Notes under the pieces: generated by a model
What the model saw: the letters and a program-made list of their open reading frames with translations, nothing else
Told to the model about the DNA's origin: nothing
Databases searched by the model: none
Translations under genes and position numbers: made by a program
In this document: piece after piece, positions 1 to 64,000 of the stretch
Layout of the letters: every line of letters starts with the position of its first letter
How positions within the stretch are numbered: the stretch's first letter is position 1
Assembly: GCF_025917315.1 (NCBI RefSeq)
Contig: NZ_CP080627.1
Coordinates: forward strand, 3,348,001-3,412,000
From: Halomonas qaidamensis
Lineage (GTDB): Bacteria; Pseudomonadota; Gammaproteobacteria; Pseudomonadales; Halomonadaceae
DNA length: 64,000 nucleotides
Direction: 5' to 3'

Positions 1-930
1 ACGACGAAAGTCATCATCATCGCCGTTCTGACGACTGTCGCCGTGGGATCGATCGTCGCGGGGCTAGATGCCGGCGTGAAACGGCTTTCCAATATCAATA
101 TCGGCATGGCCGTCGGTCTGCTAATGTTTGTGCTGTTTACTGGCTCGACCGTTTTCCTGTTGCGTGCTGTTGTCGAGACCTTTGGCCTCTATATAACGAA
201 TCTGCTTCCCATGGCGTTCTGGAACGACACGCTGGCCAGATATACCAGCAATGACGGCAGCGGCTGGGGATGGCAAGGCAGTTGGACAGTGTTTTATTGG
301 GCCTGGACAGTAACGTGGTCGCCTTTTATCGGGATCTTCGTCGCACGCATCTCCCGTGGGCGAACCATCCGCGAGTTTGTCCTTGGGGTGCTGTTCGCAC
401 CTTCCATCTTTACACTGATCTGGTTTGCGATCTTTGGCTGGTCAGCAATGGAAATCGATGGGATTGGCGCTGAAGCCCGCGCAGCCCTGGGTGCTCAAGC
501 CGGCACATTGTCAGCTGCCGTCGGCGAAAGCATTCCCCTCGCCATGTTCGCATTTTTCGAGAACTTCCCAGCCGCCACCTTAATCCAGGGCTTGGCAGTG
601 GTGATCGTCGCCATCTTCTTTGCCACCTCATCAGACTCCGCATCTCTGGTCGTCGATATGCTGTGTACCGGCAGTTCCGATCCTGGCCCTTGGCACCAGC
701 GGGTATTTTGGGGCGTCTCTGAAGGCATGCTAGCGGCCATGCTTATTGTACTAGCGGGCGATGCTGGACTGACTGCCTTGCAAGAAGTGATTACCGTGGT
801 TGGCCTACCGATGTTTATTCTAGTGTTCGCCATGATGTTCTCTTTATTCCGTAGTCTCGGCCATGAGGATCTTAGCGAAGTTCGTGTCGGTGCCCCACCC
901 AGCCCAAAGGAGTTACGGCCAGATGACTAG
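1..930 (+). CDS. BCCT-family compatible-solute transporter, 3' part (5' end outside the window)
   Basis: The reading frame is open from base 1, so the start lies upstream of the window. The roughly 309 visible residues correspond to the C-terminal half of a betaine/carnitine/choline transporter, an inner-membrane LeuT-fold carrier that imports quaternary-amine osmolytes. The family hallmark is visible as a Trp-rich stretch (WTVFYWAWTVTWSPFIGIFVARISRGRTIREF), cited here by its parts WTVFYWAW and FIGIFVARISRGRTIR, followed by an SDSASLV segment matching the conserved region of the tenth core helix. Several hydrophobic helices follow. The short acidic tail ends at a TAG. A second, complete BCCT gene lies at 61.5 kb and shares the ISRGR signature. 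The substrate cannot be assigned from the fragment. Confidence 0.93.
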   Translation, partial: TTKVIIIAVLTTVAVGSIVAGLDAGVKRLSNINIGMAVGLLMFVLFTGSTVFLLRAVVETFGLYITNLLPMAFWNDTLARYTSNDGSGWGWQGSWTVFYWAWTVTWSPFIGIFVARISRGRTIREFVLGVLFAPSIFTLIWFAIFGWSAMEIDGIGAEARAALGAQAGTLSAAVGESIPLAMFAFFENFPAATLIQGLAVVIVAIFFATSSDSASLVVDMLCTGSSDPGPWHQRVFWGVSEGMLAAMLIVLAGDAGLTALQEVITVVGLPMFILVFAMMFSLFRSLGHEDLSEVRVGAPPSPKELRPDD

Positions 931-1048
931 GTAATGCAGTGCCTTTTGACACCATCAAGTAGTGTTACGATTCAGGCGGTTGTAAATAGCCTAAGTTCCC
1001 AAGGCCTCATCAAGCTGTCTATCATTATTCAAAACCAACTGAGCATCT

Positions 1049-1278
1049 GAATAACTTAGACTGCCAGTCTATGACCGGAGAACTCCATGCCATCCCCCCT
1101 CGTGACGACCCAATTTTTGTTCTGGATGGGGGACTGCCACAGTGGCTAGCCGAAAAGCGGGACGTTGTTGCTGCTATCGCTGTACGACGGTTCTTGGGCA
1201 GACTGGGGACGTGATGAATCACTCCCAGTGGCTTAGGTTTTGTATGAATGGCTCTGGCCAATAGCAATGGATGCTTCA
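1049..1278 (+). pseudogene. Internally deleted copy of the 3-mercaptopyruvate sulfurtransferase gene
   Basis: This stretch matches three separate pieces of the intact sulfurtransferase gene at 22269-23117. The pieces are the leader and first nine codons (1059-1114 against 22241-22296), an internal piece (about 1115-1182 against 22612-22680) and the last 20 codons with about 45 bp of 3' flank (about 1173-1278 against 23050-23156). Two deletions remove about 315 and 380 bp. At the second junction the 9-mer CTATCGCTG occurs once here but twice in the intact gene (near 22671 and 23055), as expected for slippage between short direct repeats. The first fusion shifts the frame, so translation from the ATG at 1087 ends after 20 codons. 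It cannot make an active enzyme, since the CGSG active-site loop is lost. Confidence 0.85.
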
Positions 1279-1452
1279 CAAACCTCTACGCAAACAGGAA
1301 CGTCGTGTACAAAATTTATTCAACGAAGAGGGTGGTGCTAGATTGAAACCCTAGTCAGTTTCCTGATGCCTTTTTCGATGGCCACGGTTTTCTATATGGC
1401 TATACAAAACTCATTGCTAGTAGCTCACAAGGGGACTATGGTTGCCCCCAAT

Positions 1453-1506
1453 AAGGCCCCTATCGGTGAGACTGCTACGCAGTCACATTGCTTAGGGGCT
1501 TTTTAT
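1453..1506 (+). terminator. Branched hairpin with T-tract, terminator-like
   Basis: An outer stem of GCCCCTA (1456-1462) with TAGGGGC (1493-1499), extendable by AAG/TTT pairs, encloses a second perfect hairpin GACTGC-TAC-GCAGTC (1470-1484). The outer stem runs into a T-rich tail. It may terminate a transcript from the left, or be the 3' end of a small RNA. No gene reads into it directly; the nearest upstream sequence is the sulfurtransferase remnant. Confidence 0.4.
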
Positions 1507-1584
1507 TGATCCTGTAGCCAAAGCTTTGTGCCGAGGCAGCGCCTCAGCCATCAACACCGCTGAGGTTCTATTTGTGGCTGCAGG

Positions 1585-1815
1585 AATTCGGGTGGACACA
1601 AGCTCACCTTGGTCGGCCTATCATTTTTGGTAACACGACGTTGGCCTCTTGGTTGCTCGCAACCTACGCTGGTTTTTTTATTTTCTGGCTACCACCAATC
1701 CTTCCAGTCTTCCGTAATCCTCATCCCGCTCAAATTCAGCTTCCTCGATGAGCGCTGCTATGGAAACTGTTCCAGATGTTCAGCCAACCGATTATGCCAC
1801 TGGGTGTTCGGACAA
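1585..1815 (+). pseudogene. Possible remnant of a small membrane-protein gene (unrecognised, perhaps isoprenylcysteine-methyltransferase-like)
   Basis: The stretch reads as hydrophobic segments spread over more than one frame (for example TTLASWLLATYAGFFIF in one frame and FLDERCYGNC in another). The order, membrane helices then a short FLDER...YGNYC-like tail, is faintly reminiscent of the C-terminal half of isoprenylcysteine carboxyl methyltransferase-family proteins. The identification is weak. It sits in a scar between two better supported remnants, and no intact reading frame with a ribosome-binding site is present. Confidence 0.2.
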
Positions 1816-2004
1816 ATCGACGTCACCAGCATGCGTGTTGTAGCTAACAGCAGGAACAGCTTGAAACGAGTAGCACTGAGGCGGTAGTAGCCTACCCGCT
1901 GCAGATAATTCCGTCGGTGACCACCAAACCTCGGGAGTTGAGCAGTGAATCGCCCCGGTTATTCCAGGGACTGGTTTGTTTGAGTCAGACAGCTTCACCC
2001 GAAG

Positions 2005-2175
2005 GTGAAATACCTCCGTTTTGAATAAGCCGATTATGGTCTCAGCCAGCGCACTGTCGTAGGAGCCGCCAGTGTTGCCGACTGAGGCATCGATACCCTC
2101 ATCAGCCGTACGCTCTGCGTAAAAGATCGAGAGATACTGGCTTCCCCAATCACTATGGTTAGTGATGTAACGCAC
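2005..2175 (-). mobile_element. IS3-family transposase (OrfB) remnant
   Basis: On the minus strand the first ~58 residues from an ATG at 2175 read as part of the DDE integrase core of IS3-family OrfB: HSDWGSQYLS, then GIDASVGNTGGSYDSALAE and TIIGLFKTEVFH. These match the typical HSDRGSQY...SMSRKGNCYDNALAE pattern, including the catalytic Glu in the ALAE stretch. The frame stays open to 1792, but the residues beyond about 2005 no longer look like the family. The first two catalytic Asp regions and the rest of OrfB are missing. No terminal inverted repeats were found, so this is a dead fragment. Confidence 0.75.
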
Positions 2176-2283
2176 TTAGGCGTGATTTACGTTACAACAC
2201 GACTAAGCTGACAACGAGTTAGTAGCAATACCCGATAAAAAGAGGCTTTAAATTTTTAAATAACTTCAAAAAGCCCGGCAAGA

Positions 2284-2727
2284 TTATTGATGCATTGGCA
2301 TAACTGAACGGATAGGTGCCACCACCTCTATACCATCTCCGTTATCAAAAAATAGATTTAAGCTGACTGAACCGCCTGTATTAACAGGTTGACTTAAGCC
2401 AATTAACATCAAATGCAATCCTCCGGGGGCAAGCGTTACTTTCCCTTGAGCAGGTATTTCAATCGCCTCCACCTGACGCATCTGCATGACTTCATCTATC
2501 ACGACATGATCATGTAACTCTGTATATTCTGTGATGCTATTTTGGGCCTCTATCAAGCGTACTGGCGCATCACTTTGGTTATACAGCGTCATAAAAGCAG
2601 CTGTCGCAGGTGAACCGGGCGGTACCTCTCGTACAAAAGGATCTTCAACGATCAGCGAATCAGCTTGTACAAACGAAGTAAACACTATTGCGCTTAACGC
2701 TAGTACAGTAGAACGAACGCTTAACAT
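2284..2727 (-). CDS. Periplasmic copper chaperone PCu(A)C
   Basis: A 147-residue secreted protein with an N-terminal signal peptide (hydrophobic to about residue 21, cleavage near VQA-DS). The copper-binding signature H-X10-M-X21-H-X-M is present exactly: His72, Met83, His105 and Met107. Proteins of this family bind Cu(I) in the periplasm and deliver it to the CuA/CuB sites of haem-copper oxidases or buffer copper. The start is supported by an AGGGGG ribosome-binding site eight bases upstream. It has the usual family length and stands alone rather than next to a Sco or cytochrome oxidase gene. The downstream-oriented neighbour at 2815-3249 is another small periplasmic protein on the same strand. 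Confidence 0.9.
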   Translation of the reverse strand: MLSVRSTVLALSAIVFTSFVQADSLIVEDPFVREVPPGSPATAAFMTLYNQSDAPVRLIEAQNSITEYTELHDHVVIDEVMQMRQVEAIEIPAQGKVTLAPGGLHLMLIGLSQPVNTGGSVSLNLFFDNGDGIEVVAPIRSVMPMHQ

Positions 2728-2814
2728 ATTTCATACCCCCTATTGAGCTATTATTTCATCTCAGTGGAAACCATATAAAAAAACGCCTGGGATCAGTATT
2801 TATGCGTTAGCGCC

Positions 2815-3249
2815 TTAGGTATCAGCTAATTGGAGGGCTTGAGCGAACTGCTCTTCATTCAACGTTTCACGCCAATATTCCACACAGCTAGAGCGCATCA
2901 TCAGCAAATCGGATTCCAGCTGACCAATAAACGCTGCCTTTTCAGTACGCACTCCAGTGTTAGCACCACTGAGAATCATTTGGCGCAGCTCGTTGCGCTG
3001 AGCAACCACAAGATCTTCCAATGCCTCTCGTTCTGCAGGGCTCTTAGCCATCCAATCTTTCAAAGCAGACCGCTGCTCACTATCTAGCTGCAAGTGGTCA
3101 GCATTTCGTGCGATTACAGGGGTCAACATTACAATAGGGCTAGAAAGCTCTGAAACATCACGAGAATCACTGACAGTTTGTGCAGTAGCAACACTTACTC
3201 CCAAGGGGACAATGAAGGTAGCTGCGAGTAGAAATTTAATAAAAAGCAT
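2815..3249 (-). CDS. Small periplasmic Spy/CpxP-like (heavy-metal resistor type) protein
   Basis: The frame is open from 3363, but the ATG at 3249 is the likely start: an AGGA lies eight bases upstream and the protein then begins with a clean signal peptide (MLFIKFLLAATFIVPLG, cleavage near ATA-QT). The mature ~120 residues are predicted to be helical, with a segment LDSEQRSALKDWMAKSPAER followed by an amphipathic helix rich in Glu, Arg and Gln. That layout resembles the LTxxQ-type periplasmic chaperone/metal-sensing family, although the second LTxxQ copy is only loosely kept (LNEEQFAQAL). It lies 87 bp upstream of the copper chaperone gene on the same strand, consistent with a role in envelope or metal stress. 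Family assignment is tentative. Confidence 0.55.
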   Translation of the reverse strand: MLFIKFLLAATFIVPLGVSVATAQTVSDSRDVSELSSPIVMLTPVIARNADHLQLDSEQRSALKDWMAKSPAEREALEDLVVAQRNELRQMILSGANTGVRTEKAAFIGQLESDLLMMRSSCVEYWRETLNEEQFAQALQLADT

Positions 3250-3550
3250 AATGTTATTCCTATAGAGAATAAAAGAACACTTTACGACTCTGTAGCCTTT
3301 TCCGTAATGCGAGAGATTGTCGCACCTGCAAGTTAGCCGACTGCCATTTGATGGGCAGTGCACTGAAGCGAGACTGGCTATTTATAATGCTTTGTCCTAG
3401 GTGGGCTGGTCGAGATCGGGGCGATTCTCCCTGTCGACGCATTCACTGTATTGGATGCAAAAAGCCGTCAATAATTATCCAAAAATTAAATTGACGTACA
3501 AACCTTGTATCGATAGCCTGTGGCTGGTTTATTTTAGCGAGAGACTGTTT

Positions 3551-4936
3551 ATGTTTTCTTTGCTCCAGCGGCTTACTGTTGCATTTTCTTCCGAGCCTAC
3601 TGATTCTTCAGAACTCTCGCACACAGATACTTTTACGTCTCTCTTCGATGCATTGCCAGTGGCCATCTTACAACTAGATCGTTACGGCAATGTTCTGAAA
3701 AGCAACCCTTCTGCACAGCAACTGTGGGGTAAGGAAGCGTTAGTAAGAGGTGATTGTCGGCCCATAATTCCTGGCCTAAAAACTGACACCAGTGCTGAAC
3801 AAATTTTAGAAAGCGTAGATGTCACAGGACAAAGCTTCACTGTTAGTGTCACCGTAGTGCCTTATAAGGAAGGGCTCCTAGCAACCACCCAATGCCTGCC
3901 GTCGTTACCTACCAATCACGCTCAACAGGCGTTAGAAAAAGCGCTAGATGCAGTCGTTACCATTGATGCAAAGAACCACATTGTTTTTTTTAACGATGCC
4001 GCGCAACAGCTATGGGGTTACCAACGTGAGGAAGTACTAGGCCACAACGTCAAGATACTGGTACCGGAAGAGCACCGCAACCAGCATGACGAATATATCG
4101 GACGTCATCGTCGTACTAGGCAAAACCGCATTGTTGGTAGCAGTCGTGATGTGGTGATGCGTCGCCGCAACGGCGAAACTATCTGGGTCAATATTTCTCT
4201 TTCTGAAGTCATCGTAGAGGGTGAAACTTGTTATACCGCTTTTGCTAAAGATATTACTGACCAGCGCCTTCTTAAAGAGCGCCTCAACCAAACATTGGAG
4301 CAGGCTTTAGACGCTGTTGTTAGTATCGATAACCAAAATAACGTCACCTTTTTCAATGGCGCAGCTGAAAAACTGTGGGGATATAGCCGCCAGGAAGTAC
4401 TGGGGAAAAACGTTAAAATGTTAGTACCACAGTCAATTCAGCCGAATCATGACGCTTATGTAAATGCTAATCGTGGGGGTGGAGATAATAAGATCGTGGG
4501 CTTCACCCGAGAAGTTCCAGTTCCCCGTAAAGACGGCGAAATTCGTTGGGGAAGCGTTACGTTATCTAAAGTAAAGCTTGGCACAGAAACTCACTATACA
4601 GCTTTCTTTCGCGATGTGACTGCCGATGTCAATCTGCGCCGCGAGATGGATGACAAAATGAGCAAAGTAGATGAAGCGAGCCAAAAAATCAGCGCTTTGG
4701 TCGCGTCAATTGATGGCATTGCTAGCCAGACAAACTTACTGTCACTCAATGCCGCTATCGAGGCCGCTAGGGCAGGAGAAGCCGGCCGAGGGTTTGCAGT
4801 TGTTGCACAAGAAGTGCGCCGGTTGGCAGAGAGCTCATCTAATGCTGCCCGTAAGGTCAGCAGTAGCGTTGAAATAACGCGTAGTTTGCTTGGCGAATTA
4901 AAGGAAACGCTGAAGCATCTAGCTGAAAAAAAATAG
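3551..4936 (+). CDS. Soluble multi-PAS methyl-accepting chemotaxis protein (BdlA-like)
   Basis: The frame extends upstream to 3401, but the ATG at 3551 gives a protein of 461 residues that begins directly with the globular part. Three PAS domains follow one another (about 20-120, 125-250, 255-375). The second and third are close paralogues: each carries LDAVVxID, FFN(D/G)AAxxLWGY, EVLGxNVKxLVP and a C-terminal YTAF..DIT/DVT strand. A short chemoreceptor signalling tip closes the protein, with [20 protein letters not shown] and [16 protein letters not shown]. There is no membrane segment, periplasmic domain or HAMP. The signalling domain is only ~85 residues, like the biofilm-dispersion receptor BdlA and Aer-type sensors. 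The ligand, perhaps haem or flavin, cannot be told from sequence. Confidence 0.88.
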
Positions 4937-5373
4937 CGTGAACAACTTATACTCCAATGCGTGCGCTACCCTACCTAAGTTTTAGCCAGTAGCGCACTGG
5001 CATCCTTCTACACGCTATTTTTCATATGTTCATCGAATGAGTCATACCTCCAACCTGCTTAGTGTGCTGTTTTGACAGGCCTCGCATAAGGAACCGTTAG
5101 CCCTTACTGGCGTGTACCTCTTTTTCCCTACGCGATGATTAAGTTCCTCGCCACCGCAGCTGCCCTAGACAACTTCTGATCAAGCACTAGATGCGACAAA
5201 CCGTCATCCTTGATATCGCCACTTCCGTTTGTGGCTTCAGCCTCATTGCCTGTACAATAATTAAGTTATAAGAATATTACTTAAAGCGATATAGGCTTGT
5301 GTTTTATCACGTGCGCTTTGCCGAGTGAACGCTCGCAAAGTACGGATATCGCGTCATGCTCTCGGAGGTCGTC
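4937..5373. other. Gene-free stretch with one perfect inverted repeat
   Basis: No coding frame with a ribosome-binding site is visible. GTGCGCTAC (4961-4969) and GTAGCGCAC (4989-4997) form a 9-bp stem with a 19-base loop just after the chemoreceptor stop codon, probably an mRNA 3' hairpin without a strong T-tract. The right end carries the promoter region of the cytochrome bd operon. No clear FNR/Anr box (TTGAT-N4-ATCAA) was found. Confidence 0.5.
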
Positions 5374-6798
5374 ATGGAGCTCGATCCGCTAATTTTATCC
5401 CGCTTGCAATTCGCGTTTGTCGTTTCCTTTCACGCTATATTTCCTGTGTTTACGATTGGCCTAGCATCTTATATTGCTGTTTTACATGGCTTATTTTATA
5501 AAACAGCCAACCAAGCATGGGATCGTTTAGCTCAGTTCTGGACCAAGGTGTTTGCCGTAGTGTTCGGTATGGGCGTCGTGTCGGGTATTGTGATGTCCTT
5601 CCAGTTTGGCACTAACTGGAGCAACTTCTCGTACGCTACATCGAACTTCCTTGGTCCTATCCTCAGCTACGAGGTGGTCACCGCCTTCTTCCTTGAGGCA
5701 GCCTTTTTAGGCGTTCTTCTCTTTGGCCGCAACAAGGTGCCGCAGGGAGTTCACCTATTTGCCGCCATCATGGTGGCTATCGGTACGTTCATCTCGTCTT
5801 TTTGGATTCTTTCCGCTAACAGCTGGATGCAAACGCCGGCAGGCTATGAGCTGATTGATGGTCGCTTCCATATTACCTCGTGGCTTGAGGCCATTTTTAA
5901 CCCGTCGTTCTGGTACCGCTTCGCGCACATGGGCATGGCATCGTTTCTCACCGGTGGTTTTGTGGTGGCTGGCGTTAGCGCGTGGTACCTGTTGCGCAAC
6001 CGCGATGTAGAGGCTAACAAGAAAGCGCTCTCCATGTGCCTATGGTTACTGCTCTTTTTAACACCCGCGCAGGCATTAATCGGTGATTTCCACGGGCTAA
6101 ATACCCTGGAGCATCAGCCAACCAAAGTGGCGGCCATGGAAGGCAACTGGGAAACCCGCTCTAACGTACCACTGCTGCTTTTTGCACTGCCTGATCAGGA
6201 AAATCAAACCAACCGGTTTGAGCTTGGCATTCCCAATATGGCGAGCATCATCCTCAAGCACAGCGCTGATGGTGTGATTCCAGGACTTTCCGAGGTAGCT
6301 CCTGAAGAACAGCCACCGGTAGCGCTAGTGTTCTGGTCTTTCCGCGTGATGGTTGGCATTGGCTTTTTAATGATTGGCGTGGCCCTTCTGGGGCTAATAC
6401 TGCGGCGCAAAGGGCGCATTTTTGAGAGTCCCCTGTTCCTGAAAACACTGGTGGCGATGATTATCACGCCGTTTGTGGCCGTGCTTGCAGGGTGGATCGT
6501 GACGGAAGCAGGCCGCGCGCCATGGCTGGTGTATGGGGTGATGACCCACGCACAAGGCTTAACGCCGTCACTCACCGGCGCGATGGCGCTGTTTACGCTA
6601 ATTGGGTATGTCGCCGTGTATAGCGTGGTGTTTGTCGTCGGCGTGTACTACCTCACCCGCGTAGTACGTAACGGCATGCACGACGACCCCATTGAAGTTA
6701 AAGGAGAAGTTGAGCGTCCTAAGCGTCCGTTTTCTGCCGCGCACACCCCGTTAGATGATGACTTAGGCGATCGCACCGCAGGAGCAAACGTATCATGA
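5374..6798 (+). CDS. cydA: Cytochrome bd-type quinol oxidase subunit I (short Q-loop, CioA type)
   Basis: Subunit I of the terminal oxidase that oxidises quinol and reduces O2 to water at the inner membrane. The start is placed at 5374 because GGAGG lies five bases upstream; the in-frame ATG at 5356 has no such site. With this start the protein has 474 residues. It carries the N-terminal haem-ligand region SFHAIFPVFTIG (His20), nine or so membrane helices and the quinol/haem signature GWIVTEAGRAPW. The region between helices VI and VII, the Q-loop, is short, as in cyanide-insensitive CioAB enzymes. The downstream gene overlaps by four bases (ATGA), so the two subunits are translationally coupled. 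Confidence 0.95.
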   Translation: MELDPLILSRLQFAFVVSFHAIFPVFTIGLASYIAVLHGLFYKTANQAWDRLAQFWTKVFAVVFGMGVVSGIVMSFQFGTNWSNFSYATSNFLGPILSYEVVTAFFLEAAFLGVLLFGRNKVPQGVHLFAAIMVAIGTFISSFWILSANSWMQTPAGYELIDGRFHITSWLEAIFNPSFWYRFAHMGMASFLTGGFVVAGVSAWYLLRNRDVEANKKALSMCLWLLLFLTPAQALIGDFHGLNTLEHQPTKVAAMEGNWETRSNVPLLLFALPDQENQTNRFELGIPNMASIILKHSADGVIPGLSEVAPEEQPPVALVFWSFRVMVGIGFLMIGVALLGLILRRKGRIFESPLFLKTLVAMIITPFVAVLAGWIVTEAGRAPWLVYGVMTHAQGLTPSLTGAMALFTLIGYVAVYSVVFVVGVYYLTRVVRNGMHDDPIEVKGEVERPKRPFSAAHTPLDDDLGDRTAGANVS

Positions 6799-7793
6799 GT
6801 ATCGACTTAGCCTTAATCTGGGCGGTAATCATCGGCTTTGGCGTGATTATGTACGTCATTATGGACGGCTTCGATTTGGGCCTGGGGATCCTATACCCCT
6901 TTGCCCCTGATGAAGATTCACGCGATGTGATGATGAACTCTGTCGCCCCCGTTTGGGACGGTAATGAAACCTGGCTGGTACTCGGTGGCGCTGGGCTTTT
7001 AGGCGCGTTTCCGCTGGTCTATTCGGTCTTCTTACCAGCGCTCTATATTGGCGTGTTTTTGATGCTTGCCGGGCTGATTTTCCGCGGCATTTCCTTTGAG
7101 TTTCGCTTCAAGTCGCACAAAAACCGCCGCTGGTGGAACCGCGCTTTTTTCTTAGGCTCGGCTATCGCCGCCTTTGCTCAGGGCGCCGTGGTGGGGGCCT
7201 ATATTCAAGGGTTTGCCGTTGAAGATTTTCGCTACGTCGGCGGCGCACTCGACTGGTTAACCCCCTTCACCGTGTTAACCGGATTAGGATTAATGGCCGG
7301 CTATGCGCTATTGGGCGCTACTTGGCTGATTATGAAATCAGAGGGCCATGTGCAGCAGTGGGCCTATGCCATCACGCCTAAGCTGTTGCTGACGGTCTTG
7401 GCTGTGTTTGCCATTGTGAGCATCTGGACACCGCTCGTCAGCCCTGAGGTGTATAGCCGCTGGATGGATACGTTCCAGCTGATTTGGATCTTCCCTGTAC
7501 TGGCCTTGCTCTGTTCAGGTTTGGTGTACCGTTCGGTCAAGCGCCAAGATGAAGGGCTACCTTTTGTCATGGCGTTAGGTATCTTCCTGTTTACCTACCT
7601 GGGTCTGATTGCCAGCAAATGGCCAGTGATTGTGCCGCCTAACTATACCATTTGGGATGCTTCCTCTGCCCCAGAGTCGCAGCTGTTCTTACTGATCGGC
7701 TTCTTGTTTGTGATCCCTATTGTGTTGGCCTACACCGCCTGGACCTACTGGGTGTTTCGCGGCAAGGTCAAAGTGGGAGAAGGCTATCATTGA
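6795..7793 (+). CDS. cydB: Cytochrome bd-type quinol oxidase subunit II
   Basis: A 332-residue polytopic membrane protein that pairs with subunit I. Diagnostic is the N-terminal MDGFDLGLGILYPF stretch together with NSVAPVWDGNETWLV, both conserved in CydB/CioB. The ATG overlaps the stop codon of the preceding gene. No CydX-like small subunit is seen directly after it: the short frame starting with the ATG at 7793 encodes only nine residues. The next gene, an ankyrin protein, follows after 33 bp and may be cotranscribed. Confidence 0.95.
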   Translation: MSIDLALIWAVIIGFGVIMYVIMDGFDLGLGILYPFAPDEDSRDVMMNSVAPVWDGNETWLVLGGAGLLGAFPLVYSVFLPALYIGVFLMLAGLIFRGISFEFRFKSHKNRRWWNRAFFLGSAIAAFAQGAVVGAYIQGFAVEDFRYVGGALDWLTPFTVLTGLGLMAGYALLGATWLIMKSEGHVQQWAYAITPKLLLTVLAVFAIVSIWTPLVSPEVYSRWMDTFQLIWIFPVLALLCSGLVYRSVKRQDEGLPFVMALGIFLFTYLGLIASKWPVIVPPNYTIWDASSAPESQLFLLIGFLFVIPIVLAYTAWTYWVFRGKVKVGEGYH

Positions 7794-7826
7794 TGCTTGC
7801 TACTTCAATCAGCAGGGCGTAAACAC

Positions 7827-8438
7827 ATGACAATAGGTCCGCGCGTTGCTGCATGGTTTATGCGCTTTCCCATGCTCAGTGGTTTCATGCTGCCCTTAGT
7901 CGTCGGCCTGCTGATTGTCACTTTGTATCAGTCGCTCACACAAGATATGGACCAACGCGACCACTTAGGCCGCACTGAGCTTTTCCGTGCGGTTGAGATT
8001 AGCGATAACGACAGCATAGCGCGCCTCATACGACAAGGCGCAGCACTGGACAGGTCAGACAACTGCGGTTGGTCGCCGCTGATGAAGGCCGCCTCGCTCG
8101 GTAACGTTGCCGCCCTGGATCAGCTCTATCAGGCAGGTGCCCACATAGAGCATCACGACGACAGTCACTACACCGCGTTAATGGTAGCCGTTGTAAGTCG
8201 CCAAACAGCGGCAGCGGCATATTTGTTAGCGCAGGGGGCTCAAGTAGATCAGCAAGATACGCTGGGTTGGACAGCGCTGATTTGGGCTGCAAAGCAGAAT
8301 GACCACCCCACAGCGCAGCTACTTTTAGACCATGGCGCAAACCCGTTACAGGCCGACCACAAAGGCCAAAGTGCACTGCACTGGGCGGCAATGGAAGGGC
8401 ACGACGATATGGTCCTATTTCTCAGCAGTACGCTTTAA
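7827..8438 (+). CDS. Membrane-anchored ankyrin-repeat protein downstream of cydAB
   Basis: The frame can start at a TTG (7797), but the ATG at 7827 is preferred; an AGGG lies 11 bases upstream. The 203-residue product has one N-terminal membrane helix (about residues 16-35, FMLPLVVGLLIVTLYQSL). Four to five ankyrin repeats follow with typical TPLMxA-like cores: GRTELFRAV, GWSPLMKAASLGN, HYTALMVAVVSRQ, GWTALIWAAKQND and GQSALHWAAMEGH. Ankyrin proteins act by protein-protein contact. Its position directly after the oxidase subunits suggests assembly or protection of the bd oxidase or a link to redox stress, but that is inference from location only. Confidence 0.85.
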   Translation: MTIGPRVAAWFMRFPMLSGFMLPLVVGLLIVTLYQSLTQDMDQRDHLGRTELFRAVEISDNDSIARLIRQGAALDRSDNCGWSPLMKAASLGNVAALDQLYQAGAHIEHHDDSHYTALMVAVVSRQTAAAAYLLAQGAQVDQQDTLGWTALIWAAKQNDHPTAQLLLDHGANPLQADHKGQSALHWAAMEGHDDMVLFLSSTL

Positions 8439-8463
8439 CGACCTAAGTAAATAAGGATACAGC

Positions 8464-9357
8464 GTGAATCTATGGCTATGGGCGTCTAGTATTTTCATCG
8501 CCAGCATACTGGTCGCTATACTCTTTCACTGTTTTCATCAGCGCTTGCGCCAACAGCTTACCCCCGCCCATGAAGCCGTGATTGATGGAGAGAATACATA
8601 CTCTCCCAATCGACAAACCATACGTTTTACGACGATGAATGGGCTCACATTAGAAGGATGGTGGTTTACCACGACGCATGAGCAAAAGGGACATGCGATA
8701 TTAACCCATGGCTGGGGTTCTAATCGTACTGCCCTTCTACCGTTAGTTCCCGTATTGCTGGCGGCCGGATGGAATGTATTGGCATTTGACGTGCGCAATC
8801 ATGGCAATAGTGATGAGGATACCTTCTCCTCAATGCCTCGTTTTGCAGAGGATATTGACGCTGCACTCGCCTGGTTACATAGCAACTATGATCGTCGTGC
8901 TACGGCACTGATTGGTCATTCAGTAGGGGCTGCTGCCACGCTGCTAGCTGCGTCACGCCGAAGCGATATAACCGCTGTTGTTAGTATTTCGAGCTTTGCT
9001 CATCCAGCAGACATGATGAAGCGATGGTTAGCAGAAAAAGGCATCCCCTTTTTTCCCCTAGGCTGGTACGTACTTCACTATGTGGAGCGAGTGATTGGAT
9101 ATCGGTTCGATGCTATTGCTCCACTGCATACATTAGCGCACATCTCTTGCCCTGTACTGTTAGTGCATGGCGACAGTGATTGCGTAATACCTCAAACAGA
9201 CGCTTATAAATTGGCGAACCAAGGGGGTAACGCTGTTCTGCGTTTAGTGCGTGGAGGGCACGACTTAACACCAAGCATGACGCAGCACAGTGATGAACTG
9301 GTGGCATTTTTACAGGCATCTGTCGCTTCGAAGGAAGCGATGTGCCTCGCAAGTTAG
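8464..9357 (+). CDS. Membrane-anchored alpha/beta hydrolase
   Basis: The GTG start is supported by AAGGA nine bases upstream. The 297-residue product has an N-terminal hydrophobic anchor (residues 3-22). The alpha/beta-hydrolase core shows the oxyanion region HGWGSNR, the nucleophile elbow GHSVGA (Ser), the acid strand LLVHGDSDCVIP (Asp) and the catalytic His in RGGHDLT. The substrate is unknown; the family includes esterases, lipases and peptidases. It lies 25 bp after the ankyrin gene on the same strand and could be the last member of the cyd operon. Confidence 0.85.
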   Translation: MNLWLWASSIFIASILVAILFHCFHQRLRQQLTPAHEAVIDGENTYSPNRQTIRFTTMNGLTLEGWWFTTTHEQKGHAILTHGWGSNRTALLPLVPVLLAAGWNVLAFDVRNHGNSDEDTFSSMPRFAEDIDAALAWLHSNYDRRATALIGHSVGAAATLLAASRRSDITAVVSISSFAHPADMMKRWLAEKGIPFFPLGWYVLHYVERVIGYRFDAIAPLHTLAHISCPVLLVHGDSDCVIPQTDAYKLANQGGNAVLRLVRGGHDLTPSMTQHSDELVAFLQASVASKEAMCLAS

Positions 9358-9403
9358 CCTTCAGTTCATCACTTTCTTGCTAACGTACTATCTACACCCA
9401 TTA

Positions 9404-10870
9404 TCAGTCGCCTGGGCCACATTCCATGCAACGCTCAGTAATGCTTGGCCCTTGCTTTAGATTAGCCTGCAAATCACGCAGCCCCGACCTTACGCCTTCT
9501 TCAATAACAGGATGATAAAAGGGCATTGCCAACATTTGGCTAACGGTCAGCTTTTGCTCTAAGGCCCAGGCAAGCAAGTGGGCAATATGCTCCGCGCGAG
9601 GCCCTAACATTTCAGCCCCTAAAAAGAGCCCGCTGCCGTGCTCTGCGTAAAGCGCTAAATAGCCATGGTTTTCACCCATTACGAGCGCCCTGCCTTGGTC
9701 GTCAAACGACACGCCGCCTTCGGCAATACAGTCACACCCGCCGTAGCGCGCCTCTAGCGCTGCACGGCTCTCCCCCACAATGGCCATTTGCGGCTCGGTA
9801 AACACCACCGCGAGCGGCACATTACGCTGCCCCACTTGCACATCATCTAGGCGGGCGGCATTGCGTCCGGCAATTTTGCCTTCGGTGATCGCTTCATGGA
9901 GTAGCGGAACGGACTGGTTGGCATCGCCCGCGATGAAGATAGGGCTATGTGTGTTGTCCTGAGCTAAACACTGCGTGGTGAAACGATTAAACCGAGGAAC
10001 ACCACGCTCATCTAGCGCTATGCCTGCTTTCTCGATATCCAGCTGATCGACGTTAGGCTTACGTCCTGTTGCGGCTAGCACGTAGTCAAATATTTCCGTG
10101 ATTTTTTGTCCGCTGTCCCGCTCATAGAAGGTAATGGCGACGCCATCGCCTTGGTGCTCAACCTGCTCAATGGTGGCATCAGGGTCTAGGTAGAGCTCTC
10201 GATTGAATGTTTCATCGGCCAGTTGCCTAAGCTTGTCAGACTGAAACGGCCCCACAGCACCGCCAACACCAAAGGTACGTGTGCGCACACCTAATCGACT
10301 AAGCGCCTGCCCTAGCTCCATTCCAATAACGCCCGGCCCCACCACCGCTACGGAGGCTGGCAGCGCATCCCAATCAAACACATCATCATTGATGATTAAG
10401 CGGTCTCCAGCCCCTTCCAGCAAACGTGGCCACGTTGGTCGAGAGCCGGTGGCAATGATAATGGCGTTGGCTGTCAGTTGGGTATGGTCACCAATGGCGA
10501 GCGTGTGTGGGTCGATAAACCGCGCGTGCCCCTGCAGGCGGTGTGACTCGGGAATCGACTTCATGGAGGACAACACATTGCCAACGAAGCGGTCGCGCTC
10601 GCCTCTAACCCGAGCCATCACCGCATGCCCGTCAACCGCCACCTCGTTAATGGTGACACCGAACATTCCTGCATTTCGAGCGCTGTGGGCCGTGTTTGCA
10701 GCTGCGATCAGTAGCTTAGAGGGCATGCACCCCACCCGAGCACACGTGGTGCCATACGCACCGGACTCTATTAAGACAACATCATCGGTGTGCTTACGCG
10801 CAGCATGCCAAGCACTAAGCCCAGCGCTGCCCGCACCAATAATGGCGACCTTCGTTTGCTGTTGTTGCAT
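9404..10870 (-). CDS. Class I pyridine nucleotide-disulfide oxidoreductase (dihydrolipoamide dehydrogenase-like)
   Basis: A 488-residue flavoprotein. It begins with the FAD-binding fold (VAIIGAGSAGLSA) and has the redox-active disulfide motif TTCARVGCMPSK. A central NAD(P)H-binding Rossmann segment reads VAVVGPGVIGMELGQ, a second FAD contact reads IFIAGDA, and the dimer-interface base motif reads FYHPVIEEG. All catalytic features of dihydrolipoyl dehydrogenases and related reductases are present. No 2-oxoacid dehydrogenase subunits are adjacent. It instead lies beside a persulfide-dioxygenase-like hydrolase and a peroxiredoxin on the same strand, so a role in reducing a low-molecular-weight thiol or persulfide is plausible but inferred. 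The C-terminal tail ends CMECGPGD, two extra Cys that could extend the relay. Confidence 0.88.
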   Translation of the reverse strand: MQQQQTKVAIIGAGSAGLSAWHAARKHTDDVVLIESGAYGTTCARVGCMPSKLLIAAANTAHSARNAGMFGVTINEVAVDGHAVMARVRGERDRFVGNVLSSMKSIPESHRLQGHARFIDPHTLAIGDHTQLTANAIIIATGSRPTWPRLLEGAGDRLIINDDVFDWDALPASVAVVGPGVIGMELGQALSRLGVRTRTFGVGGAVGPFQSDKLRQLADETFNRELYLDPDATIEQVEHQGDGVAITFYERDSGQKITEIFDYVLAATGRKPNVDQLDIEKAGIALDERGVPRFNRFTTQCLAQDNTHSPIFIAGDANQSVPLLHEAITEGKIAGRNAARLDDVQVGQRNVPLAVVFTEPQMAIVGESRAALEARYGGCDCIAEGGVSFDDQGRALVMGENHGYLALYAEHGSGLFLGAEMLGPRAEHIAHLLAWALEQKLTVSQMLAMPFYHPVIEEGVRSGLRDLQANLKQGPSITERCMECGPGD

Positions 10871-11040
10871 AACGCGTGTTCCTCTTCCTTCAGCACAGTA
10901 TGTTTAAGCGGCGGGTAAAGGGCGGCCGACACGGGGTATTAAAAACACTCACAGAAACATCATTAGTCACTGTGTTAGGCGCGCACAGTAAACTAGCAAG
11001 TCGCCCCACTCGCCGACTTAAGGGAACGAATCTCGAAACG

Positions 11041-11949
11041 TTAATCCCAAGCAGCTCCCTCCAGCGCATCCAGTGGAATTTTTAAATAACGCTTACCGTT
11101 GGCCTCTGGCTCTGGCAATCGGCCACCTCGGGCGTTCACCTGCAAAGAGTGCAGGATTAGCTTAGGCATCGGTAGTTCGCTATCACGTTTATGACGTAAA
11201 GCGACATAGTCCGTTTCACTGACACCTGCTAGATGCGGGTTGCAATCGCGTTGCTCCGCCACCGTACTTTCCCACTGAGGCTCTCGACCATCGGGCATAT
11301 AATCATGGCCGGTAAACAAGCGAGTAGCGGCTGGAAGCGCCAGAATTTGCTGAATAGACGCCCATAGCACGCTGGCATCTCCGCCGGGAAAGTCCGCTCG
11401 TGCAGTGCCGAAATCAGGTTGAAAGAGCGTATCGTGAACAAATGCCGCATCGCCGATCACATACGTAATAGACGCAAGCGTATGGCCTGGGGAGTACATA
11501 ACTCGAGCCTTTAGCTCGCCAATTGTGAATGTATCGCCTTCGGCAAACAACGTATCCCACTGGCGTCCATCGGTGGGCATATCAGGCCAGTGGTAAATCT
11601 CTTTCCACAGCGCCTGCACCTTGGTGACGTGCTGGCCAATCGCCGTTGGAGCGCCGGTTTTTTCTTTCAAATATTGTGCTGCAGAGAAGTGATCAGCATG
11701 AGGATGGGTATCCAGTATCCACACCACTGATAAACCTTTTTTATTGATATAGGCCAGCAATTCGTCAGCATGGTGGGTCGCCGTTGCCCCTGATTTCTCA
11801 TCAAAATCTAAGACAGGGTCGATAATGGCACACTGCTTCGTTACGGGGTCACTGACCACGTACTGGACGCTAAAGGTGCGCGGATCAAAAAAACCGGCAA
11901 CATCAGGCGTCCCCATGGCGGTATGATCAGAATGCGCAAAGATATTCAT
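11041..11949 (-). CDS. Metallo-beta-lactamase-fold hydrolase, persulfide dioxygenase/Blh-like
   Basis: A 302-residue MBL-fold protein with the metal signature THPHADH (HxHxDH), a second metal His in SPGHT, the HDTLFQPDFGTARADFPGG segment and the distal GHDY. The DTLFxxDxGTxRxDFPGG block is typical of ETHE1/Blh-type enzymes, which use one Fe(II) to oxidise glutathione persulfide to sulfite. A clear AGGGAG ribosome-binding site supports the ATG at 11949. It lies between a disulfide reductase and a peroxiredoxin, and two sulfurtransferase copies occur elsewhere in the window. A part in sulfide/persulfide handling is therefore likely. Confidence 0.85.
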   Translation of the reverse strand: MNIFAHSDHTAMGTPDVAGFFDPRTFSVQYVVSDPVTKQCAIIDPVLDFDEKSGATATHHADELLAYINKKGLSVVWILDTHPHADHFSAAQYLKEKTGAPTAIGQHVTKVQALWKEIYHWPDMPTDGRQWDTLFAEGDTFTIGELKARVMYSPGHTLASITYVIGDAAFVHDTLFQPDFGTARADFPGGDASVLWASIQQILALPAATRLFTGHDYMPDGREPQWESTVAEQRDCNPHLAGVSETDYVALRHKRDSELPMPKLILHSLQVNARGGRLPEPEANGKRYLKIPLDALEGAAWD

Positions 11950-12028
11950 GCGTTATTCTCCCTAAGATTGGCTGAAAAGCGGCGTAATGACTGACCGTAG
12001 TCAGCCATTTGCTCATCATCAACAGCGG

Positions 12029-12676
12029 TTAAACGGATTTCTTGCAGAAGTACCAGTCGGTGTATTCGTAGCCTTCTGATTGACGAGCCTCAGCATCGTG
12101 AGTCGTGTGGGGAGGCGGCACGATAACGGGTTGACCCGGCAACCAAGCTTCAGGCGTTGCAACGCCATGCTCGTCACTGGTTTGTAATGACTTAACCAAG
12201 CGAAGCACTTCCTCTACGGAGCGGCCATTACTCATTGGGTAGTACAGCATCGCCCGCAAAACGCCTTCTGGATCAATTACAAAGGTGGCACGTACCGCCG
12301 CTGTATCACTAGCGCCTGGCTGAATCATGCCGTAGGCGTTGGCCACTTTCATGCTCAAATCAGCAATGATCGGGAAGGTAATCTCAACACCAAAGTTCTC
12401 CTTGATGCTGCGGGTCCATGCGATATGCGAATGGATACTGTCGATAGACAACCCCAGTAACTCTGTATTCACCGCGTTGAACTGATCAGCGTAGTTTGCA
12501 AAGGCCGAAAACTCTGTGGTGCATACCGGCGTAAAATCAGACGGATGGGCAAAAAGAACTAGCCACTTCCCACGATAGTCACTTAACGACTTTTCACCGT
12601 GTGTTGTTTTAGCCGTGAAATCCGGAGCCGGACGGTTAATCTGGGGCATAACGGGCTGAATAGTATCGTTCGACAT
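12029..12676 (-). CDS. Peroxiredoxin of the Prx6/1-Cys type
   Basis: The frame runs to 12697, but AGGA seven bases before the ATG at 12676 decides that start, giving 215 residues. The N-terminal thioredoxin-fold domain carries the peroxidatic-Cys motif PSDFTPVCTTEF (Pro, Thr and Cys of PxxxTxxC). A C-terminal extension is typical of Prx6-like enzymes (YYPMSNGRSVEEVLR; GQPVIVPPPH). It reduces H2O2 and organic peroxides in the cytosol. A further Cys near the C-terminus (WYFCKK) might serve as a resolving or reducing contact. An OxyR-like site lies about 70 bp upstream, fitting peroxide induction. Confidence 0.92.
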   Translation of the reverse strand: MSNDTIQPVMPQINRPAPDFTAKTTHGEKSLSDYRGKWLVLFAHPSDFTPVCTTEFSAFANYADQFNAVNTELLGLSIDSIHSHIAWTRSIKENFGVEITFPIIADLSMKVANAYGMIQPGASDTAAVRATFVIDPEGVLRAMLYYPMSNGRSVEEVLRLVKSLQTSDEHGVATPEAWLPGQPVIVPPPHTTHDAEARQSEGYEYTDWYFCKKSV

Positions 12677-12743
12677 CATCAATTCCTGTAGGATCAAATC
12701 TATTTGCAGGAATAACGATAGCTCATTTTGTTATATATAGCGA

Positions 12744-12780
12744 ATAGACACGCCCTATTGCTGCAATAGAGATGCTCGTC
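12744..12780 (-). promoter_or_regulatory. Candidate OxyR-binding site upstream of the peroxiredoxin gene
   Basis: The OxyR consensus is four tetranucleotides ATAG-N7-CTAT-N7-ATAG-N7-CTAT. Here ATAG (12744-12747), CTAT (12755-12758) and ATAG (12766-12769) match exactly with the correct seven-base gaps; only the fourth element (CGTC, 12777-12780) deviates. It lies 68 bp upstream of the peroxiredoxin start, on the side expected for activation. Confidence 0.55.
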
Positions 12781-13376
12781 TCCAGCATGCACTACGGCTA
12801 ACGTCTTTTTACCTATCAAATGCAGCCAGCACAGATCCAGCCTTGCTAAAGCCTAGTCAAATGGAGCTAACATAGCTTTTTTAGTAGAAATAACGCTGCT
12901 GTGAAGATGGTTGGAGAAGCATCTCATAACGATACCTACCACAGACAAAAATTTAGCGCATGCTGATGCGGGACTTTTAGCGTGGGTATTAATCGATACT
13001 AAGGTGTGTCTAAATGCCTCATGCAAAAAACTTATGTATGCCCTAAGCTTCCTAAAGAGAAAATAATATTATTTCCTTAGGTCATTTTGGCCTTAATATC
13101 GAACGTCTTACGAAAAGCACTATGGTCGAGATAGTAAATCTTTTTTTCAGTGCCGTGCTAGCTCTTAGTAGCATGAGCTAATAGTAGGCGTAGATACCTA
13201 CAAAGTAACCAAGTAACCCACAGATTGGCTTTCGATAGGAATAATATGTACGGCGCTGTAGAGAGTGAGTCGCTATTATTTTTTAGGGAGACTAAGCAGA
13301 CGCCTTGCTTATTCTATCCCTATCAATAGAACGTAATTCAGCATTAGTACTTATTTTATGATAAGGAGATGATCGC
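12781..13376. other. Gene-free stretch between divergent peroxiredoxin and Dps genes
   Basis: About 600 bp without a convincing coding frame. AT content is raised towards the right end. A TAGCTC...GAGCTA inverted repeat occurs around 13155-13180, and the Dps ribosome-binding site AAGGAG ends eight bases before 13377. The length suggests a long leader or decayed sequence; no second OxyR-type array was found in front of dps. Confidence 0.4.
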
Positions 13377-13850
13377 ATGAGCAGTAACAATACTATTGGC
13401 CTGAAAAAAGCTAGTGCTAGTCAGGTGGCCAAGAAGCTCAACGAGCTACTTGCTAACTATCAAATTTTCTATATGAACGTGCGTGGATATCATTGGAATG
13501 TAAAAGGTCGTCAGTTTTTTCAGCTTCATGAGAAATTTGAGGAGCTTTACACAGACCTGCTAACTAAGGTCGATGAAGTTGCTGAGCGCATTCTCACTCT
13601 TGGCCACCAACCAGTACATGCCTACAGTGATTACGTCAAAATTGCCAAGATCCAAGAGGATAAAAATGTCCAAGACGGCGAGACATGCGTACGTGGGGTA
13701 CTCCAGGGCTATCAGGTCTTAATTGAGCTACAGCGTGAGCTTCTATCATTGGCTTCAAATGCTGAGGATGAAGGAACAGCTGCCCAAGCCGGTGACTATA
13801 TCCGCGAGCAGGAAAAGACCGTGTGGATGCTTACTTCTCACCTCTCGTAG
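13377..13850 (+). CDS. dps: Dps-family DNA-binding/iron-storage miniferritin
   Basis: A 157-residue four-helix protein. The family's inter-subunit ferroxidase site is visible in the first helix as RGYHWNVKG (His), followed by FFQLHEKFEELYTDLLTKVDEVAERI, quoted here by its key His, Glu and Asp positions near residues 47-64. Dps dodecamers oxidise Fe(II) with H2O2 and store it, protecting DNA. A strong AAGGAG Shine-Dalgarno precedes the ATG. It lies on the other side of a shared upstream region from the peroxiredoxin gene, so both may belong to the peroxide response. Confidence 0.9.
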   Translation: MSSNNTIGLKKASASQVAKKLNELLANYQIFYMNVRGYHWNVKGRQFFQLHEKFEELYTDLLTKVDEVAERILTLGHQPVHAYSDYVKIAKIQEDKNVQDGETCVRGVLQGYQVLIELQRELLSLASNAEDEGTAAQAGDYIREQEKTVWMLTSHLS

Positions 13851-13864
13851 TAAAAGTAAAAATT

Positions 13865-13907
13865 GATCACAACCACGCCCGACTCAATATTTTTCGTGGT
13901 TGTGGTC
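13865..13907. terminator. Long hairpin after the dps gene
   Basis: A 13-bp stem (13865-13877 with 13895-13907, one G-T pair, core CACAACCACG/CGTGGTTGTG) encloses a 17-base loop and begins 14 bp after the dps stop codon. There is no T-tract on the plus side, so it may act as an mRNA-stabilising or Rho-associated structure. Confidence 0.5.
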
Positions 13908-14040
13908 GAAGAAAGGTAAGACTGTAAGATTAAAAGCAATGAGGATTATCACCTCATGCTAGAAACCTTTATTAATTTATAAAAAATAGCTGTTAACCTA
14001 TTAATGGAAACTAGAGTGAATTTTTCAATGGGGAAATAAA

Positions 14041-15006
14041 ATGAATTCTAGCGTTCACGCTTCTCGACTACAAAACTTTCCAATCTCATGGTTTTCTCTT
14101 ATTATGGGAATGACAGGATTTACTATTGCTTGGCACCGAGCAGAATCCTTGTTCAATATTACAATAAAAATTAGCCCAATTCTTCTTACCACCACTTTAG
14201 TCATTTTTGTTGTCTTGCTAGCACTTTATATTACTAAAATAGCAAAGTATCCAAGCCAGGTTAAATCTGAACTTTCTCACCCCATAAAGCTTAACTTTTT
14301 TCCAACTATATCTATTGGAATAATATTATTAAGCATTGCTTTTTTGCCATACAGCAACCGAGCTTCCTTCATTTTATGGTGTGTTGGTGTAGTACTTCAT
14401 CTTGGTTTCACGCTGTATGTTCTATCAGCTTGGTTGCATCAGACCCATTTTGAAGTTACCCATATAAACCCAGCTTGGTTTATTCCTATCGTGGGAAACA
14501 TTCTTGTACCTATTGCTGGCATAGAGCATGCATCACTTGAACTTTCATGGTTTTTCTTCAGCATCGGGCTTATTTTCTGGGGTGTACTTCTGACCATCAT
14601 TTTCTATCGAATGTTCTTTCACCAGCCCTTGCCCGCCAAGCTGCTGCCTACGTTATTCATCCTAATTGCACCACCAGCGGTGGGATCCATGTCGTGGTTT
14701 CAACTGGTAGGGGAAATCAACGCATTTGGCCGTATCCTCTATTATATCGCTCTATTTCTTACCTTAATGCTACTAACTCAAACAACGCGATTTATAAAGC
14801 TTGATTTTTTCTTATCCTGGTGGGCTTATTCATTCCCAATGGCAGCTATTACCATTGCTAGTTTTTTGATGTTTGAACAGCTACAACTACCATTTTTTAA
14901 AGTGCTAAGTCTCAGTCTTTTGGGGTTATTAACACTTTTGATTAGCATGCTTACAATAAAGACTTTCCAAGCTGTACGTATACGGTCAATCTGTGTTGAA
15001 GATTAA
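14041..15006 (+). CDS. TehA/SLAC1-family (TDT) membrane transporter or anion channel
   Basis: A 321-residue protein made almost entirely of membrane helices, about ten. It starts with the family-typical PISWFSLIMGMTGFTIAW, and NPAWFIPIVGNILVP and PPAVGSMSW match conserved positions of the tellurite-resistance/dicarboxylate transporter family (TehA, SLAC1). Members conduct anions or export sulfite, malate or tellurite. The gene is clearly richer in A and T than its neighbours and is flanked on its right by IS30 and response-regulator remnants, which suggests horizontal acquisition. The ATG follows a GGGGAAATAAA purine-rich site. Confidence 0.85.
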   Translation: MNSSVHASRLQNFPISWFSLIMGMTGFTIAWHRAESLFNITIKISPILLTTTLVIFVVLLALYITKIAKYPSQVKSELSHPIKLNFFPTISIGIILLSIAFLPYSNRASFILWCVGVVLHLGFTLYVLSAWLHQTHFEVTHINPAWFIPIVGNILVPIAGIEHASLELSWFFFSIGLIFWGVLLTIIFYRMFFHQPLPAKLLPTLFILIAPPAVGSMSWFQLVGEINAFGRILYYIALFLTLMLLTQTTRFIKLDFFLSWWAYSFPMAAITIASFLMFEQLQLPFFKVLSLSLLGLLTLLISMLTIKTFQAVRIRSICVED

Positions 15007-15109
15007 AATAAACGACATCACAGCCATATTAGCGATAGCGGGCTTCAGCGCCGTCTTGAGCCGAATACTGACATACTGACGCCCGCCCACCTGCAAAAGC
15101 ATGGTCTAT

Positions 15110-15395
15110 GATCATGAGACGCGAAATGACTCATCATGTAGAAATCACCCAAAAAAACCGGCTTCGCCATTTGTTTTTACGATCCACATAAACCGTGGCA
15201 ACGGAGCCCATAAGAGAGTATTGATGGCTCTATTCGCCAATATTTACCGAAAGGAACTGATCTCTGTGTGTAACCTAGGGCGAGCTAGATGAGATTGCTT
15301 TCGAGCTGAATATACGCACCCACAAATACTTTGAACCCGAAATATCCAATGGAAGTGAAGAGCGAGCTAATGGCTAAGCACCGTGAAAGTCCAAT
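15110..15395 (+). mobile_element. IS30-family transposase remnant (C-terminal part, frameshifted)
   Basis: Read across frameshifts and in-frame stops, the stretch gives EMTHHVEITQ, then FYDPHKPWQRS, SIDGSIRQYLPKGTDL and DEIAFELNIR. This is the order of the last catalytic segment of IS30-family transposases (TGxxxYFxDPxxPWQRGxNENxNGLIRQYLPKGTDLS...LNxRPRK). Damage includes an extra A in the poly-A run near 15150 and stop codons after SP and TDLCV. The N-terminal half and the inverted repeats are absent. Confidence 0.75.
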
Positions 15396-15471
15396 CCACC
15401 CGCTATTTAATAATGTGTGTTGCAATCAGAGTTTGCATCCGCCCCGGTAAAACGTTTTAGGGTGGCTAGCA

Positions 15472-15771
15472 ATGTGCCGAAAATGCGCATCTACCCAATT
15501 TATATTGCTTAACCTCAATATACCAAGAATGGATAAATTTGCCTTTTTTGAGCAAGCTAATAATCACAAAATGTTACGATCGATTCCTGCAGTGTTATTA
15601 GCCGCATCAGCTTTACAAGGAAATGTTGATAGTAATAAGCCACTTAGGAGGGCTGGGCGGACTATACGGTTAAGTTGATCAACATCGCTGACGCTACTCG
15701 TTACATGCAACAGCTGCATGGATGCTTGTTAAATTTGGTAAAGTGGCTCAATCATAGCAATTTTTCTTAGG
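15472..15771 (+). pseudogene. Decayed Rcp1-like response regulator receiver domain
   Basis: Codons from 15472 read FILLNLNIPRMD and then RSIPAVLLAAS, matching the phosphoacceptor strand and the following strand of single-domain response regulators. The acceptor Asp is replaced by Asn (LLNLN for LLDLN). Near 15640-15651 the frame shifts, and a second frame continues GWADYTVKLINIADATRYMQQLHG, quoted here by its ends GWADYTVK and RYMQQLHG, which matches the Lys-Pro region and last helix. It resembles the intact regulator at 21470-21901, so it may be an ancestral paralogue at the border of the same signalling operon. Confidence 0.65.
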
Positions 15772-15780
15772 TTACATTTT

Positions 15781-17109
15781 ATGCAAAAGCTCTCCATCAT
15801 CTTGGTTGAGGATGAGCCAGGCGACGCTGGCTTAATTCGCTATAACCTAAAGTTCAGCGGTGGGGAGCACGATTTCCACTGGGTCACTAGTCTCGAAGAA
15901 CTCGACACGCATCTTAGAGCAATGACAGCTGCTCCTGACGTTATTCTCCTCGACTTGAATTTACCTGATTCAAGCGGGCTTGCTACTGTCTCACGCTGCA
16001 AGGCAATGGCTCGCGAGACCCCTATTGTGGTGTTAACTGGCCACGATGATATGGATTTCTCTCTTCAAGCCTTAGAGGCCGGCGCCCAAGACTATCTGAT
16101 CAAAAACGACATAGCGGCAGCCGCCCTTGTACGTGCTATACGCTACGCAATGGAGCGACACCAGCTAGAACGGCGCTTACAAGAATCTGAACAGCTGACG
16201 ATGGCCGCTATTGAAGGCGGCAACCTTGGCATTTGGGAGTGGAACTTAAAAACAGATGCCTGCTATACCAGCGAGCGACTGCTGAATAATCTTGGGTTCG
16301 ATGCTGACGACGAAACCGTACCGCAAACGTTAGCGCAGTGGGTGGTACGCGCGCACCCTGATGATGCAGCCTCTATCAACCTAGCACTCGAACGCCATGT
16401 TAATGGAGAGGAGAAGCGTTACCAAAGCGAATTCCGTGTGAAACACAAGCTAGGACACTGGGTCTGGGTATTCGAATCTGGTCATTTGATTAGCTGGGAT
16501 GCAGGAGGGAATCCGGAGCGTGTGGTCGGTATCCAGCAAGATATCACCTCACGTAAAGACATGGAGGAACAGCTGCGCAACCTGGCTATGCATGACCCAC
16601 TAACAGGGCTTTTCAACCGACGTAGTTTCATGGAAGCCATGGACAGCGAATACGGCCGTGTCAAACGGAGTGCCAATTATCACACCACTATTTTAATGCT
16701 GGATATTGACTACTTTAAGTCCGTTAACGACACCTATGGCCATTCAGCAGGCGATGACATTCTCAAAGCCTTTGCCCATACAATCGCCGATAAGCTGCGT
16801 GAAAACGATGTATTCGGTCGTTTAGGTGGTGAAGAATTTGCTATTTTACTTCCCGATACGGGTTATGACGGCGGCACTCATGTAGCAGAAAAAGTACGCG
16901 CCGTCGTTGAAGCCATGCGCGTGCAGTCAGGGGAAGAAGTCATTGGTGTCACTACCAGCATTGGTGTCGCCCTGCTATCTACTGACGACAAGCGGCCTGA
17001 TGGCGCCATCGCCCGTGCAGATGCGGCGCTTTATCGCGCCAAACAGAGCGGCCGCAATCGCGTTGAACATGATGAAGGTACAACTGACGCGCCAACAGCG
17101 CCGGCATAA
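15781..17109 (+). CDS. Response regulator with PAS and GGDEF output (diguanylate cyclase)
   Basis: A 442-residue protein with a receiver domain (1-125; acidic pair E10/D11, acceptor Asp58 in ILLDLNLPD, Lys in YLIKND), a PAS/PAC domain (about 135-270) and a GGDEF domain (about 275-440). The catalytic signature is intact as GGEEF (about residues 349-353), preceded at the correct five-residue spacing by an RxxD inhibitory site (REND). It should therefore make c-di-GMP and be product-inhibited. It is the first gene of a four-gene same-strand cluster with two membrane histidine kinases and a single-domain regulator, which are its most likely phosphodonors. Confidence 0.92.
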   Translation: MQKLSIILVEDEPGDAGLIRYNLKFSGGEHDFHWVTSLEELDTHLRAMTAAPDVILLDLNLPDSSGLATVSRCKAMARETPIVVLTGHDDMDFSLQALEAGAQDYLIKNDIAAAALVRAIRYAMERHQLERRLQESEQLTMAAIEGGNLGIWEWNLKTDACYTSERLLNNLGFDADDETVPQTLAQWVVRAHPDDAASINLALERHVNGEEKRYQSEFRVKHKLGHWVWVFESGHLISWDAGGNPERVVGIQQDITSRKDMEEQLRNLAMHDPLTGLFNRRSFMEAMDSEYGRVKRSANYHTTILMLDIDYFKSVNDTYGHSAGDDILKAFAHTIADKLRENDVFGRLGGEEFAILLPDTGYDGGTHVAEKVRAVVEAMRVQSGEEVIGVTTSIGVALLSTDDKRPDGAIARADAALYRAKQSGRNRVEHDEGTTDAPTAPA

Positions 17110-17148
17110 CACATTGATATTGCACCTTGACACATCGAAGGACACCTC

Positions 17149-20121
17149 ATGCCTTTACCTGCTCGCCATTGTTCGCTGATAAGGTGGTTGTTGGCTGCAG
17201 CGTTAATATTTTCACAGGCTGTTGTCGCAGCCCCTTCAACAACGCTAGGTGTGTTTGCCTACCGTGATGTTGGGACAGTTCGCGAACAGTTCTCTCCCAT
17301 TATAGAGGCAATACAGGACGCACTTCCCCACCATCAAGTGCGCATGCAAGTGTTATCACTTGAAGCGCTGGATGACGCGCTTAAAGCGGGCGACATAGAC
17401 TTCATCCTCACTAATCCACGCCATTTCTTGGCCGTCCGCCAGCATTATAATGTCAGCGGCGCGTTGGCGACACTTCAGACATACCAGGGGGGGCACCACC
17501 TAAGCTCTCTCGCGGGAGTTATTCTATCTCTAGCGGAGGACAATATAGAAACGTTGTCTGCACTGGAGGGGCGTGTCATCGGCGTACCCGGCAAACGCTT
17601 TCTTGGGGGATTTCTCGCTCAAGCTTATGAGATCCATCAGCAGGGATATGATCCTGAGCAATTTGCTAACTATCAAGAATTAGGGTCTCACGACGCTGTT
17701 ATGCAGGCACTTCTGAACGGCGAAGTTGACGCCGGCTTTGTGCGCAGCGGTATTTTGGAGGACTGGATAGCAAGCGGACTTTTAGCGCAAGATACGCTCA
17801 CTGTCGTGCAAGCTCACGACTTGAATCCAGGCTTTCCACTTGCTCACTCCACCCGACTCTATCCAGAGTGGGCGTTTGCTGCTATGCCACATGTCTCCAT
17901 AGACGATATCCGGCACGTCAGTCAGGCCCTGCTTAGCCTGGAAGATGCTGAGCCGAAGGAGAGCGAATCCATTGGGTTTAACCCACCCCAGGACTATTTA
18001 CCAGTTGAGCTGGCAGCGCGTACGTTAGGTGTTGCCCCTTTCGCAACAACGCAACTATCTCTCTGGCAGCAGCTGAACGCTCGCTTTGGCGATGCTATCT
18101 GGCTACCGGTCGCTCTGACAGCAGCATTCGTGCTGTTGCTTGCACTTTTTATTGTGCTTTATATACGCAAGTCCCGCCTCTTTGAACGCTTTACCGCTCT
18201 TTTCTATTACTCACCCAGTGCCAAGCTACTTTTGCATACCGACGAGAGGGGACATTTTGTTATTGCAGAAAGTAATTATGCCGCACACACATTGTTTAAA
18301 GCACACAGCAGTGACGATTTAATTGGTAAGGACATTGTGGACCTTTCGCCCAAGACGCAGCCGGACGGGCAACTCTCCACCACTCGTGCGAGGGAATTAC
18401 TGACGCTTGCGTGCGATGAACGTCAGCAGTTCATCTGGGAACATACGGATTTGCAAGGCGCCTCCGTTATTGTTCAAGCAACGTTAATTAAGTTTACAAA
18501 CAGCAAATTACTAGCTGCGTTGCATCAAAAACCGATATTTTTAGTTGCTCTGCACGATATTACCAAACAGGAGAGCGCCCGTAGAACACTAGAAGAAGAG
18601 CGTAACGCACTGCAGAACATCCTTTGGGGCACTGCCGCTGGCACTTGGGAGTGGAATATCCAAACGGGTGAAACACGTTTCAACGAACGCTGGGCTGAAA
18701 TGGTAGGGTATCGCCTAGATGAGCTAACACCCACCACTATTGATACGTGGATGGCCTTCTGTCACCCAGACGATCTCAAGCGTTCAGAGACACTATTAAC
18801 TGAACATTTTGAAGGCAAGCGTGACGCTTACGATTTTGAAGCCCGCATGCGCCACCGTAACGGTCATTGGATCTGGGTTCAGGATCGCGGTCGCGTTATC
18901 ACACGCAATGAACTCGGCGAGCCGGTATGGGTCGCTGGTACCCATAGCGATATCACTGCACGCAAAGAGGCCGAAGCAAGGGCCAAATCGGCTATGGATC
19001 AAACGCGTAAGCATGCGGCGCTGCTGCCTGGCATGTTATATCAGTTTTGGCTCCACCCAGATGGTCGCAGCGCCTTCCCTTACGCCAGCACAGGCATTGA
19101 AGATATCTACGGCGTCTCGCCTGAAGAGGTTCAAGAAGATGCTAGTGAGGTGTTCAATTTTATCGCCCCCGAAGACTTACCAGCAGTTGCTCATAGCATT
19201 TCTACCTCGGCCGCCAAGTTAACGATGTGGCGCCAAACATATCGCATCAACCATCCTGGCGGCCATCAAATCTGGGTCGAAGGCATCGCTACACCTGAAC
19301 GGCTGGAAGATAGCAGCACCATGTGGCATGGGTACTTGCGTGATGTCACCGACGAGCACACAACGCAGTTGCAACTTGAACAGTATCGCGAATCGCTTGA
19401 GCGCTCCAATAAGGAGCTTGAGCATTTTGCGTACGCCGCATCGCATGACCTCCGTCAGCCATTACGCATGGTGACAAGCTACGCGCAACTGCTTGAACAC
19501 CATCTTGGCGGGCTCGATGAAGATGGAGAGATGATGCTGCACTATATGCGCGATGGCGCAAAGCGAATGGACAACATGCTGCTATCACTGCTTGATTACT
19601 CTCGCGTTGGGCGCAAGGGACAACCAATGCAAGAGATGTCGTTGAGAAATGCCCTTGATGAAGCGCTGCACTTTTTGACTCCTGATATCAAGCAAGCCAA
19701 TGCCGCAATCGAGGTGACAGGCGACTGGCCCACTGTTTATGCAAGTCCTGACGAGATGACACGGCTATTCCAAAATCTAATCAGCAACGCTCTGAAATAC
19801 CGCTTAAAAGAGAATGAAGCCGTTAAAATCACTATCGATAGCACAGCATTAATCGATAGCCAGCAATGGCAAATCAGCGTAACGGATAATGGCATTGGCA
19901 TCGCCCCGGATCAAATAGACCGCTTATTCAAGGTTTTTCAACGCCTACATACCCGAGAGCAGTACGAGGGCACTGGCGTGGGTTTAGCCATATGCCGCAA
20001 AATTGTTGAACGCCACGGCGGGCAAATTTGGGTGGAATCCGAAGGGGAAGGCAAAGGAAGTCGTTTCACGCTAACACTCCCAGCGCACCACACCTCAGAA
20101 GGAAAACATGATGCGGTGTAA
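17149..20121 (+). CDS. Histidine kinase with fused PhnD-like periplasmic binding domain and three PAS domains
   Basis: A 990-residue membrane kinase. Its order is signal peptide (1-28), a PhnD/phosphonate-type periplasmic binding domain (about 30-285; AYRDVGTVREQFSPI, FILTNPRHFL), one membrane helix (about 318-339) and three PAS segments (about 345-470, 480-607, 620-737, each of the last two followed by PAC). Then come a dimerisation/phosphoacceptor domain with His766 in SHDLRQPLR and an ATPase domain (NLISNALKYR, DNGIGI, GTGVGLAICRKIVERHGG). AAGGA seven bases upstream supports the ATG. The binding domain should report an anionic ligand such as phosphonate, phosphite or a thiol-oxide. Only the fold, not the ligand, can be read. 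It has no receiver domain of its own. Confidence 0.9.
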   Translation: MPLPARHCSLIRWLLAAALIFSQAVVAAPSTTLGVFAYRDVGTVREQFSPIIEAIQDALPHHQVRMQVLSLEALDDALKAGDIDFILTNPRHFLAVRQHYNVSGALATLQTYQGGHHLSSLAGVILSLAEDNIETLSALEGRVIGVPGKRFLGGFLAQAYEIHQQGYDPEQFANYQELGSHDAVMQALLNGEVDAGFVRSGILEDWIASGLLAQDTLTVVQAHDLNPGFPLAHSTRLYPEWAFAAMPHVSIDDIRHVSQALLSLEDAEPKESESIGFNPPQDYLPVELAARTLGVAPFATTQLSLWQQLNARFGDAIWLPVALTAAFVLLLALFIVLYIRKSRLFERFTALFYYSPSAKLLLHTDERGHFVIAESNYAAHTLFKAHSSDDLIGKDIVDLSPKTQPDGQLSTTRARELLTLACDERQQFIWEHTDLQGASVIVQATLIKFTNSKLLAALHQKPIFLVALHDITKQESARRTLEEERNALQNILWGTAAGTWEWNIQTGETRFNERWAEMVGYRLDELTPTTIDTWMAFCHPDDLKRSETLLTEHFEGKRDAYDFEARMRHRNGHWIWVQDRGRVITRNELGEPVWVAGTHSDITARKEAEARAKSAMDQTRKHAALLPGMLYQFWLHPDGRSAFPYASTGIEDIYGVSPEEVQEDASEVFNFIAPEDLPAVAHSISTSAAKLTMWRQTYRINHPGGHQIWVEGIATPERLEDSSTMWHGYLRDVTDEHTTQLQLEQYRESLERSNKELEHFAYAASHDLRQPLRMVTSYAQLLEHHLGGLDEDGEMMLHYMRDGAKRMDNMLLSLLDYSRVGRKGQPMQEMSLRNALDEALHFLTPDIKQANAAIEVTGDWPTVYASPDEMTRLFQNLISNALKYRLKENEAVKITIDSTALIDSQQWQISVTDNGIGIAPDQIDRLFKVFQRLHTREQYEGTGVGLAICRKIVERHGGQIWVESEGEGKGSRFTLTLPAHHTSEGKHDAV

Positions 20122-21463
20122 TGTGCGCCTTCACTGTATTCTGTGCGCCCTCTACCTCTCTTGGTTGCCAGTAACGGGGTGGGCCATGCCAGACTTTAAC
20201 GCGTTTTTTGAGCATCACTCGACGCCTATGTGGATGCTGTCAGTCGATCGGGGAGAAATTTTGGCCGCTAACCGAGCCGCAGAGGAGTTTTATGGCTTCG
20301 AGCCGCTAAAAGGCATGAACATCAACCAAATCAATATGCTCACGCCAAAGCAAATAGAAGACGAGCTCCAACGCGCTGCCAAAACCGAGCGTAACCACTT
20401 GTACTTTCGACATAGGCTAGCCAATAACGACATCAAGGTAATGGGTGTCTACACCAGTCGCTTCATAGTGGATGGACGCGAGGTTCTCATCTCTTCGCTT
20501 TATGATACCAGCGACTTTGAAAGCTCTGCCGAAAGGCACTATATCGAACGTGTAGAAGAGCAAGTTGATCTGCAGACACAGCAGATTCAAGCTTCAAAGC
20601 AACGTACGCTTTGGCTAGCGATGGGGGCGACCCTCCTGCAATTTTGTGTCATTGCCATTCTGGTGATTATTTTGCATCGCTTACGTCGTTCTCAACAAGA
20701 CAACCGTCGCTTAATCAACGAACTCTCCTTTCGTAATCGGGAGCTTGAGCGATTAAGTCACGTTATGGCACATCACTTCCAGGAACCTAGTCGGCGACTC
20801 GTCAGCTTCGCCCAGCAGTTATCTCAACAGCTCGCCCAAAAACAACGTCATCATCTGTCCCAAAAGAGTGCTCACTCGGTGACAGAGGAAGATAACAAAG
20901 AGATGCAAATGGCTGTTGACTTTATAGAGAGTCAGGCCAAAAAGCTGAAAGAGCTGGTGAATGATATTCAGCGCTACCTTAGTCTTGACCTCCAGCCGAA
21001 GCTGGAAACAGTGGAACCAGATTGCCTCATTGATGCGGTCTGCCACTCTACCCCTGAGCTTGCAGAGCTAAGGCGTAAGGGCGCAATAGAAATTCCTCAG
21101 CGACTGCCGTCAGTAAGTGCAGATGCGCGTCAGCTCAAAATGATTTTTCACGCGCTTTTACAGAACGCCTGGCTATATCGTGCTCCAGAGCGCAATTTAA
21201 AAGTTCGTATTACGGCACGCACGATGGCCGGTCGCGTTCAGTTTCGTGTTGAGGACAATGGTAGCGGGATTTTGCCTGAGTATCGTGAACAAGTAATGGA
21301 GATCTTCACGCGCTTGGTACCGAGCAGCAAACAGTATCCTGGTACTGGGATGGGGCTCGCCCTGGTAGTAAGAGCCCTACGCAATATCGAAGGGCATATC
21401 GCTATCGAAGAAGGTATCTCAGGCGGCACAGCAATTATTTTTGATCTACCACTAGCAAGGTGA
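20108..21463 (+). CDS. PAS-containing membrane histidine kinase with degenerate H-box
   Basis: A 451-residue protein overlapping the preceding gene by 14 bp. It has an N-terminal signal/anchor (to about residue 26), a PAS-like domain (30-140), a coiled stretch, a membrane helix (about 167-192, MGATLLQFCVIAILVIIL), a phosphoacceptor helix and an ATPase domain (about 300-451; LLQNAWLYRAPE, DNGSGI, GTGMGLALV). The H-box reads MAHHFQEPSRR, with His223 as the probable acceptor. The acidic residue that normally follows the His (HD or HE) is Phe, which may affect phosphatase or autokinase activity. The closest layout is the phytochrome-like SHDLQEPLR kinases that pair with Rcp1-type regulators, and one such regulator is the next gene. 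Confidence 0.87.
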   Translation: MMRCNVRLHCILCALYLSWLPVTGWAMPDFNAFFEHHSTPMWMLSVDRGEILAANRAAEEFYGFEPLKGMNINQINMLTPKQIEDELQRAAKTERNHLYFRHRLANNDIKVMGVYTSRFIVDGREVLISSLYDTSDFESSAERHYIERVEEQVDLQTQQIQASKQRTLWLAMGATLLQFCVIAILVIILHRLRRSQQDNRRLINELSFRNRELERLSHVMAHHFQEPSRRLVSFAQQLSQQLAQKQRHHLSQKSAHSVTEEDNKEMQMAVDFIESQAKKLKELVNDIQRYLSLDLQPKLETVEPDCLIDAVCHSTPELAELRRKGAIEIPQRLPSVSADARQLKMIFHALLQNAWLYRAPERNLKVRITARTMAGRVQFRVEDNGSGILPEYREQVMEIFTRLVPSSKQYPGTGMGLALVVRALRNIEGHIAIEEGISGGTAIIFDLPLAR

Positions 21464-21469
21464 TGCGTT

Positions 21470-21901
21470 TTGGAAATTAAAAGTGATTTTACCGTTCTTC
21501 TTGTTGAGGACGAGGCAGCCGATGTTCATTTAACGAAAATGGCCTTCAAGCAGAGTCGCCTACTGGTCAACGTATGCGATGTTGGTGACGGCGTTGAAGC
21601 GCTAGCTTTTCTTCGGCGTGAAGGAAATTACCATAGCGCCCCATGGCCAGATATTATTCTGCTTGATCTCAATATGCCACGGATGGACGGCAAAACTTTT
21701 CTTACTCACTTAAAGCAGGACGAAAAGCTAAAGCGCATTCCTGTGATAGTCCTTACCACCTCAGAGGCGGAGTCAGACATTGTGGAGTCTTACGATCTTG
21801 GTTGCTCTGGCTTCGTAACAAAGCCTATGGATCTTTCACAATTTCTGAGGGCCATTCAGAAAGTGGAAGATTATTGGCTGACGCTGGTTAAACGGCCTTA
21901 A
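21470..21901 (+). CDS. Single-domain Rcp1-like response regulator
   Basis: A 143-residue receiver domain with no output domain. The acidic pair is in VEDEAADV, the acceptor Asp in IILLDLNMPRMDG, the switch Thr in VLTTSE and the Lys in FVTKPMD. The GNYHSAPWPDIILLDLNMPR segment is typical of regulators partnered with phytochrome-like kinases. Translation appears to begin at a TTG, with AAGG eight bases upstream and the preceding stop codon six bases away. It probably shuttles phosphate from one or both upstream kinases, possibly to the GGDEF regulator that opens the cluster. Confidence 0.9.
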   Translation: MEIKSDFTVLLVEDEAADVHLTKMAFKQSRLLVNVCDVGDGVEALAFLRREGNYHSAPWPDIILLDLNMPRMDGKTFLTHLKQDEKLKRIPVIVLTTSEAESDIVESYDLGCSGFVTKPMDLSQFLRAIQKVEDYWLTLVKRP

Positions 21902-22268
21902 AAGAATAAATAGTGAGAACACTGATAAGTGAATGCTCCCAAGACACCACCTTGCTGTAAATGGACAGCACAGTCTCATTAGCCTCCCCACAACGTGACT
22001 ATTTTGCGTCCTGCTTTTGGCCAGATTTGACCTCTTGACAACGCAAACTATTTGCTCGTTTGATTGACCTATTGAAAAAGCGCGGAGTGTTCACCCCTCA
22101 ACTCAACACTCTTCAGACACAAGCGCAGCTGTTAGGCCGCTTCGATGTGGATGATAGAGTTCTCCAGTGTACAGCGACAAATTGTGACGTTTGAGGTGGA
22201 GACGCTGTAGTGCACAGCTGCTTATCGCTAGAATCACACAAACTGCCAGCCCCTGACCGGAGAACACC
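21902..22268. other. Gene-free stretch before the sulfurtransferase gene
   Basis: No coding frame with a ribosome-binding site and no strong terminator were seen. The last ~30 bases before 22269 (including CTGACCGGAGAAC) are shared with the leader of the deleted gene copy at 1049-1086; the rest of the stretch is not shared. GGAG within this shared leader is the Shine-Dalgarno of the next gene. Confidence 0.4.
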
Positions 22269-23117
22269 ATGCCATCCCCCCTAGTGCCGACCCAATGGCT
22301 GCAAGACAACCTAGACAACGAACGGTTAGTGCTTATAGATGCGAGCATGGCGACTGTCATTGGTAAAGACCCGATCGTTTATGACCGCCCGATGTGGATA
22401 CCGGGTAGCCGCCAGATCGATCTCGAAGGCGTGCTCTGTGACACCGGATCTTCTCAGACCCACGCCTTTCCAACAGAGGAGCAAGTTACTGATGAAGCTC
22501 AACGGTTGGGTATTACGACCGACAGCCTCGTCGTACTGTACGATAACCAAGGCATCTATTCGGCGCCTCGGGCCTGGTGGATTTTCCGGTCAATGGGCGT
22601 TAAACACGTTTTTGTTCTGGATGGAGGACTGCCACAGTGGCTAGCCGAAAAGCGGGACGTTGTTTCTACTATCGCTGAGAATACCGCCACACCTAGCAAC
22701 TTCGTCGCCAACCTTGATCGCAGCCGGGTGCGAGACTCAGCGTACGTTTTGCACCATCTGGACGATAGCCGGGTAACCGTTATTGATGCCCGATCACGTT
22801 CACGCTTCTTGGCACAGGTGCCTGAACCCCGCCCTGGGGTGCGCAGTGGTCATATCCCCAACTCTCACAACCTGCCGTTTACAGAGGTGCTAGAGGGAAA
22901 TTGTTTTAAACCTGCTAGCGAGCTGAAGGCCATCTTTATAACGCTTGCTCCGCCCCTCCAATCTAGCAGTGAACCCCAATTGGTATTTTCCTGTGGCTCG
23001 GGCATCACCGCCTGCATCATTTTGCTGGCTGCCGAACTGGCGGGATACCATCAGCTATCGCTGTACGACGGTTCTTGGGCCGACTGGGGACGCGATGAAT
23101 CACTCCCAGTGGCTTAG
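22269..23117 (+). CDS. sseA: 3-mercaptopyruvate/thiosulfate sulfurtransferase (two-rhodanese-domain)
   Basis: A 282-residue cytosolic enzyme of two rhodanese domains. The N-terminal inactive domain spans about 1-140 (WLQDNLDNERLVLIDAS; SAPRAWWIFRSMG). The C-terminal catalytic domain holds DARSRSRF, the substrate-specificity region PGVRSGHIPNSHNLPF and the active-site loop CGSGITAC. CGSG(I/V)T is the signature of 3-mercaptopyruvate sulfurtransferases. Transfer of sulfur from mercaptopyruvate to thiols or cyanide feeds persulfide pools. The ribosome-binding site GGAG lies close upstream. A shrunken second copy lies at 1.05-1.28 kb. Confidence 0.92.
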   Translation: MPSPLVPTQWLQDNLDNERLVLIDASMATVIGKDPIVYDRPMWIPGSRQIDLEGVLCDTGSSQTHAFPTEEQVTDEAQRLGITTDSLVVLYDNQGIYSAPRAWWIFRSMGVKHVFVLDGGLPQWLAEKRDVVSTIAENTATPSNFVANLDRSRVRDSAYVLHHLDDSRVTVIDARSRSRFLAQVPEPRPGVRSGHIPNSHNLPFTEVLEGNCFKPASELKAIFITLAPPLQSSSEPQLVFSCGSGITACIILLAAELAGYHQLSLYDGSWADWGRDESLPVA

Positions 23118-23171
23118 GTTTTGTATGAATGGCTCTGGCCAATAGCAATGGATGCTTCAAAGAGGTAATAC

Positions 23172-23303
23172 ATGACGACGGGTAAACCAAAAGAGCATCA
23201 CCGTACGAGTAGAAAACAAAATCAAGCAATACGAGGTCTCATTGAAGTGACTACAATCACTTTGTGGTATGGGATTAAGACCACTACGTCTTTGAATGGC
23301 TAG
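23172..23303 (+). CDS. Possible 43-residue small protein after the sulfurtransferase gene
   Basis: An ATG at 23172 follows AGAGG at six-base spacing and opens 43 codons: a basic N-terminus (KPKEHHRTSRKQNQ), then a moderately hydrophobic stretch (AIRGLIEVTTITLWYGI). No family is recognised. The reading is doubtful because its second half overlaps an inverted repeat (23245-23262) that may be part of the promoter of the following regulator gene. Confidence 0.3.
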   Translation: MTTGKPKEHHRTSRKQNQAIRGLIEVTTITLWYGIKTTTSLNG

Positions 23304-23326
23304 TTATTTATAGGCGAGAGATTGCA

Positions 23327-24004
23327 ATGCGGATGCTGCTAATTGAAGACCACCCTGCTCTCGCTGAAGCCGTTGCCAGCGCTCTGGTGAAAGCTGGATT
23401 TGCTGTGGACAATGCGTATTCTGCAAAAAGCGCGCTGGCGATGCATCAAGCGGCTTCCTACGATCTAGTATTGCTGGATCTGGGTCTGCCAGATGGAAAT
23501 GGCTTGGACCTGTTGCCTTCCCTTAGTGCTAATGGACAGACACCCATAGTTGTACTGACTGCACGTGACCAGCTCTCTGAGAGGCTGGCCGGGCTAGATA
23601 GCGGAGCTGACGACTACATTGTCAAACCTGTTGAAATGCCAGAACTTATTGCACGCTGCCGTGCCATCTTGCGACGGCCAGGCAAGCGCATCAATAAAGT
23701 CTTAACGTATGGCCTCCTGGCCTTTGACACCTCAACGCGAACAGCAACCGTTGGCGATATTCCTTTGCCTTTGGGCCAGCGTGAAATAGGCGTCCTGGAG
23801 CAGCTTATGCGAGCGCAGGGGCAGGTACTATCACGCGAAGCGCTGGAGGCTTCGGTGTACAGCTTTGATGATGAGGTTGGCCCCAACGCATTAGAAGCGG
23901 CCATATCGCGCCTTCGGCGAGCCCTCAAGCCAACAGACTGTGAACTAACGATTGTAACCATTCGTGGTGTCGGCTGGATGCTGATAAAAGAGCAAAACCA
24001 ATGA
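23327..24004 (+). CDS. OmpR-family response regulator, QseB/PmrA-like
   Basis: A 225-residue regulator with a receiver domain (about 1-115; EDHPAL acidic pocket, acceptor Asp in LVLLDLGLPDGNG, Thr in VLTARD, Lys in YIVKPVE). A winged-helix DNA-binding domain spans about 125-222 (LGQREIGVLEQLMRAQGQVLSREALE and the last-helix region RLRRAL; key Arg and Leu positions match OmpR/PhoB type). The end of the gene overlaps the kinase gene by four bases. An inverted repeat AAGTGA-N6-TCACTT at 23245-23262 is a possible autoregulatory site. Confidence 0.92.
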   Translation: MRMLLIEDHPALAEAVASALVKAGFAVDNAYSAKSALAMHQAASYDLVLLDLGLPDGNGLDLLPSLSANGQTPIVVLTARDQLSERLAGLDSGADDYIVKPVEMPELIARCRAILRRPGKRINKVLTYGLLAFDTSTRTATVGDIPLPLGQREIGVLEQLMRAQGQVLSREALEASVYSFDDEVGPNALEAAISRLRRALKPTDCELTIVTIRGVGWMLIKEQNQ

Positions 24005-25356
24005 GCTCCCGCCAGCCCACACTGGCCAAAAACCTAACGTATCGGCTTACCTGGATATTGCTGTTTGCCATCGTGATCAATGTCATCGTGGTCGGTATCT
24101 ACTACAGCTCTGATCGAGAGTCGCTAGAAAGAGAGGCTATTGAGAAACAGCTGTCTTTGTTGACTAAAGCCTTTGATGACACTGACCTAAACATCCGCTC
24201 CCATGCAAAAACACTCTTCCGTTCACATCCGCAGGGGTATGCCTTTGCATTACTAGATTATCAAGGCAATCTGCTTGACGCTGAAAACGAAGCATTGATT
24301 CCCCAACAGGCATTGCACACAGATCTCTTTGCTCAACACTGGCAAACACGCCTGACGACCCCAGATGGGGTTACCCTCCTGATGTCGCAGCCTGTCGAGC
24401 TACCGTCAGGTACGGCAAGACTTATATTTGCCATGCACAACGATCCTGGCCATCTCATCCTACGCGCCCTCGCCAGCGAATTTCTAACCCATATCTGGAT
24501 ACCCATTTTGCCGGTTGCCGTAATGATGATTGGTGCCAATCACTTCATGATTCGTCGCGGTCTCAGGCCGGTCAGACATGCTGCCAACTGGGCACGTACC
24601 ATTCAACCTGGCATACCCGCTCCTTCCATTGAAGAGGAAAATTTGCCTGCTGAAATTGACGACCTAGTTCACTCTACGCAACGCACCCTGGAGCGTTTGA
24701 ATATTGCCCTTCTGGCCGAGCAGCGCCGGGGGGCAGAAATTGCTCATGCATTACGTACTCCTATTGCCGTCTTGACCGCACGACTCGCACTGCTGCCTGC
24801 CGGGGATAACACCGAAAAGTTACGCACTGACCTAGCGTCACTTGCCAGAACCGTTCATCAAGTATTGGCTTGCTCAAAAGCGGACGCGCTTGATATATCG
24901 TCAGAGTCTCGTTGCGAACTCAACCAGATTGCTACCCGAATAACCGCGAACTTAGCTCCTTTCGCCTATGAAAGAGGAGTGACGCTTTCATTACGCCCGC
25001 ATACCAATCCGGTTATTGTACGTGCCACTCAGGAAGGTGTTGAACTGGCGCTGGTCAATCTAGTTGAGAATGCAGTTTTGCATTCCGGTACTCAAATCAT
25101 CGAGATAACGGTGGGCCCCGGTGCCACGCTCAGCGTACGTGATGAAGGCCGTGGTATTCCAACTGAATCTTTTCACCATGTCTTTGATGCCTTTTGGAGA
25201 GGCGAAGAGGCTGCTGAAGGAGGCAGCGGTCTTGGTCTGGCTATTGTGCAACGCTTACAGCTCGCACAGAAAGGCAGCGTGACGCTTTCCACGTCTCCTA
25301 AGGGCGGTGCTGAATTCACACTTTTCTACAGCACTGAGAATGACGCTAGAAAATAG
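24001..25356 (+). CDS. Sensor histidine kinase, QseC/PmrB-like partner of the upstream regulator
   Basis: A 451-residue inner-membrane kinase. The first membrane helix spans about 13-33, a periplasmic sensor about 35-155, and the second membrane helix about 160-182 (IWIPILPVAVMMIGANHFM). A linker, the phosphoacceptor helix with His in EIAHALRTPIAVL and an ATPase domain follow (NLVENAVLHSG, RDEGRGIP, GSGLGLAIVQRL). The acidic residue after the His is Ala, as in a recognised subset of HALRTP kinases. Coupled translation with the regulator (ATGA) marks them as a pair. The next two small genes, a membrane peptide and a YgiW-like protein, repeat the ygiW-qseBC association known from enteric bacteria. 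Confidence 0.92.
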   Translation: MSSRQPTLAKNLTYRLTWILLFAIVINVIVVGIYYSSDRESLEREAIEKQLSLLTKAFDDTDLNIRSHAKTLFRSHPQGYAFALLDYQGNLLDAENEALIPQQALHTDLFAQHWQTRLTTPDGVTLLMSQPVELPSGTARLIFAMHNDPGHLILRALASEFLTHIWIPILPVAVMMIGANHFMIRRGLRPVRHAANWARTIQPGIPAPSIEEENLPAEIDDLVHSTQRTLERLNIALLAEQRRGAEIAHALRTPIAVLTARLALLPAGDNTEKLRTDLASLARTVHQVLACSKADALDISSESRCELNQIATRITANLAPFAYERGVTLSLRPHTNPVIVRATQEGVELALVNLVENAVLHSGTQIIEITVGPGATLSVRDEGRGIPTESFHHVFDAFWRGEEAAEGGSGLGLAIVQRLQLAQKGSVTLSTSPKGGAEFTLFYSTENDARK

Positions 25357-25440
25357 GGAGTCGTCAGGTTCCCGTCAGCTTGACGCAGTAAGCTGCAAGG
25401 GTCAGTCACGATTAGCCCACAATCCGATTTAGGGGGCACC

Positions 25441-25578
25441 ATGAAAGACTTAAAGCAAATCAATTTACGAAATACCAACGAGTGGCTCTCCGGCGATATT
25501 GACATCCGAGTACCTAAAAAATGGCTTGTCATTGCCGCCGCCGTTTTTGTCATTCTTGTTTTGCTTGCCCTGAATTAA
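25441..25578 (+). CDS. 45-residue single-pass membrane peptide
   Basis: ATG at 25441 with a GGGGG tract just upstream opens 45 codons and ends TAA 15 bp before the next gene. The product has a polar, basic first half (MKDLKQINLRNTNEWLSGDI) and one clean C-terminal membrane helix (WLVIAAAVFVILVLLALN) preceded by two Lys, implying the N-terminus faces the cytoplasm. No family is recognised. Its place between a QseBC-like pair and a YgiW-like secreted protein suggests a small accessory or connector of that two-component system; this is inference. Confidence 0.7.
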   Translation: MKDLKQINLRNTNEWLSGDIDIRVPKKWLVIAAAVFVILVLLALN

Positions 25579-25593
25579 GCGAGGAACTAAAAA

Positions 25594-25926
25594 ATGAAGG
25601 CATTCACTATCGCCATATTGGCATTGCTACCTCTATCACCACTGATGGCAAATCAGATAACACCGATAAGCGAAGCAGAAAAAGGCAGCATAGTGACATT
25701 GTCAGGCACAATAGAACGTATTTCTGACACTGATGAATTTCGCCTGTCAGACGATACGGGCAGTATTAATATTTATGTAGGTCCTAACTGGGTGCCTGCC
25801 CAAATAGGCGAAGCCATTCAGGTGATGGGATTTGTAGATGATGGCTTTGGCCCACGAGAGGTATATGCACGTCAATTGACACGCGCCGATGGCAGTGTGG
25901 TCGAGTTTGAACATCGGTACGATTAA
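25594..25926 (+). CDS. Periplasmic OB-fold (BOF, YgiW/YdeI-like) protein
   Basis: A 110-residue secreted protein with a signal peptide (MKAFTIAILALLPLSPLMA-NQ) and a bacterial OB-fold core: GSIVTLSGTIERISDTDEF, RLSDDTGSINIYVGPN and VQVMGFVDDG-like strands. The family (YgiW, YdeI, VisP) is linked to stress tolerance and binds small ligands in the periplasm. In enterobacteria ygiW lies next to qseBC, as a homologue does here. AGGA ten bases upstream supports the start. Confidence 0.8.
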   Translation: MKAFTIAILALLPLSPLMANQITPISEAEKGSIVTLSGTIERISDTDEFRLSDDTGSINIYVGPNWVPAQIGEAIQVMGFVDDGFGPREVYARQLTRADGSVVEFEHRYD

Positions 25927-25956
25927 TTTGTTGATTTTTCCTATACGCCTATGACG

Positions 25957-25987
25957 GCAGTCAGGCTAACGCATATAGCCTGACTGC
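25957..25987. terminator. Perfect 12-bp hairpin after the BOF gene
   Basis: GCAGTCAGGCTA (25957-25968) pairs fully with TAGCCTGACTGC (25976-25987) around a seven-base loop, 30 bp after the stop codon. No T-tract follows on the plus strand, so termination is likely but not certain. From here to 26303 no gene was found. Confidence 0.6.
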
Positions 25988-26303
25988 TTCATGGCTAGAC
26001 AGCGATTTTAAGCAGGCTCTCTTCCACACATAACTGATACGCTTGAAACACTACTAATGGCTGGGTATAGCTGCACAAATTTCCAAATGATCAACTACAT
26101 CAACGATACCCTAGCCAAGAATGGTTTTCATAATAACTTCTAGAGTAACCAAGCACATAAAATATCATATTCACTATAGGCGATCCGCGTTACGTTTGCC
26201 TCGTTCAGTTATTTTGCGAGCGCTCCGTCATGAGCGGGTTTAGTTAATGCAGCGATATGATACTTCCTACGATACGGATACTTTGCACCTCGCTTTACAG
26301 TAG

Positions 26304-26744
26304 CAAGAAAGCTGTCGAGACACACGGCAGATGCGCCAGCTCGTTTCCCAACGTTTACAAAACCCTGCCCCATTACCTTGTGTATGGTCACATAGTGATC
26401 TGCACCGACAAAAGTACGCCATAGACCACTGCTTTCCTTGGGCACGTTGGAACAACAACGATTTATGGAATCTACTGCCAACAACGGAAAAAGCCAAACA
26501 AGCGAAATCGGATTGATTGCCTGCTGCTGACGTAATGCAGAGAGCTAAGCTGGATATTTTACACTGGTGACAATGTCTCGATGACAGCGCAACGATCTGC
26601 CAGCAGTTTCGTAATGAAGCAACCGTTGCGCTACCGCTTGCTACACCAACGTCACCTCTGGATGAGATTTTCAATAGCGCGTTATTGCAACGCCAACGAT
26701 TGAAGGCAAATCAGCAGTTAGCAGAATGGGTGGGCATTACCTAA
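26304..26744 (+). pseudogene. Dead HNH endonuclease gene with two in-frame TGA codons
   Basis: The plus-strand frame holds a recognisable HNH nuclease domain: CVWSHSDLHRQKYAIDHCFP, then WARWNNNDLWNLLPTTEKAK (conserved DHCxPWxxWxxNDLWNLxPTxxxxNxxK pattern with both catalytic His/Asn regions). It continues LPAADVMQRAKLDILHW, QCLDDSATICQQF and a helical tail to a TAA at 26742. Two TGA codons interrupt it (26514, where the family usually has Arg of KSDRLP, and 26568 after DILHW), and a TAG at 26301 closes it at the left. No start codon with a ribosome-binding site precedes it; the nearest ATG is 26331. Everything but the stops looks well preserved, so inactivation may be recent. Confidence 0.7.
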
Positions 26745-26823
26745 TGATGGGTATACCCAACGTTGTGCCTTGAAATAGCCGAACGTCATTCAGAAAGTGT
26801 CAGCCTCAGCGATGGGAAAACAA

Positions 26824-26851
26824 AAGGGCTTACGCGTTAACGTAAGCCCTT
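26824..26851 (-). terminator. Intrinsic terminator of the tRNA-Arg gene
   Basis: AAGGGCTTACG (26824-26834) and CGTAAGCCCTT (26841-26851) form a perfect 11-bp stem with a six-base loop. Read on the minus strand, it is followed by TTTTGTTTT, and it begins eight bases after the tRNA 3' end. Confidence 0.85.
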
Positions 26852-26859
26852 GATATGTT

Positions 26860-26936
26860 TGGCGCGCCCGGTAGGAATTGAACCTACGACCTTCGGCTTC
26901 GGAGGCCGACACTCTATCCAACTGAGCTACGGGCGC
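26860..26936 (-). tRNA. tRNA-Arg(CCG), with encoded CCA
   Basis: The minus strand folds as a cloverleaf: acceptor GCGCCCG/CGGGCGC, D-stem GCTC/GAGT, anticodon stem TCGGC/GCCGA around the loop CTCCGAA (anticodon CCG) and T-stem GTAGG/CCTAC with TTCAATT loop. The discriminator is G and the terminal CCA is encoded (26860-26862). A terminator follows directly. The variable loop is short, as for class I tRNAs. Confidence 0.96.
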
Positions 26937-27079
26937 TTTGGGTGCGTATCGTACCCGTGTGGGCGCGCTGTGTCCAGTTGCCTTGCGGTTTTACAGCCGC
27001 TTTGATTGACCGTTTTCGTCTCTCTGGTGCATGCTTTCGAAGCACTGCCAATCCTTAGTAAAACTGGGAACACACTATA

Positions 27080-28078
27080 ATGAAAACTTTTGCACGTAAC
27101 ACGCTGGCATTGGGCATTTCACTGGCGCTGGTAAGCGCTGCGAACGCCGCTGATTTTGCTGATATGGACCCCGTCACCCTGCGCTTGGCCCACGTGGTCA
27201 ACGAGCAAGATGGCTTCCATATCGCTGCTACCAAGTTTGAAGAACTGGTGGAAGAACGCACCGAAGGCAAGGTCAACATCGAGATCTACCCTAACGCCTC
27301 ATTAGGTGACGAACGCACGCTGCTGGAAGGTATGCAGATCGGCACGGTGGATATGGGGGTGATTACCAACGGGCCGGTGGCTAATTTTGTGGAAGAGATG
27401 GCGGTCTTTGAACTGCCGTTCCTGTTCCCTTCACCAGAAGCCGCTTATGGCGTGCTGGATGGCCCCATTGGCCAGGAGCTGCTGGATAAGCTGTCTGACG
27501 TGAACCTGAAAGGCTTAGCCTACGCTGAGCGCGGCTTCCGCAACCTGACCAACAGCGAGCGGGCGGTGAATTCACCGGAAGACCTGGATGGCCTGCGTAT
27601 TCGCGTGATGGAAAACCCGGTGTACACCGATACCTTCCGTGAGCTGGGCGCTAACGCTATTCCCATGGCGTGGACAGAAGCACTGACCGCCATGCAGCAG
27701 GGCACCATCGACGGTCAGGAAAATCCGGTGAACGTGATCCATTCATTCAAGCTGGATGAAACCCAGAACTACATGACCCTTTCCCGACATACATACGCCC
27801 CGGCCATTTTTGTAATGGGCATGCCCGTTTGGAACCAACTGCCAGAACAGACACAAACCGTACTGAAAGAAGCTGCCCAAGAAGCCGCCGAGCATGAGCG
27901 CCAAGTGAACGCCGATATGGAAGCCGACCAACTGGCGGCGCTGCGCGAAGCGGGTATGGAAATCAACGAGACACCGGATATGGAAGCCTTCCAAACAGCC
28001 GTAGCGCCTGTATATGAGAAGTACGGCGAGCAGTTTGGTGACTACCTGCCACGCATTCGGGAGGCGCTGAATCAGTGA
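27080..28078 (+). CDS. TRAP transporter substrate-binding protein (DctP family)
   Basis: A 332-residue periplasmic receptor with signal peptide (MKTFARNTLALGISLALVSAANA). DctP-family landmarks are LRLAHVVNEQDGFHIAATKFEE, LLEGMQIGTVDMG, FELPFLF, KGLAYAERGFRNLTN and the Arg/Asn contact region LRIRVMENPVY. This Arg pairs with the carboxylate of organic-acid ligands. It captures the substrate and hands it to the membrane pair encoded next, with which it overlaps by one base (TGATG). Ligand identity (C4-dicarboxylate, uronate or other) cannot be read. Confidence 0.93.
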   Translation: MKTFARNTLALGISLALVSAANAADFADMDPVTLRLAHVVNEQDGFHIAATKFEELVEERTEGKVNIEIYPNASLGDERTLLEGMQIGTVDMGVITNGPVANFVEEMAVFELPFLFPSPEAAYGVLDGPIGQELLDKLSDVNLKGLAYAERGFRNLTNSERAVNSPEDLDGLRIRVMENPVYTDTFRELGANAIPMAWTEALTAMQQGTIDGQENPVNVIHSFKLDETQNYMTLSRHTYAPAIFVMGMPVWNQLPEQTQTVLKEAAQEAAEHERQVNADMEADQLAALREAGMEINETPDMEAFQTAVAPVYEKYGEQFGDYLPRIREALNQ

Positions 28079-28602
28079 TGGCCTTTGCACAGCCTCTTTT
28101 GACGCTGCTGCAACGCATTGAACGCGGGCTGGATGCCATCATCCGGCCCGTGGTGTTTGCGGGCATGGCAGCATTGATTGGCGTGATTACTCTGCAGATT
28201 GTGTCGCGAGTGCTGTTCAGCGCCGTCGGCTGGACGGAAGAGGTCGCGCGCTTTCTGCTGGTGTGGATTACGTTTTTAGCCAGCACGCTGGCGTTCCAGC
28301 GCGGGCGGCATATCGCAGTGACTTTTGCCGTGGATGCGCTTCCTCTGTCCTTACGCAAGCTGGCACGTTTGGCGGCGCTGGCAGTGGTGCTGGCGTTTAT
28401 GATTGCGCTAATCGTGATTGGCTACCGCTATATGCAGGTGCAAAGTTTTCAGAAGTCCGCCTCGCTGCGGCTTTCGATGACCTACGTTTACGCGGTGATC
28501 CCGCTTTCTGCGGCCATTATGGCGTGGTACGCCCTGGTGGATATGATTGACGTGCTGGTGAACGGTGAGCCAACGGCCTCTGCTCCGGAGGCGTCGCTAT
28601 GA
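28078..28602 (+). CDS. TRAP transporter small membrane subunit (DctQ family)
   Basis: A 174-residue protein with four membrane helices and the DctQ-typical mid segment GWTEEVARFLLVWITFLAST followed by FQRGRHIAV. The ATG at 28078 overlaps the stop of the receptor gene; a GTG three bases earlier would add one residue. It forms a complex with the large subunit and links it to the periplasmic receptor. A four-base overlap couples it to the next gene. Confidence 0.93.
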   Translation: MAFAQPLLTLLQRIERGLDAIIRPVVFAGMAALIGVITLQIVSRVLFSAVGWTEEVARFLLVWITFLASTLAFQRGRHIAVTFAVDALPLSLRKLARLAALAVVLAFMIALIVIGYRYMQVQSFQKSASLRLSMTYVYAVIPLSAAIMAWYALVDMIDVLVNGEPTASAPEASL

Positions 28603-29861
28603 CCCTAGTGCTGTTCGGGCTGTTCTTCCTGTTTATGCTGCTGGGCGTGCCGATTGCCTTTGCAATTGGCGCAAGCACGCTTTATGCGCTGTACCAGTCG
28701 GGCGTGCCACTGATGGTGGTCACCCAGCAGATGTTCCAGGGCATTAACTCGTTTGCCCTGGTCGCTATCCCGATGTTTATTCTGGCCGGTGACTTAATGG
28801 CCCAGGGTAAGGTCAGCGAGCGGTTGGTAAGCTTTGCCGATTCGCTAGTCGGCTTTATGCGTGGCGGGCTTTCGATTGTATCGGTGATGGCGGGCATGTT
28901 TTTCGCGGCTATCTCTGGCTCTGGCGCAGCAACCACCGCTGCGGTGGGTTCAAGCCTGGTGCCAGAACTTAAGCGTAAAGGTTACGACCCCGCTTCGGCG
29001 GCCAGCTTAATTGCTGCCAGCGGCACGATTGGCGTGGTGATTCCTCCCTCGGTGCCGATGATTATCTACGCGGTGATTGCTCAGCAGTCGGTTTCAAAGC
29101 TGTTTTTGAACGGCTTTTTGCCGGGGCTGGCTATGGGGCTGGGGCTAATGGCGATTGCCATCACTCAGGCCTATAAGCGTCAGTACCCCAAAGGCACACC
29201 GCTGTCACTGCCTACCATTTGGCGCACGCTAAAAGCGGCTAGCTGGGGGCTGATGACGCCGGTGATTATTTTGGGCGGTATCTTCTCGGGAATCTTCACG
29301 CCTTCGGAAGCAGCGGTGGTGGCGGTTAACTACGCGCTGCTGGTATCACTGTTTGTGTACCGGGATTTAACCCTGCCCCAGGTGTATAAGCTGCTGATTC
29401 GCTCGGCGATGACCACCGCAGTCATTATGCTGGTAATTGCCATGTCGGCAGTACTCAGCTGGACGCTTTCAAGCTGGCAGGTACCCGGCGCGATAGCCCA
29501 AGCAGTGTTGTCGCTTTCCACTAACCCCTACGTGATTATGCTGCTGGTCGTGGCCGTGATTCTGCTCACGGGGGTATTTATCGAGACCGCCAGCGCCTTG
29601 ATTATTCTTACCCCAGTGCTGCTACCGCTGGTGCTCCAGCTGGGAATCGACCCGATCCACTTTGGTTTGATTATTGTGGTGGGACTGTCAATTGGCATGA
29701 TTACCCCGCCAGTGGCAATCAACCTCTATGTGGCTTCGTCAGTCACTCAGCTACCGCTGGAGCGCATCACCCAGGCAATTATCCCGTATCTTTTAGGGCT
29801 AATTGGCGTGTTGCTATTGGTGGTTTATGTACCGATCCTGCTCGGCTGGTCGGGTAGTTAG
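28599..29861 (+). CDS. TRAP transporter large permease subunit (DctM family)
   Basis: A 420-residue polytopic protein (about 11-12 helices) that is the sodium-driven translocation subunit. Family signatures are FAISGSGAATTAAVGS, IAASGTIGVVIPPSVPMIIY, GGIFSGIFTPSEAAVVAV and GMITPPVAINLYVAS (the last two being the paired ion/substrate-binding loops). Lengths and order P-Q-M match a complete TRAP operon. A bidirectional hairpin follows at 29902-29927. Confidence 0.95.
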   Translation: MTLVLFGLFFLFMLLGVPIAFAIGASTLYALYQSGVPLMVVTQQMFQGINSFALVAIPMFILAGDLMAQGKVSERLVSFADSLVGFMRGGLSIVSVMAGMFFAAISGSGAATTAAVGSSLVPELKRKGYDPASAASLIAASGTIGVVIPPSVPMIIYAVIAQQSVSKLFLNGFLPGLAMGLGLMAIAITQAYKRQYPKGTPLSLPTIWRTLKAASWGLMTPVIILGGIFSGIFTPSEAAVVAVNYALLVSLFVYRDLTLPQVYKLLIRSAMTTAVIMLVIAMSAVLSWTLSSWQVPGAIAQAVLSLSTNPYVIMLLVVAVILLTGVFIETASALIILTPVLLPLVLQLGIDPIHFGLIIVVGLSIGMITPPVAINLYVASSVTQLPLERITQAIIPYLLGLIGVLLLVVYVPILLGWSGS

Positions 29862-29901
29862 CAAGACATTAACGCTGAGACGAAATGCGCTGATATGAAA
29901 A

Positions 29902-29927
29902 AAGGGGCTTGCCATGTGGCAGCCCCT
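29902..29927. terminator. Bidirectional terminator between TRAP operon and chemoreceptor gene
   Basis: AAGGGGCTtGCC and GGCAGCCCCTT pair around an ATGT loop (29902-29927). A-runs precede and T/C-rich bases follow, so it can serve both the TRAP operon and the convergent chemoreceptor gene. Confidence 0.75.
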
Positions 29928-30005
29928 TGTTCTACTTCACCTGTTGGCTACTGCTGGCTTTTTAACAACGTGTGTTTTCAGCCAGCAGTGAGCATAACGT
30001 AAGGC

Positions 30006-31793
30006 TTAGAACTCTTCCCAATCGTCGTCGCCTGCTTTAACAGGGGCTTGCTTAGAAGAGAGCGCGGGGCGCTTGAGTTCCTGGCGTGCACTTGGCGCAC
30101 CAGAATGCAGAGACTGACGCGGTTGATTTAACGCTGGCTGTGTCGATGAGGTTTGTGGATCATCGCCGCCAAGCACGAAGGAGTTGATCAACTCGTTAAG
30201 GTGTTCGGCATGGCGACGCATATCAGCAGCAGCGGCGGTAGACTCTTGTACCATGGCAGCGTTTTGCTGAGTCATGGTGTCCATTTCCGCAACGGCAGTG
30301 TTGATCTGGCCAATACCGCTACTCTGCTCCTTGGCGCCCGCACTAATCTCGCCGATCACATCGGTCACTTTGGAAACGCTTTCAACAATGTTACGCATGG
30401 TAGCGCCAGCGTTACGCACAAGCTCGGCACCAGCGTGGGTGTGCTTAACAGAGCTATCAATCAGCGTGCGAATCTCTTTTGATGCATCGCTAGAACGACT
30501 GGCAAGTGTGCGTACTTCTTGCGCAACCACCGCGAAGCCACGGCCATGTTCACCTGCCCGCGCAGCTTCCACCGACGCATTCAGCGCCAAAATATTGGTT
30601 TGGAAGGCAATCGCATCAATCATCGTGATGATATCGCTAATGCGCGACGCTGAATCATTGATGTCGTGCATCGTTCGCTCAACCTGACCCATGGCTTCTT
30701 CACCCTGGTGGGCCACTTCAGCGGTGGACTGAACCAGCTGATTAGCTTGCTGGGCGTTATCCGCACTGTGGTTTACGGTCGAGGTGATCTCTTCCATAGA
30801 GGCCGACGTTTCTTGCAGGTTAGCGGCAGCCTGTTCGGTGCGGGTAGCCAGCTCTTCTGAGCTATGGGACATCTCGCCTGCCGAGTGGTAAACACTGACA
30901 GTGCTACGACGCACGTCACGCAGGGTGTCCTGCATTCGTTCAACAAAGGCGTTGAACTGCACCGCAAGGTTACCCACTTCATCATTGCTTTCTACCGCTA
31001 GGCGGCGGGTAAGGTCACCACGGCCCTGAGCAATATCGTGCATGGCGCTAGCGGTGCGCTTAATCGGTCCTACGGTGCGGCGCACAAAACCAAATGCGAG
31101 CAGTGCTACTATCACAAATAAGACAGCACCCAACAAAATCGCAAACAGAATAGATTGGCGTAAATTGGCAGTAGCGGTAGCTTCCAGCTCGGCAACCGTC
31201 ACATCAACATCAGTGACATAAACACCAGCACCAATCATCCAGCCCCACTTTTCTAAACTCTCTACATACGAATGCTTAGGCTCAATCTCACGAGTACTTG
31301 GGTACTCCCATACGTAGCTATGGAAACCGCCGCCATTTTTAGCTACTTGAAGGATATCGCGAATAAGGTAGCTACCATCCGGCGTTCTTACGTCCATCAT
31401 GTTGGTCCCTTCGCGCTCTGGCGCAGGGGCTGTCACAATGTTGTTGCCCTCGAAATCATAGATAAAAACGTAGTTATTACCTTCAAAGCGCATCGCGCGC
31501 ACCAGCTCTGCTACCTGCTGTTTGGCTTCCTCATCGTTGGCACCTGCCCGTTCATAAATAGGCGAGATAGCGGTTGTCGCTACTTGCACAATGTCACGCA
31601 CCGCGTGGCGGCGCTCTTCAATCAGCAGCTCGCGCTGGTTTGCCAACGTATCGCGGGTGTTTTGAGTACGCTCATAGGCGTTAAACGCAACTAATCCCAC
31701 GGTCACCATAAAAAGAGGCAGTAGCACAAGAGTGAGCACTTTAGCTTGTAAGCTAAGGCTTCGTTTTTTCGTAGTCGAAGGAGCAGTGGCCAT
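30006..31793 (-). CDS. Methyl-accepting chemotaxis protein with sCache sensor
   Basis: A 595-residue chemoreceptor with a membrane helix (about 14-36) and a periplasmic single-Cache domain (about 40-200; [27 protein letters not shown]). A second membrane helix (about 210-230), HAMP and a long signalling coiled coil follow, with the tip [20 protein letters not shown] and [15 protein letters not shown]. The C-terminus ends DDDWEEF, which matches the pentapeptide docking tail (xWxxF) that tethers CheR and CheB, so it is probably an adaptation-competent major receptor. Cache domains of this kind often bind organic acids; the adjacent TRAP importer may share its ligand. Confidence 0.95.
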
Positions 31794-32411
31794 TCAGGTT
31801 TCTCTGTAGGTCGTAGGAAAAATTTTAGTAATATTGTGCAGTTACTATCGACCTAACAAGGATTAACTTTAGCCAATTATTGTTCTTTTTTTAGGGTGCT
31901 CAGATTGACAGACTGACGTTTATGGCCTGCTTATCCAGATAGAAACCTCTTCAAAAGGTAGAAGCTCAGCATCTGTGCCTTTTTCATGTTGCGTAACGGC
32001 ACCTCGCCCAAACTTACCCAATTGAAACATATGCTTATCTGACTAGCTGTGATTTAGTTTTCAAGCTAAACCAGAAGACAGCCAGCGCCCTTCACTGCCT
32101 CATTATCGGTTAAGCCACGGACATCCATGCAAGTGCCGCATAGCAGTACCTACCCCAACAACACATCGAGAAGCGGAGTTGAATGTGTCCCGGCTACATC
32201 GGATACACCCACTTTTTGTTTCTTAACAGTTAAGAAACGCTCAAACTCGTTATTTCATAACCTACGTTAAGGTTATCTTTCGGCTATCCGTTCACTGTAG
32301 GTGGGTGGTGGCCAGGGACGGCCCGTTTTTAGCAAGCAGCTAGCCACCTCAGTTTTGCCTGCACTGCCCCTATTAACTAGTGGGGCAGTGCAGTAACCAC
32401 CTTTTCAATGC
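31794..32411. other. 618-bp gene-free stretch with three inverted repeats
   Basis: No coding frame was credible. It contains GTTTCTTAA-CAG-TTAAGAAAC (32218-32238, 9-bp arms), ATAACCT-N6-AGGTTAT (32257-32276, 7-bp arms) and the 11-bp hairpin at 32360-32392. The first two could be protein-binding operators or small hairpins. The left end carries the chemoreceptor promoter. Confidence 0.5.
32360..32392 (-). terminator. Hairpin at the 3' end of the urease operon
   Basis: TGCACTGCCCC (32360-32370) pairs perfectly with GGGGCAGTGCA (32382-32392) around an 11-base loop, 20 bp beyond the ureG stop codon on the minus strand. There is no following T-tract, so it may need Rho or act to stabilise the mRNA 3' end. 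Confidence 0.6.
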
Positions 32412-33044
32412 TTATGCCGTCGCCACCTGGGGCCGACGTTCATCCAACATGCCTTTATCAAGAATAAAACGGATGATCTCCTCAAGCCCAACACCATCGT
32501 AGAGATTGGTAAACACAAAGGGGCGTTCGCCGCGCATTTTCTTCGAATCCCGCTCCATTACCTCCAACGAAGCATGCACCTGCTCGGCAATATCGATTTT
32601 GTTGATAATCAACAGATCTGACTTGGTAATGCCTGGCCCGCCTTTACGGGGAATTTTATCGCCTGCGGAAACGTCAATCACGTACAGCGTGAGATCGGAA
32701 AGCTCAGGACTGAAGGTGGCCGATAGGTTATCGCCACCAGACTCTACCAGCACCAGTTCTAGTTTTGGGTGGCGGGCGTGTAGCTCATCGATGGCCGCCA
32801 AGTTCATCGAAGCGTCTTCGCGGATGGCGGTATGCGGGCAGCCGCCGGTTTCCACACCCAGGATGCGGTCAGCGGCCAGTGCGTTGTGTTTGAGCAGAAA
32901 GTCAGCGTCTTCACGAGTGTAGATGTCGTTGGTCACGACGGCGATATCGTAATAATCGCGGAGTGCCGAACAGAGCTGCTTGAGCAGTGCGGTTTTACCG
33001 GACCCCACTGGCCCACCCACGCCTACACGTAAACAGTGCGTCAT
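32412..33044 (-). CDS. ureG: Urease accessory GTPase UreG
   Basis: A 210-residue SIMIBI-class GTPase that drives nickel insertion into urease with UreD, UreF and UreE. The P-loop reads [14 protein letters not shown], followed by [13 protein letters not shown], the metal-binding Cys-Pro-His motif ([13 protein letters not shown]), [14 protein letters not shown] and the guanine-specificity motif NKID. All are at expected positions. It is the last gene of the ureA-B-C-E-F-G unit, 24 bp after ureF. Confidence 0.97.
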
Positions 33045-33068
33045 TATTTTCTCCTAATAGATAAACGT

Positions 33069-33791
33069 TTAACTTCTAAACAAGCGTGAATATTGCGTTT
33101 CGTGCAGAGCGCTTGCCAGCGCCACGCCGGGCAGTATCGGGCCAAGATCGTCATCGTCGAGCAATAGTGCTTGGTCGACAGCGGCCACCAGTTCACCGCG
33201 CAGCTGTTCAATAACGCGCTGAGCGGCGGTATGGCCTAGGGGCAGTGCTTTGCAGGCTACTGCCAGTTGGTTTTCCAGCCACGCCCAGCCAAACCCTAAC
33301 AGCGCCTGACGCGGGGGCACGCCACGCATATGGGCAGCATAGCTAAATAGCGTCACGTAGCCTGCCTGGGTAGGTAATAAAGGCGGCAGAAAGTCTTCAC
33401 TTTGCTCATCCTGGCGGGGCAGTAAGTCCAGGCTGCCTAACAGGCGCTTAAGTGAAGCACCCAGGCGGCTATCCTCAGCCGCTAGTTCAGCGGTTTCGCG
33501 GGTGGCTGCCAACCACTCGTCCCACTGGGCTATTGCATCGCTGTCCTGCTGCTCAAAGGCGGTGTACAAGCGCGCGATCAGCGGCAGTTCACAGCGGGTT
33601 AGGCCATCTTCCAATACGCCAGAAAGCCACTCAGAAAGGCTTTTTTCATCACTTACCCAGCCTAGCTCAAAGGCACTTTCTAACCCTTGGGAAAACGCAA
33701 AGGCACCGATGGGCAGCGCGGGGCTGACCAGTTGCATTAGCCCTAGCAGGGCTAAGTCATGGTTTTCTGGTAAGGCACGTTCAGTGGGCAT
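33069..33791 (-). CDS. ureF: Urease accessory protein UreF
   Basis: The frame is open to 33887, but the upstream part is the shadow of the His-rich end of ureE. The ATG at 33791 (MPTERALPENHD) overlaps the ureE stop by 11 bp and gives 240 residues. The all-helical UreF signatures LLGLMQLVSPALPIGAFAFS and SQGLESAFELGWV are present. UreF forms the UreD-F-G complex that gates GTP-dependent nickel delivery. Confidence 0.94.
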   Translation of the reverse strand: MPTERALPENHDLALLGLMQLVSPALPIGAFAFSQGLESAFELGWVSDEKSLSEWLSGVLEDGLTRCELPLIARLYTAFEQQDSDAIAQWDEWLAATRETAELAAEDSRLGASLKRLLGSLDLLPRQDEQSEDFLPPLLPTQAGYVTLFSYAAHMRGVPPRQALLGFGWAWLENQLAVACKALPLGHTAAQRVIEQLRGELVAAVDQALLLDDDDLGPILPGVALASALHETQYSRLFRS

Positions 33792-34329
33792 GATGATGCC
33801 CATGCGTGTGTGAATGATCATGCGGATGCTCATGGTCGTGGGAGTGCCCATGACCATGAGAATGCCCGTGAGAATGCCCGCCGCCACCTACTTGGTTATA
33901 GGCGCCAGGTTCTGGGTCGAAGGTGGCGTTGTGATGCTCAAGCTCAGCCCCCAGTAATTCCGCCAGCTCTTCTAGCACATGGTCGGGGGGGAAACGCACC
34001 CAGCCGCCCTTCTCGTCTTCGCCCAGCGCTAACTGTACATGGCGATTGCCAAGATGATATGCCAGCCGTGCAAGGGGTAAGCCGGTGCTAACTCGCGCGG
34101 TCACCACCGGCTCGATGGCAGCGCGTATGCGCACCACCTCGCCACTTTCAGCTTTTAAGCCTTCGCCATCGCGCAGCACCGGGCCACGGTCTAGAAACAG
34201 GCCCAACACTTGGCCGCTGTCGCTGACCGCTTTTAAGCGCCCGCGAATGCGCAGCTCAAAGGGCAGCGTCAGCGTGTCGCTGGCGGCGCGCTCTTCCACC
34301 GGCCCTAAACGTTCTATCAGTTTCAGCAT
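33781..34329 (-). CDS. ureE: Urease nickel metallochaperone UreE with His-rich tail
   Basis: A 182-residue protein. The N-terminal peptide-binding-like domain reads LTLPFELRIRGRLKAVSDSG and GLFLDRGPVLRDGE, and the nickel-binding domain reads LAYHLGNRHVQL with the conserved His. The C-terminal ~30 residues are a His tail in HSHGHSHGHGHSH-like steps that binds several Ni ions. On the DNA this appears as a CAT-rich repeat near 33790-33880. It is separated from ureC by 206 bp that carry a palindromic element, unlike the tight spacing of the other urease genes. Confidence 0.95.
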   Translation of the reverse strand: MLKLIERLGPVEERAASDTLTLPFELRIRGRLKAVSDSGQVLGLFLDRGPVLRDGEGLKAESGEVVRIRAAIEPVVTARVSTGLPLARLAYHLGNRHVQLALGEDEKGGWVRFPPDHVLEELAELLGAELEHHNATFDPEPGAYNQVGGGGHSHGHSHGHGHSHDHEHPHDHSHTHGHHHAH

Positions 34330-34363
34330 CTCTACCGTCCTTTCGCTATCTATGAGGCTGTGC

Positions 34364-34506
34364 CGGGGGTAGGCCTACGAGAGGGCGCTGTGAATACATC
34401 CCTGTACGCTACTTTTGCCATCTGACCTCCATGGATGGAGGAAATGCCGGAAATGTAGGGAACATTTTCCGGCCATGGCAAAAGACCCTCTCTTCGACCT
34501 CCCCCG
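34364..34506. repeat. 143-bp palindromic element inserted between ureC and ureE
   Basis: Nested inverted repeats span nearly the whole spacer. The outer arms are 34364-34385 with 34486-34506 (CGGGGG...GAGAGGG pairing with CCCTCTC...CCCCCG). The middle arms CTTTTGCCAT (34412-34421) and ATGGCAAAAG (34475-34484) are perfect over 10 bp. An inner pair GCCGGAAATGT/ACATTTTCCGGC (about 34446-34473) has one bulge. The compact symmetrical build, with no coding frame, resembles a dispersed palindromic repeat (REP/BIME- or MITE-like) of the chromosome. It does not recur in this window. Confidence 0.6.
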
Positions 34507-34535
34507 TCACCTCTACCTAAATGAAATAGCCCCAA

Positions 34536-36251
34536 TTAAAACAAATGATAACGCTGGGCTAGCGGCAGTTCGGTGGCGGGCTCGCAGGTGAGTAACTCGC
34601 CATCGCAGCGCACTTCATAGGTTTGTGGGTCAACGGTGAGCTCTGGACAGGCGTCGTTGAGTTTCATATCTTTTTTACGCACGCCGCGCACGTTCTTGCA
34701 TGCCGCCAACGTGCTATGCAGGCCCAGGCGCTCTTTAACCCCCGCATCAATGGCAGCTTGGCTAACAAAATGTAGCCGGGTTTGGCTAGCGGCCTTTCCA
34801 AACGCCCCAAACATAAAGCGATAATGCACTGGCTGGGGCGTGGGAATAGACGCATTGGGGTCGCCCATGGGCGCTGCCGCAATCATGCCGCCTTTAATGA
34901 TCAGCGAGGGCTTTACACCGAAGAATGCAGGCTTCCAGAGCACTAAATCCGCCAGCTTGCCAACTTCGATAGAACCTACCTCATGGGCAATGCCGTGGGT
35001 AATGGCAGGATTAATGGTGTATTTGGCGATATAACGCTTGGCGCGCAGGTTATCCGCGCCCAACGCTTCATCTTCGGGCAATAAACCGCGCTGCACCTTC
35101 ATTTTATGGGCTGTTTGCCAGGTACGGCAGACCACTTCGCCCACTCGCCCCATGGCTTGGGAGTCCGAGGCAATCATCGAGATCACGCCCAAGTCGTGAA
35201 GAATATCTTCGGCGGCGATCGTTTCACGGCGAATACGTGAGTCGGCAAAGGCCACATCTTCAGGAATGTTGGGGTCTAAGTGGTGGCAGACCATCAACAT
35301 ATCCAGGTGTTCGTCGATGGTGTTAACCGTATAAGGCCGCGTCGGATTAGTGGAAGACGGCAGCACGTACTCTTTTGAGCAGGCGGTCAGGATATCCGGC
35401 GCGTGACCGCCGCCTGCCCCTTCCGTGTGGTAGGTGTGAATACCGCGCTCTTTAAACGCCGCCAGGGTGTCTTCCACAAAGCCGGATTCATTGAGCGTGT
35501 CGGTGTGGATCGCGATCTGCACATCGTACTTTTCTGCCACGCTGAGGCAGTTATCAATGGAAGCAGGCGTGGTGCCCCAGTCTTCGTGGAGCTTTAGCCC
35601 CATGGCACCCGCTTCCAGCTGCGCTTCTAATGCCTCTGGCAGGCTGGCATTGCCTTTGCCTAACAGACCAATATTCATCGGCAGGTCGTCCACCGCTTGC
35701 AGCATTTTGCCAATATGCCACGCGCCAGGCGTGCAGGTTGTCGCATTAGAGCCCGTTGCGGGGCCAGTGCCGCCGCCCAACATAGTGGTTACGCCGCTCA
35801 TCAGCGCTTCTTCTACCTGTTGGGGGCAAATAAAGTGAATATGCGCGTCAATACCGCCAGCGGTGAGAATCTTGCCTTCGCCTGAGATAATTTCAGTGCC
35901 GGGGCCAATCACTATATCCACATCCGGCTGAGTGTCGGGATTACCTGCCTTGCCAATCGCCGCGATGCGTCCGCTTTGCAGGCCAACATCGGCTTTCACA
36001 ATGCCCCACCAGTCTAAAATCAGCGCATTGGTAATCACCGTATCCATCACCGTGTGATCAACACGCTGGCTTTGCCCCATGCCATCGCGGATAACCTTAC
36101 CGCCGCCGAACTTCACCTCGTCGCCGTAGTGGGTAGCGTCTTTCTCTACCTCGATCCACAGCTCGGTATCGCCCAGGCGCACTCGGTCGCCCACCGTGGG
36201 GCCGTACATATCGGCGTAAGCTTGCCGACTGATTTTGTTAACCGGTTTCAT
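34536..36251 (-). CDS. ureC: Urease alpha (catalytic) subunit
   Basis: A 571-residue amidohydrolase that hydrolyses urea to ammonia and carbamate at a dinickel centre. Visible are the metal His pair in [13 protein letters not shown], the carbamylated-Lys site [10 protein letters not shown], the metal His regions [12 protein letters not shown] and [13 protein letters not shown], the flap MVCHHL and the [11 protein letters not shown] block with [10 protein letters not shown] following. Length and all active-site segments are intact. The ATG overlaps the ureB stop by four bases. Confidence 0.98.
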
Positions 36252-36583
36252 TGCTTACCTCCATCGAGCGCACCCATCACATCGCCACGGAAGCCGTAAA
36301 TTTCGCGCTTACCGACGAAGGGAATTAGCGTGACCTCGCGGGTCTGGCCAGGCTCAAAGCGAATCGCGGTGCCCGCTGCCACGTCTAAGCGAAAGCCACG
36401 GGCTTTGCTACGATCAAACACCAGTGCGGGGTTGGCTTCAGCGAAGTGGTAGTGAGAGCCGATCTGAATGGGGCGGTCACCGGTATTGGCCACTTCGACG
36501 CTAATCCGCTCGCGACCCACGCATAGCTCAATATCACCGTCTTTTAACTGGTACTGTCCTGGAATCATTGGGCCGGAAATCAT
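36248..36583 (-). CDS. ureB: Urease beta subunit
   Basis: A 111-residue structural subunit. AGGAGG five bases before the ATG at 36583 fixes the start. Family signatures are MIPGQYQL near the N-terminus, [36 protein letters not shown] and [12 protein letters not shown]. It packs with UreA and UreC into the (alpha-beta-gamma)3 urease. It is translationally coupled to ureC. Confidence 0.97.
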
Positions 36584-36606
36584 GGCAGCCTCCTGGTTGC
36601 TGACGA

Positions 36607-36909
36607 CTAGTTGATTGGCGTGTGAACGGTCACAAGCTTGGTGCCATCCGGAAAGGTGGCTTCTACCTGCACCTCATCCACCATTTCCGCCACGCCATCC
36701 ATCACGTCGTCACGGCTAAGGATTTCACGGCCGTAGCTCATTAAATCGGCGACACTTCTGCCGTCACGGGCACCTTCAATGATTTCAAAGCTGATCAGCG
36801 CGACGGCTTCGGGGTAGTTAAGCTTTAGGCCGCGCGCTTTGCGGCGTTCGGCAAGCTGGGCAGCAGAAAACAGCAGCAGCTTGTCTTTGTCTCGTGGGGT
36901 CAGTTCCAT
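36607..36909 (-). CDS. ureA: Urease gamma subunit
   Basis: The frame runs to 36945, but GGAG five bases before the ATG at 36909 and the usual length of 100 residues favour that start ([17 protein letters not shown]). Conserved parts are [35 protein letters not shown] and MYGREIL-like [15 protein letters not shown]. It is the first gene of the ureABCEFG unit and lies behind its own sigma54-type promoter (37023-37037) rather than directly after ureD, which is displaced by 8.8 kb. Confidence 0.96.
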
Positions 36910-37022
36910 GGGGGCTCCATTGGCTTGATCAGTGGGAGCGCTCAACAGAAACGACGGTGCAGGATTCGGAACAACGCTCCCAGACTATCGAAACCGAGCA
37001 CGCCTATTTGAAGCAATACAGC

Positions 37023-37037
37023 GCAACCGCCGTACCA
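37023..37037 (-). promoter_or_regulatory. Sigma54 (RpoN) promoter of ureA
   Basis: On the minus strand the 15-mer TGGTACGGCGGTTGC matches the sigma54 consensus TGGCACG-N4-TTGC at every fixed position but one, with the invariant GG and GC correctly spaced. It lies 114 bp before the ureA start. The bases just upstream (ACCAAAATGGT) are shared with the ureD promoter. Confidence 0.75.
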
Positions 37038-37104
37038 AAATGGTGAATAAAAAAAATAGTTATTATTATTCAATAGTTTGAAAAATATCGACTTTCTCTT
37101 ATTC

Positions 37105-37160
37105 GCACCAAAAGTGCACCACGTTAATTAACCAACCCTTTAATCGCACCAAAAAAGTGC
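37105..37160 (-). promoter_or_regulatory. NtrC-like enhancer sites upstream of ureA
   Basis: Two palindromes follow the NtrC half-site rule GCAC...GTGC: GCAC-N5-GTGC at 37105-37117 and GCAC-CAAAAAA-GTGC at 37146-37160. The second has the canonical seven-base gap and an A-rich centre like the glnA enhancer. They lie about 70 and 110 bp upstream of the sigma54 promoter, a normal enhancer distance. Confidence 0.6.
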
Positions 37161-37282
37161 AACAAAACTCCCCGTTTAGCACTTACTATCAAATAGAAAT
37201 AAAACACATTACTATTTGAACGCGTCTTTTAAATAAGGCTTTTGTTGAGCCTCTATTTCTACATCAGGTTGAGACACACCAC

Positions 37283-38218
37283 GTGACCATCAGCACCCGC
37301 TATACCGTTGATCATTTTTTGGGCTACGGACGCCGATACAGTATCGATTACTGCTTTCCCATCACCTCCAACGCTGCCTGTACGCCGAAAACATCGATCG
37401 CTCAAGGACGTGTAGAAGACGTTAGCTTAGCGGCGGGTGTGGAACTTTTTATTTCTGATTTGGAGGTGCTGCGACCTTATCAATCGTTCTCTAAGGGCAA
37501 TACCGACCTGCTGATTGTGGTGATGTTAGAAGGCTGCGCACATTTCGATATTGATGGCAAAAAGCGTTGGATAACAGCAGGGGAAGCTTGCTGGCTAAGG
37601 CTGGATACAGGTTTAACGCTAAGCGCTTTTCATCCTGCTAATCAACGGCTTCGCACGCTATGCCTGTCGCTCGACGCATCAGCGATGCACGCTTGGTATG
37701 GTGCTCACATCTCATCGGCATCCCCCCATGTCTGGCAACTCAGTCCTGGGTTACAGCTAACCATCGATGAAGCGTGCCGTGCTTCCAGTAGCGCTGAGTC
37801 ACAGCGCATGCGCTTTCAGGGATTAGCACTGCAAATCATCGCCCAGGGGCTGGACTGCCGTTCGCCATACACAGCTAACAATGGCGCACTGTATCGACAG
37901 CGCTTGGCGCTAATACGCCGCTGGCTGGATGAAGAGCCGTCGTTTGACCACACGCTGCAACGCTTAGCGGATCGCGCGGCCATGAGCCCAAGTACGCTAA
38001 TGCGGCATTTCAAGATGGCTTATGGCCTAGCGCCCATCGACTATTTGCGGAAGCGTCGGCTTTCGCTAGCCCGCGAGCTGCTGCTGAGCGGCCACAGCGT
38101 TCAACAAGCGGCACATTTAAGCGGCTACCGTCATGCCAGCAACTTTATTACTGCATTCAAGAAAAACTACGGTATCTCGCCGGGTGCTTTGACAGAAAGT
38201 TCCCTTAAACGCCCCTAA
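37283..38218 (+). CDS. AraC-family transcription regulator, PchR-like
   Basis: A 311-residue regulator starting at GTG. The N-terminal ligand half (about 1-200) has the PchR/iron-regulator style stretch LLIVVMLEGCAHFDIDGKKR and a Trp/Leu-rich core. The C-terminal AraC DNA-binding domain (about 215-308) carries two helix-turn-helix units: LADRAAMSPSTLMRHFKMAYG and VQQAAHLSGYRHASNFITAFKKNYG. Such proteins sense ferric siderophore and activate uptake genes. It is divergent from ureA and lies 98 bp before the TonB receptor start region, marking the left edge of the iron block. Confidence 0.88.
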   Translation: MTISTRYTVDHFLGYGRRYSIDYCFPITSNAACTPKTSIAQGRVEDVSLAAGVELFISDLEVLRPYQSFSKGNTDLLIVVMLEGCAHFDIDGKKRWITAGEACWLRLDTGLTLSAFHPANQRLRTLCLSLDASAMHAWYGAHISSASPHVWQLSPGLQLTIDEACRASSSAESQRMRFQGLALQIIAQGLDCRSPYTANNGALYRQRLALIRRWLDEEPSFDHTLQRLADRAAMSPSTLMRHFKMAYGLAPIDYLRKRRLSLARELLLSGHSVQQAAHLSGYRHASNFITAFKKNYGISPGALTESSLKRP

Positions 38219-38286
38219 AACGAGACGGCTGACGTTTGCGCATAATCAATTGCGCGGCGGGCATAACCACCCGCCCACCATAAGTG

Positions 38287-38306
38287 GAATAATTCTCATT
38301 ATGAAA
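38287..38306 (+). promoter_or_regulatory. Candidate Fur box before the TonB receptor gene
   Basis: GGAATAATTCTCATTATGAA shows 12 of 19 matches to the Fur consensus GATAATGATAATCATTATC, with an intact right half (TCATTAT). It lies about 40 bp upstream of the receptor start, a typical repressor position. Confidence 0.55.
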
Positions 38307-38345
38307 TACTAACTATTGGCAACATCCACTTTGGAAAACCGCTCC

Positions 38346-40490
38346 ATGCCATTTTCATATCGATCAACATGCACTGCGCTTATTCTTTCCTACCCGTTGT
38401 TTGCTTTCGCTGAAGCTCCTGACGAAACATTGGACAATTTGCTCGTCACCGGTGAGCGCCTCAGCACCAGCAGTGAGGGCACTCAACGCTATACAGTTCC
38501 CGCTAGTCGCAGTGCGGTTGGGCTGTCATTAACGCCACGCGAGACCCCCCAATCGACAAGTGTTATTACTCGCCAGCAGATCGACGACCGTGCGGTACAG
38601 ACAGGCGGTGATGTTTTAGCCCAAGTACCCGGTGTTTCGCCAAGCCGAGCTGACAGTAACCGAATTAGCTATGCCGCGCGTGGCTTCTCGATACGTAGCG
38701 TTCAGTTTGACGGACTCAGCATTCCGCTCAGTGGTTTTTGGAATTTTGGCGATACCGACTGGGATGCTGCGATTTATGACCGTGTTGAAGTGGTGCGCGG
38801 GGCAACCGGTTTATTGACCGGCGCTGGTGAACCTTCGGCAAGCGTTAACTTTATTCGCAAACGTCCGTTATCCGAAGCCGCTGCGTCTGTTTCCGCAGGC
38901 ATCGGCTGTTGGGATCGTCGCCGCGCCACTGCGGATGTGTCTGTACCGTTAAGCAGCGACGGCACAACAGGGGCCCGCTTTGTCGTGGCTAAAGGTCAGA
39001 ACGATAGCTTTATCTCTCATCTCGAAGATGACCATGAGACACTTTACGGTGTTATCAGTAGCGAGCTTACCCCCGCTACTCAATTAACCGTAGGGGTTGA
39101 ATATCAGCACAACGAGACGGTTGGCGCAGGGGCCAGTGTCCCGGCTTTTTATGCTGACGGCAGCCGAACGGACTTTGACCGCAGCGCATCTAACAACACC
39201 GACTGGTCAACGTTTTACAACGAGACCACGCGCGTGTTCGCTGACCTTAGTCACCAATTGGATAACGGCTGGACGTTACGCGCCGCCGTTAGCCATAACG
39301 ATGGTAACTATGGCCTAGAGTACCTTTATCGCGGAGGTTTCCCAGACAGGGAGACAGGCCTTGGAATGTCCAGCTCCTTCTTGAATTACCGCGGCAACCG
39401 CACTCAACAAACCGTGAACGTTACAGCCGAAGGTGATTTCAGCTTATTTGGCCGCCAACATGAGCTGGGCTTTGGCTGGATGCATAACGAAGATGACTTT
39501 GAGATAAAACTGGCCACGCCAGTTGGCACACCGCCTTCCGCGGGCAGTTACTTTAATTGGCGAGACAGTGTGGTGGCCAAGCCTCAGTGGGGGGAATTCA
39601 GCAGTTCAGATAATATGCAGGTAACGCAAAGCGGTGGCTATATGGTGTCGCGCTTTTCGTTGAGTGATCCGCTTAATCTCATTCTTGGCGCACGCCTGAG
39701 CGATTGGGAATTGGATCAAACCTACTATGGGTCTGAGCGGAAATACCGATACAGCAACGAAATAACGCCTTATGCGGGCATTATTTACGATATTAATGAC
39801 TACGCCTCTGTTTATGCGAGTTATACCGAGATTTTCCAGTCTCAAAATGCTCGGTATGAGGATGGCTCTCTGCTTGACCCTATTCAGGGTAGCAGCTACG
39901 AGCTAGGCGCTAAGGCAACCCTTCTGAATGGCCAATTGGATAGCAGCATTGCACTGTTTAGAACAGAGCAAAATGGTGTGGCCGAAGCTATTCCTGGCGT
40001 TGATGTGATCGGCCAGCCTGGAACGTCCGCCCACCGCAGTGTTGATGGTAACCAGGTCAATGGCGTAGAGGTCGAATTGATTGGCGAAGTGGCCTCTGGC
40101 TGGAATGTGAGCGCCAGCTATACGCTAGCCAATGCAGAAAATTCCGACGGCGAGCGTACCAACACGACCCATCCGCGCCAACAGGTGAAACTGTTTACCA
40201 CCTACCAACTGCCGGGCGCATGGAGTGGCTTAACATTGGGCGGCGGGGCACGTTGGCAAAGCGATATTTGGCGGAACACATCTAGCCCCAATGGCCAGGT
40301 TAAGGTTGGGCAAGACGCTTACGCCGTTGCTGATCTGATGGCACGCTATCGCTTCAACGATCAATTAAGCGCGCAGTTGAACATCAATAACGTGTTTGAC
40401 AAGGACTACTACGAGCAAATTGGTTTCTACAGCCAGTATTGGCTTGGCGAACCGCGTAGTGCCATCATGTCAATCAACTGGGATTGGTGA
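38346..40490 (+). CDS. TonB-dependent ferric-siderophore receptor
   Basis: The frame begins at a TTG (38316), but the ATG at 38346 gives a 714-residue protein with a proper signal peptide (MPFSYRSTCTALILSYPLFA, cleavage near AEA). A TonB-box region (DNLLVTGER) and a plug domain (about 45-150; RETPQSTSVITRQQIDDR, RGFSIRSVQFDG, VEVVRGATGLLTGAGEPSAS) follow, then a 22-strand barrel ending in the aromatic terminus SIMSINWDW. The plug style matches FhuE/FoxA/FpvA-type receptors for hydroxamate or mixed siderophores. No siderophore biosynthesis genes are present, so it may import foreign siderophores. Seven bases separate it from the binding-protein gene. Confidence 0.94.
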   Translation: MPFSYRSTCTALILSYPLFAFAEAPDETLDNLLVTGERLSTSSEGTQRYTVPASRSAVGLSLTPRETPQSTSVITRQQIDDRAVQTGGDVLAQVPGVSPSRADSNRISYAARGFSIRSVQFDGLSIPLSGFWNFGDTDWDAAIYDRVEVVRGATGLLTGAGEPSASVNFIRKRPLSEAAASVSAGIGCWDRRRATADVSVPLSSDGTTGARFVVAKGQNDSFISHLEDDHETLYGVISSELTPATQLTVGVEYQHNETVGAGASVPAFYADGSRTDFDRSASNNTDWSTFYNETTRVFADLSHQLDNGWTLRAAVSHNDGNYGLEYLYRGGFPDRETGLGMSSSFLNYRGNRTQQTVNVTAEGDFSLFGRQHELGFGWMHNEDDFEIKLATPVGTPPSAGSYFNWRDSVVAKPQWGEFSSSDNMQVTQSGGYMVSRFSLSDPLNLILGARLSDWELDQTYYGSERKYRYSNEITPYAGIIYDINDYASVYASYTEIFQSQNARYEDGSLLDPIQGSSYELGAKATLLNGQLDSSIALFRTEQNGVAEAIPGVDVIGQPGTSAHRSVDGNQVNGVEVELIGEVASGWNVSASYTLANAENSDGERTNTTHPRQQVKLFTTYQLPGAWSGLTLGGGARWQSDIWRNTSSPNGQVKVGQDAYAVADLMARYRFNDQLSAQLNINNVFDKDYYEQIGFYSQYWLGEPRSAIMSINWDW

Positions 40491-40497
40491 GAAGCTA

Positions 40498-41475
40498 ATG
40501 ATGCTGCGCTCATTCATCACGCTGCTCATTGCGGCTGCCCCCATGACGGGGGCAGTGGCTGATGCCTCTCTCTTTCCCGTTGTCATCCAAAGCCCACTGG
40601 GAACAGCCACTATTGACGAGCCACCTCAGCGCGTCGTTACCCTTGGCGTTGGTGCTGACGATATTGCTCTTTCACTTGGTATTGTGCCGGTAGGCGTCAG
40701 CCGTGCGGAGTGGGGAGGCGATGAGGACGGCTATTGGCCATGGGTACGAGACGCTCTGGAAGCACAGGCAACGCCGCTCCCCTCGACGATTACGCAATAC
40801 CCAGAGCTGGATGTTGAAGCACTGCTCGCGCTGGAGCCGGATGTCATTTTGGCGCCTTCCAGTGGTGTTCCAGACACCATTTATGATCTGTTGTCGCCAC
40901 TGGTGCCCATTGTCGCTTACCCGGAGCGCCCTTATCTCACCTCTGTCGATGAGCAGATTGAACGTATTGCAGAAGCGCTTGGCGTGCCGGCGGAAGGTGC
41001 TGCCTTAATGCGTCATCTCGACACATCGCTGAGGACTGCAGGCGAGGCTTACCCAGGCCTTGCGGAGACCACTTTTGCTTATGTACGACCCGACCCAGCC
41101 TCTGGAAATGTCTCCGTGTATTTAGCAGATGACCCTCGCGTTGGCACGCTGACAGGCCTTGGGCTTCAGTTGTCACCAACGGTTGAAGGCCTATCACCAA
41201 GCGGCAATCACTTTGCGCACTATCTAGGGTTTGAGCATCTTCCCATGCTGGAAGATGTCGATTTAGTGGTCTCTTGGTATCACAGCGAAGAGCAGCGCGA
41301 TAGAGTGGCTGAGCTACCGCTTTTTGCGTCTTTGCCAGCCATTTCACATGGCCGCTATCTGGCGCTGACCGATCAACCATTAATCGTTGCTAGTTCTGCC
41401 GGCTCGCCACTAGCGACTCAATGGATGATCGAGCGGCTATTGCCACGCCTTGCCGAGGCAGCTGAACGGCGATGA
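40498..41475 (+). CDS. Ferric-siderophore ABC transporter periplasmic binding protein
   Basis: The longer frame from 40396 overlaps the receptor gene; the ATG at 40498 begins a signal peptide (MMLRSFITLLIAAAPMTGAVA) and gives 325 residues. FecB/FhuD-type class III features are PPQRVVTLGVGADDIALSLG, VEALLALEPDVILA and a long backbone helix between the lobes. Its stop overlaps the next permease by four bases. It delivers iron-siderophore from the TonB receptor to the permease pair. Confidence 0.92.
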   Translation: MMLRSFITLLIAAAPMTGAVADASLFPVVIQSPLGTATIDEPPQRVVTLGVGADDIALSLGIVPVGVSRAEWGGDEDGYWPWVRDALEAQATPLPSTITQYPELDVEALLALEPDVILAPSSGVPDTIYDLLSPLVPIVAYPERPYLTSVDEQIERIAEALGVPAEGAALMRHLDTSLRTAGEAYPGLAETTFAYVRPDPASGNVSVYLADDPRVGTLTGLGLQLSPTVEGLSPSGNHFAHYLGFEHLPMLEDVDLVVSWYHSEEQRDRVAELPLFASLPAISHGRYLALTDQPLIVASSAGSPLATQWMIERLLPRLAEAAERR

Positions 41476-42503
41476 ATGCTGAAGCTGGCATGGTGAACGG
41501 CCTATCTCCTTCTCTATCTCCTTCTTTACGGCAGCGAACACGCTGGCTGGCAGGGCTAATAGGGGCGGTACTTCTGTTTGGCTGGGCCAACCTCTCGGTG
41601 GGAGCAGAACACCTTACCCCTTATCAAGTATGGCGGGCGCTTCAAACAGCAGGCCCCAGCTACGCCAACGACTTAGTGGAAGCTCGTCTCTCACGCACAC
41701 TGCTCGCCATCGCTACCGGCGCTGCGCTTGCCGTCGCCGGTACGCTGCTACAAAATTTGACCCGCAACCCACTTGCCGAGCCGGGGCTTCTGGGCATCAA
41801 TGCAGGCGCAGCCGCGTCTCTGGTCACCGCTGGCTTGGTGCTTGGCTCGTTGCCTGCAGGCGCTTTTTGGTTAGCGCTACCTGGTGCGCTTATAGTGGCT
41901 GTTTTGGTAGGCGTTCAGAGCGCTTATCGCCAGCATGACCCATCACACCTGCTGCTGTTAGGGGCGGCGCTTAACGCCGTTCTATTTGCCTACGTACAAG
42001 CCATTACCCTTACCCACCCTGCCTTATTTGCCAACTATCGCTTCTGGATCGTTGGGTCCATCAATGGGCATTCGCTAGATGAGGCCCAGCGGCTATTTGG
42101 CTGGATAGCGGTCGGGCTAGGCCTGTCGTTTATCCTCCCGCGCTTTTTGCACGTCCTACAAATGGGTGACGGCGTGACGAAAGCGCTGGGACTGAATGCG
42201 GGTTGTTTGAGGCTGGCGGTGCTTAGCGGTAGCGCGTTGCTAGCGGCAATTTCAACCGCCACAGTAGGCCCTATCGCCTTCGTGGGCTTAGCCGTACCGT
42301 TATTGGCCAAAAAAATTGCCGGTCATTACATTTATTGGCAACTTGCCATCGCGCTGGTGATGGGCCCCCTAATGATGATACTCGCAGACCTGCTCGCACG
42401 CCTTTTGCTAAGCCCTTCTGAAATCATGACTGGGATCCTGACGGCGCTGCTAGGCGCGCCATTTCTATTAGTCGCTTTGCGCATTAACCAGCGCGCTGTG
42501 TGA
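41472..42503 (+). CDS. Iron-siderophore ABC permease (FecC/FepD type)
   Basis: A 343-residue FecCD-family permease with about ten helices. Landmarks are RLSRTLLAIATGAALAVAGT, LLQNLTRNPLAEPGLLGINAG, FLHVLQMGDGVTKALGLNAG and the EAA-like cytoplasmic-loop segment with TVGPIAFVGLAVPLLAK. It forms a heterodimer with the next gene's product. Confidence 0.94.
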   Translation: MNAEAGMVNGLSPSLSPSLRQRTRWLAGLIGAVLLFGWANLSVGAEHLTPYQVWRALQTAGPSYANDLVEARLSRTLLAIATGAALAVAGTLLQNLTRNPLAEPGLLGINAGAAASLVTAGLVLGSLPAGAFWLALPGALIVAVLVGVQSAYRQHDPSHLLLLGAALNAVLFAYVQAITLTHPALFANYRFWIVGSINGHSLDEAQRLFGWIAVGLGLSFILPRFLHVLQMGDGVTKALGLNAGCLRLAVLSGSALLAAISTATVGPIAFVGLAVPLLAKKIAGHYIYWQLAIALVMGPLMMILADLLARLLLSPSEIMTGILTALLGAPFLLVALRINQRAV

Positions 42504-42506
42504 GCC

Positions 42507-43556
42507 ATGATGAAACGCTTTAATACGTTACTGCCAGCCTCCCGTCTTTTGCTTCCCCGTCGTTTGCCATCCTGTCTTTTGCCATCCCTAGCTTTAGCCC
42601 CCTACATGTTGGCCAGCATCATCGCTTTAGGGCTATTACTTGGTTCTCTGATGCTGGGAAGCCAAGGACTTAGTAAAGAAGCGCTTGGGCACCTTATCCA
42701 AGGTAATGCGACACCGTTTGAACAGTGGCAGGCGTTTACGCTGCGCTTACCCCGGGCATTCGTCGCGCTGTGTGCTGGGTTTGCGCTAGGCGTATCGGGT
42801 GCCCTGTTTCAAGGCATCACCCGGAACCCATTAGGCAGTCCCGACATTATCGGCCTTACCGCCAGCGCTAGCCTCGGAGCACTGCTGGCAAGCAGTTGGC
42901 TGACGGGCATTGTCTCTACCACGATGGGGGCCGCACTGGGTGCGATCATCGGCACGCTAGCGGTCTATAGCGGCTCTGGGCACGGCTTTCGCCACCCCTC
43001 TTCAATGATTATTGCTGGCATCGCTATCAATGCCTTAGCCCTAGCAGGCGTGCAGCTAAATTTGACGTGGCTGGGACAAGAGCAAGCGCGAGATGCGATG
43101 ATTTGGCTTAGCGGTAGCTTAGCAGGCCGCCAGTGGCACGATCTTTGGCCAATGCTTAGCCTGTGCTTGCTCTTGCTACCCGGTATTGTGCTGATAGCGC
43201 CCCGGCTGCGCCTTATGGCACTTGGCGATCCAGTCGCCAAAAACCTCGGCGTTAACTTGGCAGCATCACGCTTATTAAGTGCCGTAATGGGGGCTTTTCT
43301 GGCGGGTGGAGCGGTTGCGACGGTAGGGCCGATTGCGTTTGTGTCCCTTGCCGCGCCCCAGTTGGCGTTACGCCTTTGGCGAAAACCCGGGCCTCTCCCC
43401 TTAGCGGCAGGTGTGGTCGGCGCCCTACTGCTATTAGCGGCAGACTTAGCGGCTCAGTACTCATTGCCTTCTGGGGCGTTACCCGTCGGTGTTTTAACGG
43501 CCGGGCTGGGCGGTGTCTATTTGGTTTATTTATTAAATCGCCAGCGGCGGGGGTAA
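42507..43556 (+). CDS. Iron-siderophore ABC permease (FecD/FepG type)
   Basis: A 349-residue second FecCD-family permease: RLPRAFVALCAGFALGVSGA, LFQGITRNPLGSPDIIGLTA, ALGDPVAKNLGVNL and TVGPIAFVSLAAPQLALRLW. Two adjacent ATG codons at 42507 and 42510 are possible starts. The expected ATPase gene (FecE/FepC type) does not follow. Instead the next genes are convergent and end one base away, so the ATPase must be supplied from elsewhere in the genome or the system is incomplete. Confidence 0.94.
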   Translation: MMKRFNTLLPASRLLLPRRLPSCLLPSLALAPYMLASIIALGLLLGSLMLGSQGLSKEALGHLIQGNATPFEQWQAFTLRLPRAFVALCAGFALGVSGALFQGITRNPLGSPDIIGLTASASLGALLASSWLTGIVSTTMGAALGAIIGTLAVYSGSGHGFRHPSSMIIAGIAINALALAGVQLNLTWLGQEQARDAMIWLSGSLAGRQWHDLWPMLSLCLLLLPGIVLIAPRLRLMALGDPVAKNLGVNLAASRLLSAVMGAFLAGGAVATVGPIAFVSLAAPQLALRLWRKPGPLPLAAGVVGALLLLAADLAAQYSLPSGALPVGVLTAGLGGVYLVYLLNRQRRG

Positions 43557-43832
43557 TTACGGCTGCTGGCGGAAACGCTCAAACATCGCCAGACCAAGAA
43601 ACACCATTCCCGCCGAGATGCTTAGGCAACCAAGCCATAGCGTTATTGCCAGCCCTGTGCTCCAGGTTTCCATTGCCAACCAAAGCGGCCAACCAAGTAT
43701 CGCGCTGCCCGCCCAGAACCAAGGTTTTTGTTGAGCAGGCTTAAGGCCACAACGGCGTCGATGGCGGCTATCCGATAGCGCAATCAACACAAAGCCAAGT
43801 GCGCTGAGTGTCAGAATCGTGAGGAGCATCAT
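43557..43832 (-). CDS. DUF3325-like small membrane protein
   Basis: A 91-residue protein with three membrane helices and an Arg-rich loop (DSRHRRRCG). Its position at the end of a DUF3649-PepSY-DUF3325 trio is the usual one in iron-uptake loci. Function is unknown; association with ferric-siderophore reduction or uptake is inferred from neighbours. It overlaps the PepSY gene by four bases. Confidence 0.75.
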   Translation of the reverse strand: MMLLTILTLSALGFVLIALSDSRHRRRCGLKPAQQKPWFWAGSAILGWPLWLAMETWSTGLAITLWLGCLSISAGMVFLGLAMFERFRQQP

Positions 43833-45376
43833 GACGCCACCTGAATAGTCTGTACACGGGTGCTCGCTTTTTTAGCGGCTCGTCTCATTTGCCATACTAT
43901 GATCAGCGCGCTGACCAAACACATCAGGTCAACGCTAACACGCTGCCAATCACCTTCGGCAAGATCACCTAGAACACTATAGGAAGGAACCAAGAGATTC
44001 AGTATTGGCAAGCAAAGCAACATGATAACGGTCAGTGTTAACTGCTCCCACCATGCCTGCGAGGCCGAGCGCCTGAAGACAGCGTGTAGCAACGCGAGCA
44101 GCCAGGCGGCAAAGAAAAAATGGATTTCCCATTGGGCACGCCCACTAAGCGCCACCGGTAAAAGTCGGTTGCTGGCTAAAAAGACCAACACGGCAATCGG
44201 CATGCCGGCCAGCGTGGCTATATTAAGCCGCTCGACACACCAGATCCCCACCACACTGCCCTTCTTGTGCTTACGCTTTGACGTCCATAGCAATAGCCCG
44301 GTTGCCACCATGCCACACCCAGCAGCGCCCAACGCAAAATAGATCCAGCGCATACCCCAGTCGGCAAAACGTCCTGCATGTAACCCCACCATGACGCCGT
44401 GTGCTTGTTCATCAACACGTTGCGACTGCGTTGCTGCTAACAACGCGCCCGAACTTGCTTCATAGATACGTTGTGGGCGGTGTGCGGATAACGCCTCGTA
44501 AGCACTCTGCCAAACTACGACACGTGCGCCCGCATCGCCAGGGTGGCTGACCCTCAGGGACTGCACCGGCTTGTGCCAATGCGATTCAGCATCACCGACC
44601 AGTTCACTTAGAGCATGTAACGCTGCAGGCTGCCCCGTGGCTGAGTCAGAGAGGGGAAAGGCATGCAGTTCACTGGTCGCTTGGCGACGCGCGTCAGCAT
44701 CGGGAAACGCGTGTTCTACTCCCCAAGGCATATAGAGCGACATGAGCGTTATCAAGCCGGTATAGGTAATCATTAGCTGAAAAGGCAGCGTTAACACAGA
44801 AAATGCATTGTGAGCATCTAGCCAGCTACGGGCGCCCTTCTGGGGTCGGAAAGTAAAAAAATCCCGCAGAATTTTTTTATGGGTTATCACGCCGCTAATG
44901 ATTGCCACGAACATCATCATGGTGGCGATACCAATGATCCAGCGGCCATAAACGGCGGGGAGGTGATGCAATTGAAAATGGAATCGGTAGAAAAAATCAC
45001 CCCCACGCGTTTCACGCGGGGTTACCAACGACAAAGTGGTTGGGTCAAGCACCAACTGCTCTCTCCCATCCTCCCCAAACCAAACGGCTGTCGAGACCGA
45101 CATGCGCTCATTAGGAAAGGTAATCTGCCAGCTTCTCGCTGTTGAAGCGTGTTCAGCAAGATAGTGCTGCCAGTAATCAGCCAGACGTCGGTTATCCCAC
45201 TCAGCGTTCGCGGCGACACTCGGTAGCTCGGGCTGCATCCATAACGAGATACTCTCTTTGAAGTAACTCAGTGTTCCCGTCAGAAAAACGGCAAACAGCA
45301 GCCAAGCAGCTAACAAGCCGCACCATGTGTGCAGCTGAGCCATATTACGCCTCACGCTGCGCTTAGTGGATGCCAT
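43829..45376 (-). CDS. PepSY-associated transmembrane protein, iron-regulated (PiuB-like)
   Basis: A 515-residue membrane protein with four to five helices. It begins LHTWCGLLAAWLLFAVFLTG with the early HTW...G motif of PepSY_TM proteins. A periplasmic PepSY segment follows, then paired His-containing helices (DAHNAFSVLTLPFQLMITYTG; VGLHAGRFADWGMRWIYF). The family is thought to reduce ferric siderophores at the inner membrane using membrane haem or flavin. It is the middle gene of a three-gene unit (overlap of 14 bp with the DUF3649 gene). Confidence 0.88.
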   Translation of the reverse strand: MASTKRSVRRNMAQLHTWCGLLAAWLLFAVFLTGTLSYFKESISLWMQPELPSVAANAEWDNRRLADYWQHYLAEHASTARSWQITFPNERMSVSTAVWFGEDGREQLVLDPTTLSLVTPRETRGGDFFYRFHFQLHHLPAVYGRWIIGIATMMMFVAIISGVITHKKILRDFFTFRPQKGARSWLDAHNAFSVLTLPFQLMITYTGLITLMSLYMPWGVEHAFPDADARRQATSELHAFPLSDSATGQPAALHALSELVGDAESHWHKPVQSLRVSHPGDAGARVVVWQSAYEALSAHRPQRIYEASSGALLAATQSQRVDEQAHGVMVGLHAGRFADWGMRWIYFALGAAGCGMVATGLLLWTSKRKHKKGSVVGIWCVERLNIATLAGMPIAVLVFLASNRLLPVALSGRAQWEIHFFFAAWLLALLHAVFRRSASQAWWEQLTLTVIMLLCLPILNLLVPSYSVLGDLAEGDWQRVSVDLMCLVSALIIVWQMRRAAKKASTRVQTIQVAS

Positions 45377-45644
45377 AGTTAGCCACCAATAGAAGGCCGC
45401 AAGCGGCTAGACCGATAGCCCCCCAAAGGCGAATCAAACTCGGCGCGATGAATGACCAGGTCGCCACGCCCGCCCAAATAATGAAGCTCCCCATCATGCC
45501 GATACGCAGAGACATCATGATATCTAGCGGTAAGCCAAGCGCTGCCACCGAGAACAGTGCAGCGACTATATAGCCGCCAAGCGTCGCGGCCAGGATGCGT
45601 AAGATAAGCAGCCAATACGAGGAGGGTAAAACGTTGAGCAACAT
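45363..45644 (-). CDS. DUF3649-like small membrane protein
   Basis: A 93-residue protein with three hydrophobic helices (ILAATLGGYIVAALFSVAAL; LRIGMMGSFIIWAGVATWSF; LWGAIGLAACGLLLVANY). It matches the DUF3649 partner that precedes PepSY_TM proteins in iron loci. It is the first gene of the minus-strand iron unit, behind the inverted repeat at 45679-45705. Role unknown. Confidence 0.75.
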   Translation of the reverse strand: MLLNVLPSSYWLLILRILAATLGGYIVAALFSVAALGLPLDIMMSLRIGMMGSFIIWAGVATWSFIAPSLIRLWGAIGLAACGLLLVANYGIH

Positions 45645-45678
45645 GGTGCATCTCGGTGCAGGTCACAAACCACCACTT

Positions 45679-45705
45679 TAATGCAAAAGGTTTTCATTTG
45701 CATTA
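45679..45705 (-). promoter_or_regulatory. Perfect inverted repeat, Fur-type operator candidate
   Basis: TAATGCAAA (45679-45687) and TTTGCATTA (45697-45705) are perfect 9-bp inverted arms around nine bases. On the minus strand the core TGCAAATGAAAA resembles the 5' half of gammaproteobacterial Fur boxes. It is 35 bp upstream of the DUF3649 start. No other promoter for this iron unit is seen. Confidence 0.5.
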
Positions 45706-45741
45706 GTGGAGATAACTTATTTAGCACCTGCTGCACAACGT

Positions 45742-46626
45742 TTAGGTTAACCAAATGCGCGGCGTGTGGGCGGCACGTGAGATCCAGCGCGGGCGTAATA
45801 AGTGCCAAGCCTGTTCACACAGCGCCCAAGCTTCATTCCGGGAGTTTCCTAGGTAACGTAATAACAGTACGCCCTGGCGAACGGTGACCGCCCAACGCGG
45901 GTTGTCCGGCAGCGCGTCGCGTAGTTCGTCAATTGCGGCACCGGCATCTTCTAAGCCAACTGCCCACAGCGTGGCTTGCACCGTGGCGCCCCCCTGCCCC
46001 CAGCGCCCGTTAAAACGCGGATGAGCAGGGTCTAAGGGCTGGCGTTCAAGCCACAGCGGTTTGCCGTCCAGGGTTAAACGAAAGTGCTGTTCAATACGGC
46101 CGGTTACATAGGGAAGTTCACTGGCGGGGCGGCCCAACGCCATGATCTCCCAGCCCAGGCAGCGGGCGCTGCCATGCAACGCAATGTGCGTTCGCTGAGT
46201 ACCTTTGGAGCCATCAAAGGCGATCGTTTCTTGAGGAAGCCACTCAAGGATGCCGCCATCTTCCACGTTCAGTTCGGTATCTTGGTTCCAGGCGACGCCT
46301 TGGCTATCAGCTTTATATAGTTTGTTGGCTGCAGGCGTGGTGAGCAGCGCATGTGCGTCACGCTCGATATGGGCACGGATCGTCAGTGCGTCACCACTGA
46401 CCAAGCCACCAGGCGGGTGCAGCACATAGACATGGCAGGCCTCTGTGCTGCCTTCGGGGTAAAACGGGCGTTGCACTCTCAGTGGCCCTTGGTGGCGCGC
46501 CTGCACCAACCGAGTGATGCCATTGCGGTTAGCAAAACGCAGCGCCAGCGATGCCGCCCAGAGGCGCTCTTCGTCAAAGCGGTGACCTGAGCCAGCAGCA
46601 GGTGTCGCGAGTTCACACAGCATCAT
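45742..46626 (-). CDS. ureD: Urease accessory protein UreD (UreH)
   Basis: A 294-residue scaffold protein of the urease maturation complex. Recognisable are HPPGGLVSGDALTIRAHIE, ALLTTPAANKLYKADS, LEWLPQETIAFDGS and the LGWEIMALGRPA block. Two tandem ATG codons at 46626 and 46623 can start. It is normally directly before ureA, but here the iron block of 8.4 kb separates them, and ureD has its own sigma54-type promoter. Its 3' end lies 37 bp from the iron unit's inverted repeat. Confidence 0.95.
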   Translation of the reverse strand: MMLCELATPAAGSGHRFDEERLWAASLALRFANRNGITRLVQARHQGPLRVQRPFYPEGSTEACHVYVLHPPGGLVSGDALTIRAHIERDAHALLTTPAANKLYKADSQGVAWNQDTELNVEDGGILEWLPQETIAFDGSKGTQRTHIALHGSARCLGWEIMALGRPASELPYVTGRIEQHFRLTLDGKPLWLERQPLDPAHPRFNGRWGQGGATVQATLWAVGLEDAGAAIDELRDALPDNPRWAVTVRQGVLLLRYLGNSRNEAWALCEQAWHLLRPRWISRAAHTPRIWLT

Positions 46627-46668
46627 GGGCGCATTTACTTCCTGTTAATAAGCATTTCATTTTCAAAT

Positions 46669-46683
46669 GCAAGGAATGCGCCA
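46669..46683 (-). promoter_or_regulatory. Sigma54 (RpoN) promoter of ureD
   Basis: Minus-strand TGGCGCATTCCTTGC has TGG, C and TTGC of the sigma54 consensus at exact spacing. It lies 43 bp before the ureD start and is followed upstream by CCAAAATGGTGAA, the same 13-mer that lies next to the ureA promoter. Confidence 0.7.
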
Positions 46684-46759
46684 AAATGGTGAAAAATGTG
46701 AATACGCTGCTAAAGCGCCCGTATAAGGTGAAAATAGGCAATCTAACGATGCCTATTGC

Positions 46760-46804
46760 GCACCAAAAAGTATCAAAAAAAGGCCAGTCGCACCGAAATG
46801 GATC
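46760..46804 (-). promoter_or_regulatory. Degenerate NtrC-like sites upstream of ureD
   Basis: GCAC-N6-GTAT (46760-46773) and GCAC-N7-GATC (46790-46804) keep the left NtrC half-site and an A-rich centre but have weaker right halves. They sit 75-120 bp upstream of the ureD sigma54 promoter, between it and the end of the cyclase gene. Confidence 0.35.
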
Positions 46805-46806
46805 AT

Positions 46807-48174
46807 CTACGCGTTTTTAACCACTACCCGATCACGTCCACCGCGCTTTGCTTGGTAAAGCGCTTGGTCAGCGCGCTGAATAGCTCGCTGATAATCAGGG
46901 TGGCCATCGTGGAGTGTTACGCCAACGCTGACGGTCACATTAAGCAGCGTATCGGCGGTGGCTAGCATAGGTTCTTTAGCGACTGCCCGTCGTAGACGCT
47001 CGGCAAATAGTCGGCTGCCATCCTGGTCGGTATCCACCAATACAATCAAAAACTCTTCGCCGCCCATACGAAAAACATAATCACCGCCACGAGTAGAACG
47101 ATCGAGAATACTCGCTACCTGCTGCAATACATTGTCGCCGGCGTCATGGCCATGGGTATCGTTAATCGACTTAAAGTGGTCAATATCTACCATCAGCAGG
47201 GCAAAGCGTTTTTCCGAATGGCGGGCAATTTCAATTTCCCGTCCCAGCACCACTGAAAGAAACTTACGATTCAACAGTCGCGTCAGGCTGTCGCGTCCTG
47301 CTTCTAGCCCTGAAGCGCGCTCTAGCACGTCGTCTAGCAGCATAAGAATAGTGCGTGTTGCATCGCGAATATCACTTAGGGCTGTGAGCCGTTGGCCCAT
47401 GTCATTCTGATCAAGTGCAGCCAGCCACTCATGATCTACTTGGCGAATATGGCGCGAAATCGTGGCGATTTCTGGCGAGCCTTCAAAGGCATGGCAGGCT
47501 TTGTGAAAATACCACAGACCAAACTCTGACTTGGAAAGCTTGGGTAGCATTGCGGTTTCCTGTTGCGCGGCAACAGCAAACATCAGCGCATTTTCCCAGT
47601 TTAATAACGCCGAGCGCTGACGCTCGCGTTCGTCTCCAATATTCTGGGTAAGGGAAAACAGCTTGTACGCTTCTTCGGTGCGCGCATTGCGATCATTGGC
47701 GACGGAGTAGGCGTGGCTCATGATTTCCATGGCCATATCGATATGATCCGAGACGTAGACACAGGCTACCCCTGGCGACAGTGGCGCGGTAACCGTGGCA
47801 TTAATATGTTGGTAAAACGCCTGCTTTAGCTGCCTTGCTCCGTTCAGCACTAGGTTAACGGGAATATCAACGCGGGCATGCACTTGCCCCACTTTCTCCT
47901 GTTGTTCTACCAAGGCATTAAAGTCGACATGCTCAACGGCAAACATGGCCTTCAGCCAACGCCGCATGGAGGGATTTAAACGCTCCCTTACTTGGTCATT
48001 GGAGAGAAAAAGCGACGCGTGAGGGTCTTCTAACATTACCCCATAGAAATGGTCCGCAAAGCGGTCGCAGTGGTACTCTACCAAGGTTTCCACTGCTTGG
48101 CGCAACACTAGTGGCGTGCGCTCTAAAAGCACTTGCCATTCGGCAGCGAGCTGATGTTTATCTTTATAGCGCAT
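46807..48174 (-). CDS. Globin-coupled diguanylate cyclase (DosC-like)
   Basis: The frame extends to 48273, but the ATG at 48174 gives 455 residues that begin at the globin domain. The N-terminal sensor globin (about 10-160) has the proximal-His segment VGQVHARVDIPVNLVLNGAR, the same as in DosC/YddV. A middle helical domain (about 165-295) and a GGDEF domain (about 300-455) follow, with MGGEEF as catalytic signature preceded by an RxxD inhibitory site (RGGD) five residues upstream. The product should synthesise c-di-GMP in response to O2, NO or CO bound to haem. It lies on the minus strand between the urt operon and ureD, separate from both. Confidence 0.93.
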   Translation of the reverse strand: MRYKDKHQLAAEWQVLLERTPLVLRQAVETLVEYHCDRFADHFYGVMLEDPHASLFLSNDQVRERLNPSMRRWLKAMFAVEHVDFNALVEQQEKVGQVHARVDIPVNLVLNGARQLKQAFYQHINATVTAPLSPGVACVYVSDHIDMAMEIMSHAYSVANDRNARTEEAYKLFSLTQNIGDERERQRSALLNWENALMFAVAAQQETAMLPKLSKSEFGLWYFHKACHAFEGSPEIATISRHIRQVDHEWLAALDQNDMGQRLTALSDIRDATRTILMLLDDVLERASGLEAGRDSLTRLLNRKFLSVVLGREIEIARHSEKRFALLMVDIDHFKSINDTHGHDAGDNVLQQVASILDRSTRGGDYVFRMGGEEFLIVLVDTDQDGSRLFAERLRRAVAKEPMLATADTLLNVTVSVGVTLHDGHPDYQRAIQRADQALYQAKRGGRDRVVVKNA

Positions 48175-48313
48175 TGCGCACCCAATTATTATTACGAAAA
48201 CAAGCCATATTACACGCAAAATAATAGAGCCAATACGCACACAGCTCAGAGTTTTTAATAATAAACTCGCCACTTTAAGTTAATTAAAGGGCGAGCAACA
48301 GGCTGTGGATAAC

Positions 48314-49021
48314 TTAAACGGTCAAATGCTGCTTTATCAGTTCGTTGGAAAGCTCTGAGATATCGCCTTTAGCAACTGGTCGGCCGCGATCCATAATCAC
48401 AAAGCGGTCGGCATATTTGCGGGCAAAAGGCAGCTTCTGCTCCACCAAAAGTACCGTTAAACCATCTTCCTTGATCAGTTGGCGAATGACCTGACCGATT
48501 TGCGCCACAATATTAGGCTGAATACCTTCCCCTGGCTCATCTAAAATCAGCAGCTTGGGCTCGATGACCAGCGCACGACCAATGGCTAGCTGCTGCTGTT
48601 GCCCGCCTGATAAGTCACCACCACGGCGATGCTTCATCTCTTTTAGAACAGGAAACAGTTCATAGATACGCTCAGGGATTTTTTTTAGCCCATCACTGCG
48701 CGCTGCAAGGCCGGTGCGTAAATTCTCTTCCACCGTGAGCAGCGGAAAAATCTGCCGCCCCTGAGGCACAAAACCAATTCCCAGGCGGGAGCGAGCTTCA
48801 ATGGCTTTTTTGGTCAGCTCAATGTCGCTGCCCTCTCCCTGATAGCGTAGTTGACCGCTTTTTACGGCTACTTCACCCATAATAGCTTTCATCAAGGTGG
48901 TCTTACCCACCCCGTTGCGGCCCATCACACAGGTACACTGGCCGGCAGGCACATCGAGGTCTAAATCCCACAAGGTGTGGCTTTCCCCGTAAAACTGGTT
49001 GAGCTTTTCAATTGCCAGCAT
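48314..49021 (-). CDS. urtE: Urea ABC transporter ATPase UrtE
   Basis: A 235-residue ABC ATPase of the branched-chain amino-acid type: Walker A GRNGVGKTTL, signature LSGGQQQQLAIGRAL, Walker B LLILDEPGEGIQPN with the Glu, and the switch His-like V-EQ segment (VLLVEQKLP). It is the last gene of the high-affinity urea importer. Its start codon overlaps the stop of urtD by one base. Confidence 0.96.
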   Translation of the reverse strand: MLAIEKLNQFYGESHTLWDLDLDVPAGQCTCVMGRNGVGKTTLMKAIMGEVAVKSGQLRYQGEGSDIELTKKAIEARSRLGIGFVPQGRQIFPLLTVEENLRTGLAARSDGLKKIPERIYELFPVLKEMKHRRGGDLSGGQQQQLAIGRALVIEPKLLILDEPGEGIQPNIVAQIGQVIRQLIKEDGLTVLLVEQKLPFARKYADRFVIMDRGRPVAKGDISELSNELIKQHLTV

Positions 49022-49857
49022 CAGGCAACCTCCTCGTCGTCCGCACCCAAATACACCTCAACCACGTTGGGGTCGCTTGAAACCTGATCCATACTGCCCT
49101 CTGCCAGTACGCTGCCTTGGTGCAACACGGTCACTTTACGGGCAATAGAACGTACAAAGCCCATATCATGCTCTACCACGACCACCGACTGCTTACCCGC
49201 AAGGCCCGTCAACAGCTCTGCGGTACGCTCCATCTCCTGTTCCGTCATCCCGGCTACGGGTTCATCTACCAGCAGCAGACGCGGGCGCTGCATTAACAGC
49301 ATGCCAATTTCCAGCCACTGCTTTTGGCCGTGGGAAAGAATCCCTGCTGGCTGGTAGCGCAGCTCGGTCAGGCCAATCGTTTCAAGTACCTCATTGATAC
49401 GGTCTTTAATTTCACCAGTCATGCGAGCAGTTAGCGTGGGGAAAATACGCTTGTCAGCGGCCATCGCCAACTCCAGGTTTTCAAACACGCTCAGCGCTTC
49501 AAATACCGTGGGCTTTTGGAACTTACGACCAATCCCCAAGCTGGCGATATCCGGTTCACTCATTTGCAGTAGATTATGACGGCTACCAAACCACACGCTG
49601 CCTTCGTTGGGGCGTGTTTTACCAGTAATGATATCCATCATGGTCGTTTTACCGGCCCCGTTAGGGCCGATAATGCAACGCAGTTCACCATCATCAATGG
49701 TCAGGTTTAAGTTGTTGATTGCCTTGAAGCCATCGAAGCTCACCGAGACATCTTCCATATACAGAATCGGGCCATGACGCACATCTACCGGTGAGGCCTG
49801 AGGGGCCATAAAATCAAACACCCGATCCCGCGTGGTTAGCGATTGCAGCAAGCTCAT
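49021..49857 (-). CDS. urtD: Urea ABC transporter ATPase UrtD
   Basis: A 278-residue ABC ATPase. Walker A is GPNGAGKTTMMD, the signature LSHGQKQWLEIGMLL is the S-H-G-Q variant typical of UrtD/LivG proteins, and Walker B is LLLVDEPVAGMTEQE. It pairs with UrtE on the cytosolic side. The N-terminal extension (about 25 residues before ILYMEDVSVSFDG) is common in UrtD. It overlaps urtC by four bases. Confidence 0.96.
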   Translation of the reverse strand: MSLLQSLTTRDRVFDFMAPQASPVDVRHGPILYMEDVSVSFDGFKAINNLNLTIDDGELRCIIGPNGAGKTTMMDIITGKTRPNEGSVWFGSRHNLLQMSEPDIASLGIGRKFQKPTVFEALSVFENLELAMAADKRIFPTLTARMTGEIKDRINEVLETIGLTELRYQPAGILSHGQKQWLEIGMLLMQRPRLLLVDEPVAGMTEQEMERTAELLTGLAGKQSVVVVEHDMGFVRSIARKVTVLHQGSVLAEGSMDQVSSDPNVVEVYLGADDEEVA

Positions 49858-50999
49858 GCGGTAGCCTCCTTCGGCAAGGTCTCGGATTTTTTGCGGCGTT
49901 TTAGGTGCAGCAACAACCCCGCCACGCCTTTAGGTAGAAACACGGTGACCAAGACAAACAGCGCGCCTAGGGCAAACAGCCACGCATCAGGCATTACACC
50001 CGTAAAAATCGTTTTGGCATAGTTGACTAAGATCGCACCGATAACCGCCCCATAAAGCGTGGCACGGCCACCCAGTGCCACCCACAGCACAATTTCAATC
50101 GAGAAAATCGGCGAGAACTCACTGGGGTTGATAATCCCTACCTGAGGAACATAAAGCGCGCCAGCCAAGCCTGCCAGCATGGCGGAAACTACGAATACAA
50201 ATAGCTGGAAGCGTTCGACCCGATAGCCAATAAACCGCGTGCGGGCTTCGGCGTCACGGGTTGCCACACACACCCGGCCTAATTTACTGGTAACAATCGC
50301 TCGGCACAGGATATAACCCAGTGCCAATGCAACGCCGGTGGCAATAAATAGACCTAAGCGAGTGTCGTTGCTGCGGAGGTTGAAGCCCAGCAGCTCGCGA
50401 AAATCGGTTAAACCGTTGTTGCCACCAAAGCCCATCTCATTGCGGAAGAACGCCAGCATCAGGGCAAAGGTCAGCGCCTGGGTAATAATCGATAGATACA
50501 CCCCAGTGACCCGCGATCGAAAGGCCAAAAAGCCGAATACCAAGGCCAATAACCCAGGGGCTAACAGCACCATAGCAAACGCAAACCAGGCCATATCAAA
50601 GCCGAGCCAGTACCAGGGCAGGCTTTCCCAGCTGAGAAACACCATAAAATCCGGTAGTACCGGGTCGCCATATGTACCGCGGTCACCGATCTGGCGCATC
50701 AGGTACATGCCCATGGCATAACCGCCAATGGCAAAAAACGCCCCGTGACCCAGGCTCAGAATGCCTAAATAGCCCCATACCAAATCCACCGCCACTGCCA
50801 GTAGCGCATAGCTTAAGTACTTGCCGAACAGGTTCACGGTGTAAGCATTGACATGTAGCGAGTGACCTTGAGGTACTGCGAGATGCAGTACTGTCACGAT
50901 CAACAGGGCGGCAAACAGCACGCCAAGAAAGATCTGCGTGGCTCGCTCACTAAACGGGCGAGTTAGCCAAAACTGGCTTGAAGATGATTGCGTCATCAT
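49854..50999 (-). CDS. urtC: Urea ABC transporter permease UrtC
   Basis: A 381-residue LivM-type permease with about ten helices. Landmarks are DLVWGYLGILSLGHGAFFAI, GGYAMGMYL, FRSRVTGVYLSIITQALTFA and ATRDAEARTRFIGYRVERF. It forms the membrane channel with UrtB. Two adjacent ATG codons start the gene; three bases separate it from urtB. Confidence 0.96.
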   Translation of the reverse strand: MMTQSSSSQFWLTRPFSERATQIFLGVLFAALLIVTVLHLAVPQGHSLHVNAYTVNLFGKYLSYALLAVAVDLVWGYLGILSLGHGAFFAIGGYAMGMYLMRQIGDRGTYGDPVLPDFMVFLSWESLPWYWLGFDMAWFAFAMVLLAPGLLALVFGFLAFRSRVTGVYLSIITQALTFALMLAFFRNEMGFGGNNGLTDFRELLGFNLRSNDTRLGLFIATGVALALGYILCRAIVTSKLGRVCVATRDAEARTRFIGYRVERFQLFVFVVSAMLAGLAGALYVPQVGIINPSEFSPIFSIEIVLWVALGGRATLYGAVIGAILVNYAKTIFTGVMPDAWLFALGALFVLVTVFLPKGVAGLLLHLKRRKKSETLPKEATA

Positions 51000-51002
51000 A
51001 GG

Positions 51003-52616
51003 TTAGCCCTCCGCAGCCCGGCCCTTCTGCGGGAAGAGTCCACGCGGGCGTTTTTGAATAAACAGAATGATGAACACCAGGACAATAATCTTGGCCAGCA
51101 CCGCACCTGCCCAGGGCTCCAGCACTTGGTTAATAATGCCCAGGGAAAGCCCAGCCACCAAGGTGCCCCAAAGATTACCCACGCCACCGAAAACGACGAC
51201 CATGAAGGAATCAATAATGTAGTTCTGGCCCAGGTTGGGGCCAACATTGGTCAGCTGTGATAACGCAACGCCAGCCAAGCCTGCGACGCCAGACCCTAAC
51301 GCGAAGGTCATAATATCGACCCGGGTGGCACGGATACCCATAGAGCGTGCCATGGCACGATTTTGGGTCACCGCGCGCACTTCAAGCCCTAGGCGCGTGC
51401 GGCGCATAATCAACATCAGCGCGGCAAACACCACCAGTGCAAACCCGAGTACAAACATACGGTTAAGGGTCAGCGACAGTGCATCGTTAATCACTAAGGA
51501 GCCGCTCATCCACTCTGGCGTTATGACCGTACGGTTTAGCGGTGAAATCACCGTTCGCACCAGCTGCTGTAAAATCAGGCTAATACCGAACGTCGCCAGC
51601 AACGTTTCCAACGGGCGCCCCTTCAGGAATTGAATGACACCCCGCTCAATGGCAATGCCCACAAGCGCGGCCACTAAAAAGCCTGCAGGAATCGATAGAA
51701 TTAGCGCCAATCCAGGCTGGCCGGGCAACAGTTGCTGCATCATCCAAGTGGTATAAGCGCCCAGCATGATCAGCTCGCCGTGGGCCATATTAATGACCCC
51801 CATCACACCAAAGGTAATGGCCAGGCCAATCGCTGCTAACACCAGTACCGAGCCAAGCGAAAGACCGAAATAGAGCGTTTCCAGACCACGATTAATTTTC
51901 AGCTGCTGTTCGATACCTGCCAACGCCCCAGCGGCGGCGTTGGCTATCACCGGATCGTCACTATTCGCTGCGCGACTTAGCGCCACGCGGGCGCGTGGGT
52001 GAAGGCTACCCGTAAGCGCGTCTATACCGGCCATCTCTCCCTGTTCGGTACGATAAATTGCCACTGCTTGAGTTAAGCGAGTACGCACGTACTCATCATC
52101 GGCTTCAGCAATCAATGGCGCTAGCGCTTCGGCCAGTTCGCCGTCTACTTCACCAAGTAAGCGGTCAGCGGAAGTGCGGCGGCGCTCTACATCGGGTGAA
52201 TACAGATCAACAACGGCAATAGCGCTGCGTAGCTGGTTGCGCAAATTGTTATTAATTCCGATACGATCCAGATCGCGACGAGACATCTCGCCAAGCGGCT
52301 CGTTAGTCAACGCATCGGCCACCGGCCAGTCGCGGCCACGGTTATCGAGCACCACAACAAAACGACCGTCGTCAGTGCGCTGTAAGCGGCCATCTAGCAA
52401 CGCCTGCAGCCAGTCACGAGCGCGTTCGTCGTCGCTTTGTACAATTGCGGTAATCGCCTCACCCTTTGCAGGAAAGGAACGTACATCCAGCGCTTCAAGT
52501 AACTCAAGCGCAGCGGCATCGTCAGCATCAACAGCAGCGCTTGTTTGTGCCTGGGCGGTGACTGTGATGCTTAACAACAGCAGGCACAGCAACCTGAAGG
52601 AAAGGAAACGCCTCAT
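51003..52616 (-). CDS. urtB: Urea ABC transporter permease UrtB with N-terminal periplasmic domain
   Basis: A 537-residue protein. A signal peptide (MRRFLSFRLLCLLLLSITVTAQA) and about 220 residues of helical, HEAT-like periplasmic sequence precede a LivH-type permease (about 255-530): GVMGVINMAHGELIMLGAY, ERGVIQFLKGRPLETLLATF, EVRAVTQNRAMARSMGI and FGGVGNLWGTLVAGL. The extra N-terminal domain is normal for UrtB and distinguishes it from amino-acid permeases. A short hairpin with T-tract before it may reduce readthrough from urtA. Confidence 0.95.
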   Translation of the reverse strand: MRRFLSFRLLCLLLLSITVTAQAQTSAAVDADDAAALELLEALDVRSFPAKGEAITAIVQSDDERARDWLQALLDGRLQRTDDGRFVVVLDNRGRDWPVADALTNEPLGEMSRRDLDRIGINNNLRNQLRSAIAVVDLYSPDVERRRTSADRLLGEVDGELAEALAPLIAEADDEYVRTRLTQAVAIYRTEQGEMAGIDALTGSLHPRARVALSRAANSDDPVIANAAAGALAGIEQQLKINRGLETLYFGLSLGSVLVLAAIGLAITFGVMGVINMAHGELIMLGAYTTWMMQQLLPGQPGLALILSIPAGFLVAALVGIAIERGVIQFLKGRPLETLLATFGISLILQQLVRTVISPLNRTVITPEWMSGSLVINDALSLTLNRMFVLGFALVVFAALMLIMRRTRLGLEVRAVTQNRAMARSMGIRATRVDIMTFALGSGVAGLAGVALSQLTNVGPNLGQNYIIDSFMVVVFGGVGNLWGTLVAGLSLGIINQVLEPWAGAVLAKIIVLVFIILFIQKRPRGLFPQKGRAAEG

Positions 52617-52653
52617 GGGGTTCTTCCTTTGGTTATATTAGAAACAGTGATCT

Positions 52654-52677
52654 AAAAAAGGGAGGTAGCGTGCTCCC
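52654..52677 (-). terminator. Weak hairpin with T6 between urtA and urtB (attenuator)
   Basis: Minus strand: GGGAG-N8-CTCCC followed by TTTTTT. A five-pair GC stem with a U-run would stop part of the transcripts after urtA, giving more binding protein than permease, as is common in ABC operons. Confidence 0.45.
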
Positions 52678-52717
52678 CCGCCACTCAACGTTTAGCCAAG
52701 CAGCAAGGGATCTTCTT

Positions 52718-54070
52718 TTACTCAGCGAGGGCCGCTTCGGCTTCTTCTGCTGCGGTGCTACCACCACACGAGCCGTTCACCACGTTGAAGTTGCCGCACT
52801 CCATGGGCTTGCGCCAATCGGCAATCAAATCACGAGAGCCAGGTAAGTAGTCAGACCACGCATCGCCCGCCACCGTAGAAGGCGTTTGCCAGACGATATC
52901 GAACTGGCCGTTGTCTTGAACTTCACCAATCAGTACTGGCTTGGTGATGTGATGGTTGGGCATCATCGCCGCATAGCCGCCGGACAGGTTAGGTACGGTG
53001 ACGCCGATAATCGCATCTTTCACCGCATCCACGTCGGTAGTTCCTGCTTTACGCACCGCTTCGGCCCACATGTTGAAACCAATGTAGTGCGCTTCCATGG
53101 GGTCATTGGTGACCGCTTCTTCGTCGCCGGTGTATTCAATCCATGCGTCGATAAAGTCATAGTTAGCGTCGGTATCCACACTCATAAAGTAGTTCCACGC
53201 CGCTAAGTGGCCGACCAGCGGGGCCGTATCGATACCGGAAAGCTCCTGCTCACCCACCGAGAAGGCAATGACCGGAATATCAGCGGCATCAATGCCTTGG
53301 TTGGCAAGTTCGCGATAGAACGGAACGTTGGCATCACCGTTAATGGTTGAGATCACCGCTGTTGGTTTGCCCTCTTCACCGAAGCGGCGCAGTTCCGCCA
53401 CGATGTTCTGCCAATCGGAGTGGCCAAACGGCGTGTAGTTGACCATGATGTCTTCTTCAGACACACCATGCTCATCTTTCAAGAACGCTTCTAAAATACG
53501 GTTGGTGGTACGTGGATAAACGTAGTCGGTACCTATCAGCGCAAAACGTTCAATGCCCACTTGATTGATCAGGTATTCCACCGCAGGAATAGCCTGTTGG
53601 TTTGGCGCAGCACCGGTATAGAAGACGTTTTCAGAGGACTCTTCACCTTCATACTGCACCGGGTAGAACAGCAGGCCGTTAAGTTCTTCCACTACCGGCA
53701 GTACCGCCTTACGGGAAACGGAGGTCCAGTTACCAAAGATGACGTCGACCTCTTCTTGCGCTAGAAGCTCTCTAGCGCGTTCAGCAAATAGCGGCCAGTT
53801 AGAGGCTGGATCAACAACAACCGCTTCAAGCTGGCGTCCAAGGAGGCCACCCGCTTCATTCTGCTGCTCAATGAGCATTTCAACGGTATCTTTCAGAGCT
53901 GACTCACTAATCGCCATGGTGCCTGAAAGCGAGTGGAGAATACCGACCTTGATCGGATCGTCATCTTGAGCGATAGCCTGGGCACTGGCACCCATAACAG
54001 CGGCGGCAATTAAGGCAGTGGCGAAACGGCCAACGATACGAGGGTGTGTCTTGCGCTGCAATGTGGTCAC
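52718..54070 (-). CDS. urtA: Urea ABC transporter periplasmic binding protein UrtA
   Basis: A 450-residue receptor starting at GTG with AAGGAGG five bases upstream. The signal peptide reads AFATALIAAAVMGASAQAIA-like in its hydrophobic core. UrtA marks are KVGILHSLSGTMAISESALK, RELLAQEEVDVIFGNWTSVS, NGLLFYPVQYEGEESS and GTDYVYPRTTNRI, the pattern that separates UrtA/FmdD from amino-acid receptors. It binds urea at micromolar levels in characterised homologues. It is the first gene of urtABCDE, behind a sigma54-type promoter. Confidence 0.96.
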   Translation of the reverse strand: MTTLQRKTHPRIVGRFATALIAAAVMGASAQAIAQDDDPIKVGILHSLSGTMAISESALKDTVEMLIEQQNEAGGLLGRQLEAVVVDPASNWPLFAERARELLAQEEVDVIFGNWTSVSRKAVLPVVEELNGLLFYPVQYEGEESSENVFYTGAAPNQQAIPAVEYLINQVGIERFALIGTDYVYPRTTNRILEAFLKDEHGVSEEDIMVNYTPFGHSDWQNIVAELRRFGEEGKPTAVISTINGDANVPFYRELANQGIDAADIPVIAFSVGEQELSGIDTAPLVGHLAAWNYFMSVDTDANYDFIDAWIEYTGDEEAVTNDPMEAHYIGFNMWAEAVRKAGTTDVDAVKDAIIGVTVPNLSGGYAAMMPNHHITKPVLIGEVQDNGQFDIVWQTPSTVAGDAWSDYLPGSRDLIADWRKPMECGNFNVVNGSCGGSTAAEEAEAALAE

Positions 54071-54192
54071 TTGAACCTCCTTGCGCCCCTATGGCGGGGC
54101 TCGTTATTTGAGCTTCGCGGCCAAGGACTCCCGTTATGTAACGTGGGTACGGCCATTACGGGGCTTGGTGCATCCACTAGCTCCTAGCTTTT

Positions 54193-54207
54193 GCAAGGTT
54201 TGCGCCA
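54193..54207 (-). promoter_or_regulatory. Sigma54 (RpoN) promoter of urtA
   Basis: Minus-strand TGGCGCAAACCTTGC keeps TGGC, C and TTGC of the sigma54 consensus with exact spacing and differs from the ureD promoter only in the spacer. It lies 123 bp before the urtA start. Confidence 0.75.
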
Positions 54208-54283
54208 CACTACAAAAAGAAACATTAAAAAAAATAAAATCAAACGGTTAGCTTTAAAAAAAGCAGCCCAATCTACAGGCATC

Positions 54284-54361
54284 GCACTATCGTGGCGCGC
54301 CAGTATTCAAAAAATGCACGCTGTTTATGCACCACAACGGCACCTCGCACCAATAGAGCGC
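54284..54361 (-). promoter_or_regulatory. NtrC-like enhancer sites upstream of urtA
   Basis: GCAC-TATCGTG-GCGC (54284-54298) and GCAC-CAATAGA-GCGC (54347-54361) both have the seven-base NtrC gap with one mismatch in the right half-site. They lie about 80 and 140 bp upstream of the sigma54 promoter. Confidence 0.5.
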
Positions 54362-54408
54362 CTTCCATCTCACGCGCCTATTTATTTCACCCATTTTTTT
54401 TCATAAAA

Positions 54409-54438
54409 AAAGCGCCCTAGGAAACCCTAGGGCGCTTT
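54409..54438 (-). terminator. Intrinsic terminator of the tctCBA operon
   Basis: A 13-bp stem AAAGCGCCCTAGG/CCTAGGGCGCTTT with AAAC loop. On the minus strand it is followed by TTTTT, 18 bp after the tctA stop codon. It separates the tct operon from the divergent-side urtA regulatory region. Confidence 0.92.
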
Positions 54439-54455
54439 ACACGCATGTCGGTGTT

Positions 54456-55955
54456 CTATTCAGCGGTATTCAAACGCTTAGTGCGGCGCTTTTTCAGCAG
54501 TGGCAAACCAAGCGACAGCACAGCGATAACCAGCAACGATAGGGAAATCGGCTTGTCGATAAAGGTCATCCAATCACCACCGGAGATCTGTAACGCGCGA
54601 CGCATGGACTCTTCCATGATGTTGCCTAAAATTAATGCCAGAATCAGCGGCGCGGCGGGGAAACCGAACAAGCGCATCCCTAGGCCAACCAAGCCAAAAC
54701 CAAGCAGCAGCAATAAGTCGAATACGCTGAAGCTCATGCCGTAAACACCGATCATGCAGAAGATCAAAATCAGTGACAGCAGCAACGGCTTGGGCAGATC
54801 GAGAATTTTGGCGATCAACGGAATCAACGGTAGGTTAAGCACCAGCAAGAAGATATTGCCAATGTACATACTGGCGACCACGCCCCAGAACACATCCGGG
54901 CGCTGTTCGAGCATCATCGGACCAGGATTAACCCCCATCACCAGCAGTGCGCCAAGCAGTACAGCGGTGGTGCCTGAACCCGGCACACCCAAGGTTAACA
55001 GCGGTACAAACGAACCGGTACACGCCGCATTATTCGCCGCTTCCGGGGCAGCAACGCCTTTGATGTTGCCTTTACCAAACGTATCCCCGTCTTTGGCAAT
55101 GCGTTTTTCCATGCTGTAACCCAGAAACGAGCCAATGGTCGCCCCGGCACCCGGCAGTACGCCAGTAAAGAAGCCCAGTACTGAACTGCGGCTAACCGGA
55201 CCAGCAATCTGCTTCACTTCACTGCGGGTCAACTTCAACGAACCAATGGCATTACGAGGCGCTTCTTTACCACCGCCACCGCGCAGTAGCATGTAAAACA
55301 CTTCGGCTAACGCGAAGATACCCAGCGCGACGACCAGAAAGTCGACTCCGTCGAGCAGGTGAATAGAGCCAAAGGTAAAGCGCTCGGTGCCGGTTTGCAT
55401 ATCAATCCCGATGATCGAGATCATTACCCCAATCACAGCCGCAATTAACCCTTTGACCAGCGACTTATCGGATAACGACACAACCGCCGTTAGCCCCAGT
55501 ACCATCAGTGCGAAGTATTCAGCAGGGCCAAAGCTCACCGCCACTTTGGAGAGCAGTGGCGCAATCAACATCAAGAAAACAACCGAGATGGTGCCGCCAA
55601 CGAAGGAGGAGTAAGCGGCAATCGCCAGCGCCTTACCTGCCAACCCTTGCTTGGCCATCGGATAGCCGTCAAACGAGGTGGCTACCGTTCCTGCTACACC
55701 AGGGGCATTAAGCAAAATAGACGAGGTGGAGCCGCCAAAAATAGCACCGTAATACACCCCGGCCATCAAAATCAGTCCTGAAGAAGGCTCCATAGCGAAG
55801 GTAATTGGAATCATCAGCGCCAGCGCGCTAATCGGCCCAAGGCCGGGCAACATGCCGATAATAGTGCCAGCAAAAACGCCGGCAAAGACGTAAGCGATAT
55901 TGATAGGCTCAAGCGCGATGCCAAAGCCATACATTAGATTGTTAAAGGCATCCAT
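54456..55955 (-). CDS. tctA: Tripartite tricarboxylate transporter large membrane subunit TctA
   Basis: A 499-residue polytopic protein with about 11-12 helices. The TctA family signatures are clear: GMLPGLGPISALALMIPITF, GAIFGGSTSSILLNAPGVAG and the duplicated FFTGVLPGAGATIGSFLGYS with AAPEAANNAA following. It is the ion-coupled translocator of the TTT system. It is last in the minus-strand order tctC-tctB-tctA and is followed by a strong terminator. Confidence 0.95.
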   Translation of the reverse strand: MDAFNNLMYGFGIALEPINIAYVFAGVFAGTIIGMLPGLGPISALALMIPITFAMEPSSGLILMAGVYYGAIFGGSTSSILLNAPGVAGTVATSFDGYPMAKQGLAGKALAIAAYSSFVGGTISVVFLMLIAPLLSKVAVSFGPAEYFALMVLGLTAVVSLSDKSLVKGLIAAVIGVMISIIGIDMQTGTERFTFGSIHLLDGVDFLVVALGIFALAEVFYMLLRGGGGKEAPRNAIGSLKLTRSEVKQIAGPVSRSSVLGFFTGVLPGAGATIGSFLGYSMEKRIAKDGDTFGKGNIKGVAAPEAANNAACTGSFVPLLTLGVPGSGTTAVLLGALLVMGVNPGPMMLEQRPDVFWGVVASMYIGNIFLLVLNLPLIPLIAKILDLPKPLLLSLILIFCMIGVYGMSFSVFDLLLLLGFGLVGLGMRLFGFPAAPLILALILGNIMEESMRRALQISGGDWMTFIDKPISLSLLVIAVLSLGLPLLKKRRTKRLNTAE

Positions 55956-56004
55956 GGGAGTGTCTCTCTTTTAAACCCGCTAACAGTGGGCAAGCGCGGC
56001 TTGG

Positions 56005-56487
56005 TTAAAACGGCAGCACGCCAGTGGGTAGGTAAACATCCATTACCCGCGTCATGGTCAGATACAGCGCCAGCACCACCCCAAGCGATGTTGCCAGATT
56101 GACCCCATGGCGGCGGTAGCCGTAGTAAGCGGTTAGGCCAACGCACAGCAGCGTCGAAGCCAGCACAAAGCCCAGCGGCACGAGTAATAACGCATACGCT
56201 GCGATAGCGATGGCGGTGACAATCACCCGCGCCCAAGGCGTAAGCAACAACGGCCCCTGGGTTTCGGTTTGATCAATCTGATCGACACCCGCAATAGGAC
56301 CAGGACGCTCAAAAAATAAGCACGCCGACAGCAATAGCAGGGAAACACCTAACACTTTTGGAAACAGATCAGAATCCACTGGGCGGGGCAGCGGAAAGTT
56401 TGGAATTTGCCAGGCCATTGCCAGATAGGCAGCCGCCACTAACGCCAACACAAGCGCTAGCCATTGGTTGGTATTGAATCGAGTCAT
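56005..56487 (-). CDS. tctB: Tripartite tricarboxylate transporter small membrane subunit TctB
   Basis: The ATG at 56487 is preferred over 56511 because GGAGAG lies eight bases upstream; the product then has 160 residues. It has four membrane helices with the DSDLFPKVLGVSLLLLSACL region typical of TctB. It forms the membrane complex with TctA. There are about 50 bp to tctA and 107 bp to tctC, the latter spacer holding a GC-rich hairpin. Confidence 0.88.
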   Translation of the reverse strand: MTRFNTNQWLALVLALVAAAYLAMAWQIPNFPLPRPVDSDLFPKVLGVSLLLLSACLFFERPGPIAGVDQIDQTETQGPLLLTPWARVIVTAIAIAAYALLLVPLGFVLASTLLCVGLTAYYGYRRHGVNLATSLGVVLALYLTMTRVMDVYLPTGVLPF

Positions 56488-56550
56488 GGGAAAGCTCTCC
56501 GAAGATGTCATTGCTAAATAGCAAGACCCTTGCGGTTTCAGACGGATGAT

Positions 56551-56573
56551 CCCGGTGGCACGCTGCCACCGGG
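56551..56573 (-). other. Perfect 10-bp GC-rich stem-loop between tctC and tctB
   Basis: CCCGGTGGCA (56551-56560) pairs fully with TGCCACCGGG (56564-56573) around CGC. With no T-tract it is more likely an mRNA-stabilising hairpin that protects the tctC message, allowing more binding protein than membrane subunits. Confidence 0.6.
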
Positions 56574-56593
56574 GGAGCCTTTGGGACGAGCGC

Positions 56594-57589
56594 TTACTGG
56601 CGCATTAGCCCCAGGTCGGTCAACACACTGCTGAACTGCTCTTGTTGCTCATCCAGGAAAGTAGCGAAGGCGTCACTATCCTGGTAGGCATCAATCCAGC
56701 CAAGCTGGTCGCTTGCTTCGCGCCATGCCTCAGTTTCGAGCATCTCGGCGAAGAGCGTCTCGTAATATTCAACCGCTTCGTCAGGCATTTCCGGCGCACC
56801 CATTACGCCACGCCAAATGTCGAAGGTGTAGTCAAAACCCTGTTCTTGGTAGGTAGGAACTTCGGCTAGACCGCCACCCAAACGTTCTTCAGAAGAAACG
56901 CCCAAGGCGCGCAGCTGGCTACCTTCGCCTAGCTGACCTACTGCTTCACCAGCACCGCCAATCACCGCCTCAATATGGCCGCCCATTAGGTTGGTCATAG
57001 CATCACCACCACCCGAGAAGGGGATGTAATTGACCGCGGAGGCTTCCATACCCGCTGCAGAAGCAAGGCCAGCCACCGAAATGTGGTCCATGGAACCCGG
57101 TGCGCTACCACCCCCCACGCTAAGACTAGGGTTCTCTTTCAGCGCCGTGAAAAGGTCATCCAGAGTTTGGTACTCAGAATCTGCCGCCACCAAAATGATT
57201 GAATAGTCGGTATTAATACGCGCTATCGGGGTGAAATCGGTGTGGTCGTAACGCGAGGCGCCTGCCAGGGGTACTAAAATCATCGGCGGACTGGTAGCAA
57301 AAAGTTTATGCGGATTGCCGCTGTCACGAGCTACTTGAGCCCAAGCTACTGCACCGCCGCCGCCAGGCACGTTAATGGCTGCAAAGCTTTCGTCGGCCAA
57401 CGCTTCTTGTTGAATAACGCGGGACATGGTGCGCACAAGCGTATCCCAACCGCCACCGGGGTTGGCAGGGGCAACAAATTCGATCGAACGGCTAGGAGTC
57501 CACTCTTGGGCATTGGCAGACGTCGTCATGGCGAGGACAGCCATGGGTAAAGCAAGCACGGCAAAGCGCTTAAGAGGAAGCGTGTTCAT
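56594..57589 (-). CDS. tctC: Tripartite tricarboxylate transporter binding protein TctC (Bug family)
   Basis: A 331-residue periplasmic receptor with a signal peptide (MNTLPLKRFAVLALPMAVLA, cleavage near ANA-QE). Bug-family marks are SIEFVAPANPGGGWDTLVRT, AINVPGGGGAVAWAQVARD and YIPFSGGGDAMTNLMGGHIE with a GVSSEERL-like hinge. GGAG seven bases upstream supports the start. Tandem 9-mers at 57699-57734 in the leader are a candidate operator for the adjacent two-component regulator. Confidence 0.94.
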   Translation of the reverse strand: MNTLPLKRFAVLALPMAVLAMTTSANAQEWTPSRSIEFVAPANPGGGWDTLVRTMSRVIQQEALADESFAAINVPGGGGAVAWAQVARDSGNPHKLFATSPPMILVPLAGASRYDHTDFTPIARINTDYSIILVAADSEYQTLDDLFTALKENPSLSVGGGSAPGSMDHISVAGLASAAGMEASAVNYIPFSGGGDAMTNLMGGHIEAVIGGAGEAVGQLGEGSQLRALGVSSEERLGGGLAEVPTYQEQGFDYTFDIWRGVMGAPEMPDEAVEYYETLFAEMLETEAWREASDQLGWIDAYQDSDAFATFLDEQQEQFSSVLTDLGLMRQ

Positions 57590-57698
57590 GGGCGTTCTCC
57601 ACAGGTGTTTGTTTTGTTACGAACGTATATTTGTGTGGTTACGCAATGAACGTTAAAAGACTGTCCTCTACTACAACAAGCTTATGATGATTAATAAC

Positions 57699-57734
57699 AA
57701 AATGTGCTTTTTGTGCGTTTTGTTCATTTTGTTC
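57699..57734 (-). repeat. Four tandem 9-bp direct repeats upstream of tctC
   Basis: AAAATGTGC, TTTTTGTGC, GTTTTGTTC and ATTTTGTTC follow one another without gaps (last three share TTTTGT-G/T-C). The period is close to one helical turn, and the block lies between the regulator gene and tctC. It is probably an array of regulator-binding sites. Confidence 0.5.
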
Positions 57735-57757
57735 ACCGCCTGCTTATCACGGCACGT

Positions 57758-58489
57758 TTACAGTGATTCCAGCCAGGTTGAGGAAGACTCCAGCAGCCGA
57801 TAACGCCGTTCGGGACGGCCAACATCCCCATAACCAATTTCGGCGTTAACCGCCTGCTCAGCCACTAAGAACTCCAAGTAACGCCGCGCTGTTGAGCGAC
57901 TTGCACCCATTGCCTGCGCTACCTGCATCGCCGTTTGGGAATCCTGTTCGGCTGCCAGAGAGTCCACCACACGACGCAGCGTTAAGCGATCTATGCCCTT
58001 AGGCAACGTCTGCGCTGCTAGCCGCTGAGGCTCGCCTGGCTGCAGGCGTGCGAGCACCTGGTCCAGCTCGTCTTGACTCATTTCAGCCCTATTCGCCAAT
58101 GCCTCTCGCTCGCGACGAAAACGCGTCAGCATTTGCGTCATACGCGTCGCTTCAATCGGTTTAATCAAATAATCAAATACACCACCACGCAACGCTTCGC
58201 TGATAGTTTCCACCTCGCGGGCAGCGGTTACCATGACGATATCCACATGCACATAGTCGCGGCGAATCGCCCATAACAGTTCCAAACCTTCCACATCAGG
58301 CAAATACGCATCCAATAAAATCAGTTGGATAGCATCGGCATGCTCGGCCATCAGCGCTTTTGCTTCGCTGCCGTTGCGTGCCATCCCCACCACATAAAAA
58401 CCGTCGCTCTGCTCAATAAAAACCTTATGAATATCGGCAATGCGAAAATCGTCTTCGACGACCAAAATACCGTATTGCGCCGTAGACAT
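57758..58489 (-). CDS. CitB/DcuR-type response regulator for the tct operon
   Basis: AGAGGA six bases before the ATG at 58489 fixes the start over 58510, giving 243 residues. The receiver domain (about 1-125) has VVEDDFRIADIHK, the acceptor Asp in LILLDAYLPDVEG, TAARE and the FDYLIKPIE Lys. A linker and a C-terminal helix-turn-helix follow (QVAQAMGASRSTARRYLEFL), as in CitB, DpiA and DcuR. It lies directly after its kinase gene and before tctC, so control of the transporter is likely. Confidence 0.93.
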   Translation of the reverse strand: MSTAQYGILVVEDDFRIADIHKVFIEQSDGFYVVGMARNGSEAKALMAEHADAIQLILLDAYLPDVEGLELLWAIRRDYVHVDIVMVTAAREVETISEALRGGVFDYLIKPIEATRMTQMLTRFRREREALANRAEMSQDELDQVLARLQPGEPQRLAAQTLPKGIDRLTLRRVVDSLAAEQDSQTAMQVAQAMGASRSTARRYLEFLVAEQAVNAEIGYGDVGRPERRYRLLESSSTWLESL

Positions 58490-58521
58490 AGTTATTCCTC
58501 TTACTGGCATCGTTATTATGA

Positions 58522-60237
58522 TTAGGACATCGCGGTGACTTGGTCACAAAGCGAGCGATCCAACACGGCAATAAAACACGCACCGCCTAATTCGCTCTCT
58601 TCCAGAGTCACCTCACCACCATATTGACGGCACAACCGCGCGACCAAGGCTAAACCAATACCACGATGCTTGCCGGTTTTGGTCGAAAATCCTTCTTGAA
58701 AAATTGATTGTGCATGCTCACCCGGGACGCCTGGGCCGTTATCTTCTACCTCAATCAACAACTGCTCACCCAAATCCGTGAAGAACAGCCGGACTTTAGG
58801 GGTATCACTGTTTGGGCCATTAAGTGCAGCATGGCAGGCATTATCCAGTAAATTGCCCACAACGCTCATCATGACCTCTTGCCCAGTGACCGTCAGCGGG
58901 CAGGAGAGCGAGCTCTGTTCATCAATTTCCAGCGCTACCCCTAGCTCTCTGGCTCGCGTCAATTTACCCAGCAGCGTACCGCTTAATACCGCGTCAGCCA
59001 CGTGGCGCATTAAAAAGCTCATTTGCGCTTGGGCACGTTCGGTTTCGTGATGAATCAGCGCTAGCGCCTCGTCAACGCGGTTAAGCTGCAACAGGCCAGA
59101 AATGGTGTAAAGTTTGTTGGAAAACTCGTGGGCCTGAGCACGCAGGATATCGACATCACGGCTTGCCTGGGTAAGTGCATGGGAAAGATCAATAATTTCA
59201 CGGCGACTGCGAAACGTAGCAACGGCACCTTCAATTTCGCCTTCGTGCAAAATAGGCACACGGTTAGCCACCACAGGATGGTCACCCAGCCACATTTCTT
59301 GGTCAAATTCCTGCTCGCCGTGCTTTAGCACCTCAATCAAGCGCGAGTTGGGCACTACCTCTCGAATTGGCTGACCCAGTAAGACCTGTTCATCGGGTAG
59401 CCCTAGAAATCGTCGCGCCTGCTGATTGACTAAAGTGATCTGGCCATCGCGGTTAACGGCTAGAATACCTTCATGGATGGATTGTAAAATCGCCTCTTTT
59501 TCCATGGCTAAGCGCGCTATTTCGTAGGGCTCTAAACCAAGTATGACCTTTTTAAGATGCTGCGATAGCCAATACGCCCCTGCAAAACCAAGCAAAATCA
59601 TCAGCGCCACCAGCGCCCACCCTAAGCTGGTATAGCGGGCCACATCCATATCAACCCGCTCTAGCATGAAGCCCACTGAAACCACCCCAATGATATTACC
59701 TTCTTCATCCCAGATAGGGGTTTTACCACGCATGGCAGTCCCTAGCGTTCCAGTAGCTTCCGATACGTATGACTGACCGTAAATTAGCGCCTGATCGTTA
59801 TCCCCTCCCACCATGGGCTGACCAATACGCTCAGGCACTGGGTGCGAGTAGCGAATCGATTGGGCATTACCGACCACCACATAGCGGGCACCGGTTTCCT
59901 GGCGAACTCGCTCAGCAAGCGGCTGAATAATCAGCGAGGGGTTGGGTGTCGAGAAAGCATTAATAATGTGCGGCATCCCCGCAACGGTCTTGGCCACTGC
60001 CAATGCCCGTTCACCCATTTGCTGGGTAATAATCTCTGCTTTACGGTGATTCAGGTAGGTACCCTGAGCAAGCAGCATGCCAGCCAACAGCAGGCCGACC
60101 AGCAGCATAACTTGCAAGCGAAAACTGCGCTTATACCAGCGGCGTTTAGCGCGAGTACGGCGCCAGCGCTGTAATTCAGCCAACGTACGGGGGCGTGGGG
60201 CGGTCATAAAGGAACTCACTAGGCGCGACAGCGTCAT
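58522..60237 (-). CDS. CitA/DcuS-type sensor histidine kinase
   Basis: A membrane kinase of about 571 residues (ATG at 60237; 60207 is also possible and no site has a convincing ribosome-binding site). Layout: a basic N-terminus, membrane helix (about 45-65, LQVMLLVGLLLAGMLLAQGT), a periplasmic PAS-like citrate/C4-dicarboxylate sensor (about 70-205; GARYVVVGN, RYSHPVPERIGQPMVGGD), and a second helix (about 210-230). A cytoplasmic PAS (about 255-350), the phosphoacceptor AQAHEFSNKLYTISGLLQL and an ATPase domain (NLLDNACHAAL, VEDNGPGV, GIGLALVARLCRQYGG) follow. The SHPxPxRIGxPMVGGD motif is that of carboxylate-sensing CitA-type kinases. Confidence 0.93.
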   Translation of the reverse strand: MTLSRLVSSFMTAPRPRTLAELQRWRRTRAKRRWYKRSFRLQVMLLVGLLLAGMLLAQGTYLNHRKAEIITQQMGERALAVAKTVAGMPHIINAFSTPNPSLIIQPLAERVRQETGARYVVVGNAQSIRYSHPVPERIGQPMVGGDNDQALIYGQSYVSEATGTLGTAMRGKTPIWDEEGNIIGVVSVGFMLERVDMDVARYTSLGWALVALMILLGFAGAYWLSQHLKKVILGLEPYEIARLAMEKEAILQSIHEGILAVNRDGQITLVNQQARRFLGLPDEQVLLGQPIREVVPNSRLIEVLKHGEQEFDQEMWLGDHPVVANRVPILHEGEIEGAVATFRSRREIIDLSHALTQASRDVDILRAQAHEFSNKLYTISGLLQLNRVDEALALIHHETERAQAQMSFLMRHVADAVLSGTLLGKLTRARELGVALEIDEQSSLSCPLTVTGQEVMMSVVGNLLDNACHAALNGPNSDTPKVRLFFTDLGEQLLIEVEDNGPGVPGEHAQSIFQEGFSTKTGKHRGIGLALVARLCRQYGGEVTLEESELGGACFIAVLDRSLCDQVTAMS

Positions 60238-60412
60238 TATGGCATGCAGCGCCAAGTGGCGTTAGCCGCTGTACTTTTTCGCCTGCTTACTTATTTAGCA
60301 GTCACTGAATTTATTTTTATCGATATACTCTCAACGTTTAAAGCGTGCATGACGAACTATCATCCTGCAACATCCTGCCTCTCACAATGACCAATACTCA
60401 CGGAGGAGTTAC

Positions 60413-61156
60413 GTGTTGAGTTTACTACGGCTTGTCTTGGCTAGCTTGTCGCTGTGGGCAACGTCCGCCACCGCTTATCCATTTTACGCTCCGCCACCGC
60501 CACAAGATGATACGCCTGTATTCAGTGGTGATGCCGAGCTTGGCTTTACCCATCTTTCAGGCAATACCAATAGCCAAACGCTAATTGGCAAAACGCGGCT
60601 GACGTGGCTAACGGGAGATTTCACCCATTCGTTGCGCGGTGAAGTTCGCAATGTAAGCAAAAATGGAGAAACCAGTGCAGAACAATATTTGGTGGCAGGC
60701 CGAGAGCGTTTTGACTTTAGTGGGCCTCACTACTTGTTTGGCTTTGCCCGCTGGGAAAAAGACCGTTTTGCTGGCTACGATCAGCAGCTTTCCGCCATTG
60801 GTGGTTATGGCCGCCAGTTGCTAACCGGTGAACGGCATTCGCTGTCGTTGGAAGCGGGGCCTGGGTACCGAAATGATCGGCTACGCGATGCCGATAATGA
60901 ACGACTGGCCGTTGCATATACGGCTTTTGACTATCGATTTGGGTTTTCAGATTATGCTGATATTGCTCAGGAAATGTCGCTGGAATATACCCGCAAGAAT
61001 ACCACTGCACGTTCATTGACATCACTAACGGCTAGGCTTAACTCACGGCTTTCGTTGCGCCTTTCCCATGAAATCAAACATAACTCGCAGCCGCCTGAAG
61101 ATGCCAGCGAACGCACCGACAACACCACCAGCGCCTCATTGCTCTACCACTGGTGA
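60413..61156 (+). CDS. DUF481-family outer-membrane beta-barrel (salt-induced, YdiY-like)
   Basis: A 247-residue secreted protein. The GTG start is favoured by GGAGGAG four bases upstream. After the signal peptide (to about residue 21) comes a short Pro-rich linker (APPPPQDD). A DUF481 domain with alternating barrel strands follows: AELGFTHLSGNTNSQTLIGK, LRGEVRNVSKNGETSAEQY, YLFGFARWEKDRFAGYDQQL and an aromatic C-terminus (LLYHW). Members form 12- to 16-strand barrels and are often induced by salt or found in halophiles. Function otherwise unknown. Confidence 0.85.
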   Translation: MLSLLRLVLASLSLWATSATAYPFYAPPPPQDDTPVFSGDAELGFTHLSGNTNSQTLIGKTRLTWLTGDFTHSLRGEVRNVSKNGETSAEQYLVAGRERFDFSGPHYLFGFARWEKDRFAGYDQQLSAIGGYGRQLLTGERHSLSLEAGPGYRNDRLRDADNERLAVAYTAFDYRFGFSDYADIAQEMSLEYTRKNTTARSLTSLTARLNSRLSLRLSHEIKHNSQPPEDASERTDNTTSASLLYHW

Positions 61157-61257
61157 CACGCCATTACTTCCCCAGCAAAACTCTAATTTATTATCAATAA
61201 AAATCAAATAGTTAGCATATTTTTTTAACTAATTAAGGCAATTACTCACCTGTTCAC

Positions 61258-61289
61258 AATGGTGCATCACTAACGCTTTTCGCACCATT
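61258..61289. repeat. Inverted repeat AATGGTGC-N16-GCACCATT
   Basis: Perfect 8-bp arms (61258-61265 and 61282-61289) in the spacer between the DUF481 and BCCT genes. It could be an operator or hairpin. The GGTGC/GCACC half-sites resemble NtrC halves but in the opposite orientation and with too wide a gap. Confidence 0.4.
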
Positions 61290-61312
61290 TCCATGCATTT
61301 TTCTTTTTATCA

Positions 61313-61342
61313 TTAGACCTTGGTCTAAATTGACGCTATACT
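61313..61342 (+). promoter_or_regulatory. Palindromic operator over a probable sigma70 promoter upstream of the BCCT gene
   Basis: TTAGACC-TT-GGTCTAA (61313-61328) is a perfect 16-bp palindrome of the kind bound by TetR-type repressors. It overlaps a -35 like TAGACC (61314-61319), 17 bases from the -10 like TATACT (61337-61342). Binding there would block transcription into the leader and transporter gene. Confidence 0.45.
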
Positions 61343-61362
61343 ATGGTCAGTTTCCTGTCCTC

Positions 61363-61391
61363 GCGCCATTCATTGAATGGCGCTTTTTTTT
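61363..61391 (+). terminator. Strong terminator in the BCCT leader
   Basis: GCGCCATT-CATTG-AATGGCGC followed by eight T. It lies about 20-45 bases downstream of the promoter at 61314-61342 and 100 bp before the transporter start, so it either ends a very short RNA or acts as an attenuator. Confidence 0.8.
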
Positions 61392-61492
61392 GTTTCAAAA
61401 ATGCGCGTGGTGAGGCGTTTAGCCTGCTCACGCACGGTTTTGTTAAGCTCTTTGCTCCGCCTCCTTACTACCCATCAAAATAGGTGTTCTTA

Positions 61493-63046
61493 ATGAACCA
61501 ACCTGCCCACAATAGCGAGGGTCCTTCGCGGTTTTCCCTTGGCGACCCCATCGTGCTGGTGCTCAGCATCGGCTTCATCGTTGCGTTTCTCGCGCTCTCC
61601 TTATACGACGTCGACCTAGTCGCAGACTCAATTAGTACGGGCTTTGCCTGGACGGCCCTAGTCCTTGGCAGCTACTTTCAACTACTACTTTTATTAACTT
61701 TTTTCATTGCTATTGGAGTAGCCATTTCGCCCGCGTCAAAGGCTAAAATCGGCAATCTCGACGCACCAGAAATGAGCACATTTAAGTGGCTTTCGATCAT
61801 TCTTTGTACATTATTAGCAGGTGGTGGCGTATTTTTTGCCGCCGGAGAGCCGGTCTATCATTTTGTGGTAACGCCTCCCGCCTTTGATACTGAAGCGGGC
61901 ACTGCTGATGCTGTTTCAAGCGCCCTTGCCCAATCGTTCATGCACTGGGGCTTTTTAGCCTGGGCTGTACTTGGCTCGCTAACGGCGGTGGTGCTTGCTC
62001 ATGCCCACTATGTAAAAGGCCAGCCTCTGCAGCCGCGCACGCTGCTCTACCCCGTATTTGGCGAGCGCCTCATGCGCGGCCCGCTTGGTGGCGTGGTAGA
62101 TGCCTGCTGCGTGATTGCGTTGGTAGCCGGTACGGTCGGCCCCATCGGGTTTCTGGCCACCCAGGTCAGCTTTGGCTTACACGAACTGTTCGGCTTACCC
62201 GAAGGCTATCCAGGACAGCTAATTATTCTTGCGGTATTGGGTTGTATTTACGTGCTCTCCTCCATGAGTGGTGTACATAAAGGCATCCAGTTGCTCAGCC
62301 GTTTTAATGTGCTACTGGCCCTCGCTATCGGCGCGGTGATTATTGTATTTGGCCCTACGCTGTTTTTGGTTAACACCTATGTGTCTAGCATGGGCGCTTA
62401 CGTGAGCGAGTTCTTCACCATGGCCACCATGACTGCGGATACCGCACCCGATTGGTGGATGCAGTGGTGGACAGTGTTTTTCTTTGCTTGGTTTATTGGC
62501 TATGCACCGCTGATGGCGATTTTCGTGGCGCGTATTTCACGCGGGCGTAGTATTCGCGAAATGATTCTTGCCGTGGCGATACTCGCCCCTATTGCGACTA
62601 CCATATGGTTTACCCTGCTGGGCGGATCGGGCATTTATTATCAGCTCACGGGCGTAATTGATCTGACCGAGGCGCTGAATAACTTCCAGTTTGATGTAGC
62701 GACGCTCACCGTGGCCCAAGCCCTGCCCGGCGGCACATGGATGGCGCTGGCGATTCTATTACTAACCACCATTTTTGTCGCCACTACCGGCGATTCTATG
62801 AGCTACGCCATTGCCGTTGTGGGTGCCGGCCATGATGATCCTAACCCTTACGTGCGTGCCTTTTGGGGGATTGCCATGGCGCTAATGGCGGCGGTGCTGC
62901 TGTATATGGGGGCCGGTCAAATTGGCGCGTTGCAGCAGTTTATTGTAATTACGGCGATTCCTGTTTCACTCATCTTGCTACCATCACTGTGGAATGGCCC
63001 ACAAGCGGCCTACGCCATGGCGCGTGAACAAGGCATTATCGAATAA
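61493..63046 (+). CDS. BCCT-family betaine/choline/carnitine transporter, complete
   Basis: The frame begins at a GTG (61484), but the ATG at 61493 (MNQPAHNSEGPSRFSLGD) has AGG eight bases upstream; the product has 517 residues and 12 predicted helices. BCCT marks are FAAGEPVYHFVVTPPA, the Trp-rich segment WWMQWWTVFFFAWFIGYAP followed by IFVARISRGRSIREM, and TTGDSMSYAIAVV. The Trp box is the aromatic substrate cage of the family. It imports a quaternary amine such as glycine betaine or choline under osmotic stress. Substrate and coupling ion (Na+ or H+) are unresolved. Confidence 0.94.
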   Translation: MNQPAHNSEGPSRFSLGDPIVLVLSIGFIVAFLALSLYDVDLVADSISTGFAWTALVLGSYFQLLLLLTFFIAIGVAISPASKAKIGNLDAPEMSTFKWLSIILCTLLAGGGVFFAAGEPVYHFVVTPPAFDTEAGTADAVSSALAQSFMHWGFLAWAVLGSLTAVVLAHAHYVKGQPLQPRTLLYPVFGERLMRGPLGGVVDACCVIALVAGTVGPIGFLATQVSFGLHELFGLPEGYPGQLIILAVLGCIYVLSSMSGVHKGIQLLSRFNVLLALAIGAVIIVFGPTLFLVNTYVSSMGAYVSEFFTMATMTADTAPDWWMQWWTVFFFAWFIGYAPLMAIFVARISRGRSIREMILAVAILAPIATTIWFTLLGGSGIYYQLTGVIDLTEALNNFQFDVATLTVAQALPGGTWMALAILLLTTIFVATTGDSMSYAIAVVGAGHDDPNPYVRAFWGIAMALMAAVLLYMGAGQIGALQQFIVITAIPVSLILLPSLWNGPQAAYAMAREQGIIE

Positions 63047-63064
63047 CCGTCGATAGCTCTTTTA

Positions 63065-63889
63065 TCATAACCCTTCCAGCAGTCGTAGAAGCATCTGCGG
63101 CTGCTGGTTAGCCTGTGCCAAAATAGCGATACCGGCCTGTTGCAGAATTTGCGCGCGAATTAGGTTAGAGACTTCTTTGGCATAGTCAGCATCTTGAATG
63201 CGTGACTGAGCGGCAGACGTATTAATAATGTTGGTATTGAGTCCATCAATCACACTCTCGAAGCGATTTTGCACCGCGCCTAAATAACTCCGCTGGCGAT
63301 CCACCTGTTTGATCGCGTCATCCATTGCCTTTAGCGGGCCGTCGGTTGCGCTGCCACCGTCTAACACGCTAAACCCTTCCAGCCCCAGTGCCTGTCTATT
63401 CATGGCTGCAAAGCGCACCGCAATGCTATCGCCATCGTTAGCACCCACCTGAATATTGACCGCCTTGGTACTATCAAAAAAACCAATGCCGTTGAAGTTG
63501 CTCTGCTCGGCAATACGATCAATCTCTTCTAAACGCTGATCAATCTCGTCTTGAATGGAAACAAGATCCTCGGAAGCGTTAGTACCATTAGCTGCTTGTA
63601 CACTCAGTTCACGGATACGCTGTAAATTATCGTTGATTTGGTTGAGCGAGCCTTCCGCTGTTTGCACCATGGAAATACCATCATTGGTATTGCGAATGGC
63701 TTGGTTCATACCACGAATTTGCGCCCCCATGCGGTTGGCAATCGCCAGGCCAGCAGGGTCATCTTTGGCACTATTGATACGCAGCCCAGAAGAGAGACGC
63801 TCCATGGCAGTGAGCATGGCCTGCTGGCTGCCACGCAGATTGTTCTGCACGGCAAGAGACATCAAATTCGTATTTAGGCTGAGCAACAC
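63065..63889 (-). CDS. fliC: Flagellin, short form
   Basis: A 274-residue flagellin whose conserved D0/D1 ends make up nearly the whole protein. The N-terminal part reads LNTNLMSLAVQNNLRGSQQA, RLSSGLRINSAKDDPAGLAI and MVQTAEGSLNQINDNLQRIR. The C-terminal part reads SYLGAVQNRFESVIDGLNTN and SRIQDADYAKEVSNLIRAQI, with the terminal ILQQAGIAILAQANQQPQ helix. The variable outer domain is very small (residues about 140-185). The start is GTG at 63889, or TTG at 63886 which fits the GGAG site slightly better. No other flagellar gene is visible beside it; the BCCT gene ends 18 bp away, convergently. Confidence 0.95.
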   Translation of the reverse strand: MLLSLNTNLMSLAVQNNLRGSQQAMLTAMERLSSGLRINSAKDDPAGLAIANRMGAQIRGMNQAIRNTNDGISMVQTAEGSLNQINDNLQRIRELSVQAANGTNASEDLVSIQDEIDQRLEEIDRIAEQSNFNGIGFFDSTKAVNIQVGANDGDSIAVRFAAMNRQALGLEGFSVLDGGSATDGPLKAMDDAIKQVDRQRSYLGAVQNRFESVIDGLNTNIINTSAAQSRIQDADYAKEVSNLIRAQILQQAGIAILAQANQQPQMLLRLLEGL

Positions 63890-63943
63890 GCGTCTCCGAA
63901 GAAGGCTAGCCTCGCCATGTCAACAGTGGCGGCTATAGACCTA

Positions 63944-63970
63944 TTATCGGCAGCTAGACGAAAATCATGA
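63944..63970 (-). promoter_or_regulatory. Sigma28 (FliA) promoter of the flagellin gene
   Basis: Minus strand: GCCGATAA (63944-63951) is an exact sigma28 -10 element. Fifteen bases upstream lies a weak -35 (TCATGATT, 5 of 8 to TAAAGTTT). It is 55 bp before the flagellin start, as expected for a late flagellar gene. Confidence 0.75.
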
Positions 63971-64000
63971 ATGTGCTCGTTGCTTTAGGCTGCGACCACT

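Follow-up and report, generated by a model that had tools for sequence, protein, structure and literature searches.

Gene insertion has reportedly been described by Price et al. as a way in which operons are split. The control of urea genes by NtrC is already known from other bacteria. The available part of the study of Pseudomonas stutzeri A1501 places the urea genes under NtrC, with a putative NtrC site before ureE (PMC8443478), and that on Burkholderia cenocepacia H111 reports that ure and urt genes are down in an ntrC mutant (PMC5491218). E. coli promoters dependent on NtrC and RpoN are described with the -24/-12 form TGGCACnnTTnTTGC and the NtrC box TGCACCAnnnTGGTGCA (PMC8743547), and the orp promoters of Desulfovibrio are described as sigma54 promoters assisted by IHF, the IHF site of orp2 being AAGATGTTTGATT (PMC3897727). 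In the 64-kb stretch of DNA analysed here (the window), the urea genes lie in three pieces, urtABCDE, ureD and ureABC(EFG). Our reading, to which we give a probability of roughly 0.76, is that these pieces represent three units, every one of them driven from a separate NtrC-activated sigma54 promoter, and that the split would have kept urease in the nitrogen regulon.

Urea genes and predicted sigma54 sites

An earlier note on this DNA had singled out three 15-mers fitting TGGYRCR-N4-TTGC with fixed spacing, before urtA, ureD and ureA (Table 1, in which positions refer to the window; its genome is G000). All three are exact and are the sole exact matches in the 64 kb, compared with a mean of 0.81 in shuffled sequences; at least three matches occurred in 2 of 100 shuffles. 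The TGGC-like -24 and TTGC -12 elements at fixed spacing have the form expected of a sigma54-dependent promoter. The motif by itself proves nothing, since matches with one mismatch are at chance level in the window (19 versus 15.06 expected) and the whole-genome count of exact matches shows no enrichment over the reversed control (38 versus 37). The weight of the sites comes from their position and conservation, not from the pattern count; at a density of 38 per 2 x 3.82 Mb, one strand of a 200-bp upstream stretch is expected to hold only about 0.001 matches.

The composite pattern GTGC-N66-96-TGGYNYR-N4-YTGC (52 matches in the whole genome versus 14 in the reversed control) was discarded as evidence of enrichment, because the reversed pattern has a different word make-up and the 23 matches listed (30 loci) all lie in frames open for more than 300 bases. 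The genome count of GCAC-N7-GTGC (87 versus 55 in the reversed control) suffers from the same weakness. Eight stretches picked by eye among the dyads listed (L103-L110) have no convincing sigma54 site downstream, the best scores being 17-24.

Table 1. Urea genes, inserted genes and candidate regulatory elements, with positions in the window
Feature	Position	Strand	Remark
Putative urtA enhancer: three NtrC-like dyads (N7)	54347-54361, 54316-54330, 54284-54298	-	one mismatch each; 31 and 32 bp apart
IHF-like box of urtA, TAACCGTTTGATT	54238-54250	-	43 bp before -24 TGG
Sigma54-type -24/-12 site of urtA, TGGCGCAAACCTTGC	54193-54207	-	exact match
urtA, urea ABC transporter substrate-binding protein	52718-54070	-	TIGR03407 over cut-off
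urtB	51003-52616	-	TIGR03409 over cut-off
urtC	49854-50999	-	TIGR03408 over cut-off
urtD	49021-49857	-	TIGR03411 over cut-off
urtE	48314-49021	-	TIGR03410 over cut-off
Protein with protoglobin, DosC-like middle domain and GGDEF, in the urtE/ureD interval	46807-48273	-	Pfam
Putative ureD enhancer: GGTGC half-sites 46790-46794 and 46760-46764	46760-46804	-	30 bp apart
NtrC-box-like 17-mer over ureD -24 element, TTCACCATTTTGGCGCA	46677-46693	-	12/14 consensus letters
Sigma54-type site of ureD, TGGCGCATTCCTTGC	46669-46683	-	exact match
ureD	45742-46626	-	PF01774
Island part 1: 93-aa ORF	45363-45644	-	same place in L050, L127, L128, L129
Island part 1: PepSY_TM protein	43829-45376	-	same place in L050, L127, L128, L129
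Island part 2: permeases	41472-42503 and 42507-43556	+	synteny in relatives
Island part 2: binding protein	40396-41475	+	synteny in relatives
Island part 2: siderophore receptor (FauA-like)	38316-40490	+	synteny in relatives
Island part 2: AraC regulator	37283-38218	+	synteny in relatives
Putative ureA enhancer: perfect N7 dyad 37146-37160 and perfect N5 dyad 37105-37117	37105-37160	-
IHF-like box of ureA, CAAACTATTGAAT	37068-37080	-	1 mismatch; 43 bp before -24 TGG
NtrC-box-like 17-mer over ureA -24 element, TTCACCATTTTGGTACG	37031-37047	-	11/14
Sigma54-type -24/-12 site of ureA, TGGTACGGCGGTTGC	37023-37037	-	exact match
ureA	36607-36909	-	NCBIfam over cut-off
ureB	36248-36583	-	NCBIfam over cut-off
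ureC	34536-36251	-	NCBIfam over cut-off
ureE	33781-34329	-	3' of ureC
ureF	33069-33887	-	3' of ureC
ureG-like GTPase	32412-33044	-	3' of ureC

Predicted promoters and operon breaks in relatives

The same-genus set consisted of 37 genomes including our own (G000-G036); G009 and G030, which have no urtA, ureD or ureA matches, were omitted, leaving 35, and the ureD and ureA loci came from 34 relatives besides the window. Sites were scored with weights, using a cut of 25 that was chosen after seeing the data. A sigma54 site precedes urtA in all 35 genomes with urea genes (score 26-27; for G032, 389 bp upstream of urtA were covered) and ureD in 33 of them (25-26). The two genomes without the ureD site, G013 and G032, are those in which ureD lies at most 3 bp behind urtE (fused); statistics on ureD promoters therefore refer to n = 33. 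The genes ureD and ureA are adjacent in 32 of the 35 genomes, with a gap of 18-58 bp, and none of the 32 unsplit genomes has a ureA site (best score at most 24). An iron-uptake island, which in some species lies between the ureD stop and the ribosome-binding region of ureA, separates the two genes in exactly the three genomes that do have this site (3/3 split genomes, score 25-26). Another three split genomes, from the named species V. alkaliphila, V. venusta and H. llamarensis, whose ureD promoters fall outside the loci compared, likewise have the ureA site (3/3, score 26). The number of units is one in the two fused genomes and the outgroup G055, two in 30 genomes and three in 3. The six outgroup genomes, kept apart from the promoter statistics, have urtA scores of 23 (G037), 25 (G040), 27 (G042), 27 (G043), 25 (G053) and 24 (G055), the last of these representing no strong site before urtA.

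In these genomes a predicted sigma54 promoter is found before ureD or ureA wherever the junction is open, but not where it is closed. Since among the relatives compared the predicted switch goes with the breaks in the operon and is missing at intact junctions, the separated pieces probably still act in concert. It could be argued that the three matches arose by chance and that transcription of the units depends on sigma70 promoters or on read-through, given the chance-level counts of one-mismatch and whole-genome matches and one sigma70-like match just upstream of the ureA site, which is weak (9/12; 37091-37062 on the minus strand). However, conservation at a fixed position in 35 genomes, the correlation between promoter and break and a sigma70 scan that fell below shuffles (5 versus 13.0) make this explanation very improbable.

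Upstream elements and the candidate activator

The required regulators are encoded in the genome: rpoN (PF04552 at G000:C1:2205215-2205694) and both ntrB and ntrC (NR(II) and NR(I) over cut-off). Among 38 genomes, 37 have rpoN and 37 have ntrC over cut-off. The ntrBC operon itself is preceded by a perfect dyad and a sigma54 site; among the 35 exact sigma54 matches outside the urea genes, the one before ntrB-ntrC is the only one with a perfect GCAC-N7-GTGC within 250 bp upstream. No such site was found at amt, used as a positive control, or at the adjacent PII-like gene (the PII side being inspected by eye). A co-absence of NtrC and urea genes was considered and dropped: both are missing in G009, but G030 lacks the urea genes while having ntrC, and the cases are too few.

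According to the earlier note, GCAC-N5/7-GTGC or a one-mismatch variant lies 45-140 bp upstream at each unit. Such dyads do occur at ureA (no mismatches) and urtA (one), although 68-154 bp upstream of the -24 box, but not at ureD, where no dyad with 0-1 mismatch exists within 260 bp in our own genome and the best have two (e.g. 46790-46804). Full dyads are present at ureD in some relatives. One-mismatch dyads, the sole type at urtA, also precede 5 of the 34 other sigma54 matches of the genome; these five all fall within open frames.

The half-site GGTGC is found on the coding strand 100 times in 35 urtA promoters (GCACC 4; shuffle mean 12.8), 70 times in 33 ureD promoters (8; 12.6) and 17 times in six ureA promoters (0; 1.3), and pairs 31-32 bp apart number 21 at ureD and 11 at urtA versus 0.04-0.05 in shuffles, which overstate the significance of all these figures because the promoters are mutually related. 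Pairs at 30 bp are present in 5/6 ureA promoters, a single GGTGC being left before ureA in H. llamarensis; the commonest spacings at urtA are 18, 45 and 63 bp, not 31-32. This one-sidedness (100 versus 4 at urtA), set against the symmetric E. coli NtrC box (PMC8743547), might indicate that the sites are indeed sigma54 promoters, but driven by another enhancer-binding protein, for which our genome offers room with 31 matches to the NtrC model. We consider this unlikely: ntrBC itself has the perfect dyad and sigma54 site, GGTGC equals the right half of the E. coli box as given there (PMC8743547), and urea genes are reported to be under NtrC in other genera (PMC8443478, PMC5491218).

Of the 35 urtA promoters, 32 have an IHF-like box with at most one mismatch, which stands at -43 in 31 cases (6.7 in shuffles, maximum 13); all six ureA promoters have one as well (2.24, maximum 5), the relatedness of the promoters again inflating the significance. 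At ureD it is found in 4 of 33 promoters, compared with a shuffle mean of 4.35, and not in our own genome. The single common design proposed before thus gives way to two, urtA and ureA having the box at -43 and ureD lacking it. The 13-mer CCAAAATGGTGAA, said to abut the promoter, is indeed common to ureA (37035-37047) and ureD (46681-46693) and found nowhere else in the genome, but it overlaps the -24 TGG. It is included in TTCACCATTTTGGCGCA, the best NtrC-box-like 17-mer of the window; 28 of 33 ureD promoters have a 17-mer scoring 12/14. Within the window such 17-mers are near chance (one at 12/14 versus 0.5, six at 11/14 versus 4.4).

Under nitrogen limitation, phosphorylated NtrC would bind pairs of half-sites located some 80 and 112 bp upstream, and at urtA also a third at about 144 bp, and would contact sigma54 polymerase at the -24/-12 site. 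At urtA and ureA, bending of the DNA by IHF at -43 may assist, and the three units would switch on jointly. The suggestion of the earlier note that NtrC and sigma54 co-regulate the split urea operon gains from the comparison across relatives, the presence of rpoN and ntrC and the ntrBC site; what it loses is the one design and the one-mismatch dyad at ureD.

Origin of the ureA promoter and relation to known systems

To judge by their letters, the ureA promoters of split genomes are homologous: the six have 48-64 of 66 letters in common pairwise and at most 42 of 66 with any ureD or urtA promoter. The gene order of the island is also the same in G000, G021 and the three named species. Trees of urtA, ureD and ureABC (36 rows, the 35 genomes and G055) indicate that the split genomes are not one clade; each requires three changes for the split, and a single split clade receives AU p values of 3e-121 (urtA), 6e-6 (ureD) and 2e-32 (ureABC). 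On each of the three trees G012 and G021 are both paired with an unsplit sister; for G000 this holds on the urtA tree. G004, the unsplit sister of G021, is 94-95% identical to it in ureD and urtA, but 85% in ureA, and its ureA is 96% identical to that of split G000, which stands beside G004 and G021 on the ureABC tree. Among the genomes compared, none that lacks the island has the ureA promoter; the island sits in the ureD-ureA junction of some species. Recombination through the ure genes on either side has probably spread promoter and island jointly, and it is by this joint movement that the split would have kept urease in the nitrogen regulon.

Alternatively, the split might go back to an ancestor of part of the genus, with vertical inheritance of the ureA promoter, and many lineages would have lost island and promoter and closed the gap. 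The shared island order, the homology of the ureA promoters, the position of G000 on the ureABC tree and the ureA of G004, which looks as if it had formerly been split or had recombined there, would all fit. Yet the unsplit sisters of the split genomes mean that many exact losses would be needed, and the breaks in identity at ureA point to recombination, making an ancestral split rather unlikely.

As for the source of the promoter, an origin from siderophore genes is unsupported: in Kushneria avicenniae the AraC and TonB genes are present with no urease gene found within 8-kb flanks, and the stretch upstream of its AraC resembles the AraC-ureA stretch only at chance level. Nor is there support for a copy of the resident ureD promoter (where both are known, in three genomes, 28-33 of 66 letters agree). 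The ureD type of G007, G016, G018, G025 and G035 shares 35-42 of 66 letters with it, compared with at most 38 for other ureD promoters and 40 for urtA, a similarity that is only suggestive of an origin from this type. We tentatively propose, as an idea with somewhat less than even odds, that the island travels with a ready-made NtrC/IHF/sigma54 promoter as a single recombining module, which inserts into ureD-ureA junctions of different species, breaking the urease operon while re-wiring its severed half into the nitrogen regulon, and that the NtrC-box-like dyad over the -24 elements of ureD and ureA might let high NtrC limit its own promoter.

As in P. stutzeri and B. cenocepacia, urea use would need NtrC, which was shown there with mutants and is predicted here; the available parts of those two reports do not mention a split into three units with a promoter at each break (PMC8443478, PMC5491218). 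Compared with the NtrC/RpoN promoters described for E. coli, the -24/-12 form is the same, but the right half-site dominates and an NtrC-box-like dyad covers the -24 element of ureD and ureA (PMC8743547). Like the Desulfovibrio orp promoters as described, urtA and ureA show an IHF-like box in the interval from putative enhancer to promoter, and AAGATGTTTGATT resembles TAAGTGTTTGATT of relatives here; unlike them, ureD has no box, and the role of IHF is predicted from sequence (PMC3897727). Co-regulation of broken operons is usually inferred from distant comparisons, whereas here 35 close relatives have one, two or three units, so that the cost of the split and the gain of a promoter become directly testable in cultivable halophiles. 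As in operon splitting by insertion, a conserved gene block has been cut by inserted genes; in contrast to it, the severed half is preceded by a predicted promoter belonging to the parent regulon, with homologous copies in lineages that do not form a single clade.

Predicted promoters at the urea transcription units

The earlier note had placed sigma54-type 15-mers of the form TGGYRCR-N4-TTGC before ureA, ureD and urtA. All three are exact and lie where claimed, and they are the sole exact matches to the pattern in the window; with one mismatch in the window, or across the whole 3.82-Mb genome, matches occur at chance level. The 13-mer said to be common to ureA and ureD likewise has two occurrences in the whole genome, at exactly those sites.

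Feature coordinates in the window (G000:C1:3348001-3412000)
Feature	Position	Strand	Remarks
urtABCDE	48314-54070	minus	
protoglobin-GGDEF gene	46807-48273	minus	
ureD	45742-46626	minus	
NtrC-box-like 17-mer, ureD	46677-46693		
palindrome-like stretch	45679-45702		directly past the ureD stop
iron-uptake island	37283-45644		between ureD and ureABC; ureD orientation: 93-aa ORF, PepSY_TM protein; plus strand: AraC regulator, siderophore receptor, binding protein, two permeases
NtrC-box-like 17-mer, ureA	37031-37047		
ureABC with ureEFG	32412-36909	minus	

Urea loci were fetched from 40 of the 58 genomes searched (34 same-genus genomes and six outgroups); including our own, 35 of 37 same-genus genomes carry urea genes. 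Sites were called with a simple weighted sigma54 score of our own devising. By this measure, urtA has a site scoring 26-27 in 35/35 genomes, ureD one scoring 25-26 in 33/35, and ureA one scoring 25-26 in 3/35. In the two genomes missing at ureD, G013 (21) and G032 (22), ureD begins no more than 3 bp past urtE, as it does in outgroup G055 (22). Six genomes (G016, G018, G022, G025, G026 and G034) keep the ureD site with a urtE-ureD gap of 184-343 bp, so the ureD promoter can occur without any inserted gene. In the other same-genus genomes with both genes in one locus the distance exceeds 1.1 kb, and in G004, G012, G017 and G021 urtA lies about 18-36 kb from ureD. The genomes with a ureA site (our own, G012 and G021) are exactly those with an island between ureD and ureA. 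The remaining 32 have a ureD-ureA gap of 18-58 bp and nothing scoring above 24 in the 600 bp upstream of ureA. Three further split genomes (Vreelandella alkaliphila, V. venusta and Halomonas llamarensis) also possess the ureA site, with a score of 26.

The gene inserted before ureD in our genome encodes a globin-coupled diguanylate cyclase (protoglobin, DosC-like middle, GGDEF). It starts 40 bp past urtE and may be co-transcribed with the urt genes; a match occurs upstream of ureD in 13/34 same-genus loci, one of them partial.

Upstream elements and two promoter designs

Upstream dyads (GCAC-N5/7-GTGC) had been proposed for all three units; they are perfect at ureA and present three times at urtA with one mismatch each, while ureD has half-sites only. 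Across 35 urtA, 33 ureD and six ureA promoters, GGTGC half-sites on the coding strand number 100, 70 and 17, respectively, against shuffle means of 12.8, 12.6 and 1.3. Pairs are spaced 30-32 bp in 27/44 cases at ureD and 30 bp in 5/6 ureA promoters; urtA pairs most often stand 18, 45 or 63 bp apart, and 11/109 show 31-32 bp. GTGC falls within -86..-76 in 31/35 urtA, 24/33 ureD and 6/6 ureA promoters, within -117..-107 in 25/35, 25/33 and 5/6, and a third time within -149..-139 in 33/35, 4/33 and 2/6. The corresponding counts in control stretches are 0/35, 4/33 and 0/6 (-66..-56) and 6/35, 12/33 and 0/6 (-101..-91).

The IHF consensus is YAANNNNTTGATW. Allowing at most one mismatch, an IHF-like box is present in 32/35 urtA promoters, 31 of these exactly at -43, and at -43 in 6/6 ureA promoters, but at ureD it is found in only 4/33, the shuffle level. 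The proposal of one design for all three units therefore gives way to two, one with and one without the box. A box of similar sequence, AAGATGTTTGATT, is described in PMC3897727 as an IHF site at a sigma54 promoter in Desulfovibrio.

The 13-mer with its following letters, TTCACCATTTTGGCGCA at ureD, agrees with the NtrC box of E. coli (PMC8743547) at 12/14 letters, the best match in the window, and this 17-mer overlies the -24 element of ureD, as its counterpart does at ureA. The score is 12/14 in 28/33 ureD promoters and 11-12 in the six ureA promoters; across the window such 17-mers are near chance (one at 12 vs 0.5 expected, six at 11 vs 4.4). Part of the match follows from the likeness of TGGCGCA itself to the half-site TGGTGCA; the surplus is the conserved left half, CACCA. 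The corresponding 17-mer at urtA scores 11-12/14, with other letters, in 19/35 promoters, and 8 in our genome. When NtrC is abundant, the dyad over -24 might hold the promoter back.

History of the ureA promoter and the island

The six ureA promoters are alike (48-64/66 letters). The next most similar, at 35-42/66, are ureD promoters with a TGGTAC core found in five other lineages; since other ureD promoters (up to 38/66) and urtA promoters (up to 40/66) are not far behind, no single source is singled out. The resident ureD promoter, at 28-33/66, is an unlikely one.

Trees of urtA, ureD and ureABC each require three changes for the split, and each rejects a single clade. G012 and G021 have unsplit sisters on all three (G006 and G004, respectively). 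For our genome, the urtA tree gives an unsplit sister, G023, the ureD tree leaves the placement unresolved, and the ureABC tree puts it next to G004 and G021. Identities shift at ureA: between the sisters G004 (unsplit) and G021 (split) they drop from 94-95% in urtA and ureD to 85%, and between G004 and our genome they rise from 82-83% to 96%. These shifts point to recombination at the ureD-ureA junction; an ancestral island followed by repeated loss is a less likely account.

The AraC protein in the window shares 93-95% identity with its counterparts in the three named split genomes, suggesting that the window belongs to their group. The G012 island is shorter, with AraC and TonB recognised and AraC only about 60% identical, and so could represent a separate or more ancient copy, despite its homologous ureA promoter. 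The palindrome-like stretch opening the island, TGCAAATGAAAACCTTTTGCATTA, is near-identical in G021 and the three named split genomes, and was not found in the opening bases of the G012 island; it is perhaps an iron-regulator site.

Other candidate NtrC sites and relation to known systems

Our genome carries one sigma54 gene and a complete ntrBC pair. Outside the urea genes the genome has 35 exact sigma54 matches. A perfect dyad accompanies only one of them, the match before ntrB, and lies 105 bp upstream of it; five others have a one-mismatch dyad, all within open frames. The amt gene found in the genome has no such sigma54/dyad site. At locus L173 (G000:C1:2532600-2535500), the minus strand carries at about 2360-2545 of the locus an NtrC-like dyad without mismatches, GCACTGTTTTAGTGC, together with another GGTGC and the sigma54-like TGGCATATAAACTGC. 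These precede a pair of genes for a mannosyl-3-phosphoglycerate phosphatase-like protein (TIGR01486 over cut-off) and a glucosyl-3-phosphoglycerate synthase-like protein (best model below cut-off), a possible case of NtrC control of a nitrogen-free osmolyte. At L107 (G000:C1:2712300-2714600, about 1407), an NtrC-like dyad with no good sigma54 site downstream separates a divergent pair of ORFs, one of which resembles a transglutaminase by eye; B. cenocepacia has a cluster of transglutaminase-like type under NtrC/sigma54 (PMC5491218).

The titles and abstract openings searched in the open-licence literature mention neither NtrC control of Halomonas urea genes nor the present split. Other bacteria are known to control urease and urea transport through NtrC (PMC8443478, PMC5491218). 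What is new here is that fused, two-unit and three-unit forms occur in nature as a series, each open junction having a predicted matching promoter.
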